NCBI RefSeq assembly: GCF_016863295.1
Contig: NZ_BOOP01000036.1
Location: forward strand, 62,001 to 126,000
Direction: 5' to 3'
DNA length: 64,000 nt
Source of the DNA: Planotetraspora phitsanulokensis
Lineage (GTDB): Bacteria; Actinomycetota; Actinomycetes; Streptosporangiales; Streptosporangiaceae
Shown here: piece after piece, positions 1-64,000 of the stretch
How positions within the stretch are numbered: position 1 is the stretch's first letter
How the letters are laid out: each line of letters opens with the position of its first letter
The notes under the pieces: model-generated
What the model was told of the DNA's origin: nothing
What the model saw: the letters and a program-made list of their open reading frames with translations, nothing else
The model's database searches: none
Position numbers and translations under genes: made by a program

Positions 1-1131
1 CTCGCCGGACGCCTTGCGCGTGGCGACGGAGGAACCCACCTCGAAGGACGGCAGCGCCTCGTCCCAGCCGGCGGGCAGCTTGCGGTGGGAGATCCGGTCG
101 AACAGCTCGGCGCGCTCGGGGCTGTTCTCACGCCAGCTCTGGTAGCCCTTCTCCCAGCCGGCGTGGGCCTCGCGGCCCCGGGCGACGACCGCGCGGGCGT
201 GCTCGAGCACCTCGGCGGGGACGTCGAAGTGCTTCTCCGGGTCCATGCCCATGACCTGCTTGGTGGCGGCGACCTCGGCCGCGCCGAGCGCGGAGCCGTG
301 GATCTTGCCGGTGTTCTGCTTGTTCGGCGCGGGCCAGCCGATGATGGTGCGCAGCCTGATGATCGACGGCTTTCCGGTCTCCGCGCGGGCGGCCTCGAGA
401 GCCGCGTACAGGGCGGGGACGTCCTCCTTGTAGTCGCCGGTCTTCAGCCAGTCGACGTCCTGGACGTGCCAGCCGTACGCCTCGTAGCGCTTGAGCACGT
501 CCTCGGACAGGGCGATGTCGGTGTCGTCCTCGATCGAGATCTGGTTGGCGTCGAAGATCACCGCGAGGTTGCCGAGCCGCTGGTGGCCGGCGATCGAGGC
601 GACCTCGTGGTTGATGCCCTCCTCGATGTCGCCCTCGGAGGCGATGCACCAGATCATGTGGTCGAACGGCGACTCGGTCGCGGGGGCGTCCGGGTCGAAC
701 AGGCCGCGCTCGCGGCGGGACGCCATCGCCATGCCCACGGCGTTGCCGAAGCCCTGGCCGAGCGGCCCGGTGGTGGTCTCGACTCCGACGGTGTGGCCGT
801 GCTCGGGGTGACCCGGGGTCAGGCTGCCCCACTGGCGCAGGGCCTTCAGGTCGTCGAGCGTCAGGCCGTAGCCCGACAGGTACAGCTGGATGTAAAGGGT
901 CAGGCTGCTGTGCCCGGCGGACAGGACGAACCTGTCACGACCCGCCCACTGAGCGTCGGACGGGTCGTGGCGCATGACTCGCTGGAAAAGAAGATAGGCG
1001 GCGGGGGCGAGGCTCATCGCGGTGCCGGGGTGGCCCGAGCCCGCCTTCTCCACCGCGTCCATCGCCAGGGCGCGGACCACGTCGACAGCCTGCCGATCGA
1101 GGTCGCTCCACTCAAGGCTTTCGCTGCTCAA
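1..1131 (-). CDS. tkt: Transketolase, N-terminal part (runs off window)
   Basis: Thiamine-diphosphate enzyme of the non-oxidative pentose phosphate pathway and Calvin-type sugar interconversion. The 377 visible codons are the N-terminal pyrophosphate-binding half of a protein usually near 690 residues; the rest lies before base 1. Family motifs seen are [11 protein letters not shown] (residues about 30-40), the [16 protein letters not shown] stretch and the cofactor region [13 protein letters not shown] chose the TTG at 1131 (protein [14 protein letters not shown]) because it precedes the conserved N-terminus and follows an AGGGG sequence about 10 nt upstream; this start is not certain. It diverges from ctaB, the usual actinobacterial tkt-ctaB arrangement. 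Confidence 0.95.
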
Positions 1132-1437
1132 CTGCTCGATTCCCCTCTTGTCATTCGCGCTGGGTTGTGGCAATCCCGCCCACACGGGGACCCTAGTGGG
1201 TCCGCTGTAGTGCCGTTCCGCAGCCCCTCGGTCGGCCGCGAGGCACCTGAGCAGCGAGGCCTCCGGGTGCCGGGACTAGGTGGGCTTTCGGCCCCAGTTC
1301 CTGGACCACCGGTCTCCCCGACTACAGTGATTGCTCAACTGCCGGGGTGCTGCCCGGAGATCCGCTCTAATCAGAGGTTACGCGTTGACCCCGCATGTGT
1401 TGGAAGCGCCTTGACGCTGCTGACGAACAAGCAAACG
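1132..1437. promoter_or_regulatory. Divergent tkt/ctaB intergenic region
   Basis: About 300 bases separate the two divergent starts and should hold promoters for both genes. I see no convincing -35/-10 pair, palindrome or repeat in it. A long rightward open frame crosses it, but that is the antisense of tkt continuing into ctaB and not a gene. Confidence 0.4.
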
Positions 1438-2373
1438 ATGGCCCCGCCGGGAACCGCCGCGACGGCCGCCGCCGCCACGACCACCCGTACCCTCGGGGCG
1501 GTCATCAAGGCGTATGTGGCGCTCACGAAGCCCCGGATCATCGAGCTGCTCCTGATCACGACCCTGCCGGTGATGTTCCTCGCGGCGCGGGGTCTGCCCC
1601 CGCTGTGGACGGCCACGGCGACGATGATCTTCGGCACTCTCTCGGCGGGCAGCGCGAACGTCCTGAACTGTTATATCGACAGGGACATCGACAAGACCAT
1701 GCGGCGCACGCGCCGCAGGCCCCTCGCCAAGTCCGACGTCTCCCCGCAGGGGGCGCTCGTCTTCGGCATCGTCCTCGGCGTCCTGTCCACCGCGGGCCTC
1801 GGCCTCACGGTGAACTGGGTGGCGGCGGGGCTGTCGCTGGCGGCGATCCTGTTCTACGTCTTCGTGTACTCGATGTTCCTCAAGCGGCGGACGTCGCAGA
1901 ACATCGTGTGGGGCGGAATCGCGGGCTGCATGCCGGTGCTGATCGGCTGGTCCGGGATCACCGGCGGCCTGTCCTGGGCGCCCCTGGTGCTGTTCGGGGT
2001 GGTCTTCTTCTGGACGCCGCCGCACACGTGGACCCTGGCCATGCGCTACCGCGAGGACTACGCCGCCGCGCATGTGCCGATGTTGCCCGTGGTGGCCACG
2101 GAGCGCCAGGTCGTGCGGCAGACCATCGCCTACACGTGGGCGACCGTGCTGTGCTCGCTGCTGCTGTGGCCTGTGGCGAAGACCACGCTGCTCTATCCCG
2201 TGGTGGCCCTGGTCCTCGGTGCCGGGTGCCTGTGGGAGGTCTACCGTCTGCTCTCCCGGCTGAACGCCGGCAAGACGGGCGTCGACCTGCGGCCGATGCG
2301 GTTCTTCCACTGGTCGAACGTCTACCTGGCGCTGCTCTTCCTCGCGGTCGCGGTCGACGCGCTGCTCGTCTGA
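1438..2373 (+). CDS. ctaB: Protoheme IX farnesyltransferase (heme O synthase)
   Basis: Transfers a farnesyl group from farnesyl diphosphate to heme B, giving heme O for cytochrome c oxidase; integral membrane UbiA-superfamily enzyme. The 311-residue product begins with an Ala/Thr-rich tail, then has [20 protein letters not shown] and the first prenyl-diphosphate motif NCYIDRDID (residues 77-85). A second conserved region is [15 protein letters not shown]. Several hydrophobic helices follow. The ATG at 1438 is favoured; in-frame TTG at 1411 is an alternative and neither has a strong ribosome site. It works with ctaA at 6374-7387, which makes heme A. Confidence 0.93.
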
Positions 2374-2427
2374 CCGTCCGGCTCCGTCCGGTCGGTCCGG
2401 CGCCTTCACACGGCGTCTCCGTACGGC

Positions 2428-4002
2428 TCAGCCGTACATGTCGGCGACGTTGTCCCGCGGGGCCGGTTCGAGCTCTCCCGCGGGCCCGCGCCCGAAGGAC
2501 CGCAGCAGGTTCTCCGTCACCGTCGTGACGAAGCACCGCGTCCGCTGGTCGATGCCGTGCGTCACGGGACTGTCGCGGGTGCCGGCCATCAGCGCCTCGG
2601 CCCATCGCATCGTCCCGGAGGCGAAGACCCCGGCCCCGCTCGGCGCGGTGTAGTAGGCCGAATCGGCGAAACTCGGCCTCCTGCCGCACATCAGGGGCGA
2701 GTGGGCGAGGATCTCCAGCGGTCGCGGGGTCGGCACGGTCGGGTTCACCCGGTCGTACTCCACGCCCACCAGATGGGGGAACGAGTCGCCGTACGCGACC
2801 CCCGTGCCCGCGAAGAGCCAGTGACGTGGTGTGGCGACCACATAGGGCGCGTCCGCGGGGAAGCCGTCGTAGTAGACGCCGACGAGCGACGACTCGGGGT
2901 CGGGCATCGGCTCGGCCCGGTAGTCCGCGGTCACCAGTTCGGGGCTGACGCCGTACACGGGGTCGAGCCCCGCGTCCGTCTTGTAGCAGACCACCCGGCG
3001 GCCGTCCCGCTCCAATCGGATGCGGCGGTAACACGTGTTGGCCCCGAGGAACGCGAGGTTCGTGCCGGCGTCCCTGGCGGCCGTGACACCACGCCGCATC
3101 TCGGGCGTCCAGTACTCGTCGTGGCCGAGGAAGAAGACCGCCCTGGCGCCTTCCAGGGCCTGACGGCGGTCGAGATCGACGCCGGTGGTGTAGGCGAGGT
3201 CGACGCCGAGCCGTTCGGCGAGCGCCACGACCGCCCGTTCGTGGACGAGGAACTTCTCCACGCCCGTCGGGTCGTAGGGCCGGTCGAAGCTGACGGCCAG
3301 CGAACGGGTGTCGTATCCGCCGCCCTCACCGAGATAGAGGCTGTGGCCGCCCCAGCCGTTGTAGGCCTGCCAGGTGGCGGCGGCATGGACCAGCAGGGTC
3401 TTGCCCGCCACGCTCGCCGAGCGGACGACCAGGGGGACGTACCGTTGTGCCCCTCCGGCCGCGTCCAGGCGCAGGAGGTAGACGCCCTCGGGCCAGCCGT
3501 CCGTGGGCACGGTGGCGGATCGCGGCCAGGCGGCGGTGACGGTCCGGGTGAGCGGGTCCAGATCGGCGGGAGCGTGGGCCCTGCCGCGGATCCAGCCGGA
3601 TCTCCAGACCCTGCGTGCGAGGGCTCCGCCGTACCAGCCCATGCGGTAGGCCGTGACGCGGAAGCCGTCTGTGATCGTCGACACATGGAGGCCGACCGGC
3701 TCCCCGGGGAGCACGCTCACCTTGTCGCAGTAGCCGTCGACGGCGCCCGCCGGGCCGTACGACGTCAGCCGCCACCCGGGGTCGCCCGGCAGGAGCCGCT
3801 CGGGCAGAGGCGGCGGCTCGAGCGGCATGGCCTGCGCGGTGGCGGGCGCGGCAGGCGCGGACGGAGCCGCGGACGGTCTCGGGGCGGGCTCCCGCGGGCC
3901 GGCGCACCCGCCGACGGATCCTGCGACGGCCGCGGCGCCCGCCACCCGGAGGAACCGGCGCCTGCCAAGGCCGTCCTGAGGTGCCTCGCCCATCATCCCC
4001 AC
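2428..4002 (-). CDS. N,N-dimethylformamidase-like exported lipoprotein
   Basis: A 524-residue protein resembling the large-subunit C-terminal domain of N,N-dimethylformamidase. The N-terminus carries a twin-arginine signal (GRRRFLRVAGAA) ending in a lipobox-like VGGC, followed by a Pro/Ala-rich linker, so it is probably a Tat-exported lipoprotein. The body has family stretches GYCDKVSVLPGEPVGLHVST, FLGHDEYWTPEMR and GANTCYRRIR. Similar actinobacterial proteins are widespread and their substrates are generally untested, so dimethylformamide hydrolysis should not be assumed. It converges on ctaB with a 54-bp gap. Confidence 0.75.
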   Translation of the reverse strand: MGMMGEAPQDGLGRRRFLRVAGAAAVAGSVGGCAGPREPAPRPSAAPSAPAAPATAQAMPLEPPPLPERLLPGDPGWRLTSYGPAGAVDGYCDKVSVLPGEPVGLHVSTITDGFRVTAYRMGWYGGALARRVWRSGWIRGRAHAPADLDPLTRTVTAAWPRSATVPTDGWPEGVYLLRLDAAGGAQRYVPLVVRSASVAGKTLLVHAAATWQAYNGWGGHSLYLGEGGGYDTRSLAVSFDRPYDPTGVEKFLVHERAVVALAERLGVDLAYTTGVDLDRRQALEGARAVFFLGHDEYWTPEMRRGVTAARDAGTNLAFLGANTCYRRIRLERDGRRVVCYKTDAGLDPVYGVSPELVTADYRAEPMPDPESSLVGVYYDGFPADAPYVVATPRHWLFAGTGVAYGDSFPHLVGVEYDRVNPTVPTPRPLEILAHSPLMCGRRPSFADSAYYTAPSGAGVFASGTMRWAEALMAGTRDSPVTHGIDQRTRCFVTTVTENLLRSFGRGPAGELEPAPRDNVADMYG

Positions 4003-4204
4003 CTGCTCGAAGCCGACATCGCGCTGGCGAAAATATCGTGGAGCCCGGGGGCGGAGGCCGCGCGAGAGGTCTGCTGTCCACCCGTTTCGTGGAAAGGCAT
4101 GGCCTCGCCGCGCGGGTCCGTGAGCCGGTCCGTGAGCCGGTCCGGGGCGGGGATCCGCCGGGGCCGGAGGGGACAGGACGTGCGTGTTCGGTTACAGTCG
4201 CGGA

Positions 4205-5587
4205 ATGGCGAGCCTTGATCCCCGCGCGGTGCTGAAGGACCGCCCGTCGGCAGGCCTGATCATCGGCCTGGTCATCGCGGGGATCTGTGCCCTGGTGTCG
4301 TTCTCCTTCGACATCCTGAACGGTGACCCGGTCCAGTTCACCCTCGCGCTCGGGCTGGCGGTCGCGCCCGTCCCGCTGCTGCTCGCCGGTGTTCTCGCCC
4401 TGGACCGCATGGAGCCGGAACCGCGCACCACGCTGATCTTCGCGTTCGCGTGGGGGGCGGGGATCGCCGTCCTGCTCGCCGGCATCCTCAACTCGCTGAA
4501 CCTGCTCGCTTTAGAGCGGACGCTCGGGGACCCGAACAGCGCGCGGAACCTCGTCGCCACGTTCGGCGCGCCGCCGGTCGAGGAGACGCTGAAGGGCCTG
4601 GTGCTGCTGGGGCTGCTGCGGTTCCGGCGGCAGGAGCTGGACGGGCCGACCGACGGCATCATCTACGCGAGCATGGTCGGCCTCGGCTTCGCGATGTCGG
4701 AGAACGTCAGCTACTACCTCGCCGCGCTCGACCAGAACGGCCCCCAGGGGCTCGCCGCCACCGTGGTGCTGCGCGGGGTGCTCTCCCCGTTCGCGCATCC
4801 CCTGTTCACCTCGTTGATCGGGATCTCGGTGGCGTACGCGGCCAACCGCAGAGGAGCGCCCGCGACCATCATGATCATCGCGGGCTGGATCGGGGCCATG
4901 GCCCTGCACGGCACCTGGAACGGCTTCGCCTCCTTCGGCGGGCTCGGCGGACTCGCGATCGCGTACCTGATCCTGATGGTCATCCTGGTGATCGAGATCA
5001 CGGTGATCGTCAGGGACAGGAAGCGCATCGTCGGCCTGATCCACCACTACCTGCCGCCGTACGAGCGCAACGGGCTGGTCAACCAGGCGGACATCTACAT
5101 GTTGTCGTCGCTGCGGCGCCGCAGGCACGCGCGCACCTGGGCCAGGGCGCTCGGCGGCAAGGCCGGCGCCCGGGCCATGAGCGACTACCAGCTCGCCGCC
5201 ACCGAGCTCGGGCTGCTCCACGAGCGCGCGGCCCGCGGCGGCGTCGACGAGGAGTCCTTCCGGGGCACCCAGCGCTCGCTCGCCGACCTGATGGCCTACG
5301 CCCGCCTGTCCTTCCCGATGCCCGAACGGCATCAGGCCCGCGCGGCGAAGGGAGTGCCGCCGCCCGGGTACGCACCCGGCGCCCCCACTCCAGGCCATCC
5401 GCCGCGGATCCCCGGCTACGGTCCCGGCGGTTTCCCGCCCGGCGGTCCCGGCTCGGGGTACGGCCCGCCGGGCTACGGTCCCGGCGGCCCCCCTTCGTCT
5501 CCGCCCGGGTACGACCACGGCGGCCATGCTCCGGGCCCGCCCGGATACGACCACGGCGGCTACCCGCCCGGCACCGCCGCCGGATAG
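4205..5587 (+). CDS. PrsW-family intramembrane protease-like protein
   Basis: A 460-residue multi-spanning membrane protein of the PrsW (site-1 protease, CPBP-like) family. It has the glutamate motif PPVEETLKG near residue 127, then YASMVGLGFAMSENVSYYL, HPLFTSLIG and HGTWNGFA, which supply the Glu/His residues of the fold. After the membrane core comes a cytosolic stretch and a Gly/Pro/Tyr-rich tail built on GYGPGG and GYDHGG repeats (from about residue 380). The start MASLDPRAV is preferred over the GTG at 4184 because it leaves a conventional N-terminus before the first helix. In Bacillus PrsW cleaves an anti-sigma factor; no anti-sigma partner is adjacent here. Confidence 0.85.
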   Translation: MASLDPRAVLKDRPSAGLIIGLVIAGICALVSFSFDILNGDPVQFTLALGLAVAPVPLLLAGVLALDRMEPEPRTTLIFAFAWGAGIAVLLAGILNSLNLLALERTLGDPNSARNLVATFGAPPVEETLKGLVLLGLLRFRRQELDGPTDGIIYASMVGLGFAMSENVSYYLAALDQNGPQGLAATVVLRGVLSPFAHPLFTSLIGISVAYAANRRGAPATIMIIAGWIGAMALHGTWNGFASFGGLGGLAIAYLILMVILVIEITVIVRDRKRIVGLIHHYLPPYERNGLVNQADIYMLSSLRRRRHARTWARALGGKAGARAMSDYQLAATELGLLHERAARGGVDEESFRGTQRSLADLMAYARLSFPMPERHQARAAKGVPPPGYAPGAPTPGHPPRIPGYGPGGFPPGGPGSGYGPPGYGPGGPPSSPPGYDHGGHAPGPPGYDHGGYPPGTAAG

Positions 5588-5664
5588 GGCCGCCGCGTCC
5601 TTCATCCGCGGCCCGCGCCGTGCGTGACGGCACCCGGGGCGCCTTCAGGGGGCCGAGGCGACCG

Positions 5665-6363
5665 TCAGCCCGCGATCGCGTCGTCCAGGGAGGTCTCGCG
5701 GGGACCGAGGAACCGGGGCGAGGAATTCAGGACCAGGCTGTTCAGCAGCGCCTTGGCGGCCGCGGGGATCTCCCTGGCGGCGTACACGGCCGTCTCCAGC
5801 GGCCAGTCGCGGCTCGAGTCGTCGCCCACGCCGAACGTCTCCATCCCCGCCGTACGGCACAGCGCCACGGCCCGGGGGAGATGGAACTCCTGGGTCACCA
5901 CGACGAGTCGGGTCGCGCCGAAGATCTTGTTGGCCCGGACGCAGGAGTCCCAGGTGTCGAAACCGGCGTAGTCGAGGGCGATCTTCGTGACCGGGATCCC
6001 CTGAGTGACGAGGTAATCGCGCATCACGGTCGGCTCGTCGTATCCGACCCGGCTGTTGTCGCCTGACACGAGGATCGCCCTGATCTTCCCGGCCTGGTAG
6101 AGCCGGGCCGCCAGGTCCAGCCTGCTGCGCAACATCGGCGTGGGCCGGTCGCCGCCGATGCCCGCGCCGAGCACGAGCGCCGCGGGCATCACGGGCACCG
6201 AGTCGATCCAGTCGGCGCCGGGGCGCGCGACCACCCGATGAGACGCGCTGTCCAGCCACGCCCAGGTGATCGGGCCCAACGGCAGCAGGCTCAGCACGAC
6301 GACGATCTGGAAGGCCGTGCGCAGTGTGGCACGAGACCACGGGGGGCGTGGCAGGCGGATCAT
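5665..6363 (-). CDS. YdcF/SanA-like DUF218 membrane protein
   Basis: A 232-residue DUF218 protein. One transmembrane helix (about residues 12-36) anchors an exposed domain with ALVLGAGIGGDRPTPMLRSRLD, AILVSGDNS and VTQEFHLPRAVALCR, all typical of the SanA/YdcF family linked to envelope integrity. The biochemical function is unknown. It starts 10 bp after the end of ctaA on the same strand and is probably co-transcribed with it. Confidence 0.82.
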   Translation of the reverse strand: MIRLPRPPWSRATLRTAFQIVVVLSLLPLGPITWAWLDSASHRVVARPGADWIDSVPVMPAALVLGAGIGGDRPTPMLRSRLDLAARLYQAGKIRAILVSGDNSRVGYDEPTVMRDYLVTQGIPVTKIALDYAGFDTWDSCVRANKIFGATRLVVVTQEFHLPRAVALCRTAGMETFGVGDDSSRDWPLETAVYAAREIPAAAKALLNSLVLNSSPRFLGPRETSLDDAIAG

Positions 6364-6373
6364 GCGTGGTGGG

Positions 6374-7387
6374 TCAGGCGTTCGCGGCGTGGGGGAGGGC
6401 CTGCTCGGCCGCGGGCGCGTCCAGCGTCCCGCGTGATCGCATCAGGAACACCACCCGCAGGGTCGCGATCCACACCAGGGTCGCGCCCAGCACGTGCAGG
6501 CCCACCATGAGGGCGGGGACGGCGAGGAAGTACTGCACGTAGCCGATCACCCCCTGGCCCAGTTCGACACCGAGCAGCACCAGCGCGCCGCGTCTCGCCC
6601 GTCCGGGCGAGTCGGTCACGTGGAGCGCGAACAGCAGCGCGAACGTCAGCCCGACCACGATCCAGACGACGTCGGTGTGCAGTCGCACCACGCTCTCGAT
6701 GTCGAAGTCGAACCGGGAGGCCCTCTGGTCGCCCGAGTGGGGGCCGGTGCCGGTGACCACGACGCCGACGATGATCAGGACGAACACCGCGGCGGTGAGG
6801 AAGAAGCCCAGCGTCCTGATGTCCCGGTGGACCAGCCGATGGGGCGGCGCGTCGCCCTCCCCGGACCGGGCGAACAGGGCGAACGCCGCGGCGATCATGC
6901 CGACCGACAGGAGGAAGTGCACGCTGACCGTCACCGGGTTGAGCACGCTGCGGACCACCACTCCGCCCCAGAGCGCCTGGGCGACGACCCCGAGCGGCTG
7001 GAGCGTGGCCAGCCCTACGAGGACCCGGCGGCCCTGGTCGCTGCCGGGCCGCGCGAGCCGTACGGCCGCGAGGAAGCAGCCGATTGCGACGGCCAGCACC
7101 AGGAAGGTGAGCAGGCGGTTGCCGAACTCGATGGCCATGTTGACCGGGGAGTGCGCGTCATGCGGTGCCGGGACGAAGCTGTCCGGGGTGCAGCGCGGCC
7201 AGGTGGGGCAGCCGAGGCCGGATCCGGTCAGCCGCACGGCGGCGCCGGTGACGGCGATGCCCGCGTTGACCACTACAGCCGCCAAGGCCCAGCGCCGCAT
7301 CGTGGCGGCGGTGGAGAACCAGAACGAGCGATAGAAGGCGATCGCAAGAGGGCGAAGCCGGTCAACTAGGCGGGTCACGGCAATCAT
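6374..7387 (-). CDS. ctaA: Heme A synthase (COX15/CtaA)
   Basis: Membrane monooxygenase that oxidises heme O to heme A for the aa3-type oxidase. The 337-residue product has eight hydrophobic segments and the conserved N-terminal GAAVRLTGSGLGCPTWPRC with the loop cysteine pair. Candidate heme-ligand histidines sit in IEFGNRLL-adjacent, SVHFLLSV, VRLHTDVVW and GLHVLGATL segments. ATG at 7387 is used; a later ATG (MRRWALAAV) is possible and neither has a clear ribosome site. With ctaB in the same 6 kb this gives the whole heme A branch. Confidence 0.92.
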   Translation of the reverse strand: MIAVTRLVDRLRPLAIAFYRSFWFSTAATMRRWALAAVVVNAGIAVTGAAVRLTGSGLGCPTWPRCTPDSFVPAPHDAHSPVNMAIEFGNRLLTFLVLAVAIGCFLAAVRLARPGSDQGRRVLVGLATLQPLGVVAQALWGGVVVRSVLNPVTVSVHFLLSVGMIAAAFALFARSGEGDAPPHRLVHRDIRTLGFFLTAAVFVLIIVGVVVTGTGPHSGDQRASRFDFDIESVVRLHTDVVWIVVGLTFALLFALHVTDSPGRARRGALVLLGVELGQGVIGYVQYFLAVPALMVGLHVLGATLVWIATLRVVFLMRSRGTLDAPAAEQALPHAANA

Positions 7388-7473
7388 CGTAGGCGGCACC
7401 AGGGGCGGTGTCCCCTTCGACCCTGATCCTCCTATAGCAAGGTGATCTGAATCGTTTTCGTGTTGCGACGGTG

Positions 7474-8379
7474 TCAGGACCTGGCCCTGGTGGCGCCGAT
7501 CGACGCCGCGACGACGCAGCCGATCGCGGCCCACTCGTGCACCTGGAGCACCTCGCCGAGGACGAAGAGCCCGACCAGCGCGGCGACGGCGGGCTCCAGG
7601 CTCATCAGGATGCCGAAGACCTGCTTCGGCATCCGGCGCAGCGCCTCGAGTTCCAGCGAGTAGGGGATGACCGACGACAACAGCGCGACCCCCGTGCCCA
7701 CGAGCAGGATGTGGGGATCGAGCAGGTCGGCTCCGCCCGAGGCGACGCCGATCGGCGTGATGACGATCGTGGACACGATCATGGCGAAGGACAGCCCGCT
7801 GGCGCCGGGGAACCTGGCGCCGGTGGCCGAGGACAGGACGATGTAGGCGGCCCATAGCGCGCCGGCGAGCGCGGCGAAGCCGATGCCGGCCCAGTTCGCC
7901 CCGCCGCCCTGGCCCCAGGGGGCGAGCAGGATCACACCTGCCGCGGCCAGGACGACCCAGGCCAGGTCGAGCAGGCGGCGGGAGGAGACCACGGCGAGGG
8001 TGAGCGGGCCCAGGAACTCGATGGCGACCGCGATCCCGATGGGCAGGCGGGCGAGCGCCTCGTAGAACGAGAGGTTCATCAGCCCGAGGCTGACCCCGAA
8101 CGAGATCGCGACGGCGAGGTCGCGCCGGGTCATCCCACGCACCTTGGGCCGGGCCATGGTGAGCAGGATGACCGCGCCGATGCCGATCCGGAGGAACACC
8201 ACCGCGGACGGGGAAAGCTGGGTGAACAGGTTCTTGGCCAGCCCGGCGCCGACCTGGACCGACAGGATCGCCAGGAGCACCAGCCCGGAGGGCGGGATGG
8301 CGTCCGACGTCGTGCGGAGTGCCCTTCCCGCCCTCATCCGGTACGGCTCGGAGGCCCCGGACAGGGATTCAGCGGTCAT
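7474..8379 (-). CDS. EamA/RhtA-family exporter
   Basis: A 301-residue drug/metabolite-superfamily protein with ten predicted membrane helices in two EamA repeats. Diagnostic stretches are LSPSAVVFLRIGIGAVIL, EALARLPIGIAVAIEFLGPL and the second-repeat SLEPAVAALVGLFVLGEVL. Members such as RhtA export amino acids like threonine and homoserine; the substrate here cannot be told. It sits 86 bp upstream of ctaA on the same strand, and its upstream side abuts the first 53-bp repeat array. Confidence 0.85.
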   Translation of the reverse strand: MTAESLSGASEPYRMRAGRALRTTSDAIPPSGLVLLAILSVQVGAGLAKNLFTQLSPSAVVFLRIGIGAVILLTMARPKVRGMTRRDLAVAISFGVSLGLMNLSFYEALARLPIGIAVAIEFLGPLTLAVVSSRRLLDLAWVVLAAAGVILLAPWGQGGGANWAGIGFAALAGALWAAYIVLSSATGARFPGASGLSFAMIVSTIVITPIGVASGGADLLDPHILLVGTGVALLSSVIPYSLELEALRRMPKQVFGILMSLEPAVAALVGLFVLGEVLQVHEWAAIGCVVAASIGATRARS

Positions 8380-8530
8380 GCGGGCAACTCCCCCGAGCAG
8401 AAACGATTAACCGCCCAGAATTGGACAACCAGCACTATGCCAGACCCTCAATCTCGGGCCTGACCAGCCGTCCCTCGATCGCGTCCGGGGAATGCCCCCC
8501 GCCCCGCGGCCGCCGCTCGGCGTGAGACAG

Positions 8531-8689
8531 GCGTGCGGGAGCCGTACAGGGAAGTCGGCGACAGCTTTGGGGTTGATCATGCACGCCTTCGGCGAGGCGC
8601 GCCCTGACCTGGGCAGACGCCGGTCGTGATCAAGCACTGGTTCAAGAACGTCAACCCTGACCTGGGCAGACGCCTGGCGTGATCATGCA
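8531..8689. repeat. 53-bp repeat array 1 (three forward motif copies)
   Basis: Motif copies related to GTGATCATGCA begin at 8573 (TTGATCATGCA), 8626 (GTGATCAAGCA) and 8679 (exact), steps of 53 and 53 bp. The 20-mer CCCTGACCTGGGCAGACGCC also repeats at 8602 and 8655, again 53 bp apart, so whole units are repeated and not only the motif. The array occupies most of the 321-bp gap between the EamA gene and the ABC permease gene. Elsewhere in that gap I see nothing. Confidence 0.85.
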
Positions 8690-8700
8690 ACAGGGAGGGA

Positions 8701-9465
8701 CTACTCCCAGCGGAACGTGCGGGCGGCCAGTCCCAGGCCGGCCACGGTCCAGCAGAGCAGGACGATCACGGGCCCCGTGGGGAAGCCCGCGCCGTTCTCG
8801 AGCACCGACCGCATGCCCTGCGTGAGCGCCGTGATCGGGAGCAGCTCCAGGATGGGCTGGATGCCGCTGGGGAACTTGGTCAGTGGGAACACGACGCCGC
8901 CGAGCCCGAGCAGCACGAGGTAGACCAGGTTCGCCCCCGCCAGGGTGGCCTCGGCCCGGAGCGTCCCCGCCATGAGCAGGCCGAGCCCGCTGAACGCGGC
9001 CGTCCCGAGCAGGACCAGCAGGATCACCCACAGCGGGTTGCCGTGGGGCGACCAGCCGAGGGCCAGCGCGACGGCGCCGATCACCACGACCTGGATGATC
9101 TCGACCGCGATGACCGCGCAGGTCTTGGCGAGCAACAGCCCCGCCCTGGACAGGGGAGTGGCGCCGAGCCGCTTCAGCACGCCGTACCGCCGCTCGAACC
9201 CGGTCGCGATGGCCTGCCCGGTGAAAGCGGTGGACATCACGGCGAGCGCGAGGATCCCGGGGGTGACGAAGCCGATCCGCGACCCTTCGACGTCGATGAG
9301 CGCGGCCTGGGAGAAGCCCACCAGGAGCAGGATGGGGATGATCAGCGTGAGCAGCAGCTGCTCGCCGTTGCGGAGCATCGCCCGGGCCTCGGCGCCCGCT
9401 TGGGCGAGGACCATCCGGGGCAGCGGGGCCGCCCCGGGCCTGGGGCTGAAGTCGAGCGTCGTCAT
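8701..9465 (-). CDS. ABC-2 type permease
   Basis: A 254-residue membrane protein of the ABC-2 exporter class (DrrB/NodJ-like), with six hydrophobic segments and the typical GQAIATGFERRYGVLKRLGATPLSR loop after helix 2. It lies 127 bp downstream of the partner ATPase gene and probably forms an exporter with it. The ATG giving MTTLDFSPRPG is chosen; a GTG at 9519 is an alternative and neither is preceded by a strong ribosome site. This exporter pair beside sufR is a common actinobacterial neighbourhood; the substrate is unknown. Confidence 0.85.
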   Translation of the reverse strand: MTTLDFSPRPGAAPLPRMVLAQAGAEARAMLRNGEQLLLTLIIPILLLVGFSQAALIDVEGSRIGFVTPGILALAVMSTAFTGQAIATGFERRYGVLKRLGATPLSRAGLLLAKTCAVIAVEIIQVVVIGAVALALGWSPHGNPLWVILLVLLGTAAFSGLGLLMAGTLRAEATLAGANLVYLVLLGLGGVVFPLTKFPSGIQPILELLPITALTQGMRSVLENGAGFPTGPVIVLLCWTVAGLGLAARTFRWE

Positions 9466-9592
9466 CAGGTCGTTCCACCAGTCGTCAGATCGTCCCGCCG
9501 GCGAGCAGGCTCGGTGCACAGGTCGGGTCGCGTGCCTTCGCGGCGACCGCCCTCTCGCCGCCCTTCGGGCCGTTCCGCCCGCCCGGGGAACG

Positions 9593-10525
9593 TCATCGCA
9601 GCTCCCTGCCGGTGAGCTCGAGGAAGACGTCCTCCAGCGTGCGGCGCTCGATGCTCAGGTCCTCGGCGGTGACGCCCTCCGTGGCGCACCAGGCGGTGAC
9701 CGTCGCCAGCAGCTGGGGGCCGACCTGGCCCTCGATGATGTAGTGCCCCGCGGGCGACTCCTTGGCGGCGCTCCCGGGCGGCAGCGCGCTGAGCAGCTCG
9801 TCGAGGTTGAGCCCGGGCCGCGCGCGGAAGCGGAGCTGGCGTTCGGCGCCGGTCAGCGTCTCGGGGCTGCCCTCGGCCACCACCCGTCCGTGATCGATGA
9901 CCACCACGTGGTCGGAGAGCTTCTCCGCCTCGTCCATGTGATGGGTGGTCAGAACCACGGACACGCCCGCGTCGCGAAGCCCCGTCACCACGTCCCAGCA
10001 CGCGTGCCGTGCCTGCGGGTCGAGGCCTGCCGTCGGCTCGTCGAGGAAGACCAGCTCCGGCCGTCCGATGACGGCCGCGGCGAGCGAGAGCCGCTGCTGC
10101 TGCCCGCCGGACAGCCGTCTGTACGGCGTGCGCGCGTGGTCGGTGAGGCCCAGAAGGTCGAGGAGCGCCCCGGGGTCGAGAGGGTGGGCGTAGAAGCGGG
10201 ACACCACCCGGAGCCATTCGCCCGCCCGCGCGGCAGGGGGGACGCCTCCGGCCTGGGGCATCACGCCGAGGCGCGGCCGGAGCGAGGGATCGGCCGGGTC
10301 GAGCCCCAGCACCCGCACCGTCCCCGCGTCGAGGCGGCGGTATCCCTCGCAGATCTCGATGGTGGAGGTCTTGCCCGCGCCGTTGGGGCCCAGGATCGCC
10401 GTCACCTCGCCGCGTCCGCAGGCCATGGTCAGACCGTCCACGGCGATCGTCCGCCCGTACCGCTTGATCAGCCCACTGATCTCGACGGCTGCTCCGGCGC
10501 CCGAGGCGCTGCCACCCGCCCGCAC
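9593..10525 (-). CDS. ABC exporter ATP-binding protein (DrrA-like)
   Basis: A 310-residue ATPase with Walker A GPNGAGKTS, Q-loop MPQAGGVPP, signature LSGGQQQR, Walker B LVFLDEPTAGLD, an H-loop histidine in TTHHMDEAE, and the C-terminal extension usual for ABC-2 exporters. The GTG at 10525 follows GGGGAGG with a suitable gap. It pairs with the permease gene just downstream and diverges from sufR, so the 405-bp gap between them must serve both directions. Confidence 0.88.
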   Translation of the reverse strand: MRAGGSASGAGAAVEISGLIKRYGRTIAVDGLTMACGRGEVTAILGPNGAGKTSTIEICEGYRRLDAGTVRVLGLDPADPSLRPRLGVMPQAGGVPPAARAGEWLRVVSRFYAHPLDPGALLDLLGLTDHARTPYRRLSGGQQQRLSLAAAVIGRPELVFLDEPTAGLDPQARHACWDVVTGLRDAGVSVVLTTHHMDEAEKLSDHVVVIDHGRVVAEGSPETLTGAERQLRFRARPGLNLDELLSALPPGSAAKESPAGHYIIEGQVGPQLLATVTAWCATEGVTAEDLSIERRTLEDVFLELTGRELR

Positions 10526-10798
10526 GTCACGGGCCTCCCCTCAGCGAGATGAACCATCGGGGCCGGCCGGGAACCGGTCCGCCCGCGCTGGTCGTCGATT
10601 CGAACCGGTCTGCCGATTCCCAACGAGTCTAGGGAGCGAGACTGCCGGTCCGGCCGGGGGATGGCCGTCCCACGGCCGAAACACGGCCGAAGGCTGAGAC
10701 ACCGCCGGTGGACATCCGCCCCATTGTGATCGCGTACCGCCCCCCGATGATCTACGGACGGGCTGCCGGGCACGGCTTCCACGGTACGTCTTCGCAGG

Positions 10799-10817
10799 TT
10801 AGGTAAGCCTTACCTGC
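10799..10817. promoter_or_regulatory. IdeR/DtxR-type iron box upstream of sufR
   Basis: TTAGGTAAGCCTTACCTGC contains the perfect 7+1+7 palindrome AGGTAAG-C-CTTACCT and matches the 19-bp IdeR/DmdR consensus TTAGGTTAGGCTAACCTAA at about 14 of 19 positions with the same centre. It lies 114 bp upstream of the preferred sufR start. This suggests that iron-loaded IdeR can repress the suf operon. The rest of the 10526-10930 gap shows no other clear signal. Confidence 0.7.
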
Positions 10818-10930
10818 GTGAGAAATTGCATCCTTCTTGTCTTCCCCTTGGTTTGTCGTCCGGGAAGGAATTACGGCACACTGATGTTGTGAAATACGTG
10901 CCCGAGAGGATGAACACCGAGGAGACCGCT

Positions 10931-11755
10931 GTGCAGCGGCCTTCCGTGGTGCCCTCCGCGCGTACGCAGCCCCATACTTCCACCCCCGACTCGCCGGAGG
11001 CGAACGTGGGGGCGGGGAGCGCCGTCCACCTGGGTCCTGGTGTGTCCGCCCAGATCACGGCCGAGCGCGGCACGCGCGCCCGGGTCGCGAGGCTGATCCT
11101 GGAGCACGGCCCGGTGACCGCGGCGGCCCTGGGGGAGAGGCTCGGGCTCACCCCCGCGGCGGTCCGCCGCCACCTCGACGCGCTGCTCGCCGACGGCATG
11201 ATCGACTCCCGTACGGCACGGCCGCGCGGCCAGCGGGGCCGCGGCAGGCCCGCGAAGATGTTCGCGATCACCGACGCGGGACGCAGCGCCTTCGTGCACG
11301 CCTACGACGACCTCGCGGGCAGCGCCCTGCGCTTCCTGGCCGAGCGGCTGGGCGGCGAGGCGGTGTCGGAGTTCGCGCAGGCGCAGTTCTCCGGCCTGGT
11401 CAGCAGGCTGGAGCAGCTGATGCGGGAGGTGCCGGACGACCAGCGGGTACGCGTGCTCGCCGAGGCGCTGTCCGCCGAGGGCTACGCCGCGTCGTCCACG
11501 AAGACGGGGCAGGGCGGGGAGCAGCTCTGTCAGCACCACTGCCCGGTGGCGCACGTCGCCGCCGCGTTCCCCCAGTTGTGCGAGGCCGAGACGGAGGCCT
11601 TCGGGCAGCTGCTCGGCACACCGGTGCAGCGACTGGCCACCATCGCGAACGGCGACGGCGTCTGCACCACCCATGTGAGTTCCCACGCGCTGGCCGCACG
11701 GCAGGCGCCAACCCAGATAACGAGCACATCGACGAGCAAGGAGTCCGGCAGGTGA
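10931..11755 (+). CDS. sufR: SufR, iron-sulfur cluster-sensing ArsR/DeoR-like regulator
   Basis: Transcriptional regulator of the suf operon. The 274-residue product has a winged-helix domain ([20 protein letters not shown], then [14 protein letters not shown]) and a C-terminal cluster-binding region with C200-x3-C204-x12-C217 and a further C245. These are the candidate Fe-S ligands. GTG at 10931 is chosen because GAGGAG stands six bases before it; earlier in-frame starts at 10826, 10889 and 10910 lack a well-placed ribosome site. The stop overlaps the sufB start by GTGA, so the regulator and the assembly genes are translationally coupled and likely autoregulated. Confidence 0.9.
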
Positions 11756-13164
11756 CTGTCACCGACCGCCCGCAGCTGGAAGGCCTCGGGAATTACAAGT
11801 TCGGCTGGGCCGACTCGGACGCGGCGGGCGCCGCGGCCCGGCGCGGCCTGTCCGAAGAGGTCGTCCGCGACATCTCCGCGCTCAAGAACGAGCCGGAGTG
11901 GATGCTCGACCTTCGCCTCAAGGGCCTTCGGCTGTTCGGCAAGAAGCCCATGCCCACGTGGGGTTCCGACCTCACCGGCATCGACTTCGACAACATCAAG
12001 TACTTCGTGCGCTCGACCGAGAAGCAGGCCGCCTCCTGGGAGGAGCTGCCCGCCGACATCAAGAGCACCTACGACAAGCTCGGCATCCCCGAGGCGGAGA
12101 AACAGCGCCTCATCGCGGGGGTCGCGGCCCAGTACGAGTCCGAGGTCGTCTATCACAAGATCCGTGAGGACCTCGAGGAGAAGGGCGTCATCTTCCTCGA
12201 CACCGACACGGGTCTCAAGGAGCACGAGGAGCTCTTCAAGGAGTACTTCGGCTCGGTGATCCCGGTGGGCGACAACAAGTTCGCCTCGCTGAACACCGCC
12301 ACCTGGTCGGGCGGGTCGTTCATCTACGTGCCGCCGAACGTGAACGTCGAGATCCCGCTGCAGGCCTACTTCCGGATCAACACCGAGAACATGGGCCAGT
12401 TCGAGCGGACCCTGATCATCGTGGACGAGAACTCCTACGTCCACTACGTCGAGGGCTGCACGGCGCCGATCTACTCGTCCGACTCGCTGCACTCGGCGGT
12501 CGTCGAGATCATCGTGAAGAAGGGCGCCCGCTGCCGTTACACGACCATCCAGAACTGGTCGAACAACGTCTACAACCTGGTCACCAAGCGCGCCGTGGCG
12601 TACGAGGGCGCGACCATGGAGTGGATCGACGGCAACATCGGCTCCAAGGTCACGATGAAGTACCCGGCCGTCTACCTCATGGGCGAGCACGCCAAGGGCG
12701 AGACCCTGTCGGTCGCCTTCGCCGGTGAGGGCCAGCACCAGGACGCGGGCGCCAAGATGGTGCACCTCGCGCCGAAGACCTCCTCGACGATCATCTCCAA
12801 GTCCGTCGCCCGCGGCGGCGGCCGGACGTCCTACCGCGGTCTCGTGCAGATCGAGGAGGGCGCGGCCGGCTCGGCGTCGACCGTCAAGTGCGACGCCCTG
12901 CTCGTCGACCAGATCAGCCGGTCGGACACCTACCCGTACGTCGACGTCCGCGAGGACGACGTGTCGATGGGCCACGAGGCCACGGTCTCGAAGGTGTCGG
13001 AGGACCAGCTGTTCTACCTGATGAGCCGCGGCATGAACGAGGACGAGGCGATGGCGATGATCGTCCGCGGCTTCGTCGAGCCGATCGCCCGCGAGCTCCC
13101 GATGGAGTACGCGCTTGAGCTGAACCGCCTGATCGAGCTGCAGATGGAAGGAGCCGTCGGCTGA
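11752..13164 (+). CDS. sufB: SufB, scaffold of the SufBCD complex
   Basis: Core Fe-S scaffold subunit of SufBC2D in the cytoplasm. The 470 residues include [44 protein letters not shown], the beta-helix core and the C-terminal [27 protein letters not shown] that contacts SufC. It is uninterrupted, unlike the intein-bearing mycobacterial sufB. The GTG start is set by AAGGAG eight bases upstream and overlaps the sufR stop. Confidence 0.97.
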
Positions 13165-14285
13165 TGGGCCTCGAGACCAAGCCGCTGTCGACGCTGCACG
13201 AGCGGTCGTCGTACAACGTGGCCGACTTCGCCGTGCCGACCGGCCGTGAGGAGGAGTGGCGGTTCACCCCGCTCTCCCGTCTCAAGGGCCTGCACAACGG
13301 CACGGCGGCCGCCTCGGGCACCGTCGACGTCACCGTCGACGCGGCCCCCGAGGTGACCGTCGAGACCGTGGGCCGCGACGACGCCCGGGTCGGCAAGGCG
13401 TACGTGCCCGCCGACCGGATCAGCGCGCAGGCCTACGCGTCGTTCGAGAAGGCGACGGTCGTCACCGTCCCGCGTGAGGCGGTCGCCTCGCGGCCGACGG
13501 TGATCACTCTTCGCGGCTCCGGCGGCGGCGCCGCGTACGGCCACATCGTGGTCAAGGTCGAGGCGATGGCGGAGGCCGTCGTGGTCCTCGACCACAGCGG
13601 CAGCGCCGTGTACGCCGACAACGTCGAGTTCGTCGTCGGCGACGGCGCGACGCTGAAGGTCGTCAGCCTGCAGGACTGGGACGACGACGCCGTCCACGTC
13701 TCGCACCACCACGCCCAGCTCGCCAAGGACGCGACGTTCCGCTCGTTCGTGGTGACCCTCGGAGGCGACCTCGTACGGCTGTCGCCCTCGGTGGCCTACA
13801 CCGCCCCGGGCGGCGACGCCGACCTGACCGGTCTCTACTTCGTGGACGCCGGGCAGCACCTGGAGCACCGGCTCCTGGTCGAGCACACGGTGCCGAACTG
13901 CCGCAGCAACGTGACCTACAAGGGCGCGCTGCAGGGCGAGGACGCGCACGCGGTCTGGATCGGCGACGTGATCATCCGGGCCGAGGCCGAGGGCACCGAC
14001 ACCTACGAGCTCAACCGGAACCTCATCCTCACCGACGGCGCCCGCGCCGACTCGGTGCCGAACCTGGAGATCCTCACCGGAGAGGTCGCCGGCGCCGGCC
14101 ACGCGTCGGCCTCGGGTCGCCTCGACGACGAGCACATCTTCTACCTGCAGGCCCGGGGCATCCCGTTCGAGGAGGCGCGCCGCCTGGTCATCCACGGATT
14201 CTTCGCCCAGCTGCTTGAGAAGATCGAGGTCGAGGAGATCCGCGAGCGCGTCCTCGCCGCCGTCGAGGCGGAGCTGGCGCGATGA
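13164..14285 (+). CDS. sufD: SufD, SufBCD complex subunit
   Basis: Paralogue of SufB that completes the SufBC2D scaffold and is needed for iron acquisition in the characterised systems. The 373-residue protein has the N-terminal FAVPTGREEEWRFTPLSRL, the beta-helix region and the C-terminal FYLQARGIPFEEARRLVIHGFFAQLLEKI. Its ATG shares the final A of the sufB TGA stop, so the two are translated in a coupled way. Confidence 0.96.
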   Translation: MGLETKPLSTLHERSSYNVADFAVPTGREEEWRFTPLSRLKGLHNGTAAASGTVDVTVDAAPEVTVETVGRDDARVGKAYVPADRISAQAYASFEKATVVTVPREAVASRPTVITLRGSGGGAAYGHIVVKVEAMAEAVVVLDHSGSAVYADNVEFVVGDGATLKVVSLQDWDDDAVHVSHHHAQLAKDATFRSFVVTLGGDLVRLSPSVAYTAPGGDADLTGLYFVDAGQHLEHRLLVEHTVPNCRSNVTYKGALQGEDAHAVWIGDVIIRAEAEGTDTYELNRNLILTDGARADSVPNLEILTGEVAGAGHASASGRLDDEHIFYLQARGIPFEEARRLVIHGFFAQLLEKIEVEEIRERVLAAVEAELAR

Positions 14286-14611
14286 CCGAGGTCCGCGAGC
14301 AGTGGGAGAAGGTCTGCCAGGTCGGCGACATCCCCGACGAGGGTGCCATCGGCGTGGAGATCGACGATGTCCCGGTGGCGATCGTGCGCACCGGCGACGA
14401 GGTCTTCGCCCTGCACGACGTCTGCTCGCACGCCGAGGTCAAGCTCAGCGAGGGCGAGGTCTACGACCACACCCTCGAATGCTGGCTCCACGGCTCCTGC
14501 TTCGACCTGCGGACCGGCAAGCCCACCGGCCCTCCTGCCACAAAGCCCGTGAACGTCTACCGAGTAAAGATCGAAGGCGACGACGTGTACGTCTCGCTCT
14601 CGAAGGAGTAA
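14282..14611 (+). CDS. Rieske [2Fe-2S] ferredoxin embedded in suf operon
   Basis: A 109-residue Rieske protein of the non-heme dioxygenase ferredoxin type (HcaC-like). The cluster ligands are C48-S-H50 and C67-WL-H70, with an additional C73. It overlaps sufD by ATGA and lies 4 bp before sufC, so it belongs to the operon. Actinobacterial suf operons commonly carry this gene. A role as electron donor or as a cluster carrier for assembly is likely but is inference. Confidence 0.92.
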   Translation: MTEVREQWEKVCQVGDIPDEGAIGVEIDDVPVAIVRTGDEVFALHDVCSHAEVKLSEGEVYDHTLECWLHGSCFDLRTGKPTGPPATKPVNVYRVKIEGDDVYVSLSKE

Positions 14612-14615
14612 TCAA

Positions 14616-15386
14616 GTGCCCACCCTTGAGATTCGTGACCTGCACGTCGCCGTCGGCGACAAGGAGATCCTGCGCGGCGTCGACCTGACCGTCAGCTCGG
14701 GAGAGACCCACGCCATCATGGGGCCCAACGGCTCCGGCAAGTCGACCCTCGCCTATGCGCTCGCCGGTCATCCGAAATACACGATCACGTCCGGAAGCGT
14801 CCTGCTGGACGGCGAGGACCTCCTCGAGATGAAGGTCGACGAGCGCGCCCGCGCCGGGCTGTTCCTGGCCATGCAGTACCCCGTCGAGGTGCCGGGCGTC
14901 AGCGTGTCGAACTTCCTGCGGTCCGCGATCACCGCGGTCCGCGGCGAGGCGCCCAAGCTGCGCGAGTTCGCCAAGGACCTGAAGACGGGCATGGACGCGT
15001 TGTCCATCGATCCCGCGTTCGCCCAGCGCAACACCAACGAAGGCTTCTCCGGTGGTGAGAAGAAGCGCCACGAGATCCTCCAGCTCGAGCTGCTCAAGCC
15101 GAAGATCGCCATCCTCGACGAGACCGACTCCGGCCTCGACGTCGACGCCCTGCGGGTCGTCTCCGAGGGCATCAACCGGTTCCGCGGCCTCGACGGATCG
15201 GGTGAGGGCTCCGGCGCCGACACCGGCGTGCTGCTGATCACCCACTACACCCGCATCCTGCGGTACGTGAAGCCGGACTTCGTCCACGTCTTCGCCGCCG
15301 GCCGGATCGTGGAGGAGGGTGGCCCCGAGCTCGCCGAGAAGCTGGAGAACGAGGGCTACGAGGCGTACACGAAGGCGTCCGCCTGA
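14616..15386 (+). CDS. sufC: SufC, ATPase of the SufBCD complex
   Basis: ABC-type ATPase that drives conformational change in SufBCD. The 256 residues contain Walker A GPNGSGKST, the Q-loop AMQYPVEVPG, the Suf-specific signature FSGGEKKRHEILQ and Walker B IAILDETDSGLD. An H-loop follows in LLITHYTRILRY. The GTG start is near GAAGGAG. The stop overlaps the sufS ATG as TGATG. Confidence 0.97.
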   Translation: MPTLEIRDLHVAVGDKEILRGVDLTVSSGETHAIMGPNGSGKSTLAYALAGHPKYTITSGSVLLDGEDLLEMKVDERARAGLFLAMQYPVEVPGVSVSNFLRSAITAVRGEAPKLREFAKDLKTGMDALSIDPAFAQRNTNEGFSGGEKKRHEILQLELLKPKIAILDETDSGLDVDALRVVSEGINRFRGLDGSGEGSGADTGVLLITHYTRILRYVKPDFVHVFAAGRIVEEGGPELAEKLENEGYEAYTKASA

Positions 15387-16651
15387 TGAACGGTGCGGCT
15401 CCCTTCGACGTGGAGAGGATCAGGAAGGACTTCCCGATCCTGTCCCGTGAGCTGCCCGGCGGCCGCCCGCTGGTCTATCTCGACTCCGGAAACAGCTCGC
15501 AGAAGCCCACGCAGGTCATCGAGACCATGCGTGAGCACCTGGCGCAGCACTACGGCAACGTCGGCCGCGCCCTGCACGTCCTGGGCAGCGAGTCCACCGA
15601 CGCGTACGAAGGCGCCCGGGACAAGATCGCCGCTTTCATCGGCGCGCCGTCGCGCGACGAGGTGATCTTCACCAAGAACGCCTCCGAGAGCATCAACCTC
15701 GTGGCGTACGCCTTCGGCAACCCGGTCAACACCGACGAGCGGTTCAAGGTCGGCCCCGGCGACGAGATCGTCATCAGCGAGATGGAGCACCACTCCAACA
15801 TCGTGCCGTGGCAGCTGCTCGCGCAGCGCACCGGCGCGACGTTGCGCTGGTTCCCCGTCACCGACGAGGGCCGCCTCGACATCAGCGGTCTCGACGAGCT
15901 GGTCAACGAGCGAACGAAGATCGTGTCGATCGTGCACCAGTCGAACGTGCTCGGCACGGTCAACTCGGAGTCGCCGATCCTGGCCAGGGTCCGCGAGGTC
16001 GGCGCGCTGATGATGCTCGACTGCTCGCAGTCGGTGCCGCATCAGCCGGTCGACGTGGCCGAGCTCGGCGTCGACTTCGTGGCCTTCACCGGGCACAAGA
16101 TGGTCGGGCCCTCCGGCATCGGCGTCCTGTGGGGCCGCAAGGAGCTGCTCGACGCGATGCCGCCGTTCCTCGGCGGCGGCGAGATGATCGAGGCGGTCTG
16201 GATGGACCACTCGACCTACGCGCCCGTGCCGCACAAGTTCGAGGCGGGGACGCCCCCGATCGTGGAGGCCGTCGGCCTCGGTGCGGCGGTGGACTACCTC
16301 ACCTCCATCGGCATGGAGGAGATCAAGCGGCACGAGAAGGAGCTCACCGGCTACGCGCTCGAGGCGTTGCAGGAGATTTCCGGGCTCAGGATCATCGGGC
16401 CTCGCACCGTGGTCGCCCGCGGCGGCACGGTCTCCTTCACGATGGAGGGCATCCACCCGCACGACGTGGGGCAGATCCTCGACGACGTGTACGGCATCGC
16501 GGTACGGGTAGGCCACCACTGCGCCCGCCCGCTGCATCTCCGGTTCGGAATTCCAGCGACCACGCGGGCGTCTTTCTACCTGTACAACACGACGGCCGAG
16601 ATCGACGCACTGGTCCGCGGCCTCCACCACGTGCAGAAGGTGTTCGGCTAG
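15386..16651 (+). CDS. sufS: SufS cysteine desulfurase
   Basis: PLP-dependent group II cysteine desulfurase supplying sulfur to SufU. The 421-residue protein has the Schiff-base lysine K238 in AFTGHKMVGPSGIG, the PLP-contacting EHHSNIVPW, and the persulfide-forming C379 in RVGHHCARPLHLRF on the short loop typical of group II enzymes. It is translationally coupled to sufC and followed after 4 bp by sufU. Confidence 0.97.
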   Translation: MNGAAPFDVERIRKDFPILSRELPGGRPLVYLDSGNSSQKPTQVIETMREHLAQHYGNVGRALHVLGSESTDAYEGARDKIAAFIGAPSRDEVIFTKNASESINLVAYAFGNPVNTDERFKVGPGDEIVISEMEHHSNIVPWQLLAQRTGATLRWFPVTDEGRLDISGLDELVNERTKIVSIVHQSNVLGTVNSESPILARVREVGALMMLDCSQSVPHQPVDVAELGVDFVAFTGHKMVGPSGIGVLWGRKELLDAMPPFLGGGEMIEAVWMDHSTYAPVPHKFEAGTPPIVEAVGLGAAVDYLTSIGMEEIKRHEKELTGYALEALQEISGLRIIGPRTVVARGGTVSFTMEGIHPHDVGQILDDVYGIAVRVGHHCARPLHLRFGIPATTRASFYLYNTTAEIDALVRGLHHVQKVFG

Positions 16652-16655
16652 AACC

Positions 16656-17093
16656 ATGATCGCTGAGAGCATGTACCAGGAGCTGATCCTGGAGCACTAT
16701 AAGCACCCTCAGGGCAGGGGGCTGCGAGAGCCGTACGACGCGGAAGTCCACCATGTGAACCCGACCTGTGGCGACGAGGTCACCATGCGGGTCAAGCTGG
16801 GCGACGGCGGCAAGGTGCTCGACGTCTCCTACGACGGTCAGGGCTGTTCGATCAGCCAGGCCGCGGCGTCGGTGCTGCACGAGCTGGCCACGGGGTCGAC
16901 CGTGGTCGAGACGTTGTCCGTGGTCGACGAGTTCACCCGGCTGATGCAGGGCCGCGGTCAGGTCGAGGCCGACGAGGACGTGCTCGGCGACGCGGTGGCG
17001 TTCGCCGGCGTGGCGAAGTTCCCCGCGCGGGTCAAGTGCGCCCTGCTGGCCTGGATGGCCTACAAGGACGCCCTGGTGAGGAGCCAGGCGTGA
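16656..17093 (+). CDS. sufU: SufU zinc-dependent sulfurtransferase
   Basis: Zinc-containing partner that accepts persulfide from SufS. The 145 residues carry the metal ligands C38 and D40 (NPTCGDE), C64 (GQGCSIS) and C128 (RVKCALL) and the SufU-specific insertion between the second and third cysteines that separates it from IscU. It follows sufS by 4 bp in the operon. Confidence 0.95.
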   Translation: MIAESMYQELILEHYKHPQGRGLREPYDAEVHHVNPTCGDEVTMRVKLGDGGKVLDVSYDGQGCSISQAAASVLHELATGSTVVETLSVVDEFTRLMQGRGQVEADEDVLGDAVAFAGVAKFPARVKCALLAWMAYKDALVRSQA

Positions 17094-17217
17094 CCTGCCG
17101 TACCGTCGCCGGTCGCATCACCCGAGGCGGGTGGCGCGAGGGCGCGGACGTTCCCCAAGGTTGTGAAGGCGGCGGCCCGGCACGGGGTGCGGGGGAGCCG
17201 CGAGGTGAGGAGACGAC

Positions 17218-17592
17218 GTGAGCAAGCCGACAGAGACGCCGACGAGCCCCGCTCCGGCGTACGACGGGGAGACCTCCCCTGACGACGTCATGGAGGCGCT
17301 GAAGGACGTCGTGGACCCCGAACTCGGGATCAACGTCGTCGACCTCGGCCTCATCTACGGGCTGAACCTCGACGCCGCGGGTGAGGGCGAGCGCCCGATC
17401 GCGACGATCGACATGACGCTGACGAGCGCGGCCTGCCCGTTGACCGACGTGATCGAGGACCAGGCCAACTCGGCCCTGGCCGACCTGGTCTCCAGCGTTG
17501 TGATCAACTGGGTGTGGCTGCCGCCGTGGGGCCCCGACAAGATCACCGATGAGGGACGTGACCAGCTGCGCATGCTGGGGTTCAACGTCTGA
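17218..17592 (+). CDS. SufT-like DUF59/MIP18 Fe-S assembly factor
   Basis: A 124-residue DUF59 protein with DPELGINVVDLGLIYGL and the conserved cysteine in TSAACPLTDVI, as in SufT/PaaD-type factors that help mature Fe-S proteins. The GTG start follows GAGGAG by five bases. A 124-bp gap separates it from sufU, but a strong hairpin lies only after this gene, so it is probably the last gene of the operon. A second, more distant DUF59 gene is at 23801-24166. Confidence 0.9.
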   Translation: MSKPTETPTSPAPAYDGETSPDDVMEALKDVVDPELGINVVDLGLIYGLNLDAAGEGERPIATIDMTLTSAACPLTDVIEDQANSALADLVSSVVINWVWLPPWGPDKITDEGRDQLRMLGFNV

Positions 17593-17603
17593 TCGGCCTG
17601 TCC

Positions 17604-17629
17604 GGCCGTCCGGTGAGTACCGGACGGCC
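17604..17629 (+). terminator. Hairpin ending the suf operon
   Basis: GGCCGTCCGGT, loop GAGT, ACCGGACGGCC: an 11-bp perfect stem 12 bp after the last suf-operon stop. It lacks a U tract, as is common for actinomycete terminators. Confidence 0.75.
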
Positions 17630-17639
17630 CGGCGGGATC

Positions 17640-18118
17640 CCGGAAACCCGCGTGTCCCCAGAGGCTTCCGGGAATGATGTAAGCTGATGAGCAGTTGGTG
17701 CTTTTCTGATGGTTCCGTTACTTTCGTGGGTTTCTCTGCCTGATGTGACGGAACCGGGTGTCCGTGCGGTCCTCGCAGGAGGGCCGGCACGTCTGCGGGG
17801 ACACCGGCACCACTGATGATCGTGAGTAGACCCCGCCCGGGGTAGACTCGCGGAAAGATCGCAGCGTTGGATCACCAGACGCGACGACCGCGTGACGCTG
17901 CCGAACGGCACGAGACCCTATGTGCCGAGGACTGATGACCGGAAGAGCCGGACGTCACGTCCGCCCGGGAGAGACTCCCGGAGTTCCGCCGAGTGGGATT
18001 CGCTCCCTCACGTCCTGATCGAGGCACGGCACCGCCGTGCTTGCCCCGGCTCGTCCTTTCGCAGAAGTGACGCGCCCCCGTGTTCCGACACGTCACCTTC
18101 GATGAAAGGCACGATTTC
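17640..18118 (+). ncRNA. Long structured leader of the DEAD-box helicase gene
   Basis: The roughly 480 bases before the helicase hold several inverted repeats. These are GGTTCCGT/ACGGAACC near 17709-17757, GGTGTCC/GGGACACC near 17757-17805, ACCCCG-type pairing around 17830-17847, GGACG-TCA-CGTCC near 17951, and CCGGGAG-AGA-CTCCCGG near 17967. The density of stems suggests a structured 5' UTR or a separate small RNA. Long regulatory leaders are known for cold-induced RNA helicase genes in other bacteria. I cannot match this to a named RNA family. Confidence 0.45.
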
Positions 18119-19714
18119 GTGACCATGCTCGACCCCGGCCTGCCCGCGACCCTCGACACCGAGGAGGCGACGGCCGACTTCGCCCAGCTCGGGTTGCCCA
18201 AGCCGCTCGTGGCGGGGCTGGCCCGGCAGGGCATCACCGCGCCGTTCCCCATCCAGAGCGCGGCCATCCCCGACATCCTCGCGGGGCGCGACGTCCTCGG
18301 CCGCGGCCAGACCGGCTCCGGCAAGACGCTGGCCTTCGGCCTGCCCACCATGGCGCGGGTCGCCGGTGAGCGCGCCCTCCCGAGGCGTCCCCGCGCCGTC
18401 ATCCTCGTCCCCACCCGTGAGCTGGCCCTCCAGGTGGCCGACTCGCTCGAGCCGCTCGGCCGCGGTCTTTCGCTGCGGATCAAGACGGTGGTGGGCGGCA
18501 TGTCCATGGGCCGGCAGATCGAGGCGCTGCGCCGCGGCGTCGAGATCGTCGTCGCCACGCCCGGGCGGCTGACCGACCTCATGGAGCAGGGCGAGTGCTC
18601 CCTCGAGGACATCGAGGTCAGCGTCCTCGACGAGGCCGACCACATGTGCGACCTCGGTTTCTACCCCGTGGTGAGCTCGATCCTGGCCAAGACCCCCGCC
18701 CACGGCCAGAGGCTGCTGTTCTCCGCCACGCTGGACGGCGACGTCGACAAGCTCGTGCGGGCGTTCCTCACCGACCCGATCACCCACTCCCTCGACCCCG
18801 CGACCTCGTCGGTCGAGACCATGGAGCACCATCTGGTCCAGGTCCACCGGGACGACAAGGTCGACGTGACGGCAGAGATCGCCAGCCGGGAGGGCCGGAC
18901 GATCCTGTTCGTCCGGACCCAGCACGGCGTCGACCGGGTCGTGAAGCAGCTGGCCCGCGTCGGCGTCCGGGCCGGCGGCCTGCACGGCGGCAAGCGGCAG
19001 AACCAGCGGACCCGGATCCTGAGCGAGTTCCGCGAGGGCAACATCAAGGTCCTGGTCTGCACCGACGTGGCCGCCCGCGGCATCCACGTGGACGACGTCA
19101 GCCTCGTCCTCCACGTCGACCCGCCGGCCGACCACAAGAGCTACCTGCACCGCGGTGGCCGTACGGCCCGGGCGGGCGAGCGGGGCAGCGTCCTGACGCT
19201 GGTCATGCCGAACGAGCGCCGTTCGACCGAGCAGATGGCACGCCGGGCGGGCATCAATCCGTCCCGGCACCGGGTGACGCCCGGCGACCCCGTGCTGGCG
19301 GAGATCGCCGGCGCCCGCCGGCCCAGCGGCGAGTCGATCCCCGTGTGGGAGCCGGACGTGCGCAAGCCGCTGCGTCCCAAGGCCGACCACGCGGGCGGCG
19401 ACCGCCGTTCGCGCCGGTTCGGCGACCGCCGCGACCGGGACGGCCGTCCCGGCGAGGCCAGGCCGCCGCGGCGGCGGGACGAGTCGGCCGCCGGCAGCGT
19501 GAGCGAGATCCGCGGCCGGTTCCGCGACAGGCCGTCTGAGGGCCGCGGCGAGCGGCGTGACGACCGGCCCTTCGAGCGCCGTGACGACTCCCGCGGCGAC
19601 CGCGGCGCATCCCGTGGCGAGCACGGTGGGCCTCGCGGTGACCGTGGCGGGTCCCGCGGCGACCGCCGCCCCCCTCGCCGTGATCACGCAGGCGTTCGGG
19701 AAGCGGGTCGCTGA
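18119..19714 (+). CDS. DEAD-box RNA helicase with RGD/RRD-rich tail
   Basis: ATP-dependent RNA helicase of 531 residues. It has GQTGSGKT (63-70), PTRELALQ (98-105), DEAD (171-174), SAT (202-204), and motif VI HRGGRTARAG. From about residue 400 the tail becomes an Arg/Asp/Gly-rich low-complexity region with RRDD, SRGDRG and RGDRRPP repeats, typical of RNA-binding tails. GTG at 18119 is chosen for the GAAAGG nine bases upstream. The last dozen codons coincide with a 53-bp repeat unit whose motif GTGATCACGCA lies at 19680-19690, so the C-terminus RDHAGVREAGR may be repeat-derived. Confidence 0.93.
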   Translation: MTMLDPGLPATLDTEEATADFAQLGLPKPLVAGLARQGITAPFPIQSAAIPDILAGRDVLGRGQTGSGKTLAFGLPTMARVAGERALPRRPRAVILVPTRELALQVADSLEPLGRGLSLRIKTVVGGMSMGRQIEALRRGVEIVVATPGRLTDLMEQGECSLEDIEVSVLDEADHMCDLGFYPVVSSILAKTPAHGQRLLFSATLDGDVDKLVRAFLTDPITHSLDPATSSVETMEHHLVQVHRDDKVDVTAEIASREGRTILFVRTQHGVDRVVKQLARVGVRAGGLHGGKRQNQRTRILSEFREGNIKVLVCTDVAARGIHVDDVSLVLHVDPPADHKSYLHRGGRTARAGERGSVLTLVMPNERRSTEQMARRAGINPSRHRVTPGDPVLAEIAGARRPSGESIPVWEPDVRKPLRPKADHAGGDRRSRRFGDRRDRDGRPGEARPPRRRDESAAGSVSEIRGRFRDRPSEGRGERRDDRPFERRDDSRGDRGASRGEHGGPRGDRGGSRGDRRPPRRDHAGVREAGR

Positions 19715-19872
19715 GCTGCCCCGATCCTTGTGGTGATCATGCACAGGTTCTTGTTCTAAGGCCCTGATCTGCGGTTTTGCCAAACGTGATCATGCAGGTG
19801 AAGTAGGCCTGCATGATCACGTTTTGCATTTCCGCTGCATAGAGGGTGATCCTCGAATCCGCGCATGATCAC
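19680..19872. repeat. 53-bp repeat array 2, head-to-head, overlapping helicase 3' end
   Basis: Forward motif copies begin at 19680 (GTGATCACGCA, inside the helicase), 19733 and 19786, at 53-bp steps. Reverse copies begin at 19810 (TGCATGATCAC) and 19862 (CGCATGATCAC). The forward copies at 19733 and 19786 mirror the reverse copies at 19862 and 19810 about one centre near 19803. Confidence 0.88.
19782..19824. terminator. 17-bp inverted repeat at the centre of array 2
   Basis: AAACGTGATCATGCAGG, nine-base loop, CCTGCATGATCACGTTT: a perfect 17-bp stem with A and T runs at its outer ends. It is placed between the helicase stop and hisE. It could terminate transcription from either side; this role is inferred from shape only. 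Confidence 0.6.
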
Positions 19873-19997
19873 GAACTGGGTTGTTCCTTGGTATGGTCCG
19901 CGCGGCGGGTGTGCGACGCGCCCCGGGCGGGACTGACCTGGATGCGCCCCTGCGGCGGATAGTCTGGACGGGCACGCCCGACGATCCGAGAGAGATC

Positions 19998-20261
19998 ATG
20001 AAGACGTTCGAAGAGCTGTACGCCGAGCTGGCGGAGAAGGCGCGGACCCGGCCCCCGGGCTCGGGGACCGTCGCCGCCCTGGACGCCGGTGTCCATGCCA
20101 TCGGCAAGAAGATCGTGGAGGAGGCCGCCGAGAGCTGGATGGCGGCCGAGCACGAGTCGGCCGACCGGGCTGCCGAGGAGATCTCGCAGCTGCTCTACCA
20201 CGTCCAGGTCCTCATGCTGGCGAGGGGCATCGGGCTCGACCAGGTCTACAAGCATCTGTAG
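19998..20261 (+). CDS. hisE: Phosphoribosyl-ATP diphosphatase
   Basis: Second step of histidine synthesis, hydrolysing phosphoribosyl-ATP to the AMP form. The 87-residue protein is a MazG-like all-alpha fold with [23 protein letters not shown] and [16 protein letters not shown], whose acidic residues bind magnesium. The start MKTFEELY fits the family length and has GAGAGA upstream. It is followed after 66 bp by hisG. Confidence 0.95.
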
Positions 20262-20327
20262 CCGCGTGATCGCGGCCACCTGCTCGTGACCTCGTCAATC
20301 CCGATTCCGAAAGGTTCATCGCACGCC

Positions 20328-21173
20328 ATGCTGCGTCTCGCCGTACCCAACAAGGGCGCACTCACCGATGCCGCCCAGACCATCCTGAAGGAGGCCGGAT
20401 ACCGGCCGCGGAGGGATTCCAAGGAGCTCGTGGTCGTCGACCCCGAGAACTCGATCGAGCTGTTCTTCCTGCGCCCCCGCGACATCGCCGTGTACGTCGG
20501 CGAGGGCACCCTGGACGCGGGCATCACCGGCCGCGACATGCTGTTCGACTCGGGCGCCCCGGCGGAGGAGGTCGTGCCGCTGGGCTTCGGCCGGTCGACG
20601 TTCCGGTTCGCCTCGGCTCCCGCGACCTACACCAGCGTCGACGAGTTGGCGGGGCTGCGGATCGCGACGTCGTACGCGGGCCTGCTGAGCAAGTACCTCG
20701 CAGACCGGGGTGTCGACGCCCGGGTGATCAAGCTCGACGGCGCGGTGGAGACCGCCATCCGGCTGGGCGTCGCCGACGCGGTCGCCGACGTGGTCGAGAC
20801 GGGTACCACCCTGCGCAACGTCGGGCTGGAGGTCTTCGGCGAGCCGATCGCCCACTCCGAGGCCGTCGTGATCAAGCAGTCCGGAGCCGCGGAGACGAAC
20901 GGCTTCCAGCAGCTGATCCGGCGCCTGCAGGGCGTGCTCGTCGCCCGCGACTACGTCATGATCGACTACGACATCCGGGCCGAGCGCATCGACGAGGCCA
21001 TCGCGATCACGCCGGGAATGGAGGGGCCGACGGTTTCCCCGCTCCACCGTGAGGGCTGGGTCGCCGTCCGCGCCATGATCCCGCGCAAGGGTCACCAGCA
21101 GGTGATGGACCAGCTCTGGGAGATCGGGGCGAAGGCCATCCTGATCACCGCCATCTTCGCCGCGCGGCTCTGA
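20328..21173 (+). CDS. hisG: ATP phosphoribosyltransferase (long form)
   Basis: First and feedback-regulated step of histidine synthesis. The 281-residue length and C-terminal ACT-like regulatory domain (from about residue 205, ending in GAKAILITAIFAARL) mark the long form that does not need HisZ. Catalytic-domain motifs are LAVPNKGALTDAA, the PRPP-loop region ADVVETGTTLRN and the N-terminal RPRDIAVYVGEGTLDAGITG. MLRLAVPNKG is the conserved start; GTG at 20286 is less likely. The hisE-hisG order is standard in actinobacteria. Confidence 0.95.
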   Translation: MLRLAVPNKGALTDAAQTILKEAGYRPRRDSKELVVVDPENSIELFFLRPRDIAVYVGEGTLDAGITGRDMLFDSGAPAEEVVPLGFGRSTFRFASAPATYTSVDELAGLRIATSYAGLLSKYLADRGVDARVIKLDGAVETAIRLGVADAVADVVETGTTLRNVGLEVFGEPIAHSEAVVIKQSGAAETNGFQQLIRRLQGVLVARDYVMIDYDIRAERIDEAIAITPGMEGPTVSPLHREGWVAVRAMIPRKGHQQVMDQLWEIGAKAILITAIFAARL

Positions 21174-21267
21174 CCGGGCGGCCCGGAGACGCACGGTGTC
21201 ACACCTGCGGCTTCTGACCTGCCAGCGTCGTGCACACCCTGCTGTGGCCGATGACCTCGCCGCAATG

Positions 21268-22800
21268 TCAGCGGGGTCGTGACCCGGCCGGGCTCCGGCG
21301 AGCCACGTCGCCGGGCGACGCCGACCGCAGGAGCCGCAGGATCGCCGCGCCCGCCAGGTACGTGACCAGGGCGGGTGTCGGCAACCCCAACACGGCCGGA
21401 GCGGTGCTGGGCAGCAGGCTGTTGTCGAGGAGGGCTACGACGACACCGGCGAACCCCGCCAGGGCGACCCCGAGACGCGCCACGGGGTGGGCTGCGAGAG
21501 CGAGTCCGAGACGCGCCACCGGGCGAGCCACCAGGGCGAGCCCGAGGCGCGTCGTCGGGGGTGCCGCCGGGGCACGTTGTCCGGGACACCGGGCTGAGGG
21601 AGCGACCGTGCCCGGCGCGTCCGCGACGGCCCGGCGTGCGCCGCGGACCTCGATCCGCCCGAAGACGGCGACCAGGGGCGCCAGAGCGAGACCGCACAGC
21701 AGCAGCAAAGGGATGCGCCAGGCCAACCAACCTGCTGAGCCGGCCGCGTACACGGGAAGGACGCCGGCGAGGTGGAGGGCGAAGACCACCAGGACCGCGG
21801 CGGTGACGTGCCAGAGGAAGATCGTCAGGATCACGGTGTTGACCGCGACGACCACCGTCCACGGCCGTGTGCCGCGCAGCCACCGGGCGGCGCGGTCGCG
21901 CAGCAGGAGCACCGCCCCGATCTGGGCGGACGCGACGGCGAGCAGGGCCAGGCTCGGGGGTGACATGTTGTGCAGCCGCTCGCCCGGCACGTTGAGCATG
22001 CTGACCGGATACGGGCCCGCGAGGGTGAACAGCAGCAGCGCGCCGACCCCGCCGAGCAGCAGCGGCGCCGCCACCCGGGGGCGGGCGGGCAGCAGCCCGT
22101 CTCGCCAGGCGAATCCCATTTGGTAGACGGCCAGCCAACCGAACAGGTAGTTGCCCAGACTCAAGGACGGCGCGCCGAGGAGCCGGGCGACGTCACCGAG
22201 GGCGACGAGGCAGACCAGCGCCGGCGGGACCCACAGGCCGTACCGGAGGTGCAGGGCGTACATCAAGGGCGTCAGCACGACCAGGACCAGGTAGACCACG
22301 AGAAACCACAGCGGTATCGAGGCGAACCACACCACCAGGCGAACCCGGGCTGGATCGGCGCCGAGCAGGTGGGCGGCGAACGCGCCCCCGGCCATGACCA
22401 GGATCAGGGCCGTGGTCGGCCGGAGCAGCCGCCCGCTCCGGTTGACCAGCCACCCCGCCGCGTCTCCGCCCCGGTCGCGGTGCCTGGTCAGCGAGACCGC
22501 GTTGGCGTATCCGCCGACGAAGCAGAAGACCGGCACCACCTGGAAGAGCCAGGTGAGCGGATGAGCCCACGGCAGGTCGGGCAGTGCCGACCGGCCGACC
22601 AGTTCGCTGTGTTCGTCGTACCCGACCACCGTCACCAGCCAGTGACCCAGGACCACGGCCAGGATCGACAAGCCGCGGAGCAGGTCCGCGAACCGCTCCC
22701 GTGACGGCGGCGTCTGCTCGGCGAGCCGGCGAAGCCCTCGCAACGCGGCGCCCATGTCGTCCATCTCCTCCAGGGCACCCTCGGGTCGATGGGGTGACAT
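21268..22800 (-). CDS. Acyltransferase-3 family membrane protein
   Basis: A 510-residue integral membrane acyltransferase. It has the family N-terminal motif FADLLRGLSILAVVLGHWLV, about ten helices, SIPLWFLVVYLVLVVL and a polar C-terminal part. The C-terminus contains an internal duplication of about 16 residues based on RLGLALxARPVA that is also visible in the DNA near 21478-21550. Members acylate sugars, peptidoglycan or secondary metabolites; the substrate is unknown. The start at 22800 is one of three close candidates (also MDDMGAAL and MGAALRG). Confidence 0.8.
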   Translation of the reverse strand: MSPHRPEGALEEMDDMGAALRGLRRLAEQTPPSRERFADLLRGLSILAVVLGHWLVTVVGYDEHSELVGRSALPDLPWAHPLTWLFQVVPVFCFVGGYANAVSLTRHRDRGGDAAGWLVNRSGRLLRPTTALILVMAGGAFAAHLLGADPARVRLVVWFASIPLWFLVVYLVLVVLTPLMYALHLRYGLWVPPALVCLVALGDVARLLGAPSLSLGNYLFGWLAVYQMGFAWRDGLLPARPRVAAPLLLGGVGALLLFTLAGPYPVSMLNVPGERLHNMSPPSLALLAVASAQIGAVLLLRDRAARWLRGTRPWTVVVAVNTVILTIFLWHVTAAVLVVFALHLAGVLPVYAAGSAGWLAWRIPLLLLCGLALAPLVAVFGRIEVRGARRAVADAPGTVAPSARCPGQRAPAAPPTTRLGLALVARPVARLGLALAAHPVARLGVALAGFAGVVVALLDNSLLPSTAPAVLGLPTPALVTYLAGAAILRLLRSASPGDVARRSPAGSRPR

Positions 22801-22937
22801 CGGTTCCCTACCCCGCCCCGACGGGCGTCCATCGGCCGGGGGATCCCGCGCCGTGCCCGCCCGGCGGATCCGGCTCGTGCATCGGGCCGGCAGCCCGACC
22901 CGGGCGAGTTCGCACCGCTCCCAGTACCGGCGGCTGA

Positions 22938-23696
22938 TCAGCTCGTGGCGACCGTCCGCAGGTCGGCGGCCGCCTGGCGCAGATGCGACACCGCGAGATC
23001 GGGAAGGTCGAGTCCGCGCGTGGAGATGCCGACGGCCAGGCAGGTGCCTCTGTCGCCGTCCGGTACGGCCACGCCGGCGCATGCCACGGTGTCGCGGAAC
23101 TGCCCGTGCTCCTCCACGAGCTCACCCGGATGGAGGCCGGACAACTCCGCTTCGAGGTCCTCGAGACTGGTCGGCGTGGTGGAGGTGAACGGGCGCATGC
23201 CGTACTCAGCCAGGACGCGCCGCCGTGTGCCGGGGGAGAGCGTGAGGAGCAGCGCCTTGCCGAGCGCCGTCGCGTGGGGCGCGGTCTCCAGCCCGGCCTG
23301 CAGGTCCTCCAGCCAGGGAGAGCGGGGTCCCTCGGCCACGTCGAGGATGAAGAGCCGTCCGTGGGAGAGCCGGGCGAGGTAGGCCGTGTGCCCGGTGGCC
23401 GAGGCCAGATGGTGCAGCACGGACGGAGCCCGGGGCGGGCGGTGGAAGGCGCCGATCAGCTCGTGGAACCGCTCGGCGATCTGCGGGCCGATGGTGTACT
23501 CGCCGCTCGGGCACCGGGTGAGGTAGCCCTCGTAGGAGAGCGTCCGTACGAGGTGATAGGTCGTGGACAGGTTGAGTTCGCAGCGCCGGGCGAGCGCCTT
23601 CACCGTCAGCGGCCGGTCGGACCTGGTGACCTGCTCGAGCACGCGCAGAGCGCGGGAGACACTGCGGATCAGATCGCTGGGCGCTGTGTCGGCCAT
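22938..23696 (-). CDS. IclR-family transcriptional regulator
   Basis: A 252-residue regulator with an N-terminal winged helix (SRALRVLEQVTRSDRPLTVK, then ALARRCELNLSTTYHLVRTL) and a C-terminal ligand-binding domain (HHLASATGHTAYLARLSHG, ALGKALLLTL, VACAGVAVPDGDRG). It diverges from the DUF59-amidohydrolase pair across a 104-bp gap and is the obvious candidate regulator of that pair. The gap contains no long palindrome I can point to. Confidence 0.9.
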   Translation of the reverse strand: MADTAPSDLIRSVSRALRVLEQVTRSDRPLTVKALARRCELNLSTTYHLVRTLSYEGYLTRCPSGEYTIGPQIAERFHELIGAFHRPPRAPSVLHHLASATGHTAYLARLSHGRLFILDVAEGPRSPWLEDLQAGLETAPHATALGKALLLTLSPGTRRRVLAEYGMRPFTSTTPTSLEDLEAELSGLHPGELVEEHGQFRDTVACAGVAVPDGDRGTCLAVGISTRGLDLPDLAVSHLRQAAADLRTVATS

Positions 23697-23800
23697 CCTC
23701 ACAGCATGTCCCGGGCCGGTAGCGCAAGGAATACCCGTGGTGTGCACCATCTGAAATACCCCGGCTACCGCCCGGCGCGCCCCCGTCACACGATGGGGCC

Positions 23801-24166
23801 ATGTCGCAGATACCGCCGTGGGCCAGTGAGGCGCTCGCCGAGGTGTTCGATCCGTGCTGCAAGGAGAAGGGCATCTCGGTCGTGGAGATGGGCCTGGTCA
23901 GGTCCGTTGAGGTGGCGGACGGTCGGGCGCGGGTCGAGTTGCTGCTGACGTCGGGCTGGTGTCCCTTCGCCGCCCGGGTCCTCACCGAGGTGCGCGAGAA
24001 GATCGCCGCTCAGCCCGGCGTCGAGGACGCCGAGGTCGAGGTCGTCTGGGACGAGGCGTGGACGGTCGACCGGCTCTCCCCGCGCGCCGCGCGGATTCTG
24101 CGCTTCCTGCCGCCCCCCTCGAAGGTCCAGGACCGGGAGGCCTACATCCTGGAGGAACTGTCATGA
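23801..24166 (+). CDS. DUF59/MIP18 metal-sulfur assembly factor
   Basis: A 121-residue DUF59 protein with EKGISVVEMGLVRSVEV and the conserved cysteine in LTSGWCPFAA, plus an unusual CC pair in FDPCCKEKG near the N-terminus. The stop overlaps the amidohydrolase start by ATGA, so the two products are made together. It differs from the suf-linked copy at 17218-17592 and probably serves a dedicated client rather than general Fe-S assembly. Confidence 0.87.
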   Translation: MSQIPPWASEALAEVFDPCCKEKGISVVEMGLVRSVEVADGRARVELLLTSGWCPFAARVLTEVREKIAAQPGVEDAEVEVVWDEAWTVDRLSPRAARILRFLPPPSKVQDREAYILEELS

Positions 24167-25161
24167 TCGACGACGCGTTCGTGTTCGACAGTGTCGCGCA
24201 CGTGTTCAACTTCGAGGCGAAGAACGCCTTCGGCAAACCGGGCGAGATGTTCTCCAACCACCTCTACGCCTTCCACAACGCCCTCACCCCGGACGGCGAG
24301 ACCAAGCTGCCGCCGGAGGAGTTCCTGCGTCAGTGGACGATCGAGGACATCCGGCGCATGGTGTACGAGGAGTCCGACACCGACATGCTCGTCGCGATGC
24401 CCCTCCCGCTCACCGACCTCTACCACGACGGGCTCTCCCCGTGGACGGAGTGCGCCGAGCTCGCCGCGCGGGACCCCGACAGGACCGTCTTCTGGGGAAC
24501 GGTCAACCCCCTCGAGGGCCGCAAGGCGCTCGACCTGATGGAACGCCAGGTCGGCGAGTTCGGCGCCCGGGCGTTCAAGTTGTACAACGTCCGCTACGAC
24601 TACGGCTCGCCGTACCCGTGGCGGATGGACGATCCGCGCATCGCCTTCCCGATCTTCGAGAAGGCCCGCGAGCTCGGCGTGAACCTCATCGGCGTGCACA
24701 AGGGCGTCCCCCTCGGCCCGCAGCCGATCGAGCACACCCAGACCTGGGACATGGACGGCGCCGCGGCCAACTTCCCCGACATCAACTTCGTCATCTTCCA
24801 TGTCGGCCTGCCGTTCCTGGACGAGACCTGCTGGCAGCTCATCCGCTATCCCAACCTGTACGCGTCGCTGGCCGCGACGATCAACTTCGTCGTCCGGGCG
24901 CCCAGGATGTTCGCCGAGATCATGGGCAAGCTGCTCTTCTGGTGCGGCGAAGACAAGATCATCTATGGGTCGGAGGCGCCGATCTTCCATCCGCAGTGGG
25001 CGCTGCGCGCCTTCAAGGACTTCCAGATCCCGCAGGACCTCTGCGACGGGTACGGCTACCCGCAGCTCACCGAGCAGGCAAAGCGCAAGATCCTCGGGGA
25101 GAACCTGCTCAGACTCCACGGCATGGACGTCGAGGACGCCAGGGCCCGCCTCGGCCGCTGA
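24163..25161 (+). CDS. Amidohydrolase-2 family TIM-barrel protein
   Basis: A 332-residue protein of the amidohydrolase-related (ACMSD-like) family. Family features are ARAFKLYNVRYDYG, NLIGVHKGVP, NFVIFHVGLPF and the C-terminal IIYGSEAPIFHPQWAL. The usual N-terminal HxH is not clear: DSVAHVFNF has a single histidine, so metal binding may be altered. Translational coupling to a DUF59 gene recalls accessory genes that travel with soluble di-iron monooxygenase clusters in actinobacteria. No oxygenase is present in this window, so the role stays unknown. Confidence 0.8.
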   Translation: MIDDAFVFDSVAHVFNFEAKNAFGKPGEMFSNHLYAFHNALTPDGETKLPPEEFLRQWTIEDIRRMVYEESDTDMLVAMPLPLTDLYHDGLSPWTECAELAARDPDRTVFWGTVNPLEGRKALDLMERQVGEFGARAFKLYNVRYDYGSPYPWRMDDPRIAFPIFEKARELGVNLIGVHKGVPLGPQPIEHTQTWDMDGAAANFPDINFVIFHVGLPFLDETCWQLIRYPNLYASLAATINFVVRAPRMFAEIMGKLLFWCGEDKIIYGSEAPIFHPQWALRAFKDFQIPQDLCDGYGYPQLTEQAKRKILGENLLRLHGMDVEDARARLGR

Positions 25162-25200
25162 GACCGGTTCCCAGGCGGGCAGGCGGGCAGCCGGCCCGCC

Positions 25201-25212
25201 TGACAAATGTCA
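25201..25212. promoter_or_regulatory. TGACAAATGTCA dyad before exporter/two-component operon
   Basis: TGACA-AA-TGTCA, 61 bp before the ATPase start. Short TGAC/GTCA dyads are plausible targets for DesR/LiaR-type response regulators, and the operon encodes one. It is a candidate autoregulatory operator, based on position and symmetry only. Confidence 0.45.
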
Positions 25213-25272
25213 TCGCGAAGCCCGGATGCGTGGCACTGATGATCTACCGGAAGCATGCCTAGCGTTGACGTC

Positions 25273-26157
25273 ATGAACGCCATCGCCTTCAACGGCGTCA
25301 CCAAGAAGTACGGCGACGTGGTCGCCGTGGACGGCCTCACGCTGGACATCGCAGCGGGAAGTACGGTCGCGCTCCTCGGCCCGAACGGCGCGGGCAAGTC
25401 GACCTCCATCAACATGCTGCTGGGGCTGCTCCGCCCGACCAGCGGCGACATCAAGGTGTTCGGAAACGGGCCGGACGAGGCGGTCACCCGCGGGGACATC
25501 GGCGCGATGCTCCAGGAGGGCGCGCTGATCCCCGAGCTGACGGTCAGGGAGTCCGTCGACTTCATCCGCCGGCTCTATCCCGACCCGCTGCCCCTGGACG
25601 AGGTGCTGCGGATGGCCGAGCTGACCGACCTCGCGGGACGGAGGGCGGACAAGCTGTCCGGCGGCCAGACGCAGCGGGTGCGCTTCGCCCTGGCCATCGC
25701 CGGGGGCCCCAAGCTGCTCCTGCTGGACGAGCCGACGGCCGCGATGGACGTCGAATCGCGCCGGTCGTTCTGGGACAACATGCGGGCCTACGCGGCGCAG
25801 GGCCGGACGATCGTGTTCGCCACCCACTACCTGGAGGAGGCGGACCAGAACTCCGACCGGGTCGTGGTCGTCGCCCGTGGCAAGGTCGTCGCCGACGGCA
25901 CCGCCGCGGAGATCAAGTCGGGGGTGGCGGGACACACGGTGAGCTTCCGCCTCGGCCTCCAGTCGGCCGCCGGGCTCGACGCGCTGCCCGGGGTGTCCGC
26001 CGTGGAGATCCAGGCGGACCGCGTGACGGTCAGGACCGGGGATCCTGACGCCACCCTCGACGCGCTCTACCGCAAGACCACCCTCGACGTCCGCGATCTC
26101 CAGGTCCACGGGGCCGATCTGGAGGACGCCTTCCTCGCTCTCACCAAGGAGTCCTGA
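25273..26157 (+). CDS. ABC exporter ATPase (two-component-linked)
   Basis: A 294-residue ATPase with Walker A GPNGAGKST, Q-loop MLQEGALIPELTV, signature LSGGQTQRV, Walker B LLLLDEPTAAMD and H-loop ATHYLEEAD, followed by a C-terminal regulatory extension. It is the first gene of a four-gene run with the permease, histidine kinase and response regulator. MNAIAFNGVTKKYGD is the likely start; ATG at 25255 is an alternative. The set resembles stress-responsive or daunorubicin-type exporters controlled by DesKR-like systems. Confidence 0.9.
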   Translation: MNAIAFNGVTKKYGDVVAVDGLTLDIAAGSTVALLGPNGAGKSTSINMLLGLLRPTSGDIKVFGNGPDEAVTRGDIGAMLQEGALIPELTVRESVDFIRRLYPDPLPLDEVLRMAELTDLAGRRADKLSGGQTQRVRFALAIAGGPKLLLLDEPTAAMDVESRRSFWDNMRAYAAQGRTIVFATHYLEEADQNSDRVVVVARGKVVADGTAAEIKSGVAGHTVSFRLGLQSAAGLDALPGVSAVEIQADRVTVRTGDPDATLDALYRKTTLDVRDLQVHGADLEDAFLALTKES

Positions 26158-26159
26158 CC

Positions 26160-26897
26160 GTGTCGCACTATCTGAAGATCGAGCTGCTCCGCATGGTCCG
26201 CAACAAGCGGTACATCATCTTCGTCGTCGCCTTCCCTGTGGTCTTCTACCTCCTCTACTCCAACCTCTGGGGGGACCAGGTCGACGAGACGACCGGGCTC
26301 AAGGGCGCCGTGGTCCTGATGGTCTCCATGGCGGCGTACGGGGCGCTCGCCGCGTCGATCATGTCCAGCGCGGTGCCATGGGCGCAGGAGCGGCACAGCG
26401 GCTGGCTGCGCCAGCTTCAGATCACCCCGCTGCCCGGCTGGGCGATCATCTGCACCAAGCTGATCGCGTCCATGGTGCTGGTGCTGCCGTCCCTGCTGCT
26501 GGTGGGACTCGCGGCGGTGCTGACGCAGGGCGTGTCGCTCCCGGCGGGCGAGTGGGCCGGGCTCATCGGCTCCCTGTGGATCGGGACCATCCCCTTCATC
26601 GCCCTCGGCCTGACGATCGGCTCGCTCCTGCCGCCGGACACGGCGCAGCCCGTCGCCATGATCGGAATGTTCGGGCTGGCCCTGCTCGGCGGCCTGTGGT
26701 TCCCTGTTGAGGTCATGCCGTCCGCCATGAAGTCGATCGCCCAGGTGCTGCCGTCCTACGATTACGCGAGCATCGGATGGAAGATCGCCGCGGGAGACGC
26801 GCCGGACGCCTCCTCCGTCCTCGGGGTCGTGGGCTGGGCGGTCGGGCTCGGCGCCCTCGCTGTCTTCGCCTACCGCCGGGCGACGGTCCGCGCCTGA
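26160..26897 (+). CDS. ABC-2 type permease (two-component-linked)
   Basis: A 245-residue membrane partner of the preceding ATPase, starting 2 bp after its stop with GTG. Six hydrophobic segments are seen, with AIMSSAVPWAQERHSGWLRQL-type cytosolic loop and PAMKSIAQVLPSYDYA near the last helices, as in bacitracin or lantibiotic-type ABC-2 permeases. Substrate unknown. Confidence 0.88.
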   Translation: MSHYLKIELLRMVRNKRYIIFVVAFPVVFYLLYSNLWGDQVDETTGLKGAVVLMVSMAAYGALAASIMSSAVPWAQERHSGWLRQLQITPLPGWAIICTKLIASMVLVLPSLLLVGLAAVLTQGVSLPAGEWAGLIGSLWIGTIPFIALGLTIGSLLPPDTAQPVAMIGMFGLALLGGLWFPVEVMPSAMKSIAQVLPSYDYASIGWKIAAGDAPDASSVLGVVGWAVGLGALAVFAYRRATVRA

Positions 26898-26942
26898 CCG
26901 GAGGGCGGGGACGCGGTGGGAACAGGGACAGGAGGCGGAAGG

Positions 26943-28106
26943 ATGGGCTGGTTCAGCCGGACCTTCACGTTCGGCGCGATGGACGCGAGGTCGGCCCGGT
27001 GGCGACGGTTGATCGGTGTCATGTTCGGCCTCGTCTACCTCTGTTACCCGGTGGTCGACATCGTCGGCGGCAAGGTGCCGTGGGATCAGGCCCGCTGGCA
27101 GATCGTCGCGCTGGTGTCCTTCGTGGCGACCTACGTGACGACGGTGCTGACCGCGTCCGACGACGAGGAGGAGCGCAACCCGATCACTCTGCCCCTCCTC
27201 GGCGTCCTCGTACTGATGGCCGCCGCCTACCCGCTCTTCTTCGGACCGGGCTGGCTCGCGCTTCCGATCTACGTGACCGTCGTCTTCGCCATGGGCCTGC
27301 CTCCGCGCGCCGCCCTGCCCGCCGTCGGCGGCATGGTGGCCATCGTGATCGTGGACGGCCTGATCAAGAAGGCCGACGGAGGCACGCTGTCACTGCTCGT
27401 GATGGAGGTGCTGACGCTCGGCCTGCTGTTCATGGGAGTGCGCAACACCAGGGTGCTCGTCGTCCAGGTCCGGCAGGCGCAGAGCGAGGTCGCCAGGCTG
27501 GCGGCCACCGAGGAGCGCCTGCGGATCGCCCGCGACCTGCACGACCTGCTCGGCCACAGCCTGTCCCTCATCGTGCTGAAGAGCGAGCTCGCCCGCAGGC
27601 TCGCCGAGCAGGGCTCCGACCGGGCGGCCGGGGAGATGGCCGACATCGAGTCCGTGGCCAGGCAGGCGCTGGTCGAGGTGCGCGAGGCCGTCACCGGATA
27701 CCGGCAGCGCTGCTTCTCCGAGGAGATCGACGGCGCCAGGTCCGCGCTGGCCTCGGCGGGAGTCGAGCTGACGGTGCGGACGTCGGGCACCCCGCTGCCC
27801 GACCCCCTCGACGGACTGTTCGGCTGGGCCGTCCGCGAGGCGGTGACGAACGTCGTACGGCACGCCCGCGCGACCCGCTGCGAGATCACCCTGACGTACG
27901 GCGAGGCCGGCGCGCTGCTGGAGGTCGCCGACAACGGCGTCTCCGGGCCGTACCAGCCCGGCAGCGGCCTGACGGGCCTGACCGAGCGGGTGGGCGCGGC
28001 CGGCGGCTCCGTCGAGGTGGACCCGTCCGCCGCGGGATTCCGCGTGCGGGTCGTCGTGCCACGCCAGCCGGCGAAGCCGGGGGCCGACCGGCCCGTCGCC
28101 GTCTGA
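26943..28106 (+). CDS. DesK-like sensor histidine kinase
   Basis: A 387-residue NarL-group kinase. Four to six membrane helices form the N-terminal sensor (about residues 25-165). Then come a coiled dimerisation segment, the phospho-acceptor H200 in IARDLHDLLGHSLS, the N-box REAVTNVVRHA and the G-box GSGLTGLTERV. ATG at 26943 is set by AGGAGG seven bases upstream. The cognate regulator begins 16 bp later, and both follow the exporter genes, suggesting a system that senses membrane or drug stress and controls the exporter. Confidence 0.92.
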   Translation: MGWFSRTFTFGAMDARSARWRRLIGVMFGLVYLCYPVVDIVGGKVPWDQARWQIVALVSFVATYVTTVLTASDDEEERNPITLPLLGVLVLMAAAYPLFFGPGWLALPIYVTVVFAMGLPPRAALPAVGGMVAIVIVDGLIKKADGGTLSLLVMEVLTLGLLFMGVRNTRVLVVQVRQAQSEVARLAATEERLRIARDLHDLLGHSLSLIVLKSELARRLAEQGSDRAAGEMADIESVARQALVEVREAVTGYRQRCFSEEIDGARSALASAGVELTVRTSGTPLPDPLDGLFGWAVREAVTNVVRHARATRCEITLTYGEAGALLEVADNGVSGPYQPGSGLTGLTERVGAAGGSVEVDPSAAGFRVRVVVPRQPAKPGADRPVAV

Positions 28107-28122
28107 GCGATAGGTTGGGCAC

Positions 28123-28728
28123 GTGATCCGCGTGATACTGGCGGAGGACCAGACCATGATCCGGGGGGCGCTCGCCTCCCTGCTGAGCCTCGAGCCCGAC
28201 ATCGAAGTGGTCGGGGAGGCCGCGACCGGCGACGAGGCCGTCGCGGTGGCCGCGGTCACGAGGCCCGACGTGGCGCTGCTCGACATCGAGATGCCCGGCA
28301 AGGACGGCATCACCGCCGCGGGGGAGATCTGCCGCGAGGTCCCCGAGTGCCACGTGATGATCCTCACCACGTTCGCCCGGCCGGGCTACCTGCGCCGCGC
28401 CATGGAAGCGGGCGCGTCGGCGTTCCTCGTCAAGGACAGTCCCGCGCGCGAGCTGGCCGCCGCCATCAGACGTGTCCTGTCCGGCGAGCGCGTGATCGAT
28501 CCCGGCCTGGCCGCCGCCGCGCTCAGCGCGGGCCCGAATCCGCTGTCACCGCGTGAGCGGGAGGTCCTGAGCGCCGCCGTCGACGGCTCGACGATCAACG
28601 ACATCGCCGCGCGGCTGCACCTGTCCGAGGGGACGGTCCGCAACTATCTGTCGTCGGCGATCCAGAAGACGTCGGCCCGCAACCGGATCGAGGCGGTGCA
28701 GAAGGCCCAGGACCAGGGCTGGCTCTGA
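28123..28728 (+). CDS. NarL/DesR-family response regulator
   Basis: A 201-residue regulator with receiver domain (acidic pocket ED at residues 8-9, phospho-acceptor D54 in ALLDIEMPG, conserved K in FLVKDSP) and a C-terminal LuxR-type helix-turn-helix (LSPREREVLSAAVDG, then LSEGTVRNYLSSAIQK). It is partner to the kinase just upstream. Its sequence is close in form to the RamR-like regulator at 47313-47969, so cross-talk is conceivable. Confidence 0.93.
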   Translation: MIRVILAEDQTMIRGALASLLSLEPDIEVVGEAATGDEAVAVAAVTRPDVALLDIEMPGKDGITAAGEICREVPECHVMILTTFARPGYLRRAMEAGASAFLVKDSPARELAAAIRRVLSGERVIDPGLAAAALSAGPNPLSPREREVLSAAVDGSTINDIAARLHLSEGTVRNYLSSAIQKTSARNRIEAVQKAQDQGWL

Positions 28729-28788
28729 CCTCAGGCCCGGCTCTGACCTTTCCGCCCCGCCTCGGCGGCGGACCCTCAGCGGCGGACC

Positions 28789-30258
28789 TCAGCGGCCCGT
28801 CTGCGCGTCGGCGACGTGGCGGATCAGGTCGCCGACCCTGACGATGCCCATGCACCTGCCTACCTCGTCCACGACCACGAGGTCGTCGTAGACCCGGGCG
28901 TTGTCACGACCCGCCACCTGCATGGCCGCTATCGCGGGTGTGGTCTTCGGCACCACCTTGGCCGCGTCGGCCAGACGGTGGGCCGGCTTCCTGGCGTGCA
29001 GGGCGTGGCCGTACGCGCCGGCCATGAACAGCAGGAAGCGGCTGCGGTCGATGCTGCCCTGCGGCCGCTGGTACTCGTCGACGAGGATGATGCTCGTGAT
29101 GGAGGGCTCCGAGCTGAGCGCGGCCATCACGTCCTCGGCCGTGGACTCCATGGGAAGGGTCACGGCGGGGAGCAGGAACTCCTGGACCCGCGGGCCCAGC
29201 ATCGCGGCGGACGGCGTCGTCTCCGGGAGCGGCAGCGGCACGTGGACGCGGCTGTGGCCGAGGGACGGCCGCCAGTCGGAGGGGGCGAGCAGCGGGCCCT
29301 GCGCCAGCCGGATGCCCCAGCCGCGCACCGCGCCCAGCTGGGTCTCGTCGCGTACGCCCGGCGCCAGGACGTGCGCCCCGATGCCCTTGGCGAACGTCAC
29401 CAGGGCCTCGGCCAGTCCGCTTCGGCGGGGGTCGCGCGGCCCGCGCTCGACCACGTCCGGCGCGATGAGGATCACGTACGGCGAGGCGTCCGCGACCAGT
29501 TCGAGCGGGACGTAGGAGGAGCCGAGACCGCCGAACGCGATCAGGTAGCCGACGGCCCGCAGGCCTTCGATCCCGGACAGCAGGTAGCGCCGGTCGCCGG
29601 GGGAGACGTCTCCCTCGATGACCAGGATCACCTCACGGCTGCGGCGGTTGGTCACGCGCAGGGCCTCGTGGAGCGTCGCCAGCCCCGCGGACCCGCCGAG
29701 CACGGCGGACACGGGGATGGGCAGCAGGAGGGGCAGGAGGGCCTCCTCCTGCGCGGCGGCGTGCACGCCGCTGACTGTCGCGGCGACGCCGTCGACGGGA
29801 CCGCCGATTGTGCTCGCGATCACCTCGACCGCGATGACGCCGCCGGTGTCGAGGTCGATGATCGGAATGAAGTGCGGTCGGCCCGGGGTGCCGGGGATGT
29901 CGAATCCCGGCATCTCGAACCCGTGAGTGGTCGCCCCGGAGGGACGGCCGGCGGGCGGGGTGTCCCCGCTGGGCGCGGCCGCGCCGTACGGGCGGGACGC
30001 CGGGTCCGACGGCGAAGGGCCGGTGCCGTAGGGACGGGCCCCGGGGTTCGCCGTGGGAGGAGCCGCGCCGTACGGGCGGGACGCCGGGTCGGGTGCGGAA
30101 GGGGCCGCGCCGTAGGGACGGCTGGGCGCCGACGCGTCCACACCGGGCGTGGGCGCACGGTGGCTTCCGGACGTCGAGGCGTCTGGAGCGGTCTGGGCCT
30201 GTGGCATGGCAGGCGGCGCCGCCGAAGTTGAGGGGACCGACACGTATTGGATTGTCAT
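28789..30258 (-). CDS. Degenerate EAL domain plus CBS pair protein
   Basis: A 489-residue protein in three parts. Residues 1-115 are a disordered linker with about four tandem SRPYGAAP/ARPYGTGP units. Residues about 125-320 follow the EAL phosphodiesterase fold, but the signature EAL is EVI in IDLDTGGVIAVEVIAS, the DDFG motif is AFGG, and the late motif reads AQGPLLAPS. Catalysis of cyclic di-GMP is therefore unlikely. The C-terminus holds a CBS pair (PMESTAEDVMAALSSEPSI onward and KVVPKTTPAIAAMQ onward) that may bind adenine nucleotides. It is most likely a ligand-sensing or scaffold protein. It ends 61 bp from the response regulator, in the convergent direction. Confidence 0.8.
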   Translation of the reverse strand: MTIQYVSVPSTSAAPPAMPQAQTAPDASTSGSHRAPTPGVDASAPSRPYGAAPSAPDPASRPYGAAPPTANPGARPYGTGPSPSDPASRPYGAAAPSGDTPPAGRPSGATTHGFEMPGFDIPGTPGRPHFIPIIDLDTGGVIAVEVIASTIGGPVDGVAATVSGVHAAAQEEALLPLLLPIPVSAVLGGSAGLATLHEALRVTNRRSREVILVIEGDVSPGDRRYLLSGIEGLRAVGYLIAFGGLGSSYVPLELVADASPYVILIAPDVVERGPRDPRRSGLAEALVTFAKGIGAHVLAPGVRDETQLGAVRGWGIRLAQGPLLAPSDWRPSLGHSRVHVPLPLPETTPSAAMLGPRVQEFLLPAVTLPMESTAEDVMAALSSEPSITSIILVDEYQRPQGSIDRSRFLLFMAGAYGHALHARKPAHRLADAAKVVPKTTPAIAAMQVAGRDNARVYDDLVVVDEVGRCMGIVRVGDLIRHVADAQTGR

Positions 30259-30405
30259 CCTTACTCATCGGTCACATCAGCCACCAGCAGCAGAATTCAC
30301 CCATATTTCCCCATATGTTGAGATCTTTACTTGGCGGTGCAACGGAGAGTCGTCGCCCCTGGTGAGGAGCGGCAGACCCCGGTGTGACGGGTAATCTCTG
30401 CTGGC

Positions 30406-31101
30406 ATGACGGCACGGCCGGCCGCGGGCGGCGGACGATGGGTGACGGTCGCGCCTGAGCGGCTCGCGGGGTGGATCCTGGGCTTCGCGGAGCGCCACGG
30501 CGCCGTCGAGGCGACCGCCGGTCCCGCGCTGGTGCGGTTCGCCGCCGCGGACGGCTCGGCCGCCGAGTGCCACGTCCCCTTCCCGCCTCTCGGCCGCGGT
30601 GACGTCCCGGGTGAGGGGAGCAGCCCGGCCGGTGAAGCGGAGGACGCGGCGGACGTGCTCGTCGCGCACGCCCGGAGGGAGCGCACGGTGGGCGTCCTGC
30701 TCGTCCGCCTCGGCGGTTACGCGGCCGGCGTGTTCGAGGGGGAGCGCCTGGTGACCTCGAAGGTGGGATCGCGGCTCGTCCACGGACGCAGCGCCGCCGG
30801 CGGCTGGTCGCAGCAGCGCTTCGCCAGGCGCAGGGAGAAGCAGTCGTCCGAGGCGCTGGCGGCCGCCGCCGACGTGGCGGCCCGCGTGCTCGTGCCCCGC
30901 GCGGACGATCTCGACGCCGTCGTGCTCGGCGGCGACCGGAGGGCGGTCGACGAGTTGCGCGGGGACAGGCGGCTCGCGCCGCTGTTCGCGCTCGAGGCGG
31001 GCTCGTTCTTGGCGGTGCCCGATCCGAAACTGGCCGTCCTCGAAGGCACGCCCGCGCTGTTCCGCGCGGTGCGGATCCGGGTGCTCGACCCCGAAGGCTG
31101 A
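30406..31101 (+). CDS. acVLRF1-type peptidyl-tRNA hydrolase/release factor
   Basis: A 231-residue actinobacterial VLRF1 family protein. The eRF1-like catalytic loop is visible as SAAGGWSQQRFARRREKQ (about residues 129-146), where the GxxQ glutamine takes the role of GGQ. Relatives of the wider Vms1/VLRF1 group release nascent peptides from stalled 50S particles in ribosome quality control. It sits just upstream of an ABC-F factor, another ribosome-acting protein, which supports that link. Confidence 0.85.
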   Translation: MTARPAAGGGRWVTVAPERLAGWILGFAERHGAVEATAGPALVRFAAADGSAAECHVPFPPLGRGDVPGEGSSPAGEAEDAADVLVAHARRERTVGVLLVRLGGYAAGVFEGERLVTSKVGSRLVHGRSAAGGWSQQRFARRREKQSSEALAAAADVAARVLVPRADDLDAVVLGGDRRAVDELRGDRRLAPLFALEAGSFLAVPDPKLAVLEGTPALFRAVRIRVLDPEG

Positions 31102-31167
31102 GGTCCCCGTTCCCGGGGCCGGGCCCGGTGCACGGTCGGGGTCAGATGCCTACCACGTCCCTGCCCC

Positions 31168-31173
31168 TACAAT
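31168..31173 (+). promoter_or_regulatory. Candidate -10 element (TACAAT) for the ABC-F gene
   Basis: TACAAT stands 78 bp before the ABC-F start and after the acVLRF1 stop. No convincing -35 hexamer is seen at the right distance. Confidence 0.35.
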
Positions 31174-31250
31174 GACGGGTATGTGCGCTCCCGACTGATC
31201 GACATCCCGCCGATCCTGACCGCATCTTTCCCGGGAGTGTTCCCCACATC

Positions 31251-32849
31251 ATGATCATCGCAACTGATATCGAACTGCGCGCCGGATCCCGGCTGCTCAT
31301 CGAAAGCGCATCGTTCCGGGTGAACCCCGGAGACAAGATCGGCCTCGTCGGCCGCAACGGCGCGGGCAAGACCACCCTCACCAAGGTGCTCGCCGGCGAG
31401 GGCATCCCCGCCGAGGGCTCGGTGACGATCAGCGGCAGCGTCGGCTACCTGCCGCAGGATCCCCGTGCCGGTGACATCCAGGTGCTCGCCCGCGACCGCA
31501 TCCTGTCCGCCCGAGGGCTGGACGAGGTGCTCCGCGAGCTCCGCGAGGCCGAGAAGGGGATGGCGGCCGAGGACACCCGCGTCCGGGACAAGGCGGTGCG
31601 CGCCTACGGACGGCTGGAGGACCGCCTGCACGTCCTCGGAGGCTACGCCGCCGAGGCGGAGGCGTCGTCGATCGCGTCGAGCCTCGGCCTGCCCGACCGC
31701 GTGCTCGGACAGCCTCTGTCGACCCTGTCCGGAGGGCAGCGCAGGCGGGTCGAGCTGGCCCGCATCCTGTTCAGCGGGGCGGAGACTCTCCTGCTGGACG
31801 AGCCCACAAACCACCTCGATGCGGACTCGATCGGGTGGCTTCGTGATTTTTTGCGCTCCCACCAGGGCGGCTTGGTCGTCATCAGCCACGATGTCAACCT
31901 TCTTGAAGCGACGGTAAACCGCGTCCTGCACCTCGACGCCAACCGCTGCGTCATCGACACCTACAACGTCGGCTGGAAGGCCTATCTGGCCCAGCGGGAG
32001 ACCGACGAGAAGCGCCGCAAGCGGGAGCGGGCCAACGCGGAGAAGCAGGCGTCCGTGCTGCTTTCGCAGGCCGACCGCATGCGGGCCAAGGCCACCAAGG
32101 CCAAGGCGGCGCAGGACATGGAGCGCAGGGCCAAGCGCATGCTGGCGGGCGTCGAGACCGTGCGGCGCACCGATCGGGTGGCCAAGCTGCGCTTCCCCGA
32201 GCCCGCCCCCTGCGGCAAGACCCCGCTGACCGCGCAGGGCCTGTCCAAGTCGTACGGCTCGCTCGAGGTGTTCACCGACGTCGACGCGGCCGTCGACCGC
32301 GGCTCACGGGTCGTCATCCTGGGCCTGAACGGAGCCGGCAAGACCACGCTGCTGCGCATCCTGGGGGGCATCGAGAAGCCGGACACCGGCGAGGTGCGGC
32401 CCGGCCACGGCCTCCGGGTCGGCTACTACGCGCAGGAGCACGAGACGCTCGACGGGGACCGGACGGTCCTGGAGAACATGCGCTCGGCGGGCCCCGATCT
32501 CGCCGATGTCGACCTGCGCAAGGTGCTCGGCTCGTTCCTGTTCACCGGCGACGACGTGGACAAGCCCGCGGGAGTGTTGTCAGGCGGCGAGAAGACCCGT
32601 CTGGCGCTGGCGACGCTGGTGTTGTCGAGCGCCAACGTGCTGCTCCTCGACGAGCCCACCAACAACCTCGACCCGGCCTCCCGGGAGCAGGTTCTGCAGG
32701 CGCTCAGCTCCTTTGTGGGGGCGATCGTGCTGGTCACGCACGATGAGGGCGCGGTGGAGGCGTTGCACCCGGATCGGGTGATCCTGCTCCCCGATGGCGT
32801 GGAAGACGCGTGGAGCGACGAATTTTCCGATCTTGTGGCACTTGCCTGA
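31251..32849 (+). CDS. ABC-F family ribosome-associated ATPase
   Basis: A 532-residue soluble protein with two ATPase domains and no membrane segment. First domain: GRNGAGKTT (about 34-42), LSGGQRRRVELARI and LLLDEPTNHLD. Second: GLNGAGKTT, LSGGEKTRLALATL and LLLDEPTNNLD. Between them is a charged coiled linker (ETDEKRRKRERANAEKQ) as in translation factors of the EttA/Uup/ARE group, which act in the ribosomal E site. Housekeeping translation role is more likely than antibiotic resistance, given the neighbours. Confidence 0.92.
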   Translation: MIIATDIELRAGSRLLIESASFRVNPGDKIGLVGRNGAGKTTLTKVLAGEGIPAEGSVTISGSVGYLPQDPRAGDIQVLARDRILSARGLDEVLRELREAEKGMAAEDTRVRDKAVRAYGRLEDRLHVLGGYAAEAEASSIASSLGLPDRVLGQPLSTLSGGQRRRVELARILFSGAETLLLDEPTNHLDADSIGWLRDFLRSHQGGLVVISHDVNLLEATVNRVLHLDANRCVIDTYNVGWKAYLAQRETDEKRRKRERANAEKQASVLLSQADRMRAKATKAKAAQDMERRAKRMLAGVETVRRTDRVAKLRFPEPAPCGKTPLTAQGLSKSYGSLEVFTDVDAAVDRGSRVVILGLNGAGKTTLLRILGGIEKPDTGEVRPGHGLRVGYYAQEHETLDGDRTVLENMRSAGPDLADVDLRKVLGSFLFTGDDVDKPAGVLSGGEKTRLALATLVLSSANVLLLDEPTNNLDPASREQVLQALSSFVGAIVLVTHDEGAVEALHPDRVILLPDGVEDAWSDEFSDLVALA

Positions 32850-32963
32850 TCTTAATTTGAGCGGGTAGGGATCTTTTCCCATGGAGTAGGTAGCCGATCG
32901 CGCCGAAATGACTGATCATGGCCTAAGTAACGCTGCGGAAGTCTGGCACTACAGGAGGTACTC

Positions 32964-33179
32964 GTGGCTGAGACTCTGAAGAAAGGCACCCGGGTGACCG
33001 GAGCCGACCGCGAAAAGCTGGCCGGTGATCTCAAGAAGCGCTATTCCGCGGGTGAGAGCATCCGCGCCCTGGCCGCTTCGACCGGTCGGTCGTACGGGTT
33101 CATCCACCGCATCCTCAGCGAGTCCGGCGTGACTCTGCGCGGACGCGGCGGGGCCACCCGAGGCAAGACCAAGCGCTAG
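32964..33179 (+). CDS. Small helix-turn-helix protein
   Basis: A 71-residue basic protein with a resolvase-like helix-turn-helix: RYSAGESIRALAASTGRSYG followed by FIHRILSESGVTLRGRGG. The GTG start follows GGAGG by five bases. Proteins of this kind are highly conserved in actinobacteria next to ABC-F genes; target and role are unknown. Confidence 0.88.
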   Translation: MAETLKKGTRVTGADREKLAGDLKKRYSAGESIRALAASTGRSYGFIHRILSESGVTLRGRGGATRGKTKR

Positions 33180-33369
33180 AGATCCGCCTCACAACGCGCG
33201 ACCGCAGCCGCTCGTTCCCACAGCCGAAGCGGACGCGTCCGCTGACCGAATGATGTTCGGTAAGCTCGACGCGGCCGTGGGAGAAGAGGGCGAGCCACGC
33301 ACGGACGGGACGCCGCACCGGACCGGCCGTGCGAGGCGAAGCCGCCTCGAGGGGAGCAGGGAACAGGCG

Positions 33370-34272
33370 ATGGCGGAAGCGGATCTTGGGGGGAACAGGG
33401 AGCCGGCCCGGACGGAGCACGGCGATCGGGGCACGGTCCTCGATCCCGGTGACATCGCCGGGGGGAGCGGCTCGCCTGGCACGGAGACGATTTCGGCGGC
33501 TGAGCTGGCTGAGATCGGGCTGCGCTTCGAGGTGGACGGCGAGATCGCGACGATCGTTCTGGACCGGCCCGGCAAGCGGAACGCTCAGACGTCCGCAACG
33601 TGGTCGGCACTGGCCCGGATCGGGGAGAACCTTCCGGGACAGGTGAGAGTCGTCGTGGTCCGAGGTGAGGGGCCGTCCTTCTCGGCAGGGCTCGACCTGA
33701 GCATGTTCGCGCCGGGGGGAACCTCCGGACAGGATTCGCTCGCGACCGTCGCCACACTCGGCGACGACGGGTTCCAGCGGCGGGTCGCGGAATACCAGCG
33801 CGGTTTTCTCTGGCTGCGCCGTCCCGACATCGTGTCCATCGCCGCGGTCCAGGGCCACGCCATCGGTGCGGGCTTCCAGCTGGCCCTGTCGTGCGACCTC
33901 AGGATCGTCGCGGACGACGTGAAGTTCTGCATGAAGGAACCCGCTCTCGGGCTGGTTCCCGACCTGACGGGCACCAAGCCGCTCGTGGAGCTCGTCGGCG
34001 TGCCGCGGGCGATCGAGATCTGCCTGACCGCGCGCACCGTCGGCGCGGCCGAGGCCGTCCAACTCGGCCTGGCGGAGATGGCCGTGCCCGGGGACGAGCT
34101 GGCGCAGGCCGTACAGGATCTGGCGACGGCGCTGCTGGCGACCGACCGCGCGGCCGCGACGGCGACCAAGCGGCTCCTGCAGGGGGCGTCGGGGCGGACG
34201 CTCGAGGAGCAGTCCGCCGCCGAGCGCGCCGAGCAGTCGGCGCGCGTCAGAGCATTGTTCGCCTCCAGCTGA
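33370..34272 (+). CDS. Enoyl-CoA hydratase/isomerase family protein
   Basis: A 300-residue crotonase-fold protein with FEVDGEIATIVLDRPGKRNA, the oxyanion-hole segments FSAGLDLSMF and GHAIGAGFQLALSCDLRIV, and the late PALGLVPDLTGTKPL. The catalytic glutamate of classical hydratases falls in the MKEPALGL region. Substrate unknown; beta-oxidation or related acyl-CoA metabolism is likely. ATG at 33370 is preferred to 33250, since the extra N-terminus is polar and poorly conserved in character. Confidence 0.85.
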   Translation: MAEADLGGNREPARTEHGDRGTVLDPGDIAGGSGSPGTETISAAELAEIGLRFEVDGEIATIVLDRPGKRNAQTSATWSALARIGENLPGQVRVVVVRGEGPSFSAGLDLSMFAPGGTSGQDSLATVATLGDDGFQRRVAEYQRGFLWLRRPDIVSIAAVQGHAIGAGFQLALSCDLRIVADDVKFCMKEPALGLVPDLTGTKPLVELVGVPRAIEICLTARTVGAAEAVQLGLAEMAVPGDELAQAVQDLATALLATDRAAATATKRLLQGASGRTLEEQSAAERAEQSARVRALFASS

Positions 34273-34327
34273 TGCGGGAATCGGAGGTGACCTCGCCGGT
34301 GCTTCAGCAGCGGGAGGTACGACACAC

Positions 34328-36223
34328 ATGGCGATGAGTGGTGGCTACGGGCCGCAGGTGATGCGGTCTCTCCGGCGTGACAGCTCGGTCGTGAAGGAGC
34401 GGATCGCCCCGGGGACGGTCCGCCGGATCGCGGGCTACGCGAGCCCGTTCAAGAGGCAGATCGCCGGCTTCCTGGTCCTCGTCGTCGTCGACGCCATGAT
34501 CGTGATCGCCAACCCGTTGCTGATGAAGGCGATCATCGATGACGGCATCGTCCCCAGGCGGGCCGACGTGGTGATGTGGCTGGCCGGCGCCATCGGCGCA
34601 CTCGCCGTCCTCGACGCCGGGCTCGGCCTGGTCCAGCGGTGGTTCTCCGCGCGGATCGGCGAGGGCCTGATCTACAACCTGCGCACCGAGGTCTTCGACC
34701 ACGTGCAGCGCATGCCGGTGGCGTTCTTCATGCGCGCCCAGACCGGCGCTCTGGTCTCCCGGCTGAACAGCGACGTCATCGGGGCCCAGCGGGCGCTCAC
34801 GACCACGCTGTCGTCCGTGGTCTCCAACGTGGTGAGCCTGGTCATGGTGCTCGGCGCCATGATCGTGCTCTCGTGGCAGATCACGGTGGTCGCGCTCGTC
34901 CTGCTGCCGATCTTCATCTTCCCCGCGAAGTGGGTCGGCCGGCGGATGTCGGCGCTCACGCGGGAGCAGATGCAGCTCGACGCGGAGATGAGCTCGGTCA
35001 TGACCGAGCGCTTCAACGTCGCCGGCGCCATGGTCGCCAAGCTGTACGGCAGGCCGGAGGACGAGGCCGGCCACTTCGGCCGGCGGGCCGGGCGGGTCCG
35101 CGACGTGGGCATCACGGTCGCGATGTACGGCGCGGTGTTCCGGATCGCGCTGGGGCTGGTGGCCGCGCTCGCGACCGCGCTCGTCTACGGCCTCGGCGGC
35201 CAGCTGGCGGTGTCGGGCTTCTTCGCGATCGGCACGCTGGTGGCCATGTCGTCGCTGCTCATGCGGCTCTACGGTCCGCTGACCAGCCTGTCCAACGTCC
35301 ACGTGGACGTGATGACCGCGCTGGTGAGCTTCGACCGGGTCTTCGAGGTCCTCGACCTCGAGCCGATGGTCGCGGAGCGTCCCGGCGCCCAGCCGGTCCC
35401 GGACGGGCCGGTGACGATCGAGTTCGACGACGTCCGGTTCCGCTACCCGGCGGCCTCGGAGGTGTCGCTGGCGTCCCTGGAGTCGGTGGCGCGGCCCGAC
35501 ACCGGCCCCTCGCAGGAGGTGCTCAAGGGTGTGACGTTCACCGCGCGCCCCGGTCAGCTCGTTGCGCTGGTGGGGCACTCGGGAGCGGGCAAGACCACGC
35601 TGACCTCGCTCGTCTCCCGGCTCTACGACGTCGACGAGGGCTCCGTCCGGATCAACGGCACGGACGTCCGCGACGCCACCCTGGAGAGCATCAGGGACAC
35701 CGTGGGCGTCGTCATGCAGGACGCCCACCTGTTCCACGACACGATCGCCAGCAATCTGCGGTACGCCCGGCCGGAGGCGACCGACGAGGAGATCTGGGAG
35801 GCGCTCCGCGCGGCGCAGATCTCCGACCTGGTCGGCGGCCTTCCCGAAGAGCTGGAAACCGTCGTGGGCGACCGGGGCTACCGGTTGTCGGGAGGGGAGA
35901 AGCAGCGGATCGCCCTGGCCCGGCTCCTGCTGAAGGCGCCCCGGGTCGTGGTCCTCGACGAGGCCACCGCCCACCTCGACTCCGAGTCCGAGGCGGCCGT
36001 GCAGAAGGCGCTGAAGTCGGCCCTCCACGGGAGGACCTCCCTGGTGATCGCCCACCGGTTGTCCACGATCCGCGAGGCCGACGTCATCCTCGTGATCGAG
36101 GACGGGACGATCGTCGAGCGCGGAGACCACGACTCGCTGCTCGAGCGGGGCGGCGCCTACGCCGAGCTGTACCGCACCCAGTTCACCGGCAGCCCGGACC
36201 TCACAGGTAGCCCAGGCGCGTGA
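34328..36223 (+). CDS. ABC transporter, fused permease-ATPase
   Basis: A 631-residue half-transporter of the MsbA/LmrA exporter class. Six membrane helices lie in residues about 35-320, and the ATPase has GHSGAGKTT, signature LSGGEKQRIALAR and LVVLDEATAHLD (catalytic Glu intact), with H-loop IAHRLSTI. A canonical active site suggests a working homodimer. It begins 55 bp after the enoyl-CoA hydratase gene. The last 23 bp overlap the convergent sulfotransferase gene. Confidence 0.92.
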   Translation: MAMSGGYGPQVMRSLRRDSSVVKERIAPGTVRRIAGYASPFKRQIAGFLVLVVVDAMIVIANPLLMKAIIDDGIVPRRADVVMWLAGAIGALAVLDAGLGLVQRWFSARIGEGLIYNLRTEVFDHVQRMPVAFFMRAQTGALVSRLNSDVIGAQRALTTTLSSVVSNVVSLVMVLGAMIVLSWQITVVALVLLPIFIFPAKWVGRRMSALTREQMQLDAEMSSVMTERFNVAGAMVAKLYGRPEDEAGHFGRRAGRVRDVGITVAMYGAVFRIALGLVAALATALVYGLGGQLAVSGFFAIGTLVAMSSLLMRLYGPLTSLSNVHVDVMTALVSFDRVFEVLDLEPMVAERPGAQPVPDGPVTIEFDDVRFRYPAASEVSLASLESVARPDTGPSQEVLKGVTFTARPGQLVALVGHSGAGKTTLTSLVSRLYDVDEGSVRINGTDVRDATLESIRDTVGVVMQDAHLFHDTIASNLRYARPEATDEEIWEALRAAQISDLVGGLPEELETVVGDRGYRLSGGEKQRIALARLLLKAPRVVVLDEATAHLDSESEAAVQKALKSALHGRTSLVIAHRLSTIREADVILVIEDGTIVERGDHDSLLERGGAYAELYRTQFTGSPDLTGSPGA

Positions 36224-37079
36224 GCTCCTCGCGGGCGACCTTCTCGACGAGTTCGGCGTCCGCGGGGTTCAGGACCGTGCGCCACCTGCCGGGCTTCGGG
36301 GCGGCCGTGCCGTACAGGGCGATGGTGGAGATCCTGGTCTCCAGGAACTCCGAGACCGTCTTGCTCGTCTCGGCGGGGGATTCGAGCATCTCCTCGTAGC
36401 GCAGGGTCAGCAGCTGCTCCCTGGGCACCTCCCGGCGCAGCGCGGCGCTGAGCCGTACGGCGCTGCGCCAGCGCAGGGCGCACTTGCCCGCGGGGGCCAT
36501 GGCGTTCCACCGGTCGCGATGCTCCGCCGACTTGACGCCGAGGAACGGGTTGGGGAACTCCGCGTCCTCGCTGAGCATGTGGGGCTTGAACCAGGTCATG
36601 GAGGCCGGGTCGTCGAGCATGTCGGCGACGACGTCACGGCCGTCCCTGATGATCTGGATGAGCCGGGCGTCGGTGAAGGCCTGGAGCAGCACGGGGGAGC
36701 TGTAGAGGAGATCGGGGCTCGCGTCCCCGAACCTGTTGATGTTCGCCGTTCCCACGCAGGGGCCCGCGCCGATGACGCCGCCGGCCTCCCGGCAGGTCGC
36801 GGTGCACTCCGTGCAGGCTCCGGGCACGACCTGCCAGGCCTCGGCCAGCACGTCGCGGATCACGGTCGGCGCTCCGCCGCTGCGCGCGATCGAGGGCCTG
36901 CGGGCGAACGCGTAGACCACCCGGGCGACGGGCCCGCGGCCCATCGTCAGGTGGAATCCAGGTGATCGTTTCAGGGCACGGCCGAGGAGGCCCGCTCCGG
37001 AGTGCGGGGCGGCGACCACGAACACCGGCTGGCGGACCTTCACGCCGTTGACCACGAGAATGTGCGTCGGAGGTCGCAT
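36201..37079 (-). CDS. PAPS-dependent sulfotransferase-like protein
   Basis: A 292-residue P-loop protein. The 5'-phosphosulfate-binding loop is PHSGAGLLGRALKRSP near residues 24-39, and the 3'-phosphate region is LIQIIRDGRDVVADMLDDP. The middle has a cysteine cluster (CTECTATC) not usual in the family. Acceptor unknown; it may be a lipid or carbohydrate sulfotransferase. Start ATG at 37079 is preferred to 37124. The 3' end overlaps the ABC transporter gene tail to tail. Confidence 0.8.
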   Translation of the reverse strand: MRPPTHILVVNGVKVRQPVFVVAAPHSGAGLLGRALKRSPGFHLTMGRGPVARVVYAFARRPSIARSGGAPTVIRDVLAEAWQVVPGACTECTATCREAGGVIGAGPCVGTANINRFGDASPDLLYSSPVLLQAFTDARLIQIIRDGRDVVADMLDDPASMTWFKPHMLSEDAEFPNPFLGVKSAEHRDRWNAMAPAGKCALRWRSAVRLSAALRREVPREQLLTLRYEEMLESPAETSKTVSEFLETRISTIALYGTAAPKPGRWRTVLNPADAELVEKVAREELTRLGYL

Positions 37080-37210
37080 AGGTACGGCTAAGTCTGACAC
37101 CCTTTGGGGGGTGAAAGGACGCATCCCGGCCAGGGCGGCCGAAGAAGCCTCGACAACGGTCCGTTACCTGCCCCTGCCTGCGCGAACACACCGATCTCCG
37201 GCCGTCCTCC

Positions 37211-38149
37211 GTGCGGGCCGCTGGGACGCCCGTGGCTAGGCTCCCCAGGCGGCTGCGGCGGGGCGACGCCGTCGTCCTGGTGGCGCCCTCAGGCCCCGTC
37301 GATCCCGGACGGCTGGCCCGGGGCACGCGGGTCCTGACCGAGCTCGGCCTCGAGGTGCGGACGCCGCCCCACCTGCTGGACAGGCAGGGGTATCTGGCCG
37401 GTCCCGACGCCACGCGGGCGGCCGACCTCCAGGACGCGTGGTGCGACCCCGGCGTGGCCGCGGTGATCTGCGCCCGGGGCGGTTACGGGGCGACGCGGCT
37501 GCTCGACCTGCTCGACTGGGACGCGATGGGCGAGGCGGAGCCCAAGATCCTCCTCGGCTCCAGCGACATCACCGCGTTGCACCGGGCCTTCGCCCGCAGG
37601 CTCGGGATCTCCACCCTCTTCGGCCCCATGCCGGCCTCCGCGACGATGGCGGACGAGCCGGGCCCGGAGCCGGTGACGCTCACCCATCTCAAGAGCACCC
37701 TGTTCGAGGACGCGACCCCCGGGCCGGTGACCGGGACCGCGTCGATCGGGGCCGAGGGCCGGGTCGCGGGACCCGTCACGGGTGGCAACCTCACCTTGCT
37801 CGCCGCTCTGGCCGGCACGCCGTACGCCATGAGCGCCCAGGGCCGCATCGTCCTGCTCGAGGACGTGGACGAGGAGCCCTACCGGATCGACCGCATGCTG
37901 ACGCAGCTGCTCCAGGCGGGCTGTCTCGACGGCGCGCTGGGCTTCGTGCTCGGGTCGTGGGTGGACTGCGGAGACCCGCTTCCGGTGCTGGCGGAACGGC
38001 TCGCGCCCCTCGGCGTTCCCGTCATCGCGGGCCTTCCCGTCGGACATGGATCACCACAGTTCGGTGTGTGGCTGGAGACAGATGGGGTTATTGATACCAA
38101 ATCGTGCTCTCTGACTGGCATGTTCCGCTATCCGGACAGGGCACCCTGA
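37211..38149 (+). CDS. LD-carboxypeptidase (peptidase S66)
   Basis: A 312-residue S66 family serine peptidase that removes the terminal D-alanine from muropeptide tetrapeptides or cleaves related amides. The triad is visible as S118 in LGSSDITAL, a glutamate in LLEDVDEEPYRIDR and histidine in GLPVGHGSPQFG. The N-terminal domain has LVAPSGPVDPGRL. Microcin C7 immunity proteins share the fold, so self-immunity is an alternative, but no related peptide gene is adjacent. Confidence 0.9.
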   Translation: MRAAGTPVARLPRRLRRGDAVVLVAPSGPVDPGRLARGTRVLTELGLEVRTPPHLLDRQGYLAGPDATRAADLQDAWCDPGVAAVICARGGYGATRLLDLLDWDAMGEAEPKILLGSSDITALHRAFARRLGISTLFGPMPASATMADEPGPEPVTLTHLKSTLFEDATPGPVTGTASIGAEGRVAGPVTGGNLTLLAALAGTPYAMSAQGRIVLLEDVDEEPYRIDRMLTQLLQAGCLDGALGFVLGSWVDCGDPLPVLAERLAPLGVPVIAGLPVGHGSPQFGVWLETDGVIDTKSCSLTGMFRYPDRAP

Positions 38150-38192
38150 AAGCCGTCTGGAATCATCCGGGCAGCGGTGGAGGGATGGTGCA

Positions 38193-39113
38193 TTGCGACT
38201 CTTGCGGCGACTGCTCGGCCGGACGCAACCTGATCTCCCCGCGTCGAGATCGGCGGAGGACGCCGACCTCGACTCCCTCCTCGCGCTGGTCGCCGAGACG
38301 ATGGGGTTCACCTGCGTCTTCGCCGACGACGGGACCTCGCTGACGCTGGGCACCACCGACGAGACCCCGGAGAGCGGGCGCGTGGTCAACCTCGTGGGGC
38401 TGCGCAGGGAGGCCGCCCGGCGTGCCCGCGAGGACTGGCCGATGCTGGTCTCCGAACACCTGGCCCACGCCGTGTCGGGCGAGCCGTTCGACGCCTGCAA
38501 CCTCGCGCCCATCCGGCCGTTGCTGCGCACGAGGGTCCACGCCGCGGACGACCCGACCATCCCCGACCCCTCGCGGATCATCGGCCGCCACCTGAGCGCC
38601 GACCTGATCGAGGTGCTCACCATCGGCGCCCGGCCGGTCCGCCCCGAGGAGGCGTTCTGCTGGCCGATCCCCCCGGGCGAGGCGCTGAATCTCGCACTGG
38701 ACAACGCGCTGGCGGACGAGCGGCCGATGACCGAGTGGCTCGACCTCGGCGGCACCCGCGTGTCGCTCCTGACCGCCCCGAGCGCCGCCGCCCACCTGCG
38801 CCGCCTGTCCGACCACGTGCTCGTGCCGTCCGACGGAGCGCTCGCCGTGCTCCCGCACCGGGGGGCGGTGGCCGTCCACCCCGTGGCGGGCATCGGCGTC
38901 GTGCGGGCCATCGAGCGGCTGCGGCTGTTCGCCCAGCGCGAGTTCGAGACCAGGGATGACGGGATCAGCCCGCACGTCTACTGGTGGCACCGCGGCAGGC
39001 TGACCCGCATCCAGGCCGATCTGATCACCCACGACGGGCAGACCCGCCTGGTCGTGGCGCCGCCGCCGGAGTTCGCCCGCCTGCTCGCCAGGATCGCGGG
39101 AACGACCGGCTGA
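38193..39113 (+). CDS. Conserved hypothetical protein
   Basis: A 306-residue soluble protein I cannot place in a named family. The TTG start is supported by GGAGGG eight bases upstream. It contains SADLIEVLTIGARPVRPEEA, a hydrophobic middle (GTRVSLLTAPSAAAHLRRL) and a C-terminal mixed alpha/beta region ending PPPEFARLLARIAG. The layout resembles DUF1444-like proteins, but this is a weak impression. No signal peptide or membrane helix. It lies 43 bp after the LD-carboxypeptidase gene. Confidence 0.7.
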   Translation: MRLLRRLLGRTQPDLPASRSAEDADLDSLLALVAETMGFTCVFADDGTSLTLGTTDETPESGRVVNLVGLRREAARRAREDWPMLVSEHLAHAVSGEPFDACNLAPIRPLLRTRVHAADDPTIPDPSRIIGRHLSADLIEVLTIGARPVRPEEAFCWPIPPGEALNLALDNALADERPMTEWLDLGGTRVSLLTAPSAAAHLRRLSDHVLVPSDGALAVLPHRGAVAVHPVAGIGVVRAIERLRLFAQREFETRDDGISPHVYWWHRGRLTRIQADLITHDGQTRLVVAPPPEFARLLARIAGTTG

Positions 39114-39301
39114 CCGCGGGTGACCGGTGCCCTGTGGAGTCCGCCGCCTGCGGCCGTAGGGCTTCTCGCGCCGGCTCCCGGGGGAGCAGTGTGCGGTCAC
39201 ATGAGGCCGAAGCGGACCAGGTCGGTAGCCGTCCGCCTACATGCTTCCGGTGGCGGGCACAGCTTGCCTGACGTCGGCGTCAAGGTTTCATACTGACGTG
39301 C

Positions 39302-39685
39302 ATGATCTTCACCCAGGCAGAACTCGACTATCTGGCCACGCAGCGCATCGGGCGGCTGGCCACCGTCTCGCCTGATGGGCAGGTGCAGAACAGCCCGACC
39401 AACTTCTTCGTCGACGGCGGCATGATCGTCATCGGCGGGCACGCGCTGGGTGTGTCGAAGAAATTCCGGAACGTCCAGCGGGGCAGCACGGTCGCGTTCG
39501 TCGTCGACGACCTGGCGACGGTCGATCCGTGGGCGCCCCGGGGCATCGAGATCCGCGGCACCGCGGTGGCGCTGACGGACCGCGAGCCGCCCCTGCCGTA
39601 CTTCTCCCGGGAGATCATCAGGGTCACGCCTACCAAGATCATAACTTGGGGGCTCGACGGGCCGCGAGCGAGCCGCACGGTCTGA
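39302..39685 (+). CDS. PPOX-class F420-dependent oxidoreductase-like protein
   Basis: A 127-residue split beta-barrel flavin/F420-binding protein (pyridoxamine 5'-phosphate oxidase-like). It has RIGRLATVSPDGQVQNSPT, a phosphate-binding-type stretch SKKFRNVQRGSTVAFVVDD and the C-terminal PTKIITWGLDGP common to actinobacterial F420-linked members. F420 use is inferred from family and lineage. Confidence 0.87.
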   Translation: MIFTQAELDYLATQRIGRLATVSPDGQVQNSPTNFFVDGGMIVIGGHALGVSKKFRNVQRGSTVAFVVDDLATVDPWAPRGIEIRGTAVALTDREPPLPYFSREIIRVTPTKIITWGLDGPRASRTV

Positions 39686-39719
39686 GATCTCGCTTGGAGG
39701 GGCTCTACAAGCCCGGTAC

Positions 39720-39753
39720 GCCCATCTGCACCGGCGCCCATTTGCACCGGTGC
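39720..39753. repeat. 16-bp direct repeat between PPOX and GH15 genes
   Basis: GCCCATCTGCACCGG at 39720 and GCCCATTTGCACCGG at 39736, ending in the palindrome GCACCGGTGC. It lies in the short gap between convergent genes; terminator function is possible but not shown. Confidence 0.5.
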
Positions 39754-39775
39754 GACGCCGACGCCCGCCACAGCG

Positions 39776-41530
39776 TCAGCTGAGCGCCTGGGCCGTGCGG
39801 ATCAGGTGAATGTGGGTGAACGCCTGCGGGAAGTTGCCGAGCTGGCGCCCCTCGACCGGGTCGTACTCCTCGGCGAGCAGGCCGACGTCGTTGCACAGCG
39901 CCAGGAGCCGCTCGAACAACTCCAGGGCCTCGTCCTTACGGCCGACCAGCGCGAGCGCCTCGGCCAGCCAGAAGCTGCAGGCGAGGAACGCGCCCTCGGC
40001 GCCGGGGAGGCCGTCGACGTGGATGCTGTCGGCGATCGGATAACGCAACACGAATCCGTCGGGCATCAGCTCGCGCTCGATCGCGTCGATCGTGCCGGTC
40101 ACCCGGGGGTCCTCCGGCGGGAGGAAGCCGACGATCGGGATCAGGAGCAGCGCGGCGTCGAGCTCGCGAGAGCCGTACGACTGGGTGAAGGTGCCGCGCT
40201 CGGCGTCGAAGCCCTTCTCGCAGACCTCGGCGTGGATCCGGTCGCGCATGGCCCGCCAGCGGTCGACCGGACCCGTGCGGCCGAGCTCCTCCACGACGCG
40301 CACCATGCGGTCGGCCGCCACCCACGCCATGACCTTGGAGTGGACGAAGTGCCGCCGCGGGCCGCGGACCTCCCACAGGCCCTCGTCCGGCTGGTCCCAG
40401 CTGCGATCGAGGAAGTCCAGCAGCTTGCGCGCGATGGACCACGCGTGGTCGTCGGGCGGCAGGCCCATCTTGCGAGCCTGGTAGAGGCAGTTGACGACCT
40501 CGCCGTAGACGTCGAGCTGGAGCTGGTCGGCCGCCCCGTTGCCTATCCGCACCGGCCTGGAGCCCTCATATCCCCCCAGCCAGCCGAGCGTGAGCTCGGG
40601 GAGCCGCCTCTCGCCCGCAACGCCGTACATGACCTGGAGGTCCTCCGGGCGGCCCGCCACGGCGCGCAGCAACCAGTCGCGCCAGGCCCCGGCCTCGCCG
40701 ATGTACCCGGAGTCGGTCAGCGCGTCGAGCGTCATGGCGGCGTCGCGGAGCCAGCAGTAGCGGTAGTCCCAGTTGCGGATCCCGCCGATGTGCTCGGGCA
40801 GCGACGTGGTGGGCGCGGCGACGATGCCGCCGGTCGGGCCGTACGTGAGCGCCTTGAGGGTGATGAGCGAGCGCACGACCTCGTCGCGCCAGGGGCCCGT
40901 GTAGCCGCACCTGGAGACCCAGTCCTCCCAGATCAGCCTGGTCGCGCCGAGCTCCTCGACGGCGTCGATGGGTTCAGGCCGCGGCTGGTGGGACGGGTGC
41001 CAGGTGAACACGAAGGGCACGCGCTCGCCCGCGGTGACCGTGAAAGTGCCGGTGTGCCGGTATCCGCCGCCCCTCAGCTGGACAGGGGTGTGGATCCAGA
41101 CGGAGTCGGGTCCGCCGATGGCGTGGAGATCGCCGTCGGCGCGGCGGACCCACGGGACGATCCGCCCGTAGTCGAACCTGATGCGGATCTCGGTGGTCAT
41201 CTCCACCGTGCCCGAGATGCCTTCCACGATCCGGACCAGATCGGGGTTGGCATGGCGGGGCGGCATGAAGTCGACGACCTTGACGGTCCCTGTGGGGGTC
41301 TCCCAGACGGTCTCGAGGATGAGCGTGTCCTTGGCGTACTGCCGGCGGGTCGCCGTCTCCCCTTTCGAGGGGGCCAGCCGCCAGAAGCCGTTGGAATCGT
41401 CGCCGACGAGCTTTGCGAAACAGGCGGGGGAGTCGAAGCGGGGGAGGCAGAGCCAGTCGATCGAACCGTCGCGGCCGACGAGGGCGGCTGACTGCATGTC
41501 CCCGATGAGGGCGTAGTCCTCGATCAGCAT
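39776..41530 (-). CDS. Glycoside hydrolase family 15 protein
   Basis: A 584-residue cytosolic GH15 protein (glucoamylase/trehalase type). It begins MLIEDYALIGDMQSAALVGRD, followed by GSIDWLCLPRFDSPACFAKL, typical of actinobacterial trehalases of this family. The (alpha/alpha)6 barrel contains IRNWDYRYCWLRDAAMTLDA, VHSKVMAWVAADRMV and the late LAEEYDPVEGRQLGNFPQAF. Mycobacterial relatives hydrolyse trehalose, so a role in trehalose turnover is the best guess. Confidence 0.88.
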   Translation of the reverse strand: MLIEDYALIGDMQSAALVGRDGSIDWLCLPRFDSPACFAKLVGDDSNGFWRLAPSKGETATRRQYAKDTLILETVWETPTGTVKVVDFMPPRHANPDLVRIVEGISGTVEMTTEIRIRFDYGRIVPWVRRADGDLHAIGGPDSVWIHTPVQLRGGGYRHTGTFTVTAGERVPFVFTWHPSHQPRPEPIDAVEELGATRLIWEDWVSRCGYTGPWRDEVVRSLITLKALTYGPTGGIVAAPTTSLPEHIGGIRNWDYRYCWLRDAAMTLDALTDSGYIGEAGAWRDWLLRAVAGRPEDLQVMYGVAGERRLPELTLGWLGGYEGSRPVRIGNGAADQLQLDVYGEVVNCLYQARKMGLPPDDHAWSIARKLLDFLDRSWDQPDEGLWEVRGPRRHFVHSKVMAWVAADRMVRVVEELGRTGPVDRWRAMRDRIHAEVCEKGFDAERGTFTQSYGSRELDAALLLIPIVGFLPPEDPRVTGTIDAIERELMPDGFVLRYPIADSIHVDGLPGAEGAFLACSFWLAEALALVGRKDEALELFERLLALCNDVGLLAEEYDPVEGRQLGNFPQAFTHIHLIRTAQALS

Positions 41531-41540
41531 GCGGGCCAGG

Positions 41541-42146
41541 CTACCCGGCGGGCCGCCACATCTTCATGAACACCTGGGTGAGAGGCCCGATGGTGACGGC
41601 GAAGACGATGGTCCCGATGCCGACGGTCCCGCCGAGCACCCAACCGGCCGCGAGCACGGTGAGCTCGACCAGCGTCCGGGCGACCCGGACCGACAGACCC
41701 AGTTTGGCCAGCCCGGTCATCAGGCCGTCGCGAGGACCCGGGCCGAAGCCGGCGTTGATGTAGAGACCGCCCGCCGCGGCGACCAGGACGATCCCGCCGA
41801 GGAGGAACGCCCACTCGCCGACGAGGTGGGAAGGCGGGGACACGCGCCACATCACGAGGTCGGCGCAGCTCCCCACGATCAGGACGTTGCTGATCGTGCC
41901 GAGGCCGGGCCGCTGCCGCAACGGGATCCACAGGAGCAGCACGAGGGCGCCGACCAGGTTGATGCAGAACCCCATCGACCAGCCGGTCCGGAAGGACAGG
42001 CCCTGATGGAAGACCTCCCAGGGGTCGAGGCCGAGCCCGGACTGCACGAGCAGCCCGATGCCGGCGCCGTAGACGACGAGCCCGGCGTACAGGCGGACGA
42101 GCCTGGACGAGAGGGAACCAAACCGCGGTAGCGAGATCTCAGTCAT
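41541..42146 (-). CDS. YczE/YitT-like membrane protein
   Basis: A 201-residue protein with five predicted helices and family stretches IGLLVQSGLGLDPWEVFHQGL and GGLYINAGFGPGPRDGLMTGL. It belongs to the COG2364 (YczE) group. Function unknown, possibly transport. It is divergently arranged with a MocR-type regulator across 63 bp, matching the recurrent yczE/yczR pairing. The upstream ATG at 42158 (METTM) is an alternative start. Confidence 0.85.
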   Translation of the reverse strand: MTEISLPRFGSLSSRLVRLYAGLVVYGAGIGLLVQSGLGLDPWEVFHQGLSFRTGWSMGFCINLVGALVLLLWIPLRQRPGLGTISNVLIVGSCADLVMWRVSPPSHLVGEWAFLLGGIVLVAAAGGLYINAGFGPGPRDGLMTGLAKLGLSVRVARTLVELTVLAAGWVLGGTVGIGTIVFAVTIGPLTQVFMKMWRPAG

Positions 42147-42209
42147 AGTGGTTTCCATCTTTCGGGCCAATTGCTTGCAAATAAAGAGCCAATCATGAAA
42201 AGTGGCCTT
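42147..42209. promoter_or_regulatory. Compact divergent YczE/YczR-like operator region
   Basis: This 63-bp region is AT-richer than its surroundings. It holds direct repeats GGCCAATTG (about 42163) and GAGCCAATC (about 42187), and paired AGTGG elements. MocR proteins typically bind direct repeats in such divergent gaps, so this is the likely regulator target. Confidence 0.45.
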
Positions 42210-43626
42210 ATGAACCGGTATCTTAGTGCGTCCCAGCTGGCGAGACTCGTCGAGGTCCCGCCCGGTGCCCGGCCGTACTACAAGGCGCTGGCGGGAGCCG
42301 TACGCGGCCTGATCCTGGACGGGCGGCTGCCGGTGAAGGTGCGCGTCCCCGCGGAGCGGCACCTCGCCGAGGCCCTCGGAGTCAGCCGGACCACCGTGAC
42401 GACGGCGTACGACCGGCTGCGCGCGGAGGGCTATCTGGAGAGCCGGCAGGGGTCGGGGAGCTGGACCGCGTTGCCCGGGCCGGCCGCGCTCGGGCTCGGG
42501 AACCCGTGGGTCGCGCCGGACGACGACGGCCTGCTTCCGCTGCACAGCGCGGCGCCGTCGGCGACCGGGTTCCTGGGGGAGGCGATCGCCGAGGCGGGGC
42601 AGGCCTATCACCGCTACGCCCTCGGGATGGGCTACGACCCGGTCGGCCTGGTCACGCTGCGGGAGGCCATCGCCGACAGATACTGCAGCCGGGGCCTCGC
42701 CACCCGGCCCGACCAGATCATCGTCACCACCGGCGCGCAGCAGGCCATCCACCTGCTCATGACGCTGCTGTCCGGGCCGGGCGACCCTGTGGTGATCGAG
42801 TCGCCGACCTACCCGCACATCCTCGACGTCGCCCGCATGCGCGGCGCCCGCTTGGTGCCCGTCGGCCTTCTCTCGGACGGCTGGCACATGGACCTGGTCA
42901 CCAGCGCGATGCGGCAGTCGGCCGCCCGGCTCGCGTACGTCATCCCGGACTTCCACAATCCGACCGGCCACCTGATGCCGGACGGCGACCGGGCCGAACT
43001 CGTGGCGGCCGCCCGCCGGTACGACACGACCCTGCTCGCCGACGAGACGTGGGTGGAGCTCGCCATCGACGACGTCGGCGCGCGGGCTCCGCTGGCCTCG
43101 TTCGACACCGACGGCCGGGTGATCAGCATCGGCTCCGCGTCCAAGCTGTGGTGGGGCGGCCTGCGGATCGGCTGGATCAGGGGCACGGCCGCGCTGGTGC
43201 GCCGCCTCGCCACCCTGCGGGCCGCGGTGGACATCGCGAGCGCGGTCTTCGAGCAGCTCGTCGTCACCGGCCTGTTCGGCCGCATGGAGGACACCCGCGC
43301 CGAGCGCCGCCGCACCCTGGGGGCCTCCCGCGAGGCGCTCATCGCGGCCTTACGTGAGGAACTGCCCTCCTGGAGCTTCACGGTGCCGGCGGGGGGCGGC
43401 TCGTTGTGGGTGCGGCTCGACGCCCCGGTCGCGACGTCCGTGGTGGAGGCCGCGGCGTCCAACGGCGTACGGCTCGCGCCTGGCGGGTGGTTCGGCGTGG
43501 AGGGCACGCTGGAGCGCTACCTGCGGTTGCCGTTCACCCAGCCGCCCGCGGTGCTGGAGGACGCGATCCGCCGCATCGCCACCCCGCCGGGCGAGTACGG
43601 CTACCGCCCGGCGACGTCGCTCACCC

Positions 43627-43637
<11 letters not shown>
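42210..43637 (+). CDS. MocR/YczR-family PLP-binding transcription regulator
   Basis: A 475-residue fusion of an N-terminal GntR winged helix (PAERHLAEALGVSRTTVTTA, then YDRLRAEGYLESRQGSGSW) with a fold-type I aminotransferase domain. The PLP lysine lies in SIGSASKLWWGGLRIGW, and PDFHNPTG matches the aminotransferase motif. Such proteins use PLP or an amino-acid adduct as effector rather than catalysing transamination. It is divergent from the YczE-like gene and is likely to control it. Start could also be ATG at 42195. The end overlaps the POT gene by 11 bp, tail to tail. Confidence 0.9.
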
Positions 43638-45120
<1,483 letters not shown>

Positions 45121-45250
45121 GCGCTCTCCCCCGATTCACTGCCCACAGCACGTTACCCCCAAACAGGATGTTCTTTGCGTTTTAGTTGGTTTCTATGCCA
45201 AATCATCACTTAGGGAATGAATTGCAGTAAACGGCAGAGCCGTGTGTTTA

Positions 45251-45705
45251 CTCATGGGCCAAAAGTGACAAACCACCAGACCGTCCAGTCCCGTGATCAT
45301 GCACAGAGTCGCAAATCGATCCCTGACCAGCGCCTTCTCTTGCCGTGATCATGCACAGGTGCGGCGAAAGGGGGGCTGGCCTGCGGATATGTGATTCGTG
45401 ATCATGCACTGGGGTCGTAGACGTCGGCCGGATGGCGCGCTGGCCGTTCCCTGACCTCCTCAAACGACGTACGGCCGGGCATCCTGGTGGCCGTACCTGA
45501 TTACGCCACGTAATCAGGCTGGTCGGCGACCGGATGTGCGAAGTCGTGCATGATCACGAAACGCGAAGACGCAGGCCGTCGCCGGTCTCGCCGACCCTAT
45601 GCATGATCACGTACGGTGTTTGGGCTGCTCATCGGGCATGACCCGGAATATGTGCATGATCACGGCTGAAGGTCGGGCGTCGGGGCGGGTTTTGCTCATT
45701 GGGGC
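45251..45705. repeat. 53-bp repeat array 3, mirror-symmetric (three plus three)
   Basis: Forward GTGATCATGCA copies begin at 45293, 45345 and 45398; reverse TGCATGATCAC copies begin at 45547, 45600 and 45653. Steps are 52, 53, then 53 and 53 bp. Each forward copy mirrors a reverse copy about 45477.5 to within half a base. Units also share a second box such as CGCTGGTC. The array fills most of the 634-bp gap between the POT gene and the secreted repeat protein gene; the rest is the AT-rich POT promoter side. Confidence 0.92.
45496..45518. terminator. 10-bp hairpin inside array 3
   Basis: CCTGATTACG, loop CCA, CGTAATCAGG: a perfect stem near but not at the array centre. No U tract follows. It could be a terminator, a protein site or part of a structured transcript. 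Confidence 0.5.
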
Positions 45706-45754
45706 GTGTGTCAGGGGCGGGGGGATTACCTCCGGCTGCGTACGGTCACTGGCC

Positions 45755-47038
45755 ATGATGAGACGTTTGATTGCAACGCCTATCCTCGGAATGGCGGTTA
45801 CGTTGGCAGCCGGCTGGGCCCCCGCGACGGCCGCCGACGAACTGGCCATCAGGTCCATCACCGTGAAGCCGGGCACCCCCGTCGTGGGGCCCACGGGTTC
45901 GGTCAAGGTCGTGGTCGAGGTGATGGCGCGGGGTGCGACAGCCGTCTCCGTTCGCCTCGAGCCCGGCCGTACCGGACCGGTGACCCCGAACGACCCCGAG
46001 ACTCCACCGTCACCTGGAGTGCAGCAGCCGCCCGTCAATCCCAGTACTCCGGGCAACGTGGTGCCGGGGGCCCCCGCCCAGCCGGCGCAGGCTCCGGCTC
46101 AGACCCCCGCGCACGTACCCGCTCAGGCGCCCGCAGCCTCGCCTCAGGCCGTGGTTCCGGCCCGGCCGCAGAGTCAGGCACACGCCCCGTCCCAGGTTCC
46201 CGCGCAGGTGAAGACGCCTGCGCCGGCCCAGGCGTCCGGTCAGGTGCCTACGCCGGTGAAGGCATCCGCTCCTCCACAGGCTCCGGCCAAGCCTCCGGCT
46301 CAGGCGCAGACTCCGTCCCAGGTTCCCCCGCAGGTGAAGCCTGCCGTTCCCGCTCAGGTCCCGGCGAAGGTGCCTGCGAAGGTGCCTGCGCAGGTTCCGG
46401 GTCAGGCCTCGGCTCAGGTTCCGGCACAGGTGAAGACACCTGCGCCGGCGCAGGCACCGGCCAAGATCCCAGCGCCAACGCAGGCTGCGGGTGCCCCGAC
46501 GGCGGCACCGCCGGCTGCCGCGTTGAACGCCCACGCCGCTCCGCACCGAGCCATGCGGGCCACGGCCGCGCAAGTCCCCGGCACGAGTCGTGACCGGTCC
46601 GAATGGGAGACCTGGCTCTTCCTGCCGGAGAGGCCGCTGTCGAGGTGGTATCCCAGCGGCCCGTGGACGGTCACGGCCACGGCTCGGAACGCGGAGGGGA
46701 ACGTCGTCACTTACCGGACGATCTTCTTTCTCAAGCGGCAGACCGCGCTCGAAGGGGTGAACGTCGTCCGCAGCGACAACCAGGTCCGCATCACCGGGAC
46801 CCTGCTGCGCGTCGACCCGCTCGGCCGGGTGGACTACCGTCCGTTCGAGGGGCAGGAGATCGCGCTGGCCTTCCGGCCCTCCGGTTCGGGGACGTGGCGC
46901 ACGATGGGCACGGCCGTCACCGACAAGAACGGCTGGTTCAGCAGCCGGCATCGCGGAATGGGTGACGGCGTCTGGCGTGCGGAATACGCCGGTACCGGTC
47001 ACTACGCAGGTGAGATCAGTGCCGACAAGCACCCATAA
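45755..47038 (+). CDS. Secreted Pro/Ala/Gln/Val-repeat protein
   Basis: A 427-residue exported protein. The signal peptide (MMRRLIATPILGMAVTLAAG, then cleavage near ATAADE) is followed by a small beta-rich region. Residues about 85-265 are low-complexity built from PAQV, PAKV and QAPA units, and a C-terminal domain of about 150 residues holds WETWLFLPERPLSRWYP and ends GEISADKHP. The middle may be an extended wall-spanning stalk. It does not match a family I know. It lies upstream of the RamR-like regulator, hinting at a link with the morphogenetic lanthipeptide locus. Confidence 0.8.
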   Translation: MMRRLIATPILGMAVTLAAGWAPATAADELAIRSITVKPGTPVVGPTGSVKVVVEVMARGATAVSVRLEPGRTGPVTPNDPETPPSPGVQQPPVNPSTPGNVVPGAPAQPAQAPAQTPAHVPAQAPAASPQAVVPARPQSQAHAPSQVPAQVKTPAPAQASGQVPTPVKASAPPQAPAKPPAQAQTPSQVPPQVKPAVPAQVPAKVPAKVPAQVPGQASAQVPAQVKTPAPAQAPAKIPAPTQAAGAPTAAPPAAALNAHAAPHRAMRATAAQVPGTSRDRSEWETWLFLPERPLSRWYPSGPWTVTATARNAEGNVVTYRTIFFLKRQTALEGVNVVRSDNQVRITGTLLRVDPLGRVDYRPFEGQEIALAFRPSGSGTWRTMGTAVTDKNGWFSSRHRGMGDGVWRAEYAGTGHYAGEISADKHP

Positions 47039-47106
47039 ATTGCGACAAAGTGCCGTCTATCCTGAACAATAGGCGTCAGACGGATCTGTTCTAGCTGTGC
47101 ATTCGT

Positions 47107-47131
47107 GCCCGGCTCCTCCATGGAGCCGGGC
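47107..47131 (+). terminator. Terminator after secreted repeat protein
   Basis: GCCCGGCTCC, loop TCCAT, GGAGCCGGGC, then ATTCTTCTGTTGTT: a 10-bp perfect GC stem followed by a T-rich tail, 68 bp after the stop. It separates this gene from the regulator downstream. Confidence 0.85.
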
Positions 47132-47312
47132 ATTCTTCTGTTGTTCGCGCAATTTCCGGACCCGTACGGCTTTCGCCGATAAGACTCGCGAATAAAAGGT
47201 AATAGGTGGGGTAGAGAGGGCAACCGAAAACGATGTCCGGCGTCAATAGTGAGTGAGCTCGGGCCGTCACGGTCCCGGGCGTCGGGGACAAGGAAGCGTG
47301 AGGGAACCGCTG

Positions 47313-47969
47313 GTGATTCGTCTGCTGCTCGCCGAGGACATGCATCTGATCCGGAAGGCGCTGATCGCGCTTCTCTCCTGTGAGGACGACCTCGAGGTGG
47401 TCGCCGAGACCGCGAGAGGCGAGGAGATCGTCAGGCTCGCCTGTCTACGCCGGCCGGACGTCGCCCTGCTCGACATCGGGATGCCCGGGGTCGACGGCCT
47501 GACAGCGGCCTCGGAACTGCACCGGCGATTACCCACTTGCAAGACGGTGATCCTCACCGGGCTCGGCACCCCGCTCGCCCTGCGCCGGTCGCTGGACGCC
47601 AACGTACGGGGCTTCATCGTCAAGGACGCAGAACCCGGCCATCTCGTCGACTGCATCCGCCGTGTGTACGCCGGAGAGCGTGTGGTCGACCCCGAACTCG
47701 CGGCGGCCGCGCTCGACACGGACGGCAACCCGCTGACGGCTCGCGAGCTGGACATCCTGGAGACCGCCGCCTCCGGAGCAACGGTCGGCGAAATAGCGGA
47801 GCGGCTTTCGCTTTCACATGGAACGGTCCGGAACTACCTGTCGCGAATTCTCGCCAAGCTCGGCGCCCGATCGCGCGTGGAGGCGATTCAGATCGCCTCG
47901 GAATCGGGGTGGTTGTGGCCGGCGAACGGGCGTGAGATCGGCATCCTCCGTCAGCGCCCCAGACGCTGA
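47313..47969 (+). CDS. RamR-like LuxR-family response regulator
   Basis: A 218-residue response regulator. Receiver features are AED at residues 7-9, the phospho-acceptor D54 in ALLDIGMPG and lysine in FIVKDAEPG. The LuxR helix-turn-helix is LTARELDILETAASGATVG followed by LSLSHGTVRNYLSRILAK. GTG at 47313 is chosen for GAGGGA about seven bases upstream. It points towards the class III lanthipeptide operon and ends 124 bp from it. In Streptomyces RamR activates ramCSAB, so it is the likely activator here, though its orientation is convergent rather than co-directional. Confidence 0.88.
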   Translation: MIRLLLAEDMHLIRKALIALLSCEDDLEVVAETARGEEIVRLACLRRPDVALLDIGMPGVDGLTAASELHRRLPTCKTVILTGLGTPLALRRSLDANVRGFIVKDAEPGHLVDCIRRVYAGERVVDPELAAAALDTDGNPLTARELDILETAASGATVGEIAERLSLSHGTVRNYLSRILAKLGARSRVEAIQIASESGWLWPANGREIGILRQRPRR

Positions 47970-48032
47970 CCCGGCGCGCAGCTTGCTTGTCGACCTGGAA
48001 AGCGATGCATGCCGTCCCTCGCAGTGAATGCG

Positions 48033-48096
48033 CGCATGATCACGCAAGCGAAATGGGCAGCTGAGGGGGCATGATCACGAGCCTGTGCATGATCAC
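48033..48096. repeat. 53-bp repeat array 4 at the end of the lanthipeptide operon
   Basis: Reverse-type motifs begin at 48033 (CGCATGATCAC) and 48086 (TGCATGATCAC), 53 bp apart, with an off-register GGCATGATCAC at 48068. The last copy overlaps the stop codon of the exporter gene ending at 48093, so this unit reaches into coding sequence. Confidence 0.8.
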
Positions 48097-49787
48097 GCCA
48101 AGGACGGTGGGCGGTGGTCCAGCCACAGGCCGACGAGGTCGGCGTACAGCGGTGAGGCGCCCACCAGGTCCTCGTGCGTCCCGGCCAGGACCCGGGTGCC
48201 GTCCATGACCAGGACGCGGCGGGCGCGCAGCGCGGAGGAGATCCGATGGGCGACGACGATCAGCGTTCCGCCCCGCGCGGCGAACGCGGCCTCGGCCCTG
48301 GCCTCCGCGGCGGGGTCCAGATGGCAGGTCGCCTCGTCGAGCACGACCAGCCGCGCGGGCGACAGATAGGTCCTGGCCAGCGCGATCAACTGCCGTTCGC
48401 CGGCCGACAGCTCGGCCGGGTCGATCTCGGTGTGATAGCCGTCGAACCGCTGGACCAGGTCGGCCAGGCCGAACGCGGCCACCGCCTCGTCGACGGCCTC
48501 GGCCGGCGCCTCCGGGGCGAGGTAGGTGAGGTTGTCGGCGAGGCTCCCGTGGAAGACGTAGGCCTCCTGCGGGATCAGCGCGCGGACGGCCTCGTGGGCC
48601 TCGCTCGCGGGGACGCCGCCGATCAGCACCGAGCCCTCAGCGGGGCGGAGCACCCCGGCGACGAGCCCGGCGAGGGTCGACTTGCCGATCCCGCTCGGGC
48701 CGACCACGGCCAGGTGGTCGCCTTCCGGCACGACGAGATCCAGGCCGTCGATCACCGGCTCCGCCTCGGGCCCGTACGCGAAGGAGACCCCCGTCAGTTC
48801 CAGCCCCGTGCTCTCAGGCCGCCTCCGCGGCTCGGACGACTCCGGCGGAACCTGGTCGCCGAGGATCCGCTCCAGCGTGACGGCCAGTCGTACGCCGCTG
48901 ACGCCGAGCCCCTGGACGAGCCCGGACAGCGCGGGCGTGAGCGACTGCATGACGTACGTGAGGGCCCCGAGGGCCACGCCCGCCGTCAAGCCCCGGTCGA
49001 GCAGCCACGGCGTGCCCGCGAGCAGCAGGAGGATCGGCAGCCAGCCGCCCACGGCGAGCGACAACGTCCGGGTGGCCGTGACCCGGGCCAGCGCGCGGGC
49101 GGCCCGGGCCTGGTCGCCGATCTGGCGGCCCACGCCGGCTGCGACGCGGACCTCCGCCCCGCAGGCCGCGACGTCGCGCAGGCCGCCCGCCATGACGGCG
49201 ACCGCGGAGGCCGTCCGCTCGTCGGCCACGATGAAGTCCCGCTGCCGCCGGGCCAGCGCGGGCAGGGACGCGAGGAACAGGCCCAGCCCCAGCAACACGG
49301 GGGGCAACACGAGCGGCACCACCGCCGGGGCGAGCGTCATCATGCCGATCGCGACGCTGACCAGCGTGAACACGAACGACCTCACCACCGTGATGATCGC
49401 CCCGAGTGCGTCCCTGGCGAGCTCGACCTGATGGTTCATCCGGGCAACCGCCGAGGCGTCGCCATCACGTTCCGCCCGCAACGCGCCGGAGACCACGCGG
49501 GTCAGCAGGTCGTCGCGGAAGGGCTCGACCACCGCGGCGATGTTCAGCAGGATCTGGCGGGCCGCGACGGCCGCCAGCAACCAGGCGGCGGCCAGCAGGG
49601 CCAGCCAGGCGAGCCCGGCCCCGGGACGCCCGGCCGCGAACCCGTCGTCGACGGCCCGCGCCACCGCGTGACCCCCGGCGAACGCGGGCACCACCTCGGC
49701 CAGCGACCAGGCGCCCAGCCGGACGATCCGGTACGGCTCCCGCGACAACGAGCGGCGAAGGAAGAGCCACACGAGCCCGCCCCTCAT
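48093..49787 (-). CDS. Lanthipeptide ABC half-exporter B (RamB-like)
   Basis: A 564-residue permease-ATPase fusion. It has six membrane helices in about residues 20-300, Walker A GPSGIGKST, signature LSAGERQLIALAR and LVVLDEATCHLD with the catalytic glutamate intact. The ATG overlaps the upstream exporter stop as ATGA. It is expected to form a heterodimer with the preceding half-exporter to move the mature lanthipeptide out. A longer upstream reading exists but is out-of-frame noise within the neighbouring gene. Confidence 0.9.
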   Translation of the reverse strand: MRGGLVWLFLRRSLSREPYRIVRLGAWSLAEVVPAFAGGHAVARAVDDGFAAGRPGAGLAWLALLAAAWLLAAVAARQILLNIAAVVEPFRDDLLTRVVSGALRAERDGDASAVARMNHQVELARDALGAIITVVRSFVFTLVSVAIGMMTLAPAVVPLVLPPVLLGLGLFLASLPALARRQRDFIVADERTASAVAVMAGGLRDVAACGAEVRVAAGVGRQIGDQARAARALARVTATRTLSLAVGGWLPILLLLAGTPWLLDRGLTAGVALGALTYVMQSLTPALSGLVQGLGVSGVRLAVTLERILGDQVPPESSEPRRRPESTGLELTGVSFAYGPEAEPVIDGLDLVVPEGDHLAVVGPSGIGKSTLAGLVAGVLRPAEGSVLIGGVPASEAHEAVRALIPQEAYVFHGSLADNLTYLAPEAPAEAVDEAVAAFGLADLVQRFDGYHTEIDPAELSAGERQLIALARTYLSPARLVVLDEATCHLDPAAEARAEAAFAARGGTLIVVAHRISSALRARRVLVMDGTRVLAGTHEDLVGASPLYADLVGLWLDHRPPSLA

Positions 49788-51475
49788 GAGGCCCCCTGGA
49801 AGACCGCCCGGTAGTCCGGGTCGGCCCACAGCGACTCGTGCGTGCCGTGTGCGCGCACACGCCCGTTCTCCAGCCAGACGACCTGGTCGGCCCGGGCGGC
49901 GGTGGCGACCCGGTGGGCCACGACCAGGCGCGTCCGGTCGGCCAGCCTGCCGGTGAGCGCGCGGCTGACCTGGCGCTCGGTCAGCGTGTCGAGGCTGGAC
50001 ATGGCGTCGTCGAGGATGAGGAGCCGTTCGGCCTGGGCGAATGCCCGGGCGAGCCCGACGCGCTGGGCCTGGCCGCCCGACATCGGCGCCTCCGTCATCG
50101 GGGTGGCGTATCCCCGGGGAAGGCGGCGGATGAACACGTCGGCGCACGCGTCCTGCGCCGCGGCCTGGACCCGGGCGGAGTCCGGCCACCGCTGCCCGAA
50201 CGCGACGGCGTCGCCGACGGTCGCGCCGAGCAGGACCGGGCGCTCGAACGCGTACCCGACCGCGCGGCGCAGCTGATCGCGCCCGATCTCCGTCAGCGGG
50301 ACGCCGTCGAGCAGCACCGACCCCCAGTCAGGGTCGACCAGCCTGCCCGCCACCGCCGCGAGGGACGACTTGCCCGAACCCGACCGGCCGACGACCGCCA
50401 CGCAGCACCCGCCGGGGACGACCAGGTCGATGTCGCTCAGCAGGGGCGTGCCGTTCGCCCGGACGGTGACCCGGCGGAACTCCAGCCGCCCGCGCCCGCC
50501 GGCCGGGGGGCGGGAGCCGTACGCGAGGGGGCGCTCCGCCAGCAGACGTTCGAGGCGGTGGGCGGCCGACCGCGCGCGGGCGAGCCGGCCCGCGTAGCCG
50601 ATCGCGGAGCCGAGACCCGCGCCGAGTACGGCGTAGCGGGCTCCGGCGAGCAGTTCGCCGACGGTGAGGGCGCCGCTCGCGAGCCTGAGCCCGCCCACGG
50701 CGAGCACGGCCGTCTCCAGCAGGGGGATCACCACGGCTGCCTGCACGCCCGCCCGCGCATGGAGCCGCCACAGCGCCAGCCCGTGGGAGCGGAGCCGGGG
50801 GAGCGGCATGAGGACGCGGCGCACCTCCTGCTCCTGGGTGCCCGCCGCGGTGATGGTGCTCGCACCCGAGAGGGCGCCGACGAGCCGGGCCGCGATCTCG
50901 CCCTGAGCCTGCTGGTAGCCGCCCGCGGCGGCCGTGGTCTTCCGCATGAACGCCCGGACGACGCCGACGATGGCGAGCAGGCCCACGACGAGCGTCACCG
51001 CCAGCCACGGATCGATGAGGGCGAGGGCGACCACGCTCCCGGCGGAGGGGATGACCAGTGACGCGGCGGTGACGACGGCCTCGGGCGCGCGTGCGGCCTC
51101 CTCCACGTTCACTCCCGCGCGGGTCACCAGGTCGCCGGTCGTGAAACGCCTGGTCATGGCCGCCCCGACGGCGAGGATGTGGCCGACGACGCGGCGGCGC
51201 AGCCACAGGGCCGCGTGCGCCCCGCTCGCGCCCGACGACAACACGCCGAGCGCGTCGCACGCCACGAGGAAGACCACGAGGAGCACGGTCGCGGGAAGCC
51301 ACCCGTGGCCGTCCGACGTGGCCCCCGTGAGGGCGTCGAGAGTGCGGCCGAGCGCCATCGGGAGGAACAGCTCCGCGACGGAGCCGGCGAGCGCGGTGGC
51401 GGCGAGGAGCCACAGCCACCGGCCGCTGTGCCTGGCGGCCGTGCTGATCAGCGCGTCCGCAGCTCGTGAGGACAT
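49784..51475 (-). CDS. Lanthipeptide ABC half-exporter A (RamA-like)
   Basis: A 563-residue permease-ATPase fusion with six helices, Walker A GRSGSGKSS and signature MSGGQAQRV. Its Walker B is LLILDDAMSSLD, where the usual catalytic Glu is Asp, so one ATP site of the heterodimer is probably degenerate. The ATG giving MSSRAADALIS is preceded by GGAGGAG. It follows the precursor gene by 115 bp that contain a strong hairpin. Confidence 0.9.
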   Translation of the reverse strand: MSSRAADALISTAARHSGRWLWLLAATALAGSVAELFLPMALGRTLDALTGATSDGHGWLPATVLLVVFLVACDALGVLSSGASGAHAALWLRRRVVGHILAVGAAMTRRFTTGDLVTRAGVNVEEAARAPEAVVTAASLVIPSAGSVVALALIDPWLAVTLVVGLLAIVGVVRAFMRKTTAAAGGYQQAQGEIAARLVGALSGASTITAAGTQEQEVRRVLMPLPRLRSHGLALWRLHARAGVQAAVVIPLLETAVLAVGGLRLASGALTVGELLAGARYAVLGAGLGSAIGYAGRLARARSAAHRLERLLAERPLAYGSRPPAGGRGRLEFRRVTVRANGTPLLSDIDLVVPGGCCVAVVGRSGSGKSSLAAVAGRLVDPDWGSVLLDGVPLTEIGRDQLRRAVGYAFERPVLLGATVGDAVAFGQRWPDSARVQAAAQDACADVFIRRLPRGYATPMTEAPMSGGQAQRVGLARAFAQAERLLILDDAMSSLDTLTERQVSRALTGRLADRTRLVVAHRVATAARADQVVWLENGRVRAHGTHESLWADPDYRAVFQGAS

Positions 51476-51543
51476 CGGCTCCTCCCTGAACCTCCCTGAA
51501 CCGGCATGGGGCCTCGGACGGAGGACCCCCGGAGAAACGAGAG

Positions 51544-51570
51544 CCTGGGCGGCCACGAGGGCCGCCCAGG
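51544..51570 (-). terminator. Attenuator-like hairpin between precursor and exporter genes
   Basis: CCTGGGCGGCC, loop ACGAG, GGCCGCCCAGG: an 11-bp perfect stem 21 bp after the precursor stop. The sequence after it on the transcribed strand is only moderately T-rich. A partial terminator here would leave more precursor than exporter mRNA, a usual design in lantibiotic operons. Confidence 0.75.
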
Positions 51571-51590
51571 TCTGTCGTGCTAAATCGTCA

Positions 51591-51728
51591 TCAGCCGCAG
51601 AGCAGGCTCAGGCTGCTGTTCTCGTGCGGGGTGCAGGCCAGCAGGCTCAGGTTGCTGCCGCCGCCTCCACCGTGACCGCCGCCGTGACCACCGGGGGTCT
51701 CGAGCGTCTGAAGGTCGAGAAGTGCCAT
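51591..51728 (-). CDS. lanA: Class III lanthipeptide precursor (SapB-like)
   Basis: A 45-residue precursor. The leader has MALLDLQTLETP, matching the LLDLQ-type kinase-docking motif of class III leaders (compare LFDLQSME of SapB). Next comes an unusual Gly/His linker GGHGGGHGGGGG. The core holds two ring motifs: S25-NL-S28-LLA-C32 and S38-SL-S41-LL-C44, i.e. SxxSxxxC and SxxSxxC, which allow labionin or lanthionine rings like those of SapB or labyrinthopeptins. The ATG overlaps the synthetase TAA stop by one base, and AAGGAGG lies eight bases upstream, so translation should be strong and coupled. Confidence 0.93.
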   Translation of the reverse strand: MALLDLQTLETPGGHGGGHGGGGGSNLSLLACTPHENSSLSLLCG

Positions 51729-54325
51729 TACGAACACCTCCTTCCACTACTCGTCGGGATGGTGGACCCGGCGGGCCGGCGCAGGGGCCCCTGCGCATGA
51801 CTCCGTCCGGGGGGCTCGAAGAAGGGGAGGCGCACCGGCCGGTCGTGCAGCGCGGCGCCAAGTGCGAACAGCACTCCGGCACTCCCCGTGGCAAGGTCCA
51901 TGGACAACCGGAGCAGCTGGGCTCCGGGGAAGGCGAGGCCGTCTCTGAAGGGCAGTTCGTGCCAGGCCAGGCGCGAGATCTGCCGCGCCGCCGCGTCCTG
52001 CCGTCCCTCCAGTCCGAGGCAGGCGATCATGCCCGCGCGGCCGGCGAACAGGCCCGGCTGGATGAAGTACGACAGGGTGGTGACCGGGCGGATGGCCTCC
52101 AGCGCCTCGGCGAACCGTTCGTCCTGCCGGTGCGCGAGGTAGCGGGCCAGGACCAGGCCGATGCCGGCTGAGCCCTCGTCGAGGTAGGGGTTGGTCCGCC
52201 AGCCCTGCTGCACGTGCAACTGGCCGTCGTCCCTCCGGACGCAGCGCCGGAGGTCCTGTCGCAGGGCGGTCGCCGCCAGGTCGAGCAGGCCGTCGTCTCC
52301 GGTGCGCTCGTAGGCGTGCAGGAACATGAGGGCCGGCCCGGCCGAGCCGTACATCAGTCCGGCGTGTGGGTGCACGCCGCCGCTGATCTCGGGCACGTCG
52401 TCGGGGCCCCCGAGCCGGTCCGCCACCACTTCGACCATGCGGGACGCCTGGTCGCCGAACGCCGCCTCGCCGGTGACGTCCTGGAAGTGGAGCAGGTTCA
52501 GCGCGATCCCGGCGATGCCGCGATAAAGGCTCAGGTCGAGGTGCTCCCAGCTCTGCCCGGCGCAGACCTCGGCCGCGTCGAGGGCGTCCTCGCGGCGGCC
52601 GAGCGCCTCCAGCGCGTATGCCACGCCGTGCAGCCCGCTGTAGAACCCGATGCCCGCCGCGGGATCCTTGGCCCGTTCGGCCAGCCAGTCCTCGTGGTCG
52701 GGGAAGCGCCCGGCTCCCGTGACGGCCAGGGCGTGCAGCACGCCGGCGGCTCCGTTGGCGAGGCTGACTCCTCCGCCCGGCTGGAACTGCACGATGTCGC
52801 CGGGGAACAGCCGGTCGCCGCGGCCGGGCGTCGCGCTCGCGAGGATCGCCCTGGTGATCGACTCCCTGATCGCCGGCCAGCCGTCCGCCAGCATGCTCGC
52901 GGGAGGCGGGGGCGGCTCGTGGCCCACGATGGTCCGTACGGCTCCCGCGATCAGCCCGGGGGACACCGGGAAGGTGTCCGTCACCAGCCGGCCCAGATGG
53001 ACGGCCTTCGGCCGGTGGAGCGGCAACATCATCGTGGCCATCGGGGCGAACATGCCGAGGTGCAGGCAGGCCAGCGCGTACGCGTCGGCCTCCACGCCCG
53101 TCCGCCCCGGCGGCGGGACGAACCCGGGGTTGGCCAGGGTGGGCCGTTTCCTGTCGGCCGCCAGGGAGGAGACCTCGAAGTCGATGAGGACCACACGCTC
53201 CCCGTCGACGAGGACGTTGAACGGGTGCAGGTCGCCGAACACCACGCCCCGCTCGTGCAGGGCGGCCAGCGCCCGGCGCACCTCGGCGAGCGTGGCGACC
53301 GCCCACCGGGTGTAGTCGGCGAGGGCGTCGTCGCCCGCGTCCGAACTGGTGAGAGGGTGCTTCTGTGCGATGAGCCGGCTCAGGGTCGTGCCGTCCACGT
53401 GCTCCTGCACGAGGAAGTGGTGCTCCCCGAGGGTGAAGTAGTCGCGCAGGGCGGGCACCACGTCCAGCCCGGCCAGCCGGTCCATGATCTCGGCCTCGTG
53501 CCGGAGGCGGGTGACCGCGTCCCGGCCGGCGGTGTCCAGCCCCGCGTGCGGACGCGCCTCCTTCAGCACGACCCGCTCGCCCGCGCGGACGTCGGTCCCG
53601 AGGTAGACCCCGCCCCCGTTGGAGAAGTGCAGCACGCTGTCCACCCGGTACGGCAGGCCCTCCATGGTGACGGAGTTCCTGGCGGCCAGATGCGGTTCGA
53701 GGAACCCGGGGAGGGTCACCCACGGGGGGAGGACGAAGGCGGGCCCGCGGACGTCGGGGACGAGTTCGCCCTCGGGATTCTCGATCGCGAGCACCCGCTC
53801 GCCGCCGTCCGTCACGCAGTACCGCTCGGCGAAGCCGCCGTACCGCACATACAGCGGGCCGTCGCCGTAGCGCAGGTCGCTCAAGATGTACGGCCCCGCC
53901 ACGCCCTCGAGGATCTCCGCGAGGTCCTTCAGGACGAGCTCCAACTGGACCTCGTCGACCGGGTAGATCGTCACGAGCTTGCCGCTCGAGTCGCGGCCGG
54001 CGTACTTCGAGTTGCGCATCATCATGACGCGCCGGCCGCGCAGGAACTTGAACGCCAGGCCATGGGCGACGCAGTAGTCCCACACCGCCGCGAGCACCTG
54101 CTCGGCCTCATCGAGACACGACGAGACGTGGATCTTCCATCCCTGCTGCGGCAGGCGGCCACCGGACGGCGCGTAGTGCGACCAGGTGTCCGTCGCCACA
54201 TGCGCCCAGCCGTCGGGAAGGTCCCGGCCGGCGACGGCGAAGTCCGGGTGCTCGGCGCGTTTGCGGTCGAGCGTGTCATAAAAGAAAGGATCCGCGAAGC
54301 AATAATTCTCGTACGTGTTAATCAC
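51728..54325 (-). CDS. lanKC: Class III lanthionine synthetase (RamC-like LanKC)
   Basis: Trifunctional enzyme that phosphorylates Ser/Thr, eliminates phosphate and closes rings. The 865 residues begin at GTG 54325 (INTYENYCFADPFFYD), set by AAGGGG seven bases upstream. The lyase-like region is residues about 1-215. The kinase domain is about 225-500, with K255 (VVLKEARPH), D365 and N370 (FGDLHPFNVL) and D382 in the metal-binding DFE. The C-terminal LanC-like toroid shows GxxG repeats such as LYRGIAGIAL and LDEGSAGIGL but no zinc-ligand Cys-His, as usual for class III. First gene of the lanKC-lanA-exporter operon. Confidence 0.94.
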   Translation of the reverse strand: MINTYENYCFADPFFYDTLDRKRAEHPDFAVAGRDLPDGWAHVATDTWSHYAPSGGRLPQQGWKIHVSSCLDEAEQVLAAVWDYCVAHGLAFKFLRGRRVMMMRNSKYAGRDSSGKLVTIYPVDEVQLELVLKDLAEILEGVAGPYILSDLRYGDGPLYVRYGGFAERYCVTDGGERVLAIENPEGELVPDVRGPAFVLPPWVTLPGFLEPHLAARNSVTMEGLPYRVDSVLHFSNGGGVYLGTDVRAGERVVLKEARPHAGLDTAGRDAVTRLRHEAEIMDRLAGLDVVPALRDYFTLGEHHFLVQEHVDGTTLSRLIAQKHPLTSSDAGDDALADYTRWAVATLAEVRRALAALHERGVVFGDLHPFNVLVDGERVVLIDFEVSSLAADRKRPTLANPGFVPPPGRTGVEADAYALACLHLGMFAPMATMMLPLHRPKAVHLGRLVTDTFPVSPGLIAGAVRTIVGHEPPPPPASMLADGWPAIRESITRAILASATPGRGDRLFPGDIVQFQPGGGVSLANGAAGVLHALAVTGAGRFPDHEDWLAERAKDPAAGIGFYSGLHGVAYALEALGRREDALDAAEVCAGQSWEHLDLSLYRGIAGIALNLLHFQDVTGEAAFGDQASRMVEVVADRLGGPDDVPEISGGVHPHAGLMYGSAGPALMFLHAYERTGDDGLLDLAATALRQDLRRCVRRDDGQLHVQQGWRTNPYLDEGSAGIGLVLARYLAHRQDERFAEALEAIRPVTTLSYFIQPGLFAGRAGMIACLGLEGRQDAAARQISRLAWHELPFRDGLAFPGAQLLRLSMDLATGSAGVLFALGAALHDRPVRLPFFEPPGRSHAQGPLRRPAGSTIPTSSGRRCS

Positions 54326-54356
54326 AACATGTCCCCTTAGGCCGATCGCTTCAAAG

Positions 54357-54368
54357 AATTCCGGAATT
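54357..54368. promoter_or_regulatory. AATTCCGGAATT palindrome upstream of lanKC
   Basis: A perfect 12-bp palindrome 32 bp before the lanKC start in an AT-rich stretch. A TTGACT hexamer lies further upstream on the same strand. It is a candidate regulator site or promoter element for the operon; binding by the RamR-like regulator is unproven. Confidence 0.4.
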
Positions 54369-54565
54369 AAGGGGTTGGGCCAAGTTACGTGAGTCAACAG
54401 CTGCATAGGTGTCCGTCATGCGGCCACCCGTGATTCCGGTCATGGGGGATCGCATGAAGAACCCAGGGGCGAGCCGGATGCGATGCGTGTGATCCCCGGA
54501 GAATTCACAGGTGACGGGCCGAGGCGGCCTGATTTCCAGCGAGGGGCGAGGTCCGCCCGGGCCGG

Positions 54566-55273
54566 TCAGCGGGTGGAACGGGTGGGGAGTTCCGTCACCA
54601 GGCGGAACCAGCCGTCCAGGTCCAGGATCGTGCTTACCGTGCCGTCGAGGGCGGCCGCGCGGATGCGCAGGCTGTCGATGCCTGTGCCGCTCCGCGGGCG
54701 GGTCATGGGCTCCACGCCGTCGTTGGCGACGGTGAGGGTGACCGACCGGCCCGTCTGCCGCATCTCGATGAGGCAGCGGCGTGCGTCGCTGTGCCGGAGC
54801 ACGTTGGTCACCGCCTCGCGGACCGTGACCGCGAAGACGGCGCCGGCCTCGGGGGCGAGCGCCACGTCCGCCACGTGGAGCGTGCAGTCGACGCCGCGCG
54901 CCGTGAGGACGGCCCGGGCGTCGGCGATCTCCGACCAGAGGGAGATCTCCTGGTAGGACCGGGTGACGTTGCGGATGTCGGTCGCCGCCCGGCGGACGGA
55001 CTCGATCACGTTGGCCAGGGCGGGCCGTACGGGGGAGTTCTCGTCGGCGAGGCGGTAGGCCAGCTCCCCCTGCAGGGAGGCCAGCCAGAGGCGGCTGCTG
55101 ACCAGGTCGTGCACGTCCCGGCCGAGCTGCTCGCGCGCCTCGGCCGCGGCCCTGCGCAGGGCCTCGCCGTCCGGACGGCGAGACCGTCGTGAACGGCAGG
55201 CGAGCCCGGCGAGGGCGGCGCACACGAGGCAGATCGTCACGGCGGCGAGGGCGAGCACGGCGGAGCTGGGCAA
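54566..55273 (-). CDS. Orphan NarL-group sensor histidine kinase
   Basis: A short 235-residue kinase with a single N-terminal membrane helix (about residues 4-26) and no sensor domain. It has phospho-acceptor H55 in GRDVHDLVSSRL, N-box REAVTNVLRHS and G-box GTGIDSLRIRA. The TTG start follows GGAGG by eight bases, with AT-rich DNA (55315-55400) upstream that may hold the promoter. No regulator is adjacent; the nearest unpaired one is the RamR-like protein about 7 kb away across the lanthipeptide operon. It could form a split two-component pair with it. Confidence 0.87.
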   Translation of the reverse strand: MPSSAVLALAAVTICLVCAALAGLACRSRRSRRPDGEALRRAAAEAREQLGRDVHDLVSSRLWLASLQGELAYRLADENSPVRPALANVIESVRRAATDIRNVTRSYQEISLWSEIADARAVLTARGVDCTLHVADVALAPEAGAVFAVTVREAVTNVLRHSDARRCLIEMRQTGRSVTLTVANDGVEPMTRPRSGTGIDSLRIRAAALDGTVSTILDLDGWFRLVTELPTRSTR

Positions 55274-55491
55274 GTGAAGATCCTCCAGTCATCCTCGCCA
55301 GAGGACCGGCCTCGCTTTCGAATGCACGGCTCGATCATTGCATGAAAGTCAATAAATATGGCGACTTAATGCTGATCGAATTGCGTTCTATTAGTGGCGT
55401 GCCCGATGGGTGCCGGAATCGTCGCGATGCGCGTGATCCGGTTGACGAGGATAGAGAATTCCGGCCGCGGTAGGGCGGTGAATCTGGAGTC

Positions 55492-56517
55492 TCAGGCGAG
55501 CGCCCGTACCGCGGCGCCGAAGAGCGCGGGCATCCGCTGCGCCGCCGGGACGACGAGGCGCGCGGACCCCTGGTGACGGCGGGCCGCCAGCAGGGCGGCG
55601 GTCAGCAGCCGATGGCGCAGGGAGATGCGGCGCCAGGCCTGCTCGTAGGCCTCGGGCCGCCCGGCCCGCAGGGAGCGGACCAGAGCCTGCGACGACAACA
55701 CCGCCAGGGACAGGCCCTCACCGGTGAGGGCGTCCATGTAGCCGGCCGCGTCCCCGACCAGCAGCACCCGCCCGGCCACCCGCGACCGTACGCGCTGGAG
55801 CAGGGGACCCGCCCCGCGCACCGGAGTCGCCGCGGGGCAGTCCAGGCGCGCGAGCAGGTCGGGGAACTCCGAAAGGTGGTCGTCGTAGGCCCGGCGCCGG
55901 GAGCTCAGCACGGCCACGCCGACGAGGTCGTCGCCCACGGGGGTGACGTACGCCTCGCCTCCCGGGGCCCAGTGCACCTCGACGAAGTCGGTCCAGGGGG
56001 CCGTCCGGTAATGGCGGCGCAGGCCGTACCTCCGGAGGCGCGAAGGGGGCGGCTCCAGCCCGAGCATCGCCCGGATGGGGGAGTGCAGCCCGTCGGCGGC
56101 GACCAGCCACCTCGCGCGCAGGGGGCGGCCGCTCACGGAGGCCAGCACCGACCCGGTCTCCTGGCTCACGCCGTCCACGTGGCCGGGGACGACGCTGACG
56201 CCGAGAGCCTCCGCGCGTTCGGCGAGGGCCGCGTGCAGGACCGTCCGCCGCACGCCGATCCCGAGGCCGTCGTGGAAGGCCGCCTGCGCCCGGTGGCTCC
56301 CGTCGAGGTAGCGGATCCCCCGGAACGGCCTGCCTGCCATGAGCACGCCCATTGAGCGAAGCGCGGCGGCGCCCGTCGGCATCAGCCCCTCACCGCAGGC
56401 CTTGTCCACCGGTCCCGACCGCGGCTCCACCACGACCGCCTCCATCCCGGCGAGCGCGGCGTTTATCGCGGTCGCGAGCCCTGCCGGGCCGCCACCGGCG
56501 ACGAGCACGTCGATCAT
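55492..56517 (-). CDS. FAD-dependent oxidoreductase of the type III PKS operon (SrsC-like)
   Basis: A 341-residue flavoprotein of the geranylgeranyl-reductase/aromatic hydroxylase superfamily. It has the dinucleotide fold VLVAGGGPAGLATAINAA at the N-terminus, KACGEGLMPTG, WLVAADGLHSPIR and VLLVGDAAGYMDALTGEG. Its ATG overlaps the methyltransferase stop. The order PKS-methyltransferase-flavoprotein matches srsABC of Streptomyces griseus, where SrsC hydroxylates the aromatic product to a quinone-type phenolic lipid. That role is proposed here. Confidence 0.85.
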   Translation of the reverse strand: MIDVLVAGGGPAGLATAINAALAGMEAVVVEPRSGPVDKACGEGLMPTGAAALRSMGVLMAGRPFRGIRYLDGSHRAQAAFHDGLGIGVRRTVLHAALAERAEALGVSVVPGHVDGVSQETGSVLASVSGRPLRARWLVAADGLHSPIRAMLGLEPPPSRLRRYGLRRHYRTAPWTDFVEVHWAPGGEAYVTPVGDDLVGVAVLSSRRRAYDDHLSEFPDLLARLDCPAATPVRGAGPLLQRVRSRVAGRVLLVGDAAGYMDALTGEGLSLAVLSSQALVRSLRAGRPEAYEQAWRRISLRHRLLTAALLAARRHQGSARLVVPAAQRMPALFGAAVRALA

Positions 56518-57077
56518 TCCAGCGCCCCGTCCTGGGACCGGGAGCCCGCGGGCGCGACGGCGGACAACTCGCCCAGGGCGGACTCCTCGCAGCGGATTCG
56601 CACGACCATCAGGGCCGCGTTCAGCACGGTGAAGGCGACCGCCGTCAGCCATGCGGTGTGAACCAGCGGCAGCGCCGCCCCCTCGACCGCCACCGCCACG
56701 TAGTTCGGGTGGCGCAGCCACGTCAGCCGGTACGGCCCCCGGCTCACCAGCGGCAGGCCCGGCACCACGATGACCTCGGTGTTCCACTGGCGCCCGAGAG
56801 TGGCGATGCACCACCAGCGCAGGCCCTGGGCCGCCAGGACGAGGACGAACATGGGCCATCCCAGCGTGGGCACGAAGGGCCGGTCGGTCAGCCACACCTC
56901 CAGCAGGCATGCGATCAGCAGCCCCGTGTGGAGGGCGACCATCCAGGGGTAGTGGCGGCGTCCGGCGACGACCCCGCCCCGGGCGAGGCTCCAGCGGGCG
57001 TTGCGGCGGGCCACGACCAGTTCGGCGAGGCGTTCCACCGCGACGAGGACGACGAGCAGTGCGTACCAGGTCGACAC
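56514..57077 (-). CDS. ICMT-like membrane methyltransferase (SrsB-like)
   Basis: A 187-residue membrane protein of the isoprenylcysteine carboxyl methyltransferase family. It has four to five helices and the SAM-binding motif RHPNYVAVAVEG with downstream RIRCEESALGE. GTG start is set by GGAGG seven bases upstream. It lies 14 bp after the PKS gene and overlaps the flavoprotein gene. In srs-type clusters the homologue O-methylates alkylresorcinol; that is the expected activity. Confidence 0.87.
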   Translation of the reverse strand: MSTWYALLVVLVAVERLAELVVARRNARWSLARGGVVAGRRHYPWMVALHTGLLIACLLEVWLTDRPFVPTLGWPMFVLVLAAQGLRWWCIATLGRQWNTEVIVVPGLPLVSRGPYRLTWLRHPNYVAVAVEGAALPLVHTAWLTAVAFTVLNAALMVVRIRCEESALGELSAVAPAGSRSQDGALE

Positions 57078-57091
57078 GTCGGGACCTCCGG

Positions 57092-58207
57092 TCACCAGCG
57101 CAGGAGGACGAGCTCGGAGCAGAAGCCGGGGCCCATCGCGATCAGCAGCCCCGGGGTGCCGGGCGGCGGCGGGCGAAGCGCGAGGGTGTCCCTGAGGACG
57201 TGCAGGACCGACGAGGAGGACAGGTTCCCGATCGCTTCCAGCGACCGCCAGGTCAGGTCGAGCGCGCCGCCCGGCAGTTCGAGCGCCTCCGCCACGGCCT
57301 CGAGGACCTTCGGCCCGCCCGGATGGCACACCCACGCCGTCATGTCGTGCGCGGCCAGTCCGTGGCCGCCGAGGAAGGCGGTCACGTCGTCGGCGAGGTA
57401 GGTTCGCACGACGTCGGGCACACCGGCGTCCAGCACGACCTTGAAGCCGGAGTCGCGGACGTCCCAGCCCATCACCCGCTGGGACGCCGGGTAGAGCCGG
57501 CTGCGGGTGGCCACGACCGTGGGGCCCTGCGTGGTTGGGTTCTGTGCGGTGGGGTTCTGGGCGGTTGGGCTCTGCGTGGCTGGGCTCTGGGCGGTGGGTC
57601 GCTCGTCGCCGACGGCGACGACCGCGGCGGCGCCGTCCCCGAACAGCGCGCTCGCCACCAGGTTGGCGACCGAGCCGTCCTCCCGCTGGAGCGTCAGGGA
57701 GCACAGCTCCACCGAGAGCAGGACGGCCACGTGGCCGGGCCACCCGCGCAGGTAGTCGTGCAGGCGGGCGATCCCCGCCGCGCCGGCGACGCAGCCGAGG
57801 CCGAAGACGGGGATCCGCTTCACGTCCGGACGCAGGCCGAGGCGGCCCGCGAGCCGCGCGTCGATGGAGGGGGCCGCGATGCCGGTCACCGACGTGCACA
57901 TGATCATGTCGACGTCGTCCGGGGTGAGACCTGCCGCGTCGAGCGCGCCCGCGACCGCCCGGGCCCCGAGTTCGACGGCCGCCTCGATGAACAGGTCGTT
58001 GGCCATGCCGAACCCGTCGAGCTTGCCGTACTGGTCGAGTGGGAGCACGAGATTGCGGTGCGAGACGCGGGCGCTGCCGTGGAGCCGGTCGAGCAGTCTC
58101 CGGTCGCCGCCTTCGGGGAGGCAGACCTTGGCGAAGACGTCGGTGATCTCCGCCTGCGGATACCGGTTCGGGGGGAGGACTCCGTGGACGGCGGCGATTC
58201 GCGTCAT
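57092..58207 (-). CDS. Type III polyketide synthase
   Basis: Chalcone synthase-like iterative enzyme of 371 residues. The triad is seen as C139 ([11 protein letters not shown]), H295 ([10 protein letters not shown]) and N328 (AIGNLSSSS). It starts [18 protein letters not shown]. Residues about 204-230 are an inserted run of five five-residue units such as PTAQN and PATQS encoded by a 15-bp tandem repeat, in a loop that is variable in the family. With ICMT-like and flavoprotein genes following, alkylresorcinol/phenolic lipid synthesis is the most likely output. Confidence 0.93.
57521..57595 (-). repeat. 15-bp minisatellite within the type III PKS gene
   Basis: Five 15-bp units (for example TGGGTTCTGTGCGGT and TGGGCTCTGGGCGGT) keep the reading frame and encode PTAQN/PATQS-like pentapeptides. 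Unit number could vary between strains without breaking the gene. Confidence 0.85.
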
Positions 58208-58256
58208 ATCCAATTCCCCCGGGCTGGCGAAAGATTCGGCATATCTCTTTTGCCCG

Positions 58257-58362
58257 CCAAGAGCATCCCCATGCCGATCATCCCCGCCCCTTCCCCACGT
58301 GATCATGCACGCTTTCGGTCGCGTACGGCCCGACCAGCGCATATTCGGTTCGTGATCATGCG
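58257..58362. repeat. 53-bp repeat array 5 between UbiA and type III PKS genes
   Basis: Forward motifs begin at 58299 (GTGATCATGCA) and 58352 (GTGATCATGCG), 53 bp apart. Reverse-complemented, the 58310-58362 unit matches the 59326-59378 unit of array 6 at most positions, including CGAACC, GCGCTGGTCGG and CCGTACG. This shows homology across the whole unit. Confidence 0.88.
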
Positions 58363-58375
58363 GCGACGTCTGCAG

Positions 58376-59227
58376 TCAGACGCCCACGCCGATCCCGGAC
58401 GCGAGGAGGAGGCCGACGTCGACGGCCGCGCACGCGATGGCCGCGGCGAATGGGATCTTGGCCGACAGGCCGCCGAGAGCCGTACCCGCGAGGCCGAAGG
58501 CGGACACCGCGGCCAGGCCACCCCAGACGACGGCACTAGGCGGCCCGGGGGGTGCGAACACGAGCAGTGCGGACGCGCCGAGCAGGGGGAGCGGGATCAA
58601 CGCGCGAACGCGGGACGGCCCCAGCCGCTGCGGCCATCCGCGGACTCCGACGGCGATGTCCTGTCCGATGTCCGGCAGGACGTTCGCGAGATGCGCCCCG
58701 AGCCCGAGGGCCGCCGCCGCGACGACCGCCCACCATGCCGGCCACGGCCGTCCGGGCAGCCCGGTCGCCACGAACACCGGGAGGCTGCCGAATCCCACGA
58801 CGTACGGCACCCAGGAGAGCAGGGTCGCCTTCAGCCGGAGGTTGTACGCCCACGCTCCCGCGACGGCGACAAGGTGGACGGCGCCGGCCAGCAGCCCGGA
58901 GGCGAATGAGACCGGTACACAGATGGCGAACGCGGAGATCGCGGACACGTACACCGTCTTCACGCCGACCTGCCCGGCGACGATGGGTTTCTCCGCACGA
59001 GCGGCGGCGGTGTCGCGGGGCGCGTCGACGGCGTCGTTGCACCAGCCCACTGAGAGTTGGCCGGTGAGAATCGCGGCCGCCACGAGGACGCTGCCTGCGG
59101 TGTCATGACCGGCGGCCACCGCCAATGCGGTGACCAGGGCGGTGACGGCCACGGTGGGCCCGGGATGACAGGCCTTCGCGAGCCCGCTCAGCGCCCCCGT
59201 CAGGGAGCCGCGCCCCATCGCCACCAC
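58376..59227 (-). CDS. UbiA-family prenyltransferase
   Basis: A 283-residue membrane prenyltransferase with about eight helices. Both Asp-rich motifs are present: NDAVDAPRDTAAARAEKPI (first, near residues 64-80) and NVLPDIGQDIAVGVRGWPQRLG (second). It is upstream of and co-directional with the type III PKS operon, separated by array 5, so it may act on the PKS product to give a prenylated phenol. It could instead belong to an unrelated quinone pathway. Confidence 0.87.
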   Translation of the reverse strand: MVAMGRGSLTGALSGLAKACHPGPTVAVTALVTALAVAAGHDTAGSVLVAAAILTGQLSVGWCNDAVDAPRDTAAARAEKPIVAGQVGVKTVYVSAISAFAICVPVSFASGLLAGAVHLVAVAGAWAYNLRLKATLLSWVPYVVGFGSLPVFVATGLPGRPWPAWWAVVAAAALGLGAHLANVLPDIGQDIAVGVRGWPQRLGPSRVRALIPLPLLGASALLVFAPPGPPSAVVWGGLAAVSAFGLAGTALGGLSAKIPFAAAIACAAVDVGLLLASGIGVGV

Positions 59228-59272
59228 CAGAGCCTAACTCCGGCCTGGATCATCATCAGGCCAGGCGGAATC

Positions 59273-59485
59273 TGCATGATCACGCGGCATGTCCGCCCTG
59301 GTCGCACGGCACGGCGACGAAGTCGTGCATGATCACGAACCGGGTTTGCGCTGGTCGGACCGTACGTGACCGAGAGTGTGCATGATCACGCGGGGAGGGT
59401 GGGCGGGTCGGCGGGCAGTTCCGCGAATCCGTGCACGATCACGGCGAGGGCGGTGGCACCGTTGATTTGGCTGACGATCGTGACA
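59273..59485. repeat. 53-bp repeat array 6 (four reverse motif copies)
   Basis: TGCATGATCAC copies begin at 59273, 59326 and 59379, and TGCACGATCAC at 59432, exactly 53 bp apart each time. Units share a second box around GGTCG at unit positions 29-33. The array fills the 361-bp gap between divergent UbiA and ABC ATPase genes, leaving about 100 bp before the ATPase start for its promoter. Confidence 0.93.
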
Positions 59486-59588
59486 CCTCTGTGATCTTCT
59501 CCGGCGTAGGGTCGGCGAAGCGCACAAGGTGATCTATCCGATTGTTTCGCGTACGGGCCACGCGATGGTGTCGCATCAGGGGAGGCCG

Positions 59589-60227
59589 ATGTTGCCCCAG
59601 CCAGCCCTGTCCTGCCAGTCGCTTGCCTGCCGGGCCGGCGACAGAGAAGTCGTGACGGACCTGTCGCTTGAGATCATGCCCGGCGAACGGGTCGCGATCA
59701 TGGGTCCCTCCGGCTCTGGGAAGACGACCCTGCTCACGACGCTCGGCGGGCTCCTCCCGCCGTCCGGCGGACGGGTCCTCGTCGGCTCAGTGCCCCTCGA
59801 CGAGCAGCCGCCCCTGCGCAGGAACCTCGCCCTGGTCTTCCAGTCGTACGGGCTCGTCTCGCTGCTGACCGCCGCCGAGAACATCGAGGTGGCCCTCCGG
59901 GCGGCCGGCCGGCCGCCACGGGAGGCGATCGCGGAGGCGGCAGACGTCCTGGGACGCATGCGGCTCACCGCCTACGCCGACCACCTGATCGAGGAACTGT
60001 CCGGCGGCCAGCAGCAGCGTGTGGCGGTGGCCCGGGCCCTCGCTCTGGCGCCGAGCGTCATCCTCGCCGACGAGCCGACGGCCGAGCAGGACAAGGTCAA
60101 CCGCATGCTGGTCCTTGAGGCGCTGATGGCGGCGCCCGCCGCGCTCGTGATCGCCACGCACGACCCCGAGGTGGCCGACCGGTGCGACCGGGTCGTCGAA
60201 CTGCGGTCGACGGCAGGTGTCCGATGA
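59589..60227 (+). CDS. MacB/LolD-type ABC ATPase
   Basis: A 212-residue ATPase with Walker [10 protein letters not shown], signature [17 protein letters not shown] and the atypical [10 protein letters not shown] Walker B region. It belongs to the group that works with FtsX-type permeases. ATG at 59589 follows GGGGAGG closely; 59565 is an alternative. It overlaps the second ATPase gene by ATGA. Confidence 0.88.
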
Positions 60228-61030
60228 CGCCGGCGGTGCGCTGCGACGGCGTCGTGCAGATCTACAAGACCAAGGAGATCGAGGTCGTGGCCCTGCGCGA
60301 CATCGACCTGGTCATCGAGGAGGGGGAGAGCGTCGCGTTCCTCGGGCCTTCGGGCGCGGGCAAGTCGACGCTGCTGTGGCTGCTCGCGGGGCTGCTGCGG
60401 CCGAGCGCCGGACGGCTCTGGCTGGGCGACACCGAGATCGGCAAGCTGGGCCCGCGCGCCCTGGACCGGCTCAGGGCCGCGGACATCGGAGTGGTCCTGC
60501 AGAACCCGGCGCGCAACCTCATCCCCTACGCCACCGCCGTCCAGAACGTGACCTTCGCCCAGCGTGCCGTCAGGCGACGTGCCAGGAGGCCGGCGGGAGA
60601 CCTGCTCGACCGGGTCGGGCTGACTCCCGTCCGCGACAAGCCGGCCGGGCGGTTGTCCGGGGGAGAGCAGCAGAGGCTGGCCGTCGCGGTCGCACTGGCC
60701 AACCGGCCACGACTGCTGCTGGCCGACGAGCCGACGAGTCAGCTCGACGCCGCCACCGGCCAGGCCGTGATCGAGCTCATCAGGGACCTCGGGGAGACGT
60801 CCGTGGTCGTGACGCACGACGCCAGGGTCAGCGAGGCCACCGGCCGCACCGTCACGATCAGGGACGGCCGGATCGGGGCCGAGGGCAGAGGCGGAGAGGA
60901 CTTCGTGGTGGTCGGAAGAGAGGGCGCCGTCCAGTTGCCGCCCGAATATCACGAGCTGCTGCCTCCCGGCTCGATGGCGCGGGTGGAGCCGCTGCCGGAC
61001 GGCGTCGTCCTCAGGCGGGCCGAGCCGTGA
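60224..61030 (+). CDS. Second MacB/LolD-type ABC ATPase
   Basis: A 268-residue ATPase with GPSGAGKST, signature [26 protein letters not shown] and H-loop [11 protein letters not shown], plus a C-terminal extension after residue 225. It is coupled on both sides (ATGA with the previous gene, GTGA with the permease). Two distinct ATPases for one permease is less common and suggests a heterodimeric motor. Confidence 0.9.
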
Positions 61031-64000
61031 TCCTCCGCGGACTGTGGCGCCGCCGCTGGTTGTCGCTGATCGTGCTCGTCGTCGCGATCCTCCCCGTGGT
61101 CGCCGGGTCGCTCGGCCCGATGTACACCGACGCGGCCCGCACCACGCTCCTGCGTGAGACGCTCGACCACGCGCTCCTCGATCACAGGGGCTGGCGCGTC
61201 ACCTCCGTGACGGACACCGCGGGCAGGCTGGTTGAGGGTGTCAAGGCGCCCTTCCTGCTTCCGCCCATCAAGGGGGCGGAACTGCTCAGCCCCAACGAGA
61301 GGTCCACCAAGACCTACCCCCTGATGTGGATCGACGGCCAGTGTGAACACGTGACGCTGATCGAGGGCCGGTGCCCCACGGCGGCCGGCGAGATCATGGC
61401 CACCGGCGCGTCGGGATTGAAGGTCGGCGGCACGGTCAAGCTGAACCTGGTGCGCGATCCCGACTCCGGCAAACCGAGGCTCATGCCGCTGCGCGTCGTC
61501 GGTGTCTACAAGACCGACCAGACCGACCCCATCTGGTACGGGCGGAGCCTGTTCCCGCAGACGGCCGGGGTCACGGAAGGCAACGGCGATCCCCTCCTGA
61601 CCGTGGAGGACACGGAGCTTTCGTCCGCGGTCCCGGCGGGCGTCACCATGGCCGGCGTCCCCGCCACCGCGTGGGCGAGCACGGCCATCGTCTACATCGA
61701 CCCGCAGAAGATCACCGGTGACGACCTCGCCCTGCTGGAGTCCGTCCAGGGCGAGCTGCGCGGCCTCGGGCAGAGCGGGCTGAGCACCACCGTCTTCAGC
61801 TACATGGACGACACGCTGAAAGCCGTCCATCTGCGCCTCGACTCCCTGTCGGTGCCCACGACCCTGGTGACGCTCCAGCTCGTGGCCCTGGGCTGGCTCC
61901 TGCTGTTCCTCACCGTCCGCGACCTCGTCGCCGCCCGTGCGCCGGAGATCGCACTGGCCAGGCTGCGCGGCCTGTCCACCCTGCGGATCTGGGCGTTCGG
62001 CCTGTCGGAGCCGGCCCTCCTTCTCCTCGCGGCGCTGCCTCTCGGGCTCGCCGCGAGTTTCGCGGTGGTCGAGCGGATGAGCGAGAGGCTCCTCCGCAAT
62101 GATCTGGAGGTCGCGGTCGACGGCTTCACCGTGCTGTGCGGTGTGGCCGCCGTCTTCGGCGGCCTGCTGGCCACGGCGCTGGCGGCCAGGCAGACGGTGA
62201 CGCAGCCCGTTGTCGAGCAGTGGCGGCGTACGCCCCGTTCGCACCGCCGCGCCTGGGTCGTCGACGGGGTGGTGCTCGCGATCACCGCGGTGGGGCTCGC
62301 GGAGCTGGTCGCGGGCGACGCCATCACCGACACGACGGGACAACGCGCGAGCGCCCTCATCGCACCGGGCCTGCTCGCCGTGGCGCTTGCCATGATCGCC
62401 AGACGGATCCTGCCGCTCGCCTGCCGCGCCCTGTTCCAGCTCACCCGGACCCACGGGAACATCGGCGCCTTCCTCGCCATGCGCCAGATCTCGCGTGGCT
62501 CCGCCACGGCGAGCACGGTGGTCGTGCTGTCCGCCGGGCTCGGGCTCGCGGTCTTCGCGGTCGCGGCCTGGTCGGTGACCTCGCGCAACTACCAGGAGGT
62601 CGCGCGCGTCCACAACGGCGCCGAGACCGTCTTCGTCGTGCCCAGGACCGACGCCGCGACGCTCAGGAAGATCTCCGCGTCCGTCCCCGGCACGGCCCCG
62701 GTCATCGTGACACCCGGGCCTCCCGCGACGCTCGCCACCGACCCCGTGGCCTTCGCCTCGGTCGCGCTCTGGCGGCCGTCGTACGGGAACGACCAGCCGC
62801 TGAGCCGGTTGGTGGCGAAACTCTCCCCGCCCACGGCGGCGCCCAGAGTGATGTTTTCCGGAGACCGGATCCGGGCGCACATCAGCACACCGCCGTTGCC
62901 CAAAGGCTGGAACGCCGTCCTCTACGCCGATTTCCGGGTCTTCGGCGAGACCAGACCTGCCTCGATCCCGATGGCCAGGCTGCTCGCGGGGACCACGGTC
63001 TACGAGTGGGGGCTGCCGCGCGGCTGCCTCACCGCACCGTGCGAGCTGCGCGGTCTGCGCATGGAGGTGATGGGGGACAGCGGCACGGACTTCGAGGACC
63101 GGCCGAGCGGCGGTGCGCTCCTCACGAAACTCGAGATGCGCGGCGACGGCCGGTGGAGCACCGTCGACGCCGGGCTCGACGACCCGAATAGATGGACGTC
63201 GACCTCCTCGACCTCGGACGGCGGGCTACCTCTTTCCTTCGACCCGAACTTCAGCGCGACCAGGCCCGACACCTTCCCCGACCCAATGCCCGGGCTGTCG
63301 TCGGGAACGGCGGCGGGCCAGAAGTTGCCGGGCCTGGACGACATCTATTTCTCCGGTTACAAGTCCGTCGCCACGACATGGGCCCTTCCCGGCCTGAACG
63401 CCCCCGGGGTGGTCGTGGACCTGGAGATGGCGGACCGGGTCGCCTACGGCTACTCCTCGCGGACCGAGTTCCAGATCTGGGCGGCCCCCGGCCGTGGGGA
63501 GGAGGTGCGCGACGCGCTGCGCGGGGACGGCGTCCCCATCCTCGCCACGCGGACGCTGGACGACCTCGTCTCGGCCTACACGAGTCAGGGACCCGGCCTG
63601 GCGCTGCTTCTGCTCATCATCTCGGCGGGCGTCGCCGCCCTGCTCGCGCTCGGCCGGGCCGTCCTCGCCCTCCACGCGGCGGCGCGGCGCCGGACGTACG
63701 AGATGGCGGCCCTGGAGGCGGCGGGCGCCCGCGTGCGGCCGCTTCGGACGGCGCTGCTGCTGGAGCAGACGATCACGTTGTCGTGGGGCGCACTGACCGG
63801 GATACTCGCGGGCCTGGTGGCGGCATGGGCCGCGCTGCCCCGCGTGCCCGAGTTCGCCGAGACCCCCGTGACGCCTCCGCTGGACTACTCGCTCGTGCCC
63901 GTGCCCGTCATCGCCGTGGCGTGCGCCGTGCTCGCCCTGAGCATGATCGCCGCCGCTGTGACGTCGGAACTGCTGCTGCGCGGCGTCCGCGTCGACCAGC
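61027..64000 (+). CDS. Large FtsX-type ABC permease (runs off window)
   Basis: At least 991 codons are visible and the 3' end is beyond the window. It begins [20 protein letters not shown] with a membrane anchor, then a large extracytoplasmic domain and two FtsX-like blocks of helices: the first near codons 280-490, and the second from about codon 850 with [20 protein letters not shown]. Such permeases with MacB-like ATPases handle lipoproteins, lipids or peptides at the cell surface. Proximity to the lanthipeptide/PKS genes is noted but the array and divergent promoter separate them. Confidence 0.88.

What the first reader, a model, noticed from the sequence alone, without database searches (positions are those of the whole stretch)
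8531..59485. A dispersed 53-bp repeat family with strict spacing in six intergenic arrays
The motif TGCATGATCACG or its reverse occurs about 20 times. Within arrays copies start 53 bp apart nearly without exception: 8573/8626/8679, 19680/19733/19786, 45547/45600/45653, 58299/58352 and 59273/59326/59379/59432. Units are homologous along their length and carry a second box near CGCTGGTCRG at unit positions 25-34 and often CCGTACG at about 35-41. Fifty-three base pairs is close to five DNA helical turns, so every motif would face the same side of the helix. This fits a cooperative DNA-binding protein (architectural or segregation-type) or a structured RNA. I know no described family with these features; novelty is inferred.
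Basis: partly seen in the sequence, partly recalled or inferred. Interest (0 to 1): 0.88.

Follow-up and report, generated by a model that had tools for sequence, protein, structure and literature searches.

The report
Phased GCATGATCACG arrays at gene ends
Some soil actinobacteria carry many small intergenic arrays in which one short DNA word is kept almost letter-perfect, mostly exactly 53 bases apart, while the DNA between the copies drifts freely, which points to landing sites for a DNA-binding protein that has not been identified.

Summary
The own genome (genus Planotetraspora) holds 242 exact copies of TGCATGATCACG against 0 of the reversed control; four congeners hold 612-940. In the stretches read from the five species, 226 of 287 same-strand neighbours within 130 bp lie exactly 53 bp apart. 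Orthologous arrays keep the word (96.5% identity) while spacers drift (72.3%) and take few indels, so word and spacing look selected locus by locus. Arrays have arms pointing outward, sit mostly just behind stop codons, and end in a G-rich tract. RNA structure, a coded mini-peptide and REP/RAYT membership were tested and not supported. Related arrays, often in other dialects, occur patchily in the family (53-bp pitch in g65, g69, g80; mixed 53/41 in g72) and, with other pitches, in three other families of the class. Best reading: binding-site ladders for an unidentified, lineage-variable DNA-binding protein with an architectural or insulating role at gene ends. A mobile-element origin is the main rival. 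The binder was not found; the own genome appears to be losing boxes. The paper rows we saw held no description.

The parts
8572..8689 (-). single arm, 3 boxes at 53/53, 11 bp from the stop of 8701-9465(-) (ABC-2 permease)
   Evidence: orthologous arms in G002, G003, G004
19679..19796 (-). left arm, 3 boxes at 53/53, overlapping the 3' end of 18125-19714(+) (DEAD-box helicase)
19810..19873 (+). right arm, 2 boxes 52 bp apart; centre of 13 bp between the arms
45547..45664 (+). right arm, 3 boxes at 53/53
48033..48097 (+). arm with boxes at 35 and 18 (sum 53), between convergent genes 47298-47969(+) and 48093-49772(-), the stop of the latter lying in the last box
   Evidence: the 35/18 pattern is also in G003 and G004
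58298..58362 (-). left arm, 2 boxes 53 bp apart, 13 bp from the stop of 58376-59227(-) (UbiA prenyltransferase family)
59273..59443 (+). right arm, 4 boxes at 53/53/53; one unit is 83% identical outside the motif to the inverted unit at 58361
59318..59378 (+). example unit: CGAA extension (59318-59325), 12-mer (59326-59337), box B (GCGCTGGTCGG, 59348-59358)
   Evidence: consensus of 106 units; letters rechecked

Best explanation
Each array is a ladder of binding sites for a sequence-specific DNA-binding protein that is not yet identified. SHOWN by sequence: a box A of about 20 bp (CGAAcctgTGCATGATCACG), a weaker box B (GCGCAGGTCAG) inside each unit, a mostly exact 53-bp pitch, arms that point outward from a centre, an innermost box that mostly lacks the CGAA part, a G-rich tract outside the outermost box, frequent siting just behind stop codons, and locus-by-locus constraint on word and spacing. 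INFERRED: a dimer seeds on the inverted innermost boxes, further copies line up outward every five turns by contacting A and B and each other (hence an exact length and not just a face), and the nucleoprotein block at gene ends acts as an insulator, roadblock or chromosome-organising node. Where the binder is lost or changed, the arrays of the genome erode or change dialect together.
For: Pairwise alignments of 6 orthologous regions in 4 species (ordered pairs, so columns recur; columns near gaps left out): box core 96.5% identical (2524 columns), spacers 72.3% (6418), other columns 81.9% (25426, with some gene ends); gap openings 26 in 8431 spacer bp against 252 in 18642 bp outside, 41 unit comparisons without an aligned partner set aside. 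Neighbouring units are no more alike than random units (51% against 49%), so the pitch is not just fresh duplication. Array positions are stable: at conserved gene pairs no array is found in G000 only; of 19 exact core boxes in these six window regions none is absent in the three relatives. The 53-bp pitch returns with other flank or core dialects in G120 (59 units), G242 (33) and G105 (21). The CoxS-like/amidohydrolase gap carries an array in three genera, each in its own dialect. sdaA locus, read by eye: 5 of 5 array-bearing g69 genomes have it, 9 of the 9 readable others show no trace, G122 is cut there. Outward order in G000: 71 minus-then-plus pairs within 330 bp, 0 plus-then-minus (a looser filter over six genomes gives 47 against 10 neighbours within 130 bp).
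Against: No binder was found, and no experiment shows binding. In G028 a palindrome of about 62 bp is nearly identical at many loci, which looks like recent copying. Related families hold the same word without a strict pitch, so the ladder geometry is not needed everywhere. Locus sharing between genera is modest (Fisher p 0.12-1 per genus pair; Planotetraspora against G105 0 shared, 3 unshared, though searches show shared gaps), and spacer homology at shared loci is inconclusive. The own genome seems to be losing boxes (of 28, 33 and 38 exact core boxes in G002, G003 and G004, 6, 8 and 14 are absent here), so the function cannot be essential in every species.
Confidence: 0.5

Rival explanations
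1. Non-autonomous mobile elements (MITE/REPIN-like) spread by a transposase that recognises the outer box; spacing reflects copying of a 53-bp unit, and siting behind stop codons reflects where insertions are harmless.
For: Dyad-like arms with a distinct outermost box, like terminal plus subterminal repeats; near-identical palindromes across loci in G028; local inverted copies of units; patchy distribution; in G242 the CoxS-like gene runs through the C-rich tract into the box and stops there.
Against: No gain or loss of loci between G002, G003 and G004 (15 shared, 0 unshared pairwise comparisons, loci recurring); a dead element would decay evenly, but box and spacer differ sharply; no Y1 transposase in 9 of the 11 array-bearing genomes searched; with one G120 array as query no plasmid or phage match listed touches the array; the exact 22-mer end box is in no viral contig and the spaced pair in two, with other repeats. 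Other transposase families were not tested.
Confidence: 0.28
2. Protein-dependent transcription terminators or insulators: the DNA-bound ladder stops RNA polymerase leaving the gene; the C-rich tract behind the stop codon could load Rho.
For: Distance to 3' gene ends median 15 bp (45 of 65 within 40 bp) against 74 bp to 5' ends (13 of 45 within 40 bp) in G000 (in G001 the difference is small: 57 against 73, 9 and 9 ends); a G-rich tract outside the outermost box, that is C-rich in the sense of a gene ending there, in 5 of 5 groups.
Against: The outermost box points outward as often at gene starts (29 of 45) as at gene ends (41 of 65) in G000, so there is no gene-sense polarity; an array sits between two close tandem genes in three genera; at L410 a G+C-rich inverted repeat already lies between an L28-like gene (from recall) and the array (sequence; not folded).
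Confidence: 0.15
3. Structured RNA.
For: RNAalifold energy is below all 60 column shuffles on both strands, but by pairing the self-complementary TGATCA of two copies of the box.
Against: Candidate B-A stem: observed pairing equals that of independent columns in 258 units; mean single-sequence z only -0.6 and -1.0 (40 units, mononucleotide shuffles); no Rfam match in the window.
Confidence: 0.03
4. MIRU-like translational coupling: 53 = 16 codons + TGA + 2, so each unit could run from the ATG of one box to the TGA of the next.
For: Frame open in 92% of 205 Planotetraspora units against 71% after shuffling; stop codon of a neighbouring gene often inside a box.
Against: Two other frames are about as open (94%, 87%); open in only 49% in G120; differences at codon positions 1, 2, 3 are equal (0.227, 0.224, 0.220; p=0.95; 59 ortholog pairs) against 0.053, 0.032, 0.160 in genes.
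Confidence: 0.02

Closest known systems
REP/BIME/REPIN elements with RAYT (PMC3733652: start of abstract and passages; PMC2817692, PMC3116915: search listing)
   Same: many short intergenic repeats downstream of genes, between convergent and tandem genes, in arrays with opposite orientations
   Different: the 53-bp units are not hairpins, carry no GTAG/CGTC tag, direct repeats at an exact pitch, and no Y1 transposase in 9 of 11 array-bearing genomes searched
Mycobacterial interspersed repetitive units (PMC12548453, PMC2734929: passages; 53-bp unit length recalled)
   Same: tandem units of similar length in intergenic sites touching start or stop codons, in actinobacteria
   Different: no coding signal; outward arms; spacers diverged; sequence homology not tested
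DNA uptake sequences (recalled)
   Same: one 10-12-mer at high copy, lineage dialects, inverted pairs behind genes
   Different: fixed pitch and second box; competence in these hosts not tested
Iteron or parS-type binding-site arrays (recalled)
   Same: direct repeats plus inverted pair of one box, helical pitch
   Different: many dispersed chromosomal loci, pitch 53 bp

Membership tests
REP/BIME with RAYT | REP-associated Y1 transposase (PF01797) in the genome | tested here: not met
   E 1e-5: absent in G000, G002, G003, G004, G105, G028, G120, G074, G130 (9 of 11 array-bearing); present in G001 and G078, and in array-poor G110, G112, G119, G123; absent in array-poor G013
REP/BIME with RAYT | 20-40 nt palindromic (hairpin) unit | tested here: not met
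   for the 53-bp units; outward palindromic pairs are the usual form in the G028 and g56 loci read
REP/BIME with RAYT | intergenic, downstream of genes | tested here: met
   149 of 181 sites intergenic against 13.5% of bases; looser filter 200 of 312
MIRU | unit carries an ORF coupled to the neighbouring gene | tested here: not met
MIRU | sequence homology to mycobacterial MIRU | not tested
   no MIRU sequence was fetched
Known RNA family (Rfam 15) | covariance-model match | tested here: not met
   whole window, 0 at gathering score
CRISPR | unrelated unique spacers between repeats | tested here: not met
   spacers share box B at a fixed place; cas genes not searched
Mobile element (MITE) | polymorphic insertion with target duplication | tested here: inconclusive
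   no gain or loss between G002, G003, G004; occupied and empty sdaA sites, compared by eye, show no clear duplication
Crp-type site GTG-N6-CAC (recalled) | outer GTG and CAC kept in all lineages | tested here: not met
   G001 and G028 read CTGCATGATCAC; the G242 and G120 consensus lacks it too
DNA uptake sequence | drives uptake of DNA | not testable with these tools
   needs an experiment

The most novel reading that the evidence does not exclude
A class-wide, undescribed nucleoprotein system of actinobacteria: one recognition word (GCATGATCACG) is amplified to tens or hundreds of copies in outward-pointing arrays behind genes in unrelated families, while each lineage has its own ruler (53 bp, 22 bp, or loose) and flank dialect, the arrays of a genome changing or vanishing together with one co-evolving binder.
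Probability: 0.33. Interest if true: 0.87.

Novelty: new variant of a known kind. Interest (0 to 1): 0.72.

Why it matters
It offers a natural experiment on how many binding sites co-evolve with one protein: genomes with dense, thinning and absent arrays exist within one genus, dialects differ between genera at the same loci, and the constraint on spacing can be read directly. If the binder is found it could add a chromosome-organising or gene-insulating protein to a group of bacteria in which little is known about either (last clause: own knowledge).

Tried and rejected
Structured RNA. Coded mini-peptide / MIRU-like coupling. RAYT transposase. B box as an inverted half-site of box A: seen in the Planotetraspora consensus only, not in the G242 and G120 consensus. 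Ancestral regulon: of 20 copies read in array-poor genomes, 14 lie inside predicted genes (aconitase- and SulP-like sequences recur, named from recall) and 6 were scored intergenic, of which L310 overlaps two gene ends and L307 matches the coding copy at L314. Candidate binders among genes beside arrays: the 14 clusters printed hold ABC ATPases, syntenic neighbours, common enzymes and response regulators, none convincing. Genes bracketed by arms look ordinary (only UbiA was searched). Viral contigs: two stretches with the spaced pair; L316 has a 54-bp and L317 a short tandem repeat of other sequence. Plasmids and phages: one G120 array with flanks as query; the listed matches lie before the array part. 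Spacer homology of shared loci between genera: inconclusive (one search had a faulty motif filter and was replaced). L262 looked like coding sequence and was thought a false positive, but other G242 loci hold true arrays. Paper searches on the sequence, REP, MIRU, Planotetraspora and Streptosporangiaceae: rows seen were 15 of 20, 30 of 74 (18), 0 (20), 12 of 45 (22), 12 of 39 (57), 1 (58), 3 (70), 10 of 666 (71); none of these titles or abstract starts describes such arrays; the rows not listed were not seen.
Full report
OBSERVATION. The 12-mer occurs 14 times exactly and 34 times with up to two mismatches in the window, where 5.06 are expected. In the whole own genome there are 242 exact copies and none of the reversed control. 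The 53-bp peak is general: 79 of 104 same-strand neighbours within 130 bp in the 862 kb of the own genome examined, and 226 of 287 over five Planotetraspora species. Most of these stretches were chosen because they hold motifs or are syntenic to the window, so they speak for spacing, not density.

ORGANISM. The own genome is of the same genus by the kinship column; I cannot name its species.

ANATOMY. From 106 exact units the consensus is TGCATGATCACGaacGGgGTcgGCGCAGGTCAGgGGGCcTgtCccCGAACCTG. Box A is CGAACCTG plus the 12-mer, box B GCGCAGGTCAG. In two-armed arrays the left arm is minus and the right arm plus (71 against 0 pairs within 330 bp; with a looser filter over six genomes 47 against 10 neighbours). 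Many arrays have one arm only. Arms of two or more boxes have up to 6. The innermost box mostly lacks the CGAA part (its GA in 34% against 98 and 99% for middle and outermost boxes in Planotetraspora; 13, 47 and 92% in G120). In G120, 28 of 39 arms have exactly three boxes, the outermost mostly reads TGCGACAAACTACAAGATCACG (TACAA in 30 of 39), and 9 of its 10 centres of at most 30 bp are 2 bp long, which makes the core a near or full palindrome. Outside the outermost box lies a G-rich tract in 5 of 5 groups (G 0.48-0.71 over 16 bp, against 0.34 in spacers).

SITING. 149 of 181 sites in the own-genome stretches are intergenic while 13.5% of bases are (own gene finder); with a looser filter 200 of 312. 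Arrays with two or more boxes: 17 of 55 between convergent genes against 75 of 483 intergenic regions of 40 bp or more; 7 of 55 between divergent genes against 133 of 483. The outer end lies a median 15 bp from a 3' gene end in G000, often with the stop codon TGA inside the box; in G001 (9 ends) the median is 57 bp.

SELECTION. In pairwise alignments of six orthologous regions (G000, G002, G003, G004) the box core is 96.5% identical, spacers 72.3%, other columns 81.9%; spacers take 26 gap openings in 8431 bp, surroundings 252 in 18642 bp; 41 unit comparisons without partner were set aside. Units were chosen at 53 bp in one species of each pair, which can bias the gap count by at most about two-fold in my estimate. 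Four-fold sites of neighbouring genes are 80-86% identical between G000 and the other three. Neighbouring units are no more alike than random ones, although some near-copies exist, also inverted. So the spacing is kept over evolution, not only produced by fresh duplication.

EROSION AT HOME. The 19 exact core boxes of the six regions are present in G002, G003 and G004, 18, 18 and 16 of them intact; the reverse is not true: of their 28, 33 and 38 exact boxes, 6, 8 and 14 are absent here. Together with 242 copies against 612-940 this suggests relaxed selection in the own genome.

SPREAD. An exact 53-bp pair of the core occurs in 9 of 341 family genomes and the same 9 of 345 in the order. A looser word, TRCAWGATCACG, gives 21-953 copies in 17 of 40 genomes tested and 2-13 in the other 23. 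A sequence profile finds units in 23 of 50 family genomes at E 0.01, 13 of them with only 1-3 matches. Within genus g69 five of fifteen carry arrays, G121 only few. At sdaA, read by eye, the five have an array, nine have none and one contig ends too early; G105, of another genus, has one, G130 has none. A tree of this locus does not unite the carriers, with poor resolution. G028 and g56 instead mostly have outward pairs 38-59 bp apart, g56 also inward pairs 29 bp apart; g72 mixes steps of 53 and 41.

BEYOND THE FAMILY. In 148 class genomes the profile hits 6 at E 1e-4, four of them outside the family, in three families (G421 and G369 share one). A search of these four (G421, G371, G474, G369) gives 91, 77, 15 and 14 matches at E 0.05, mostly weak. 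The 19 loci read show the same word with other flanks: 22-bp tandem arrays in G369 (one of 18 copies), loose spacing in G421, G371 and G474, again mostly outward (9 minus-plus, 1 plus-minus). Six spaced 8-kb windows of G371, chosen without regard to the motif, hold 6 exact core copies in 2 windows, all intergenic, and no control.

LOCUS SHARING BETWEEN GENERA. The gap between a CoxS-like gene (Pfam Fer2_2) and an amidohydrolase-like gene (from recall) carries an array in Planotetraspora, g80 and g69, each in its own dialect, and each CoxS-like gene ends inside the first box. A gene ending GGGDW (TPM-like, from recall; no Pfam match) has one behind it in G105, G242 and G120. In the window, gaps w06/w07 and w41/w42 also carry arrays in G105, the first in the opposite orientation and the second with an extra gene. 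Overall counts are small: Fisher p 0.12-1 per genus pair, and spacer homology is inconclusive.

WHAT IT IS NOT. RNA, mini-ORF and RAYT tests failed as told in the rivals and membership sections. The few copies in array-poor genomes are mostly coding (14 of 20 read).

MECHANISM. A near-invariant word, a kept length with drifting spacers, a second weaker box, outward arms and distinct end boxes are what one expects of a protein that seeds at the centre and builds outward by protein contacts. This is inference: no binder is known. Loss or change of one trans-acting factor would explain why arrays are many or nearly absent in a genome, and why dialects change together.

KNOWN OR NEW. Of 74 papers that hold one of four strings of the word, 30 were listed and one opened, where it is one predicted ArgR site in Streptomyces (PMC5839063, one passage). 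REP elements (PMC3733652, start of abstract and passages) share siting but not structure or, in most of our genomes, the enzyme. MIRUs (PMC12548453 and PMC2734929, passages) share siting and size, but the former describes them as carrying a coupled ORF, which is not seen here.

Noticed in passing
window 58376-59227: The UbiA-family gene is bracketed by a left and a right arm and lies inverted relative to G001, G105, G115 and G120 (minus in G000, G002, G003, G004): arrays mark both ends of an inverted single gene.
   Followed up: partly
L416 1128-1511 (G369): 18 tandem copies of a 22-bp unit that contains the same core word, iteron-like.
   Followed up: no
L422 (G371): An array lies between two IS110-family transposase genes (PF01548, PF02371).
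   Followed up: no
G120, L113-L115 and L388-L407: Outermost, middle and innermost boxes tend to be different words within one arm.
   Followed up: partly
window 46081-46485: Repeats of about 48 bp, low complexity, in a possible coding region upstream of 46553-47038.
   Followed up: no
window 29959-30121 and 21458-21565: 42-bp and 36-bp repeats inside predicted genes.
   Followed up: no
L424 1529-1559 (G369): Two copies of the word inside a predicted gene that looks like a dihydrolipoyl acyltransferase (name from recall).
   Followed up: no
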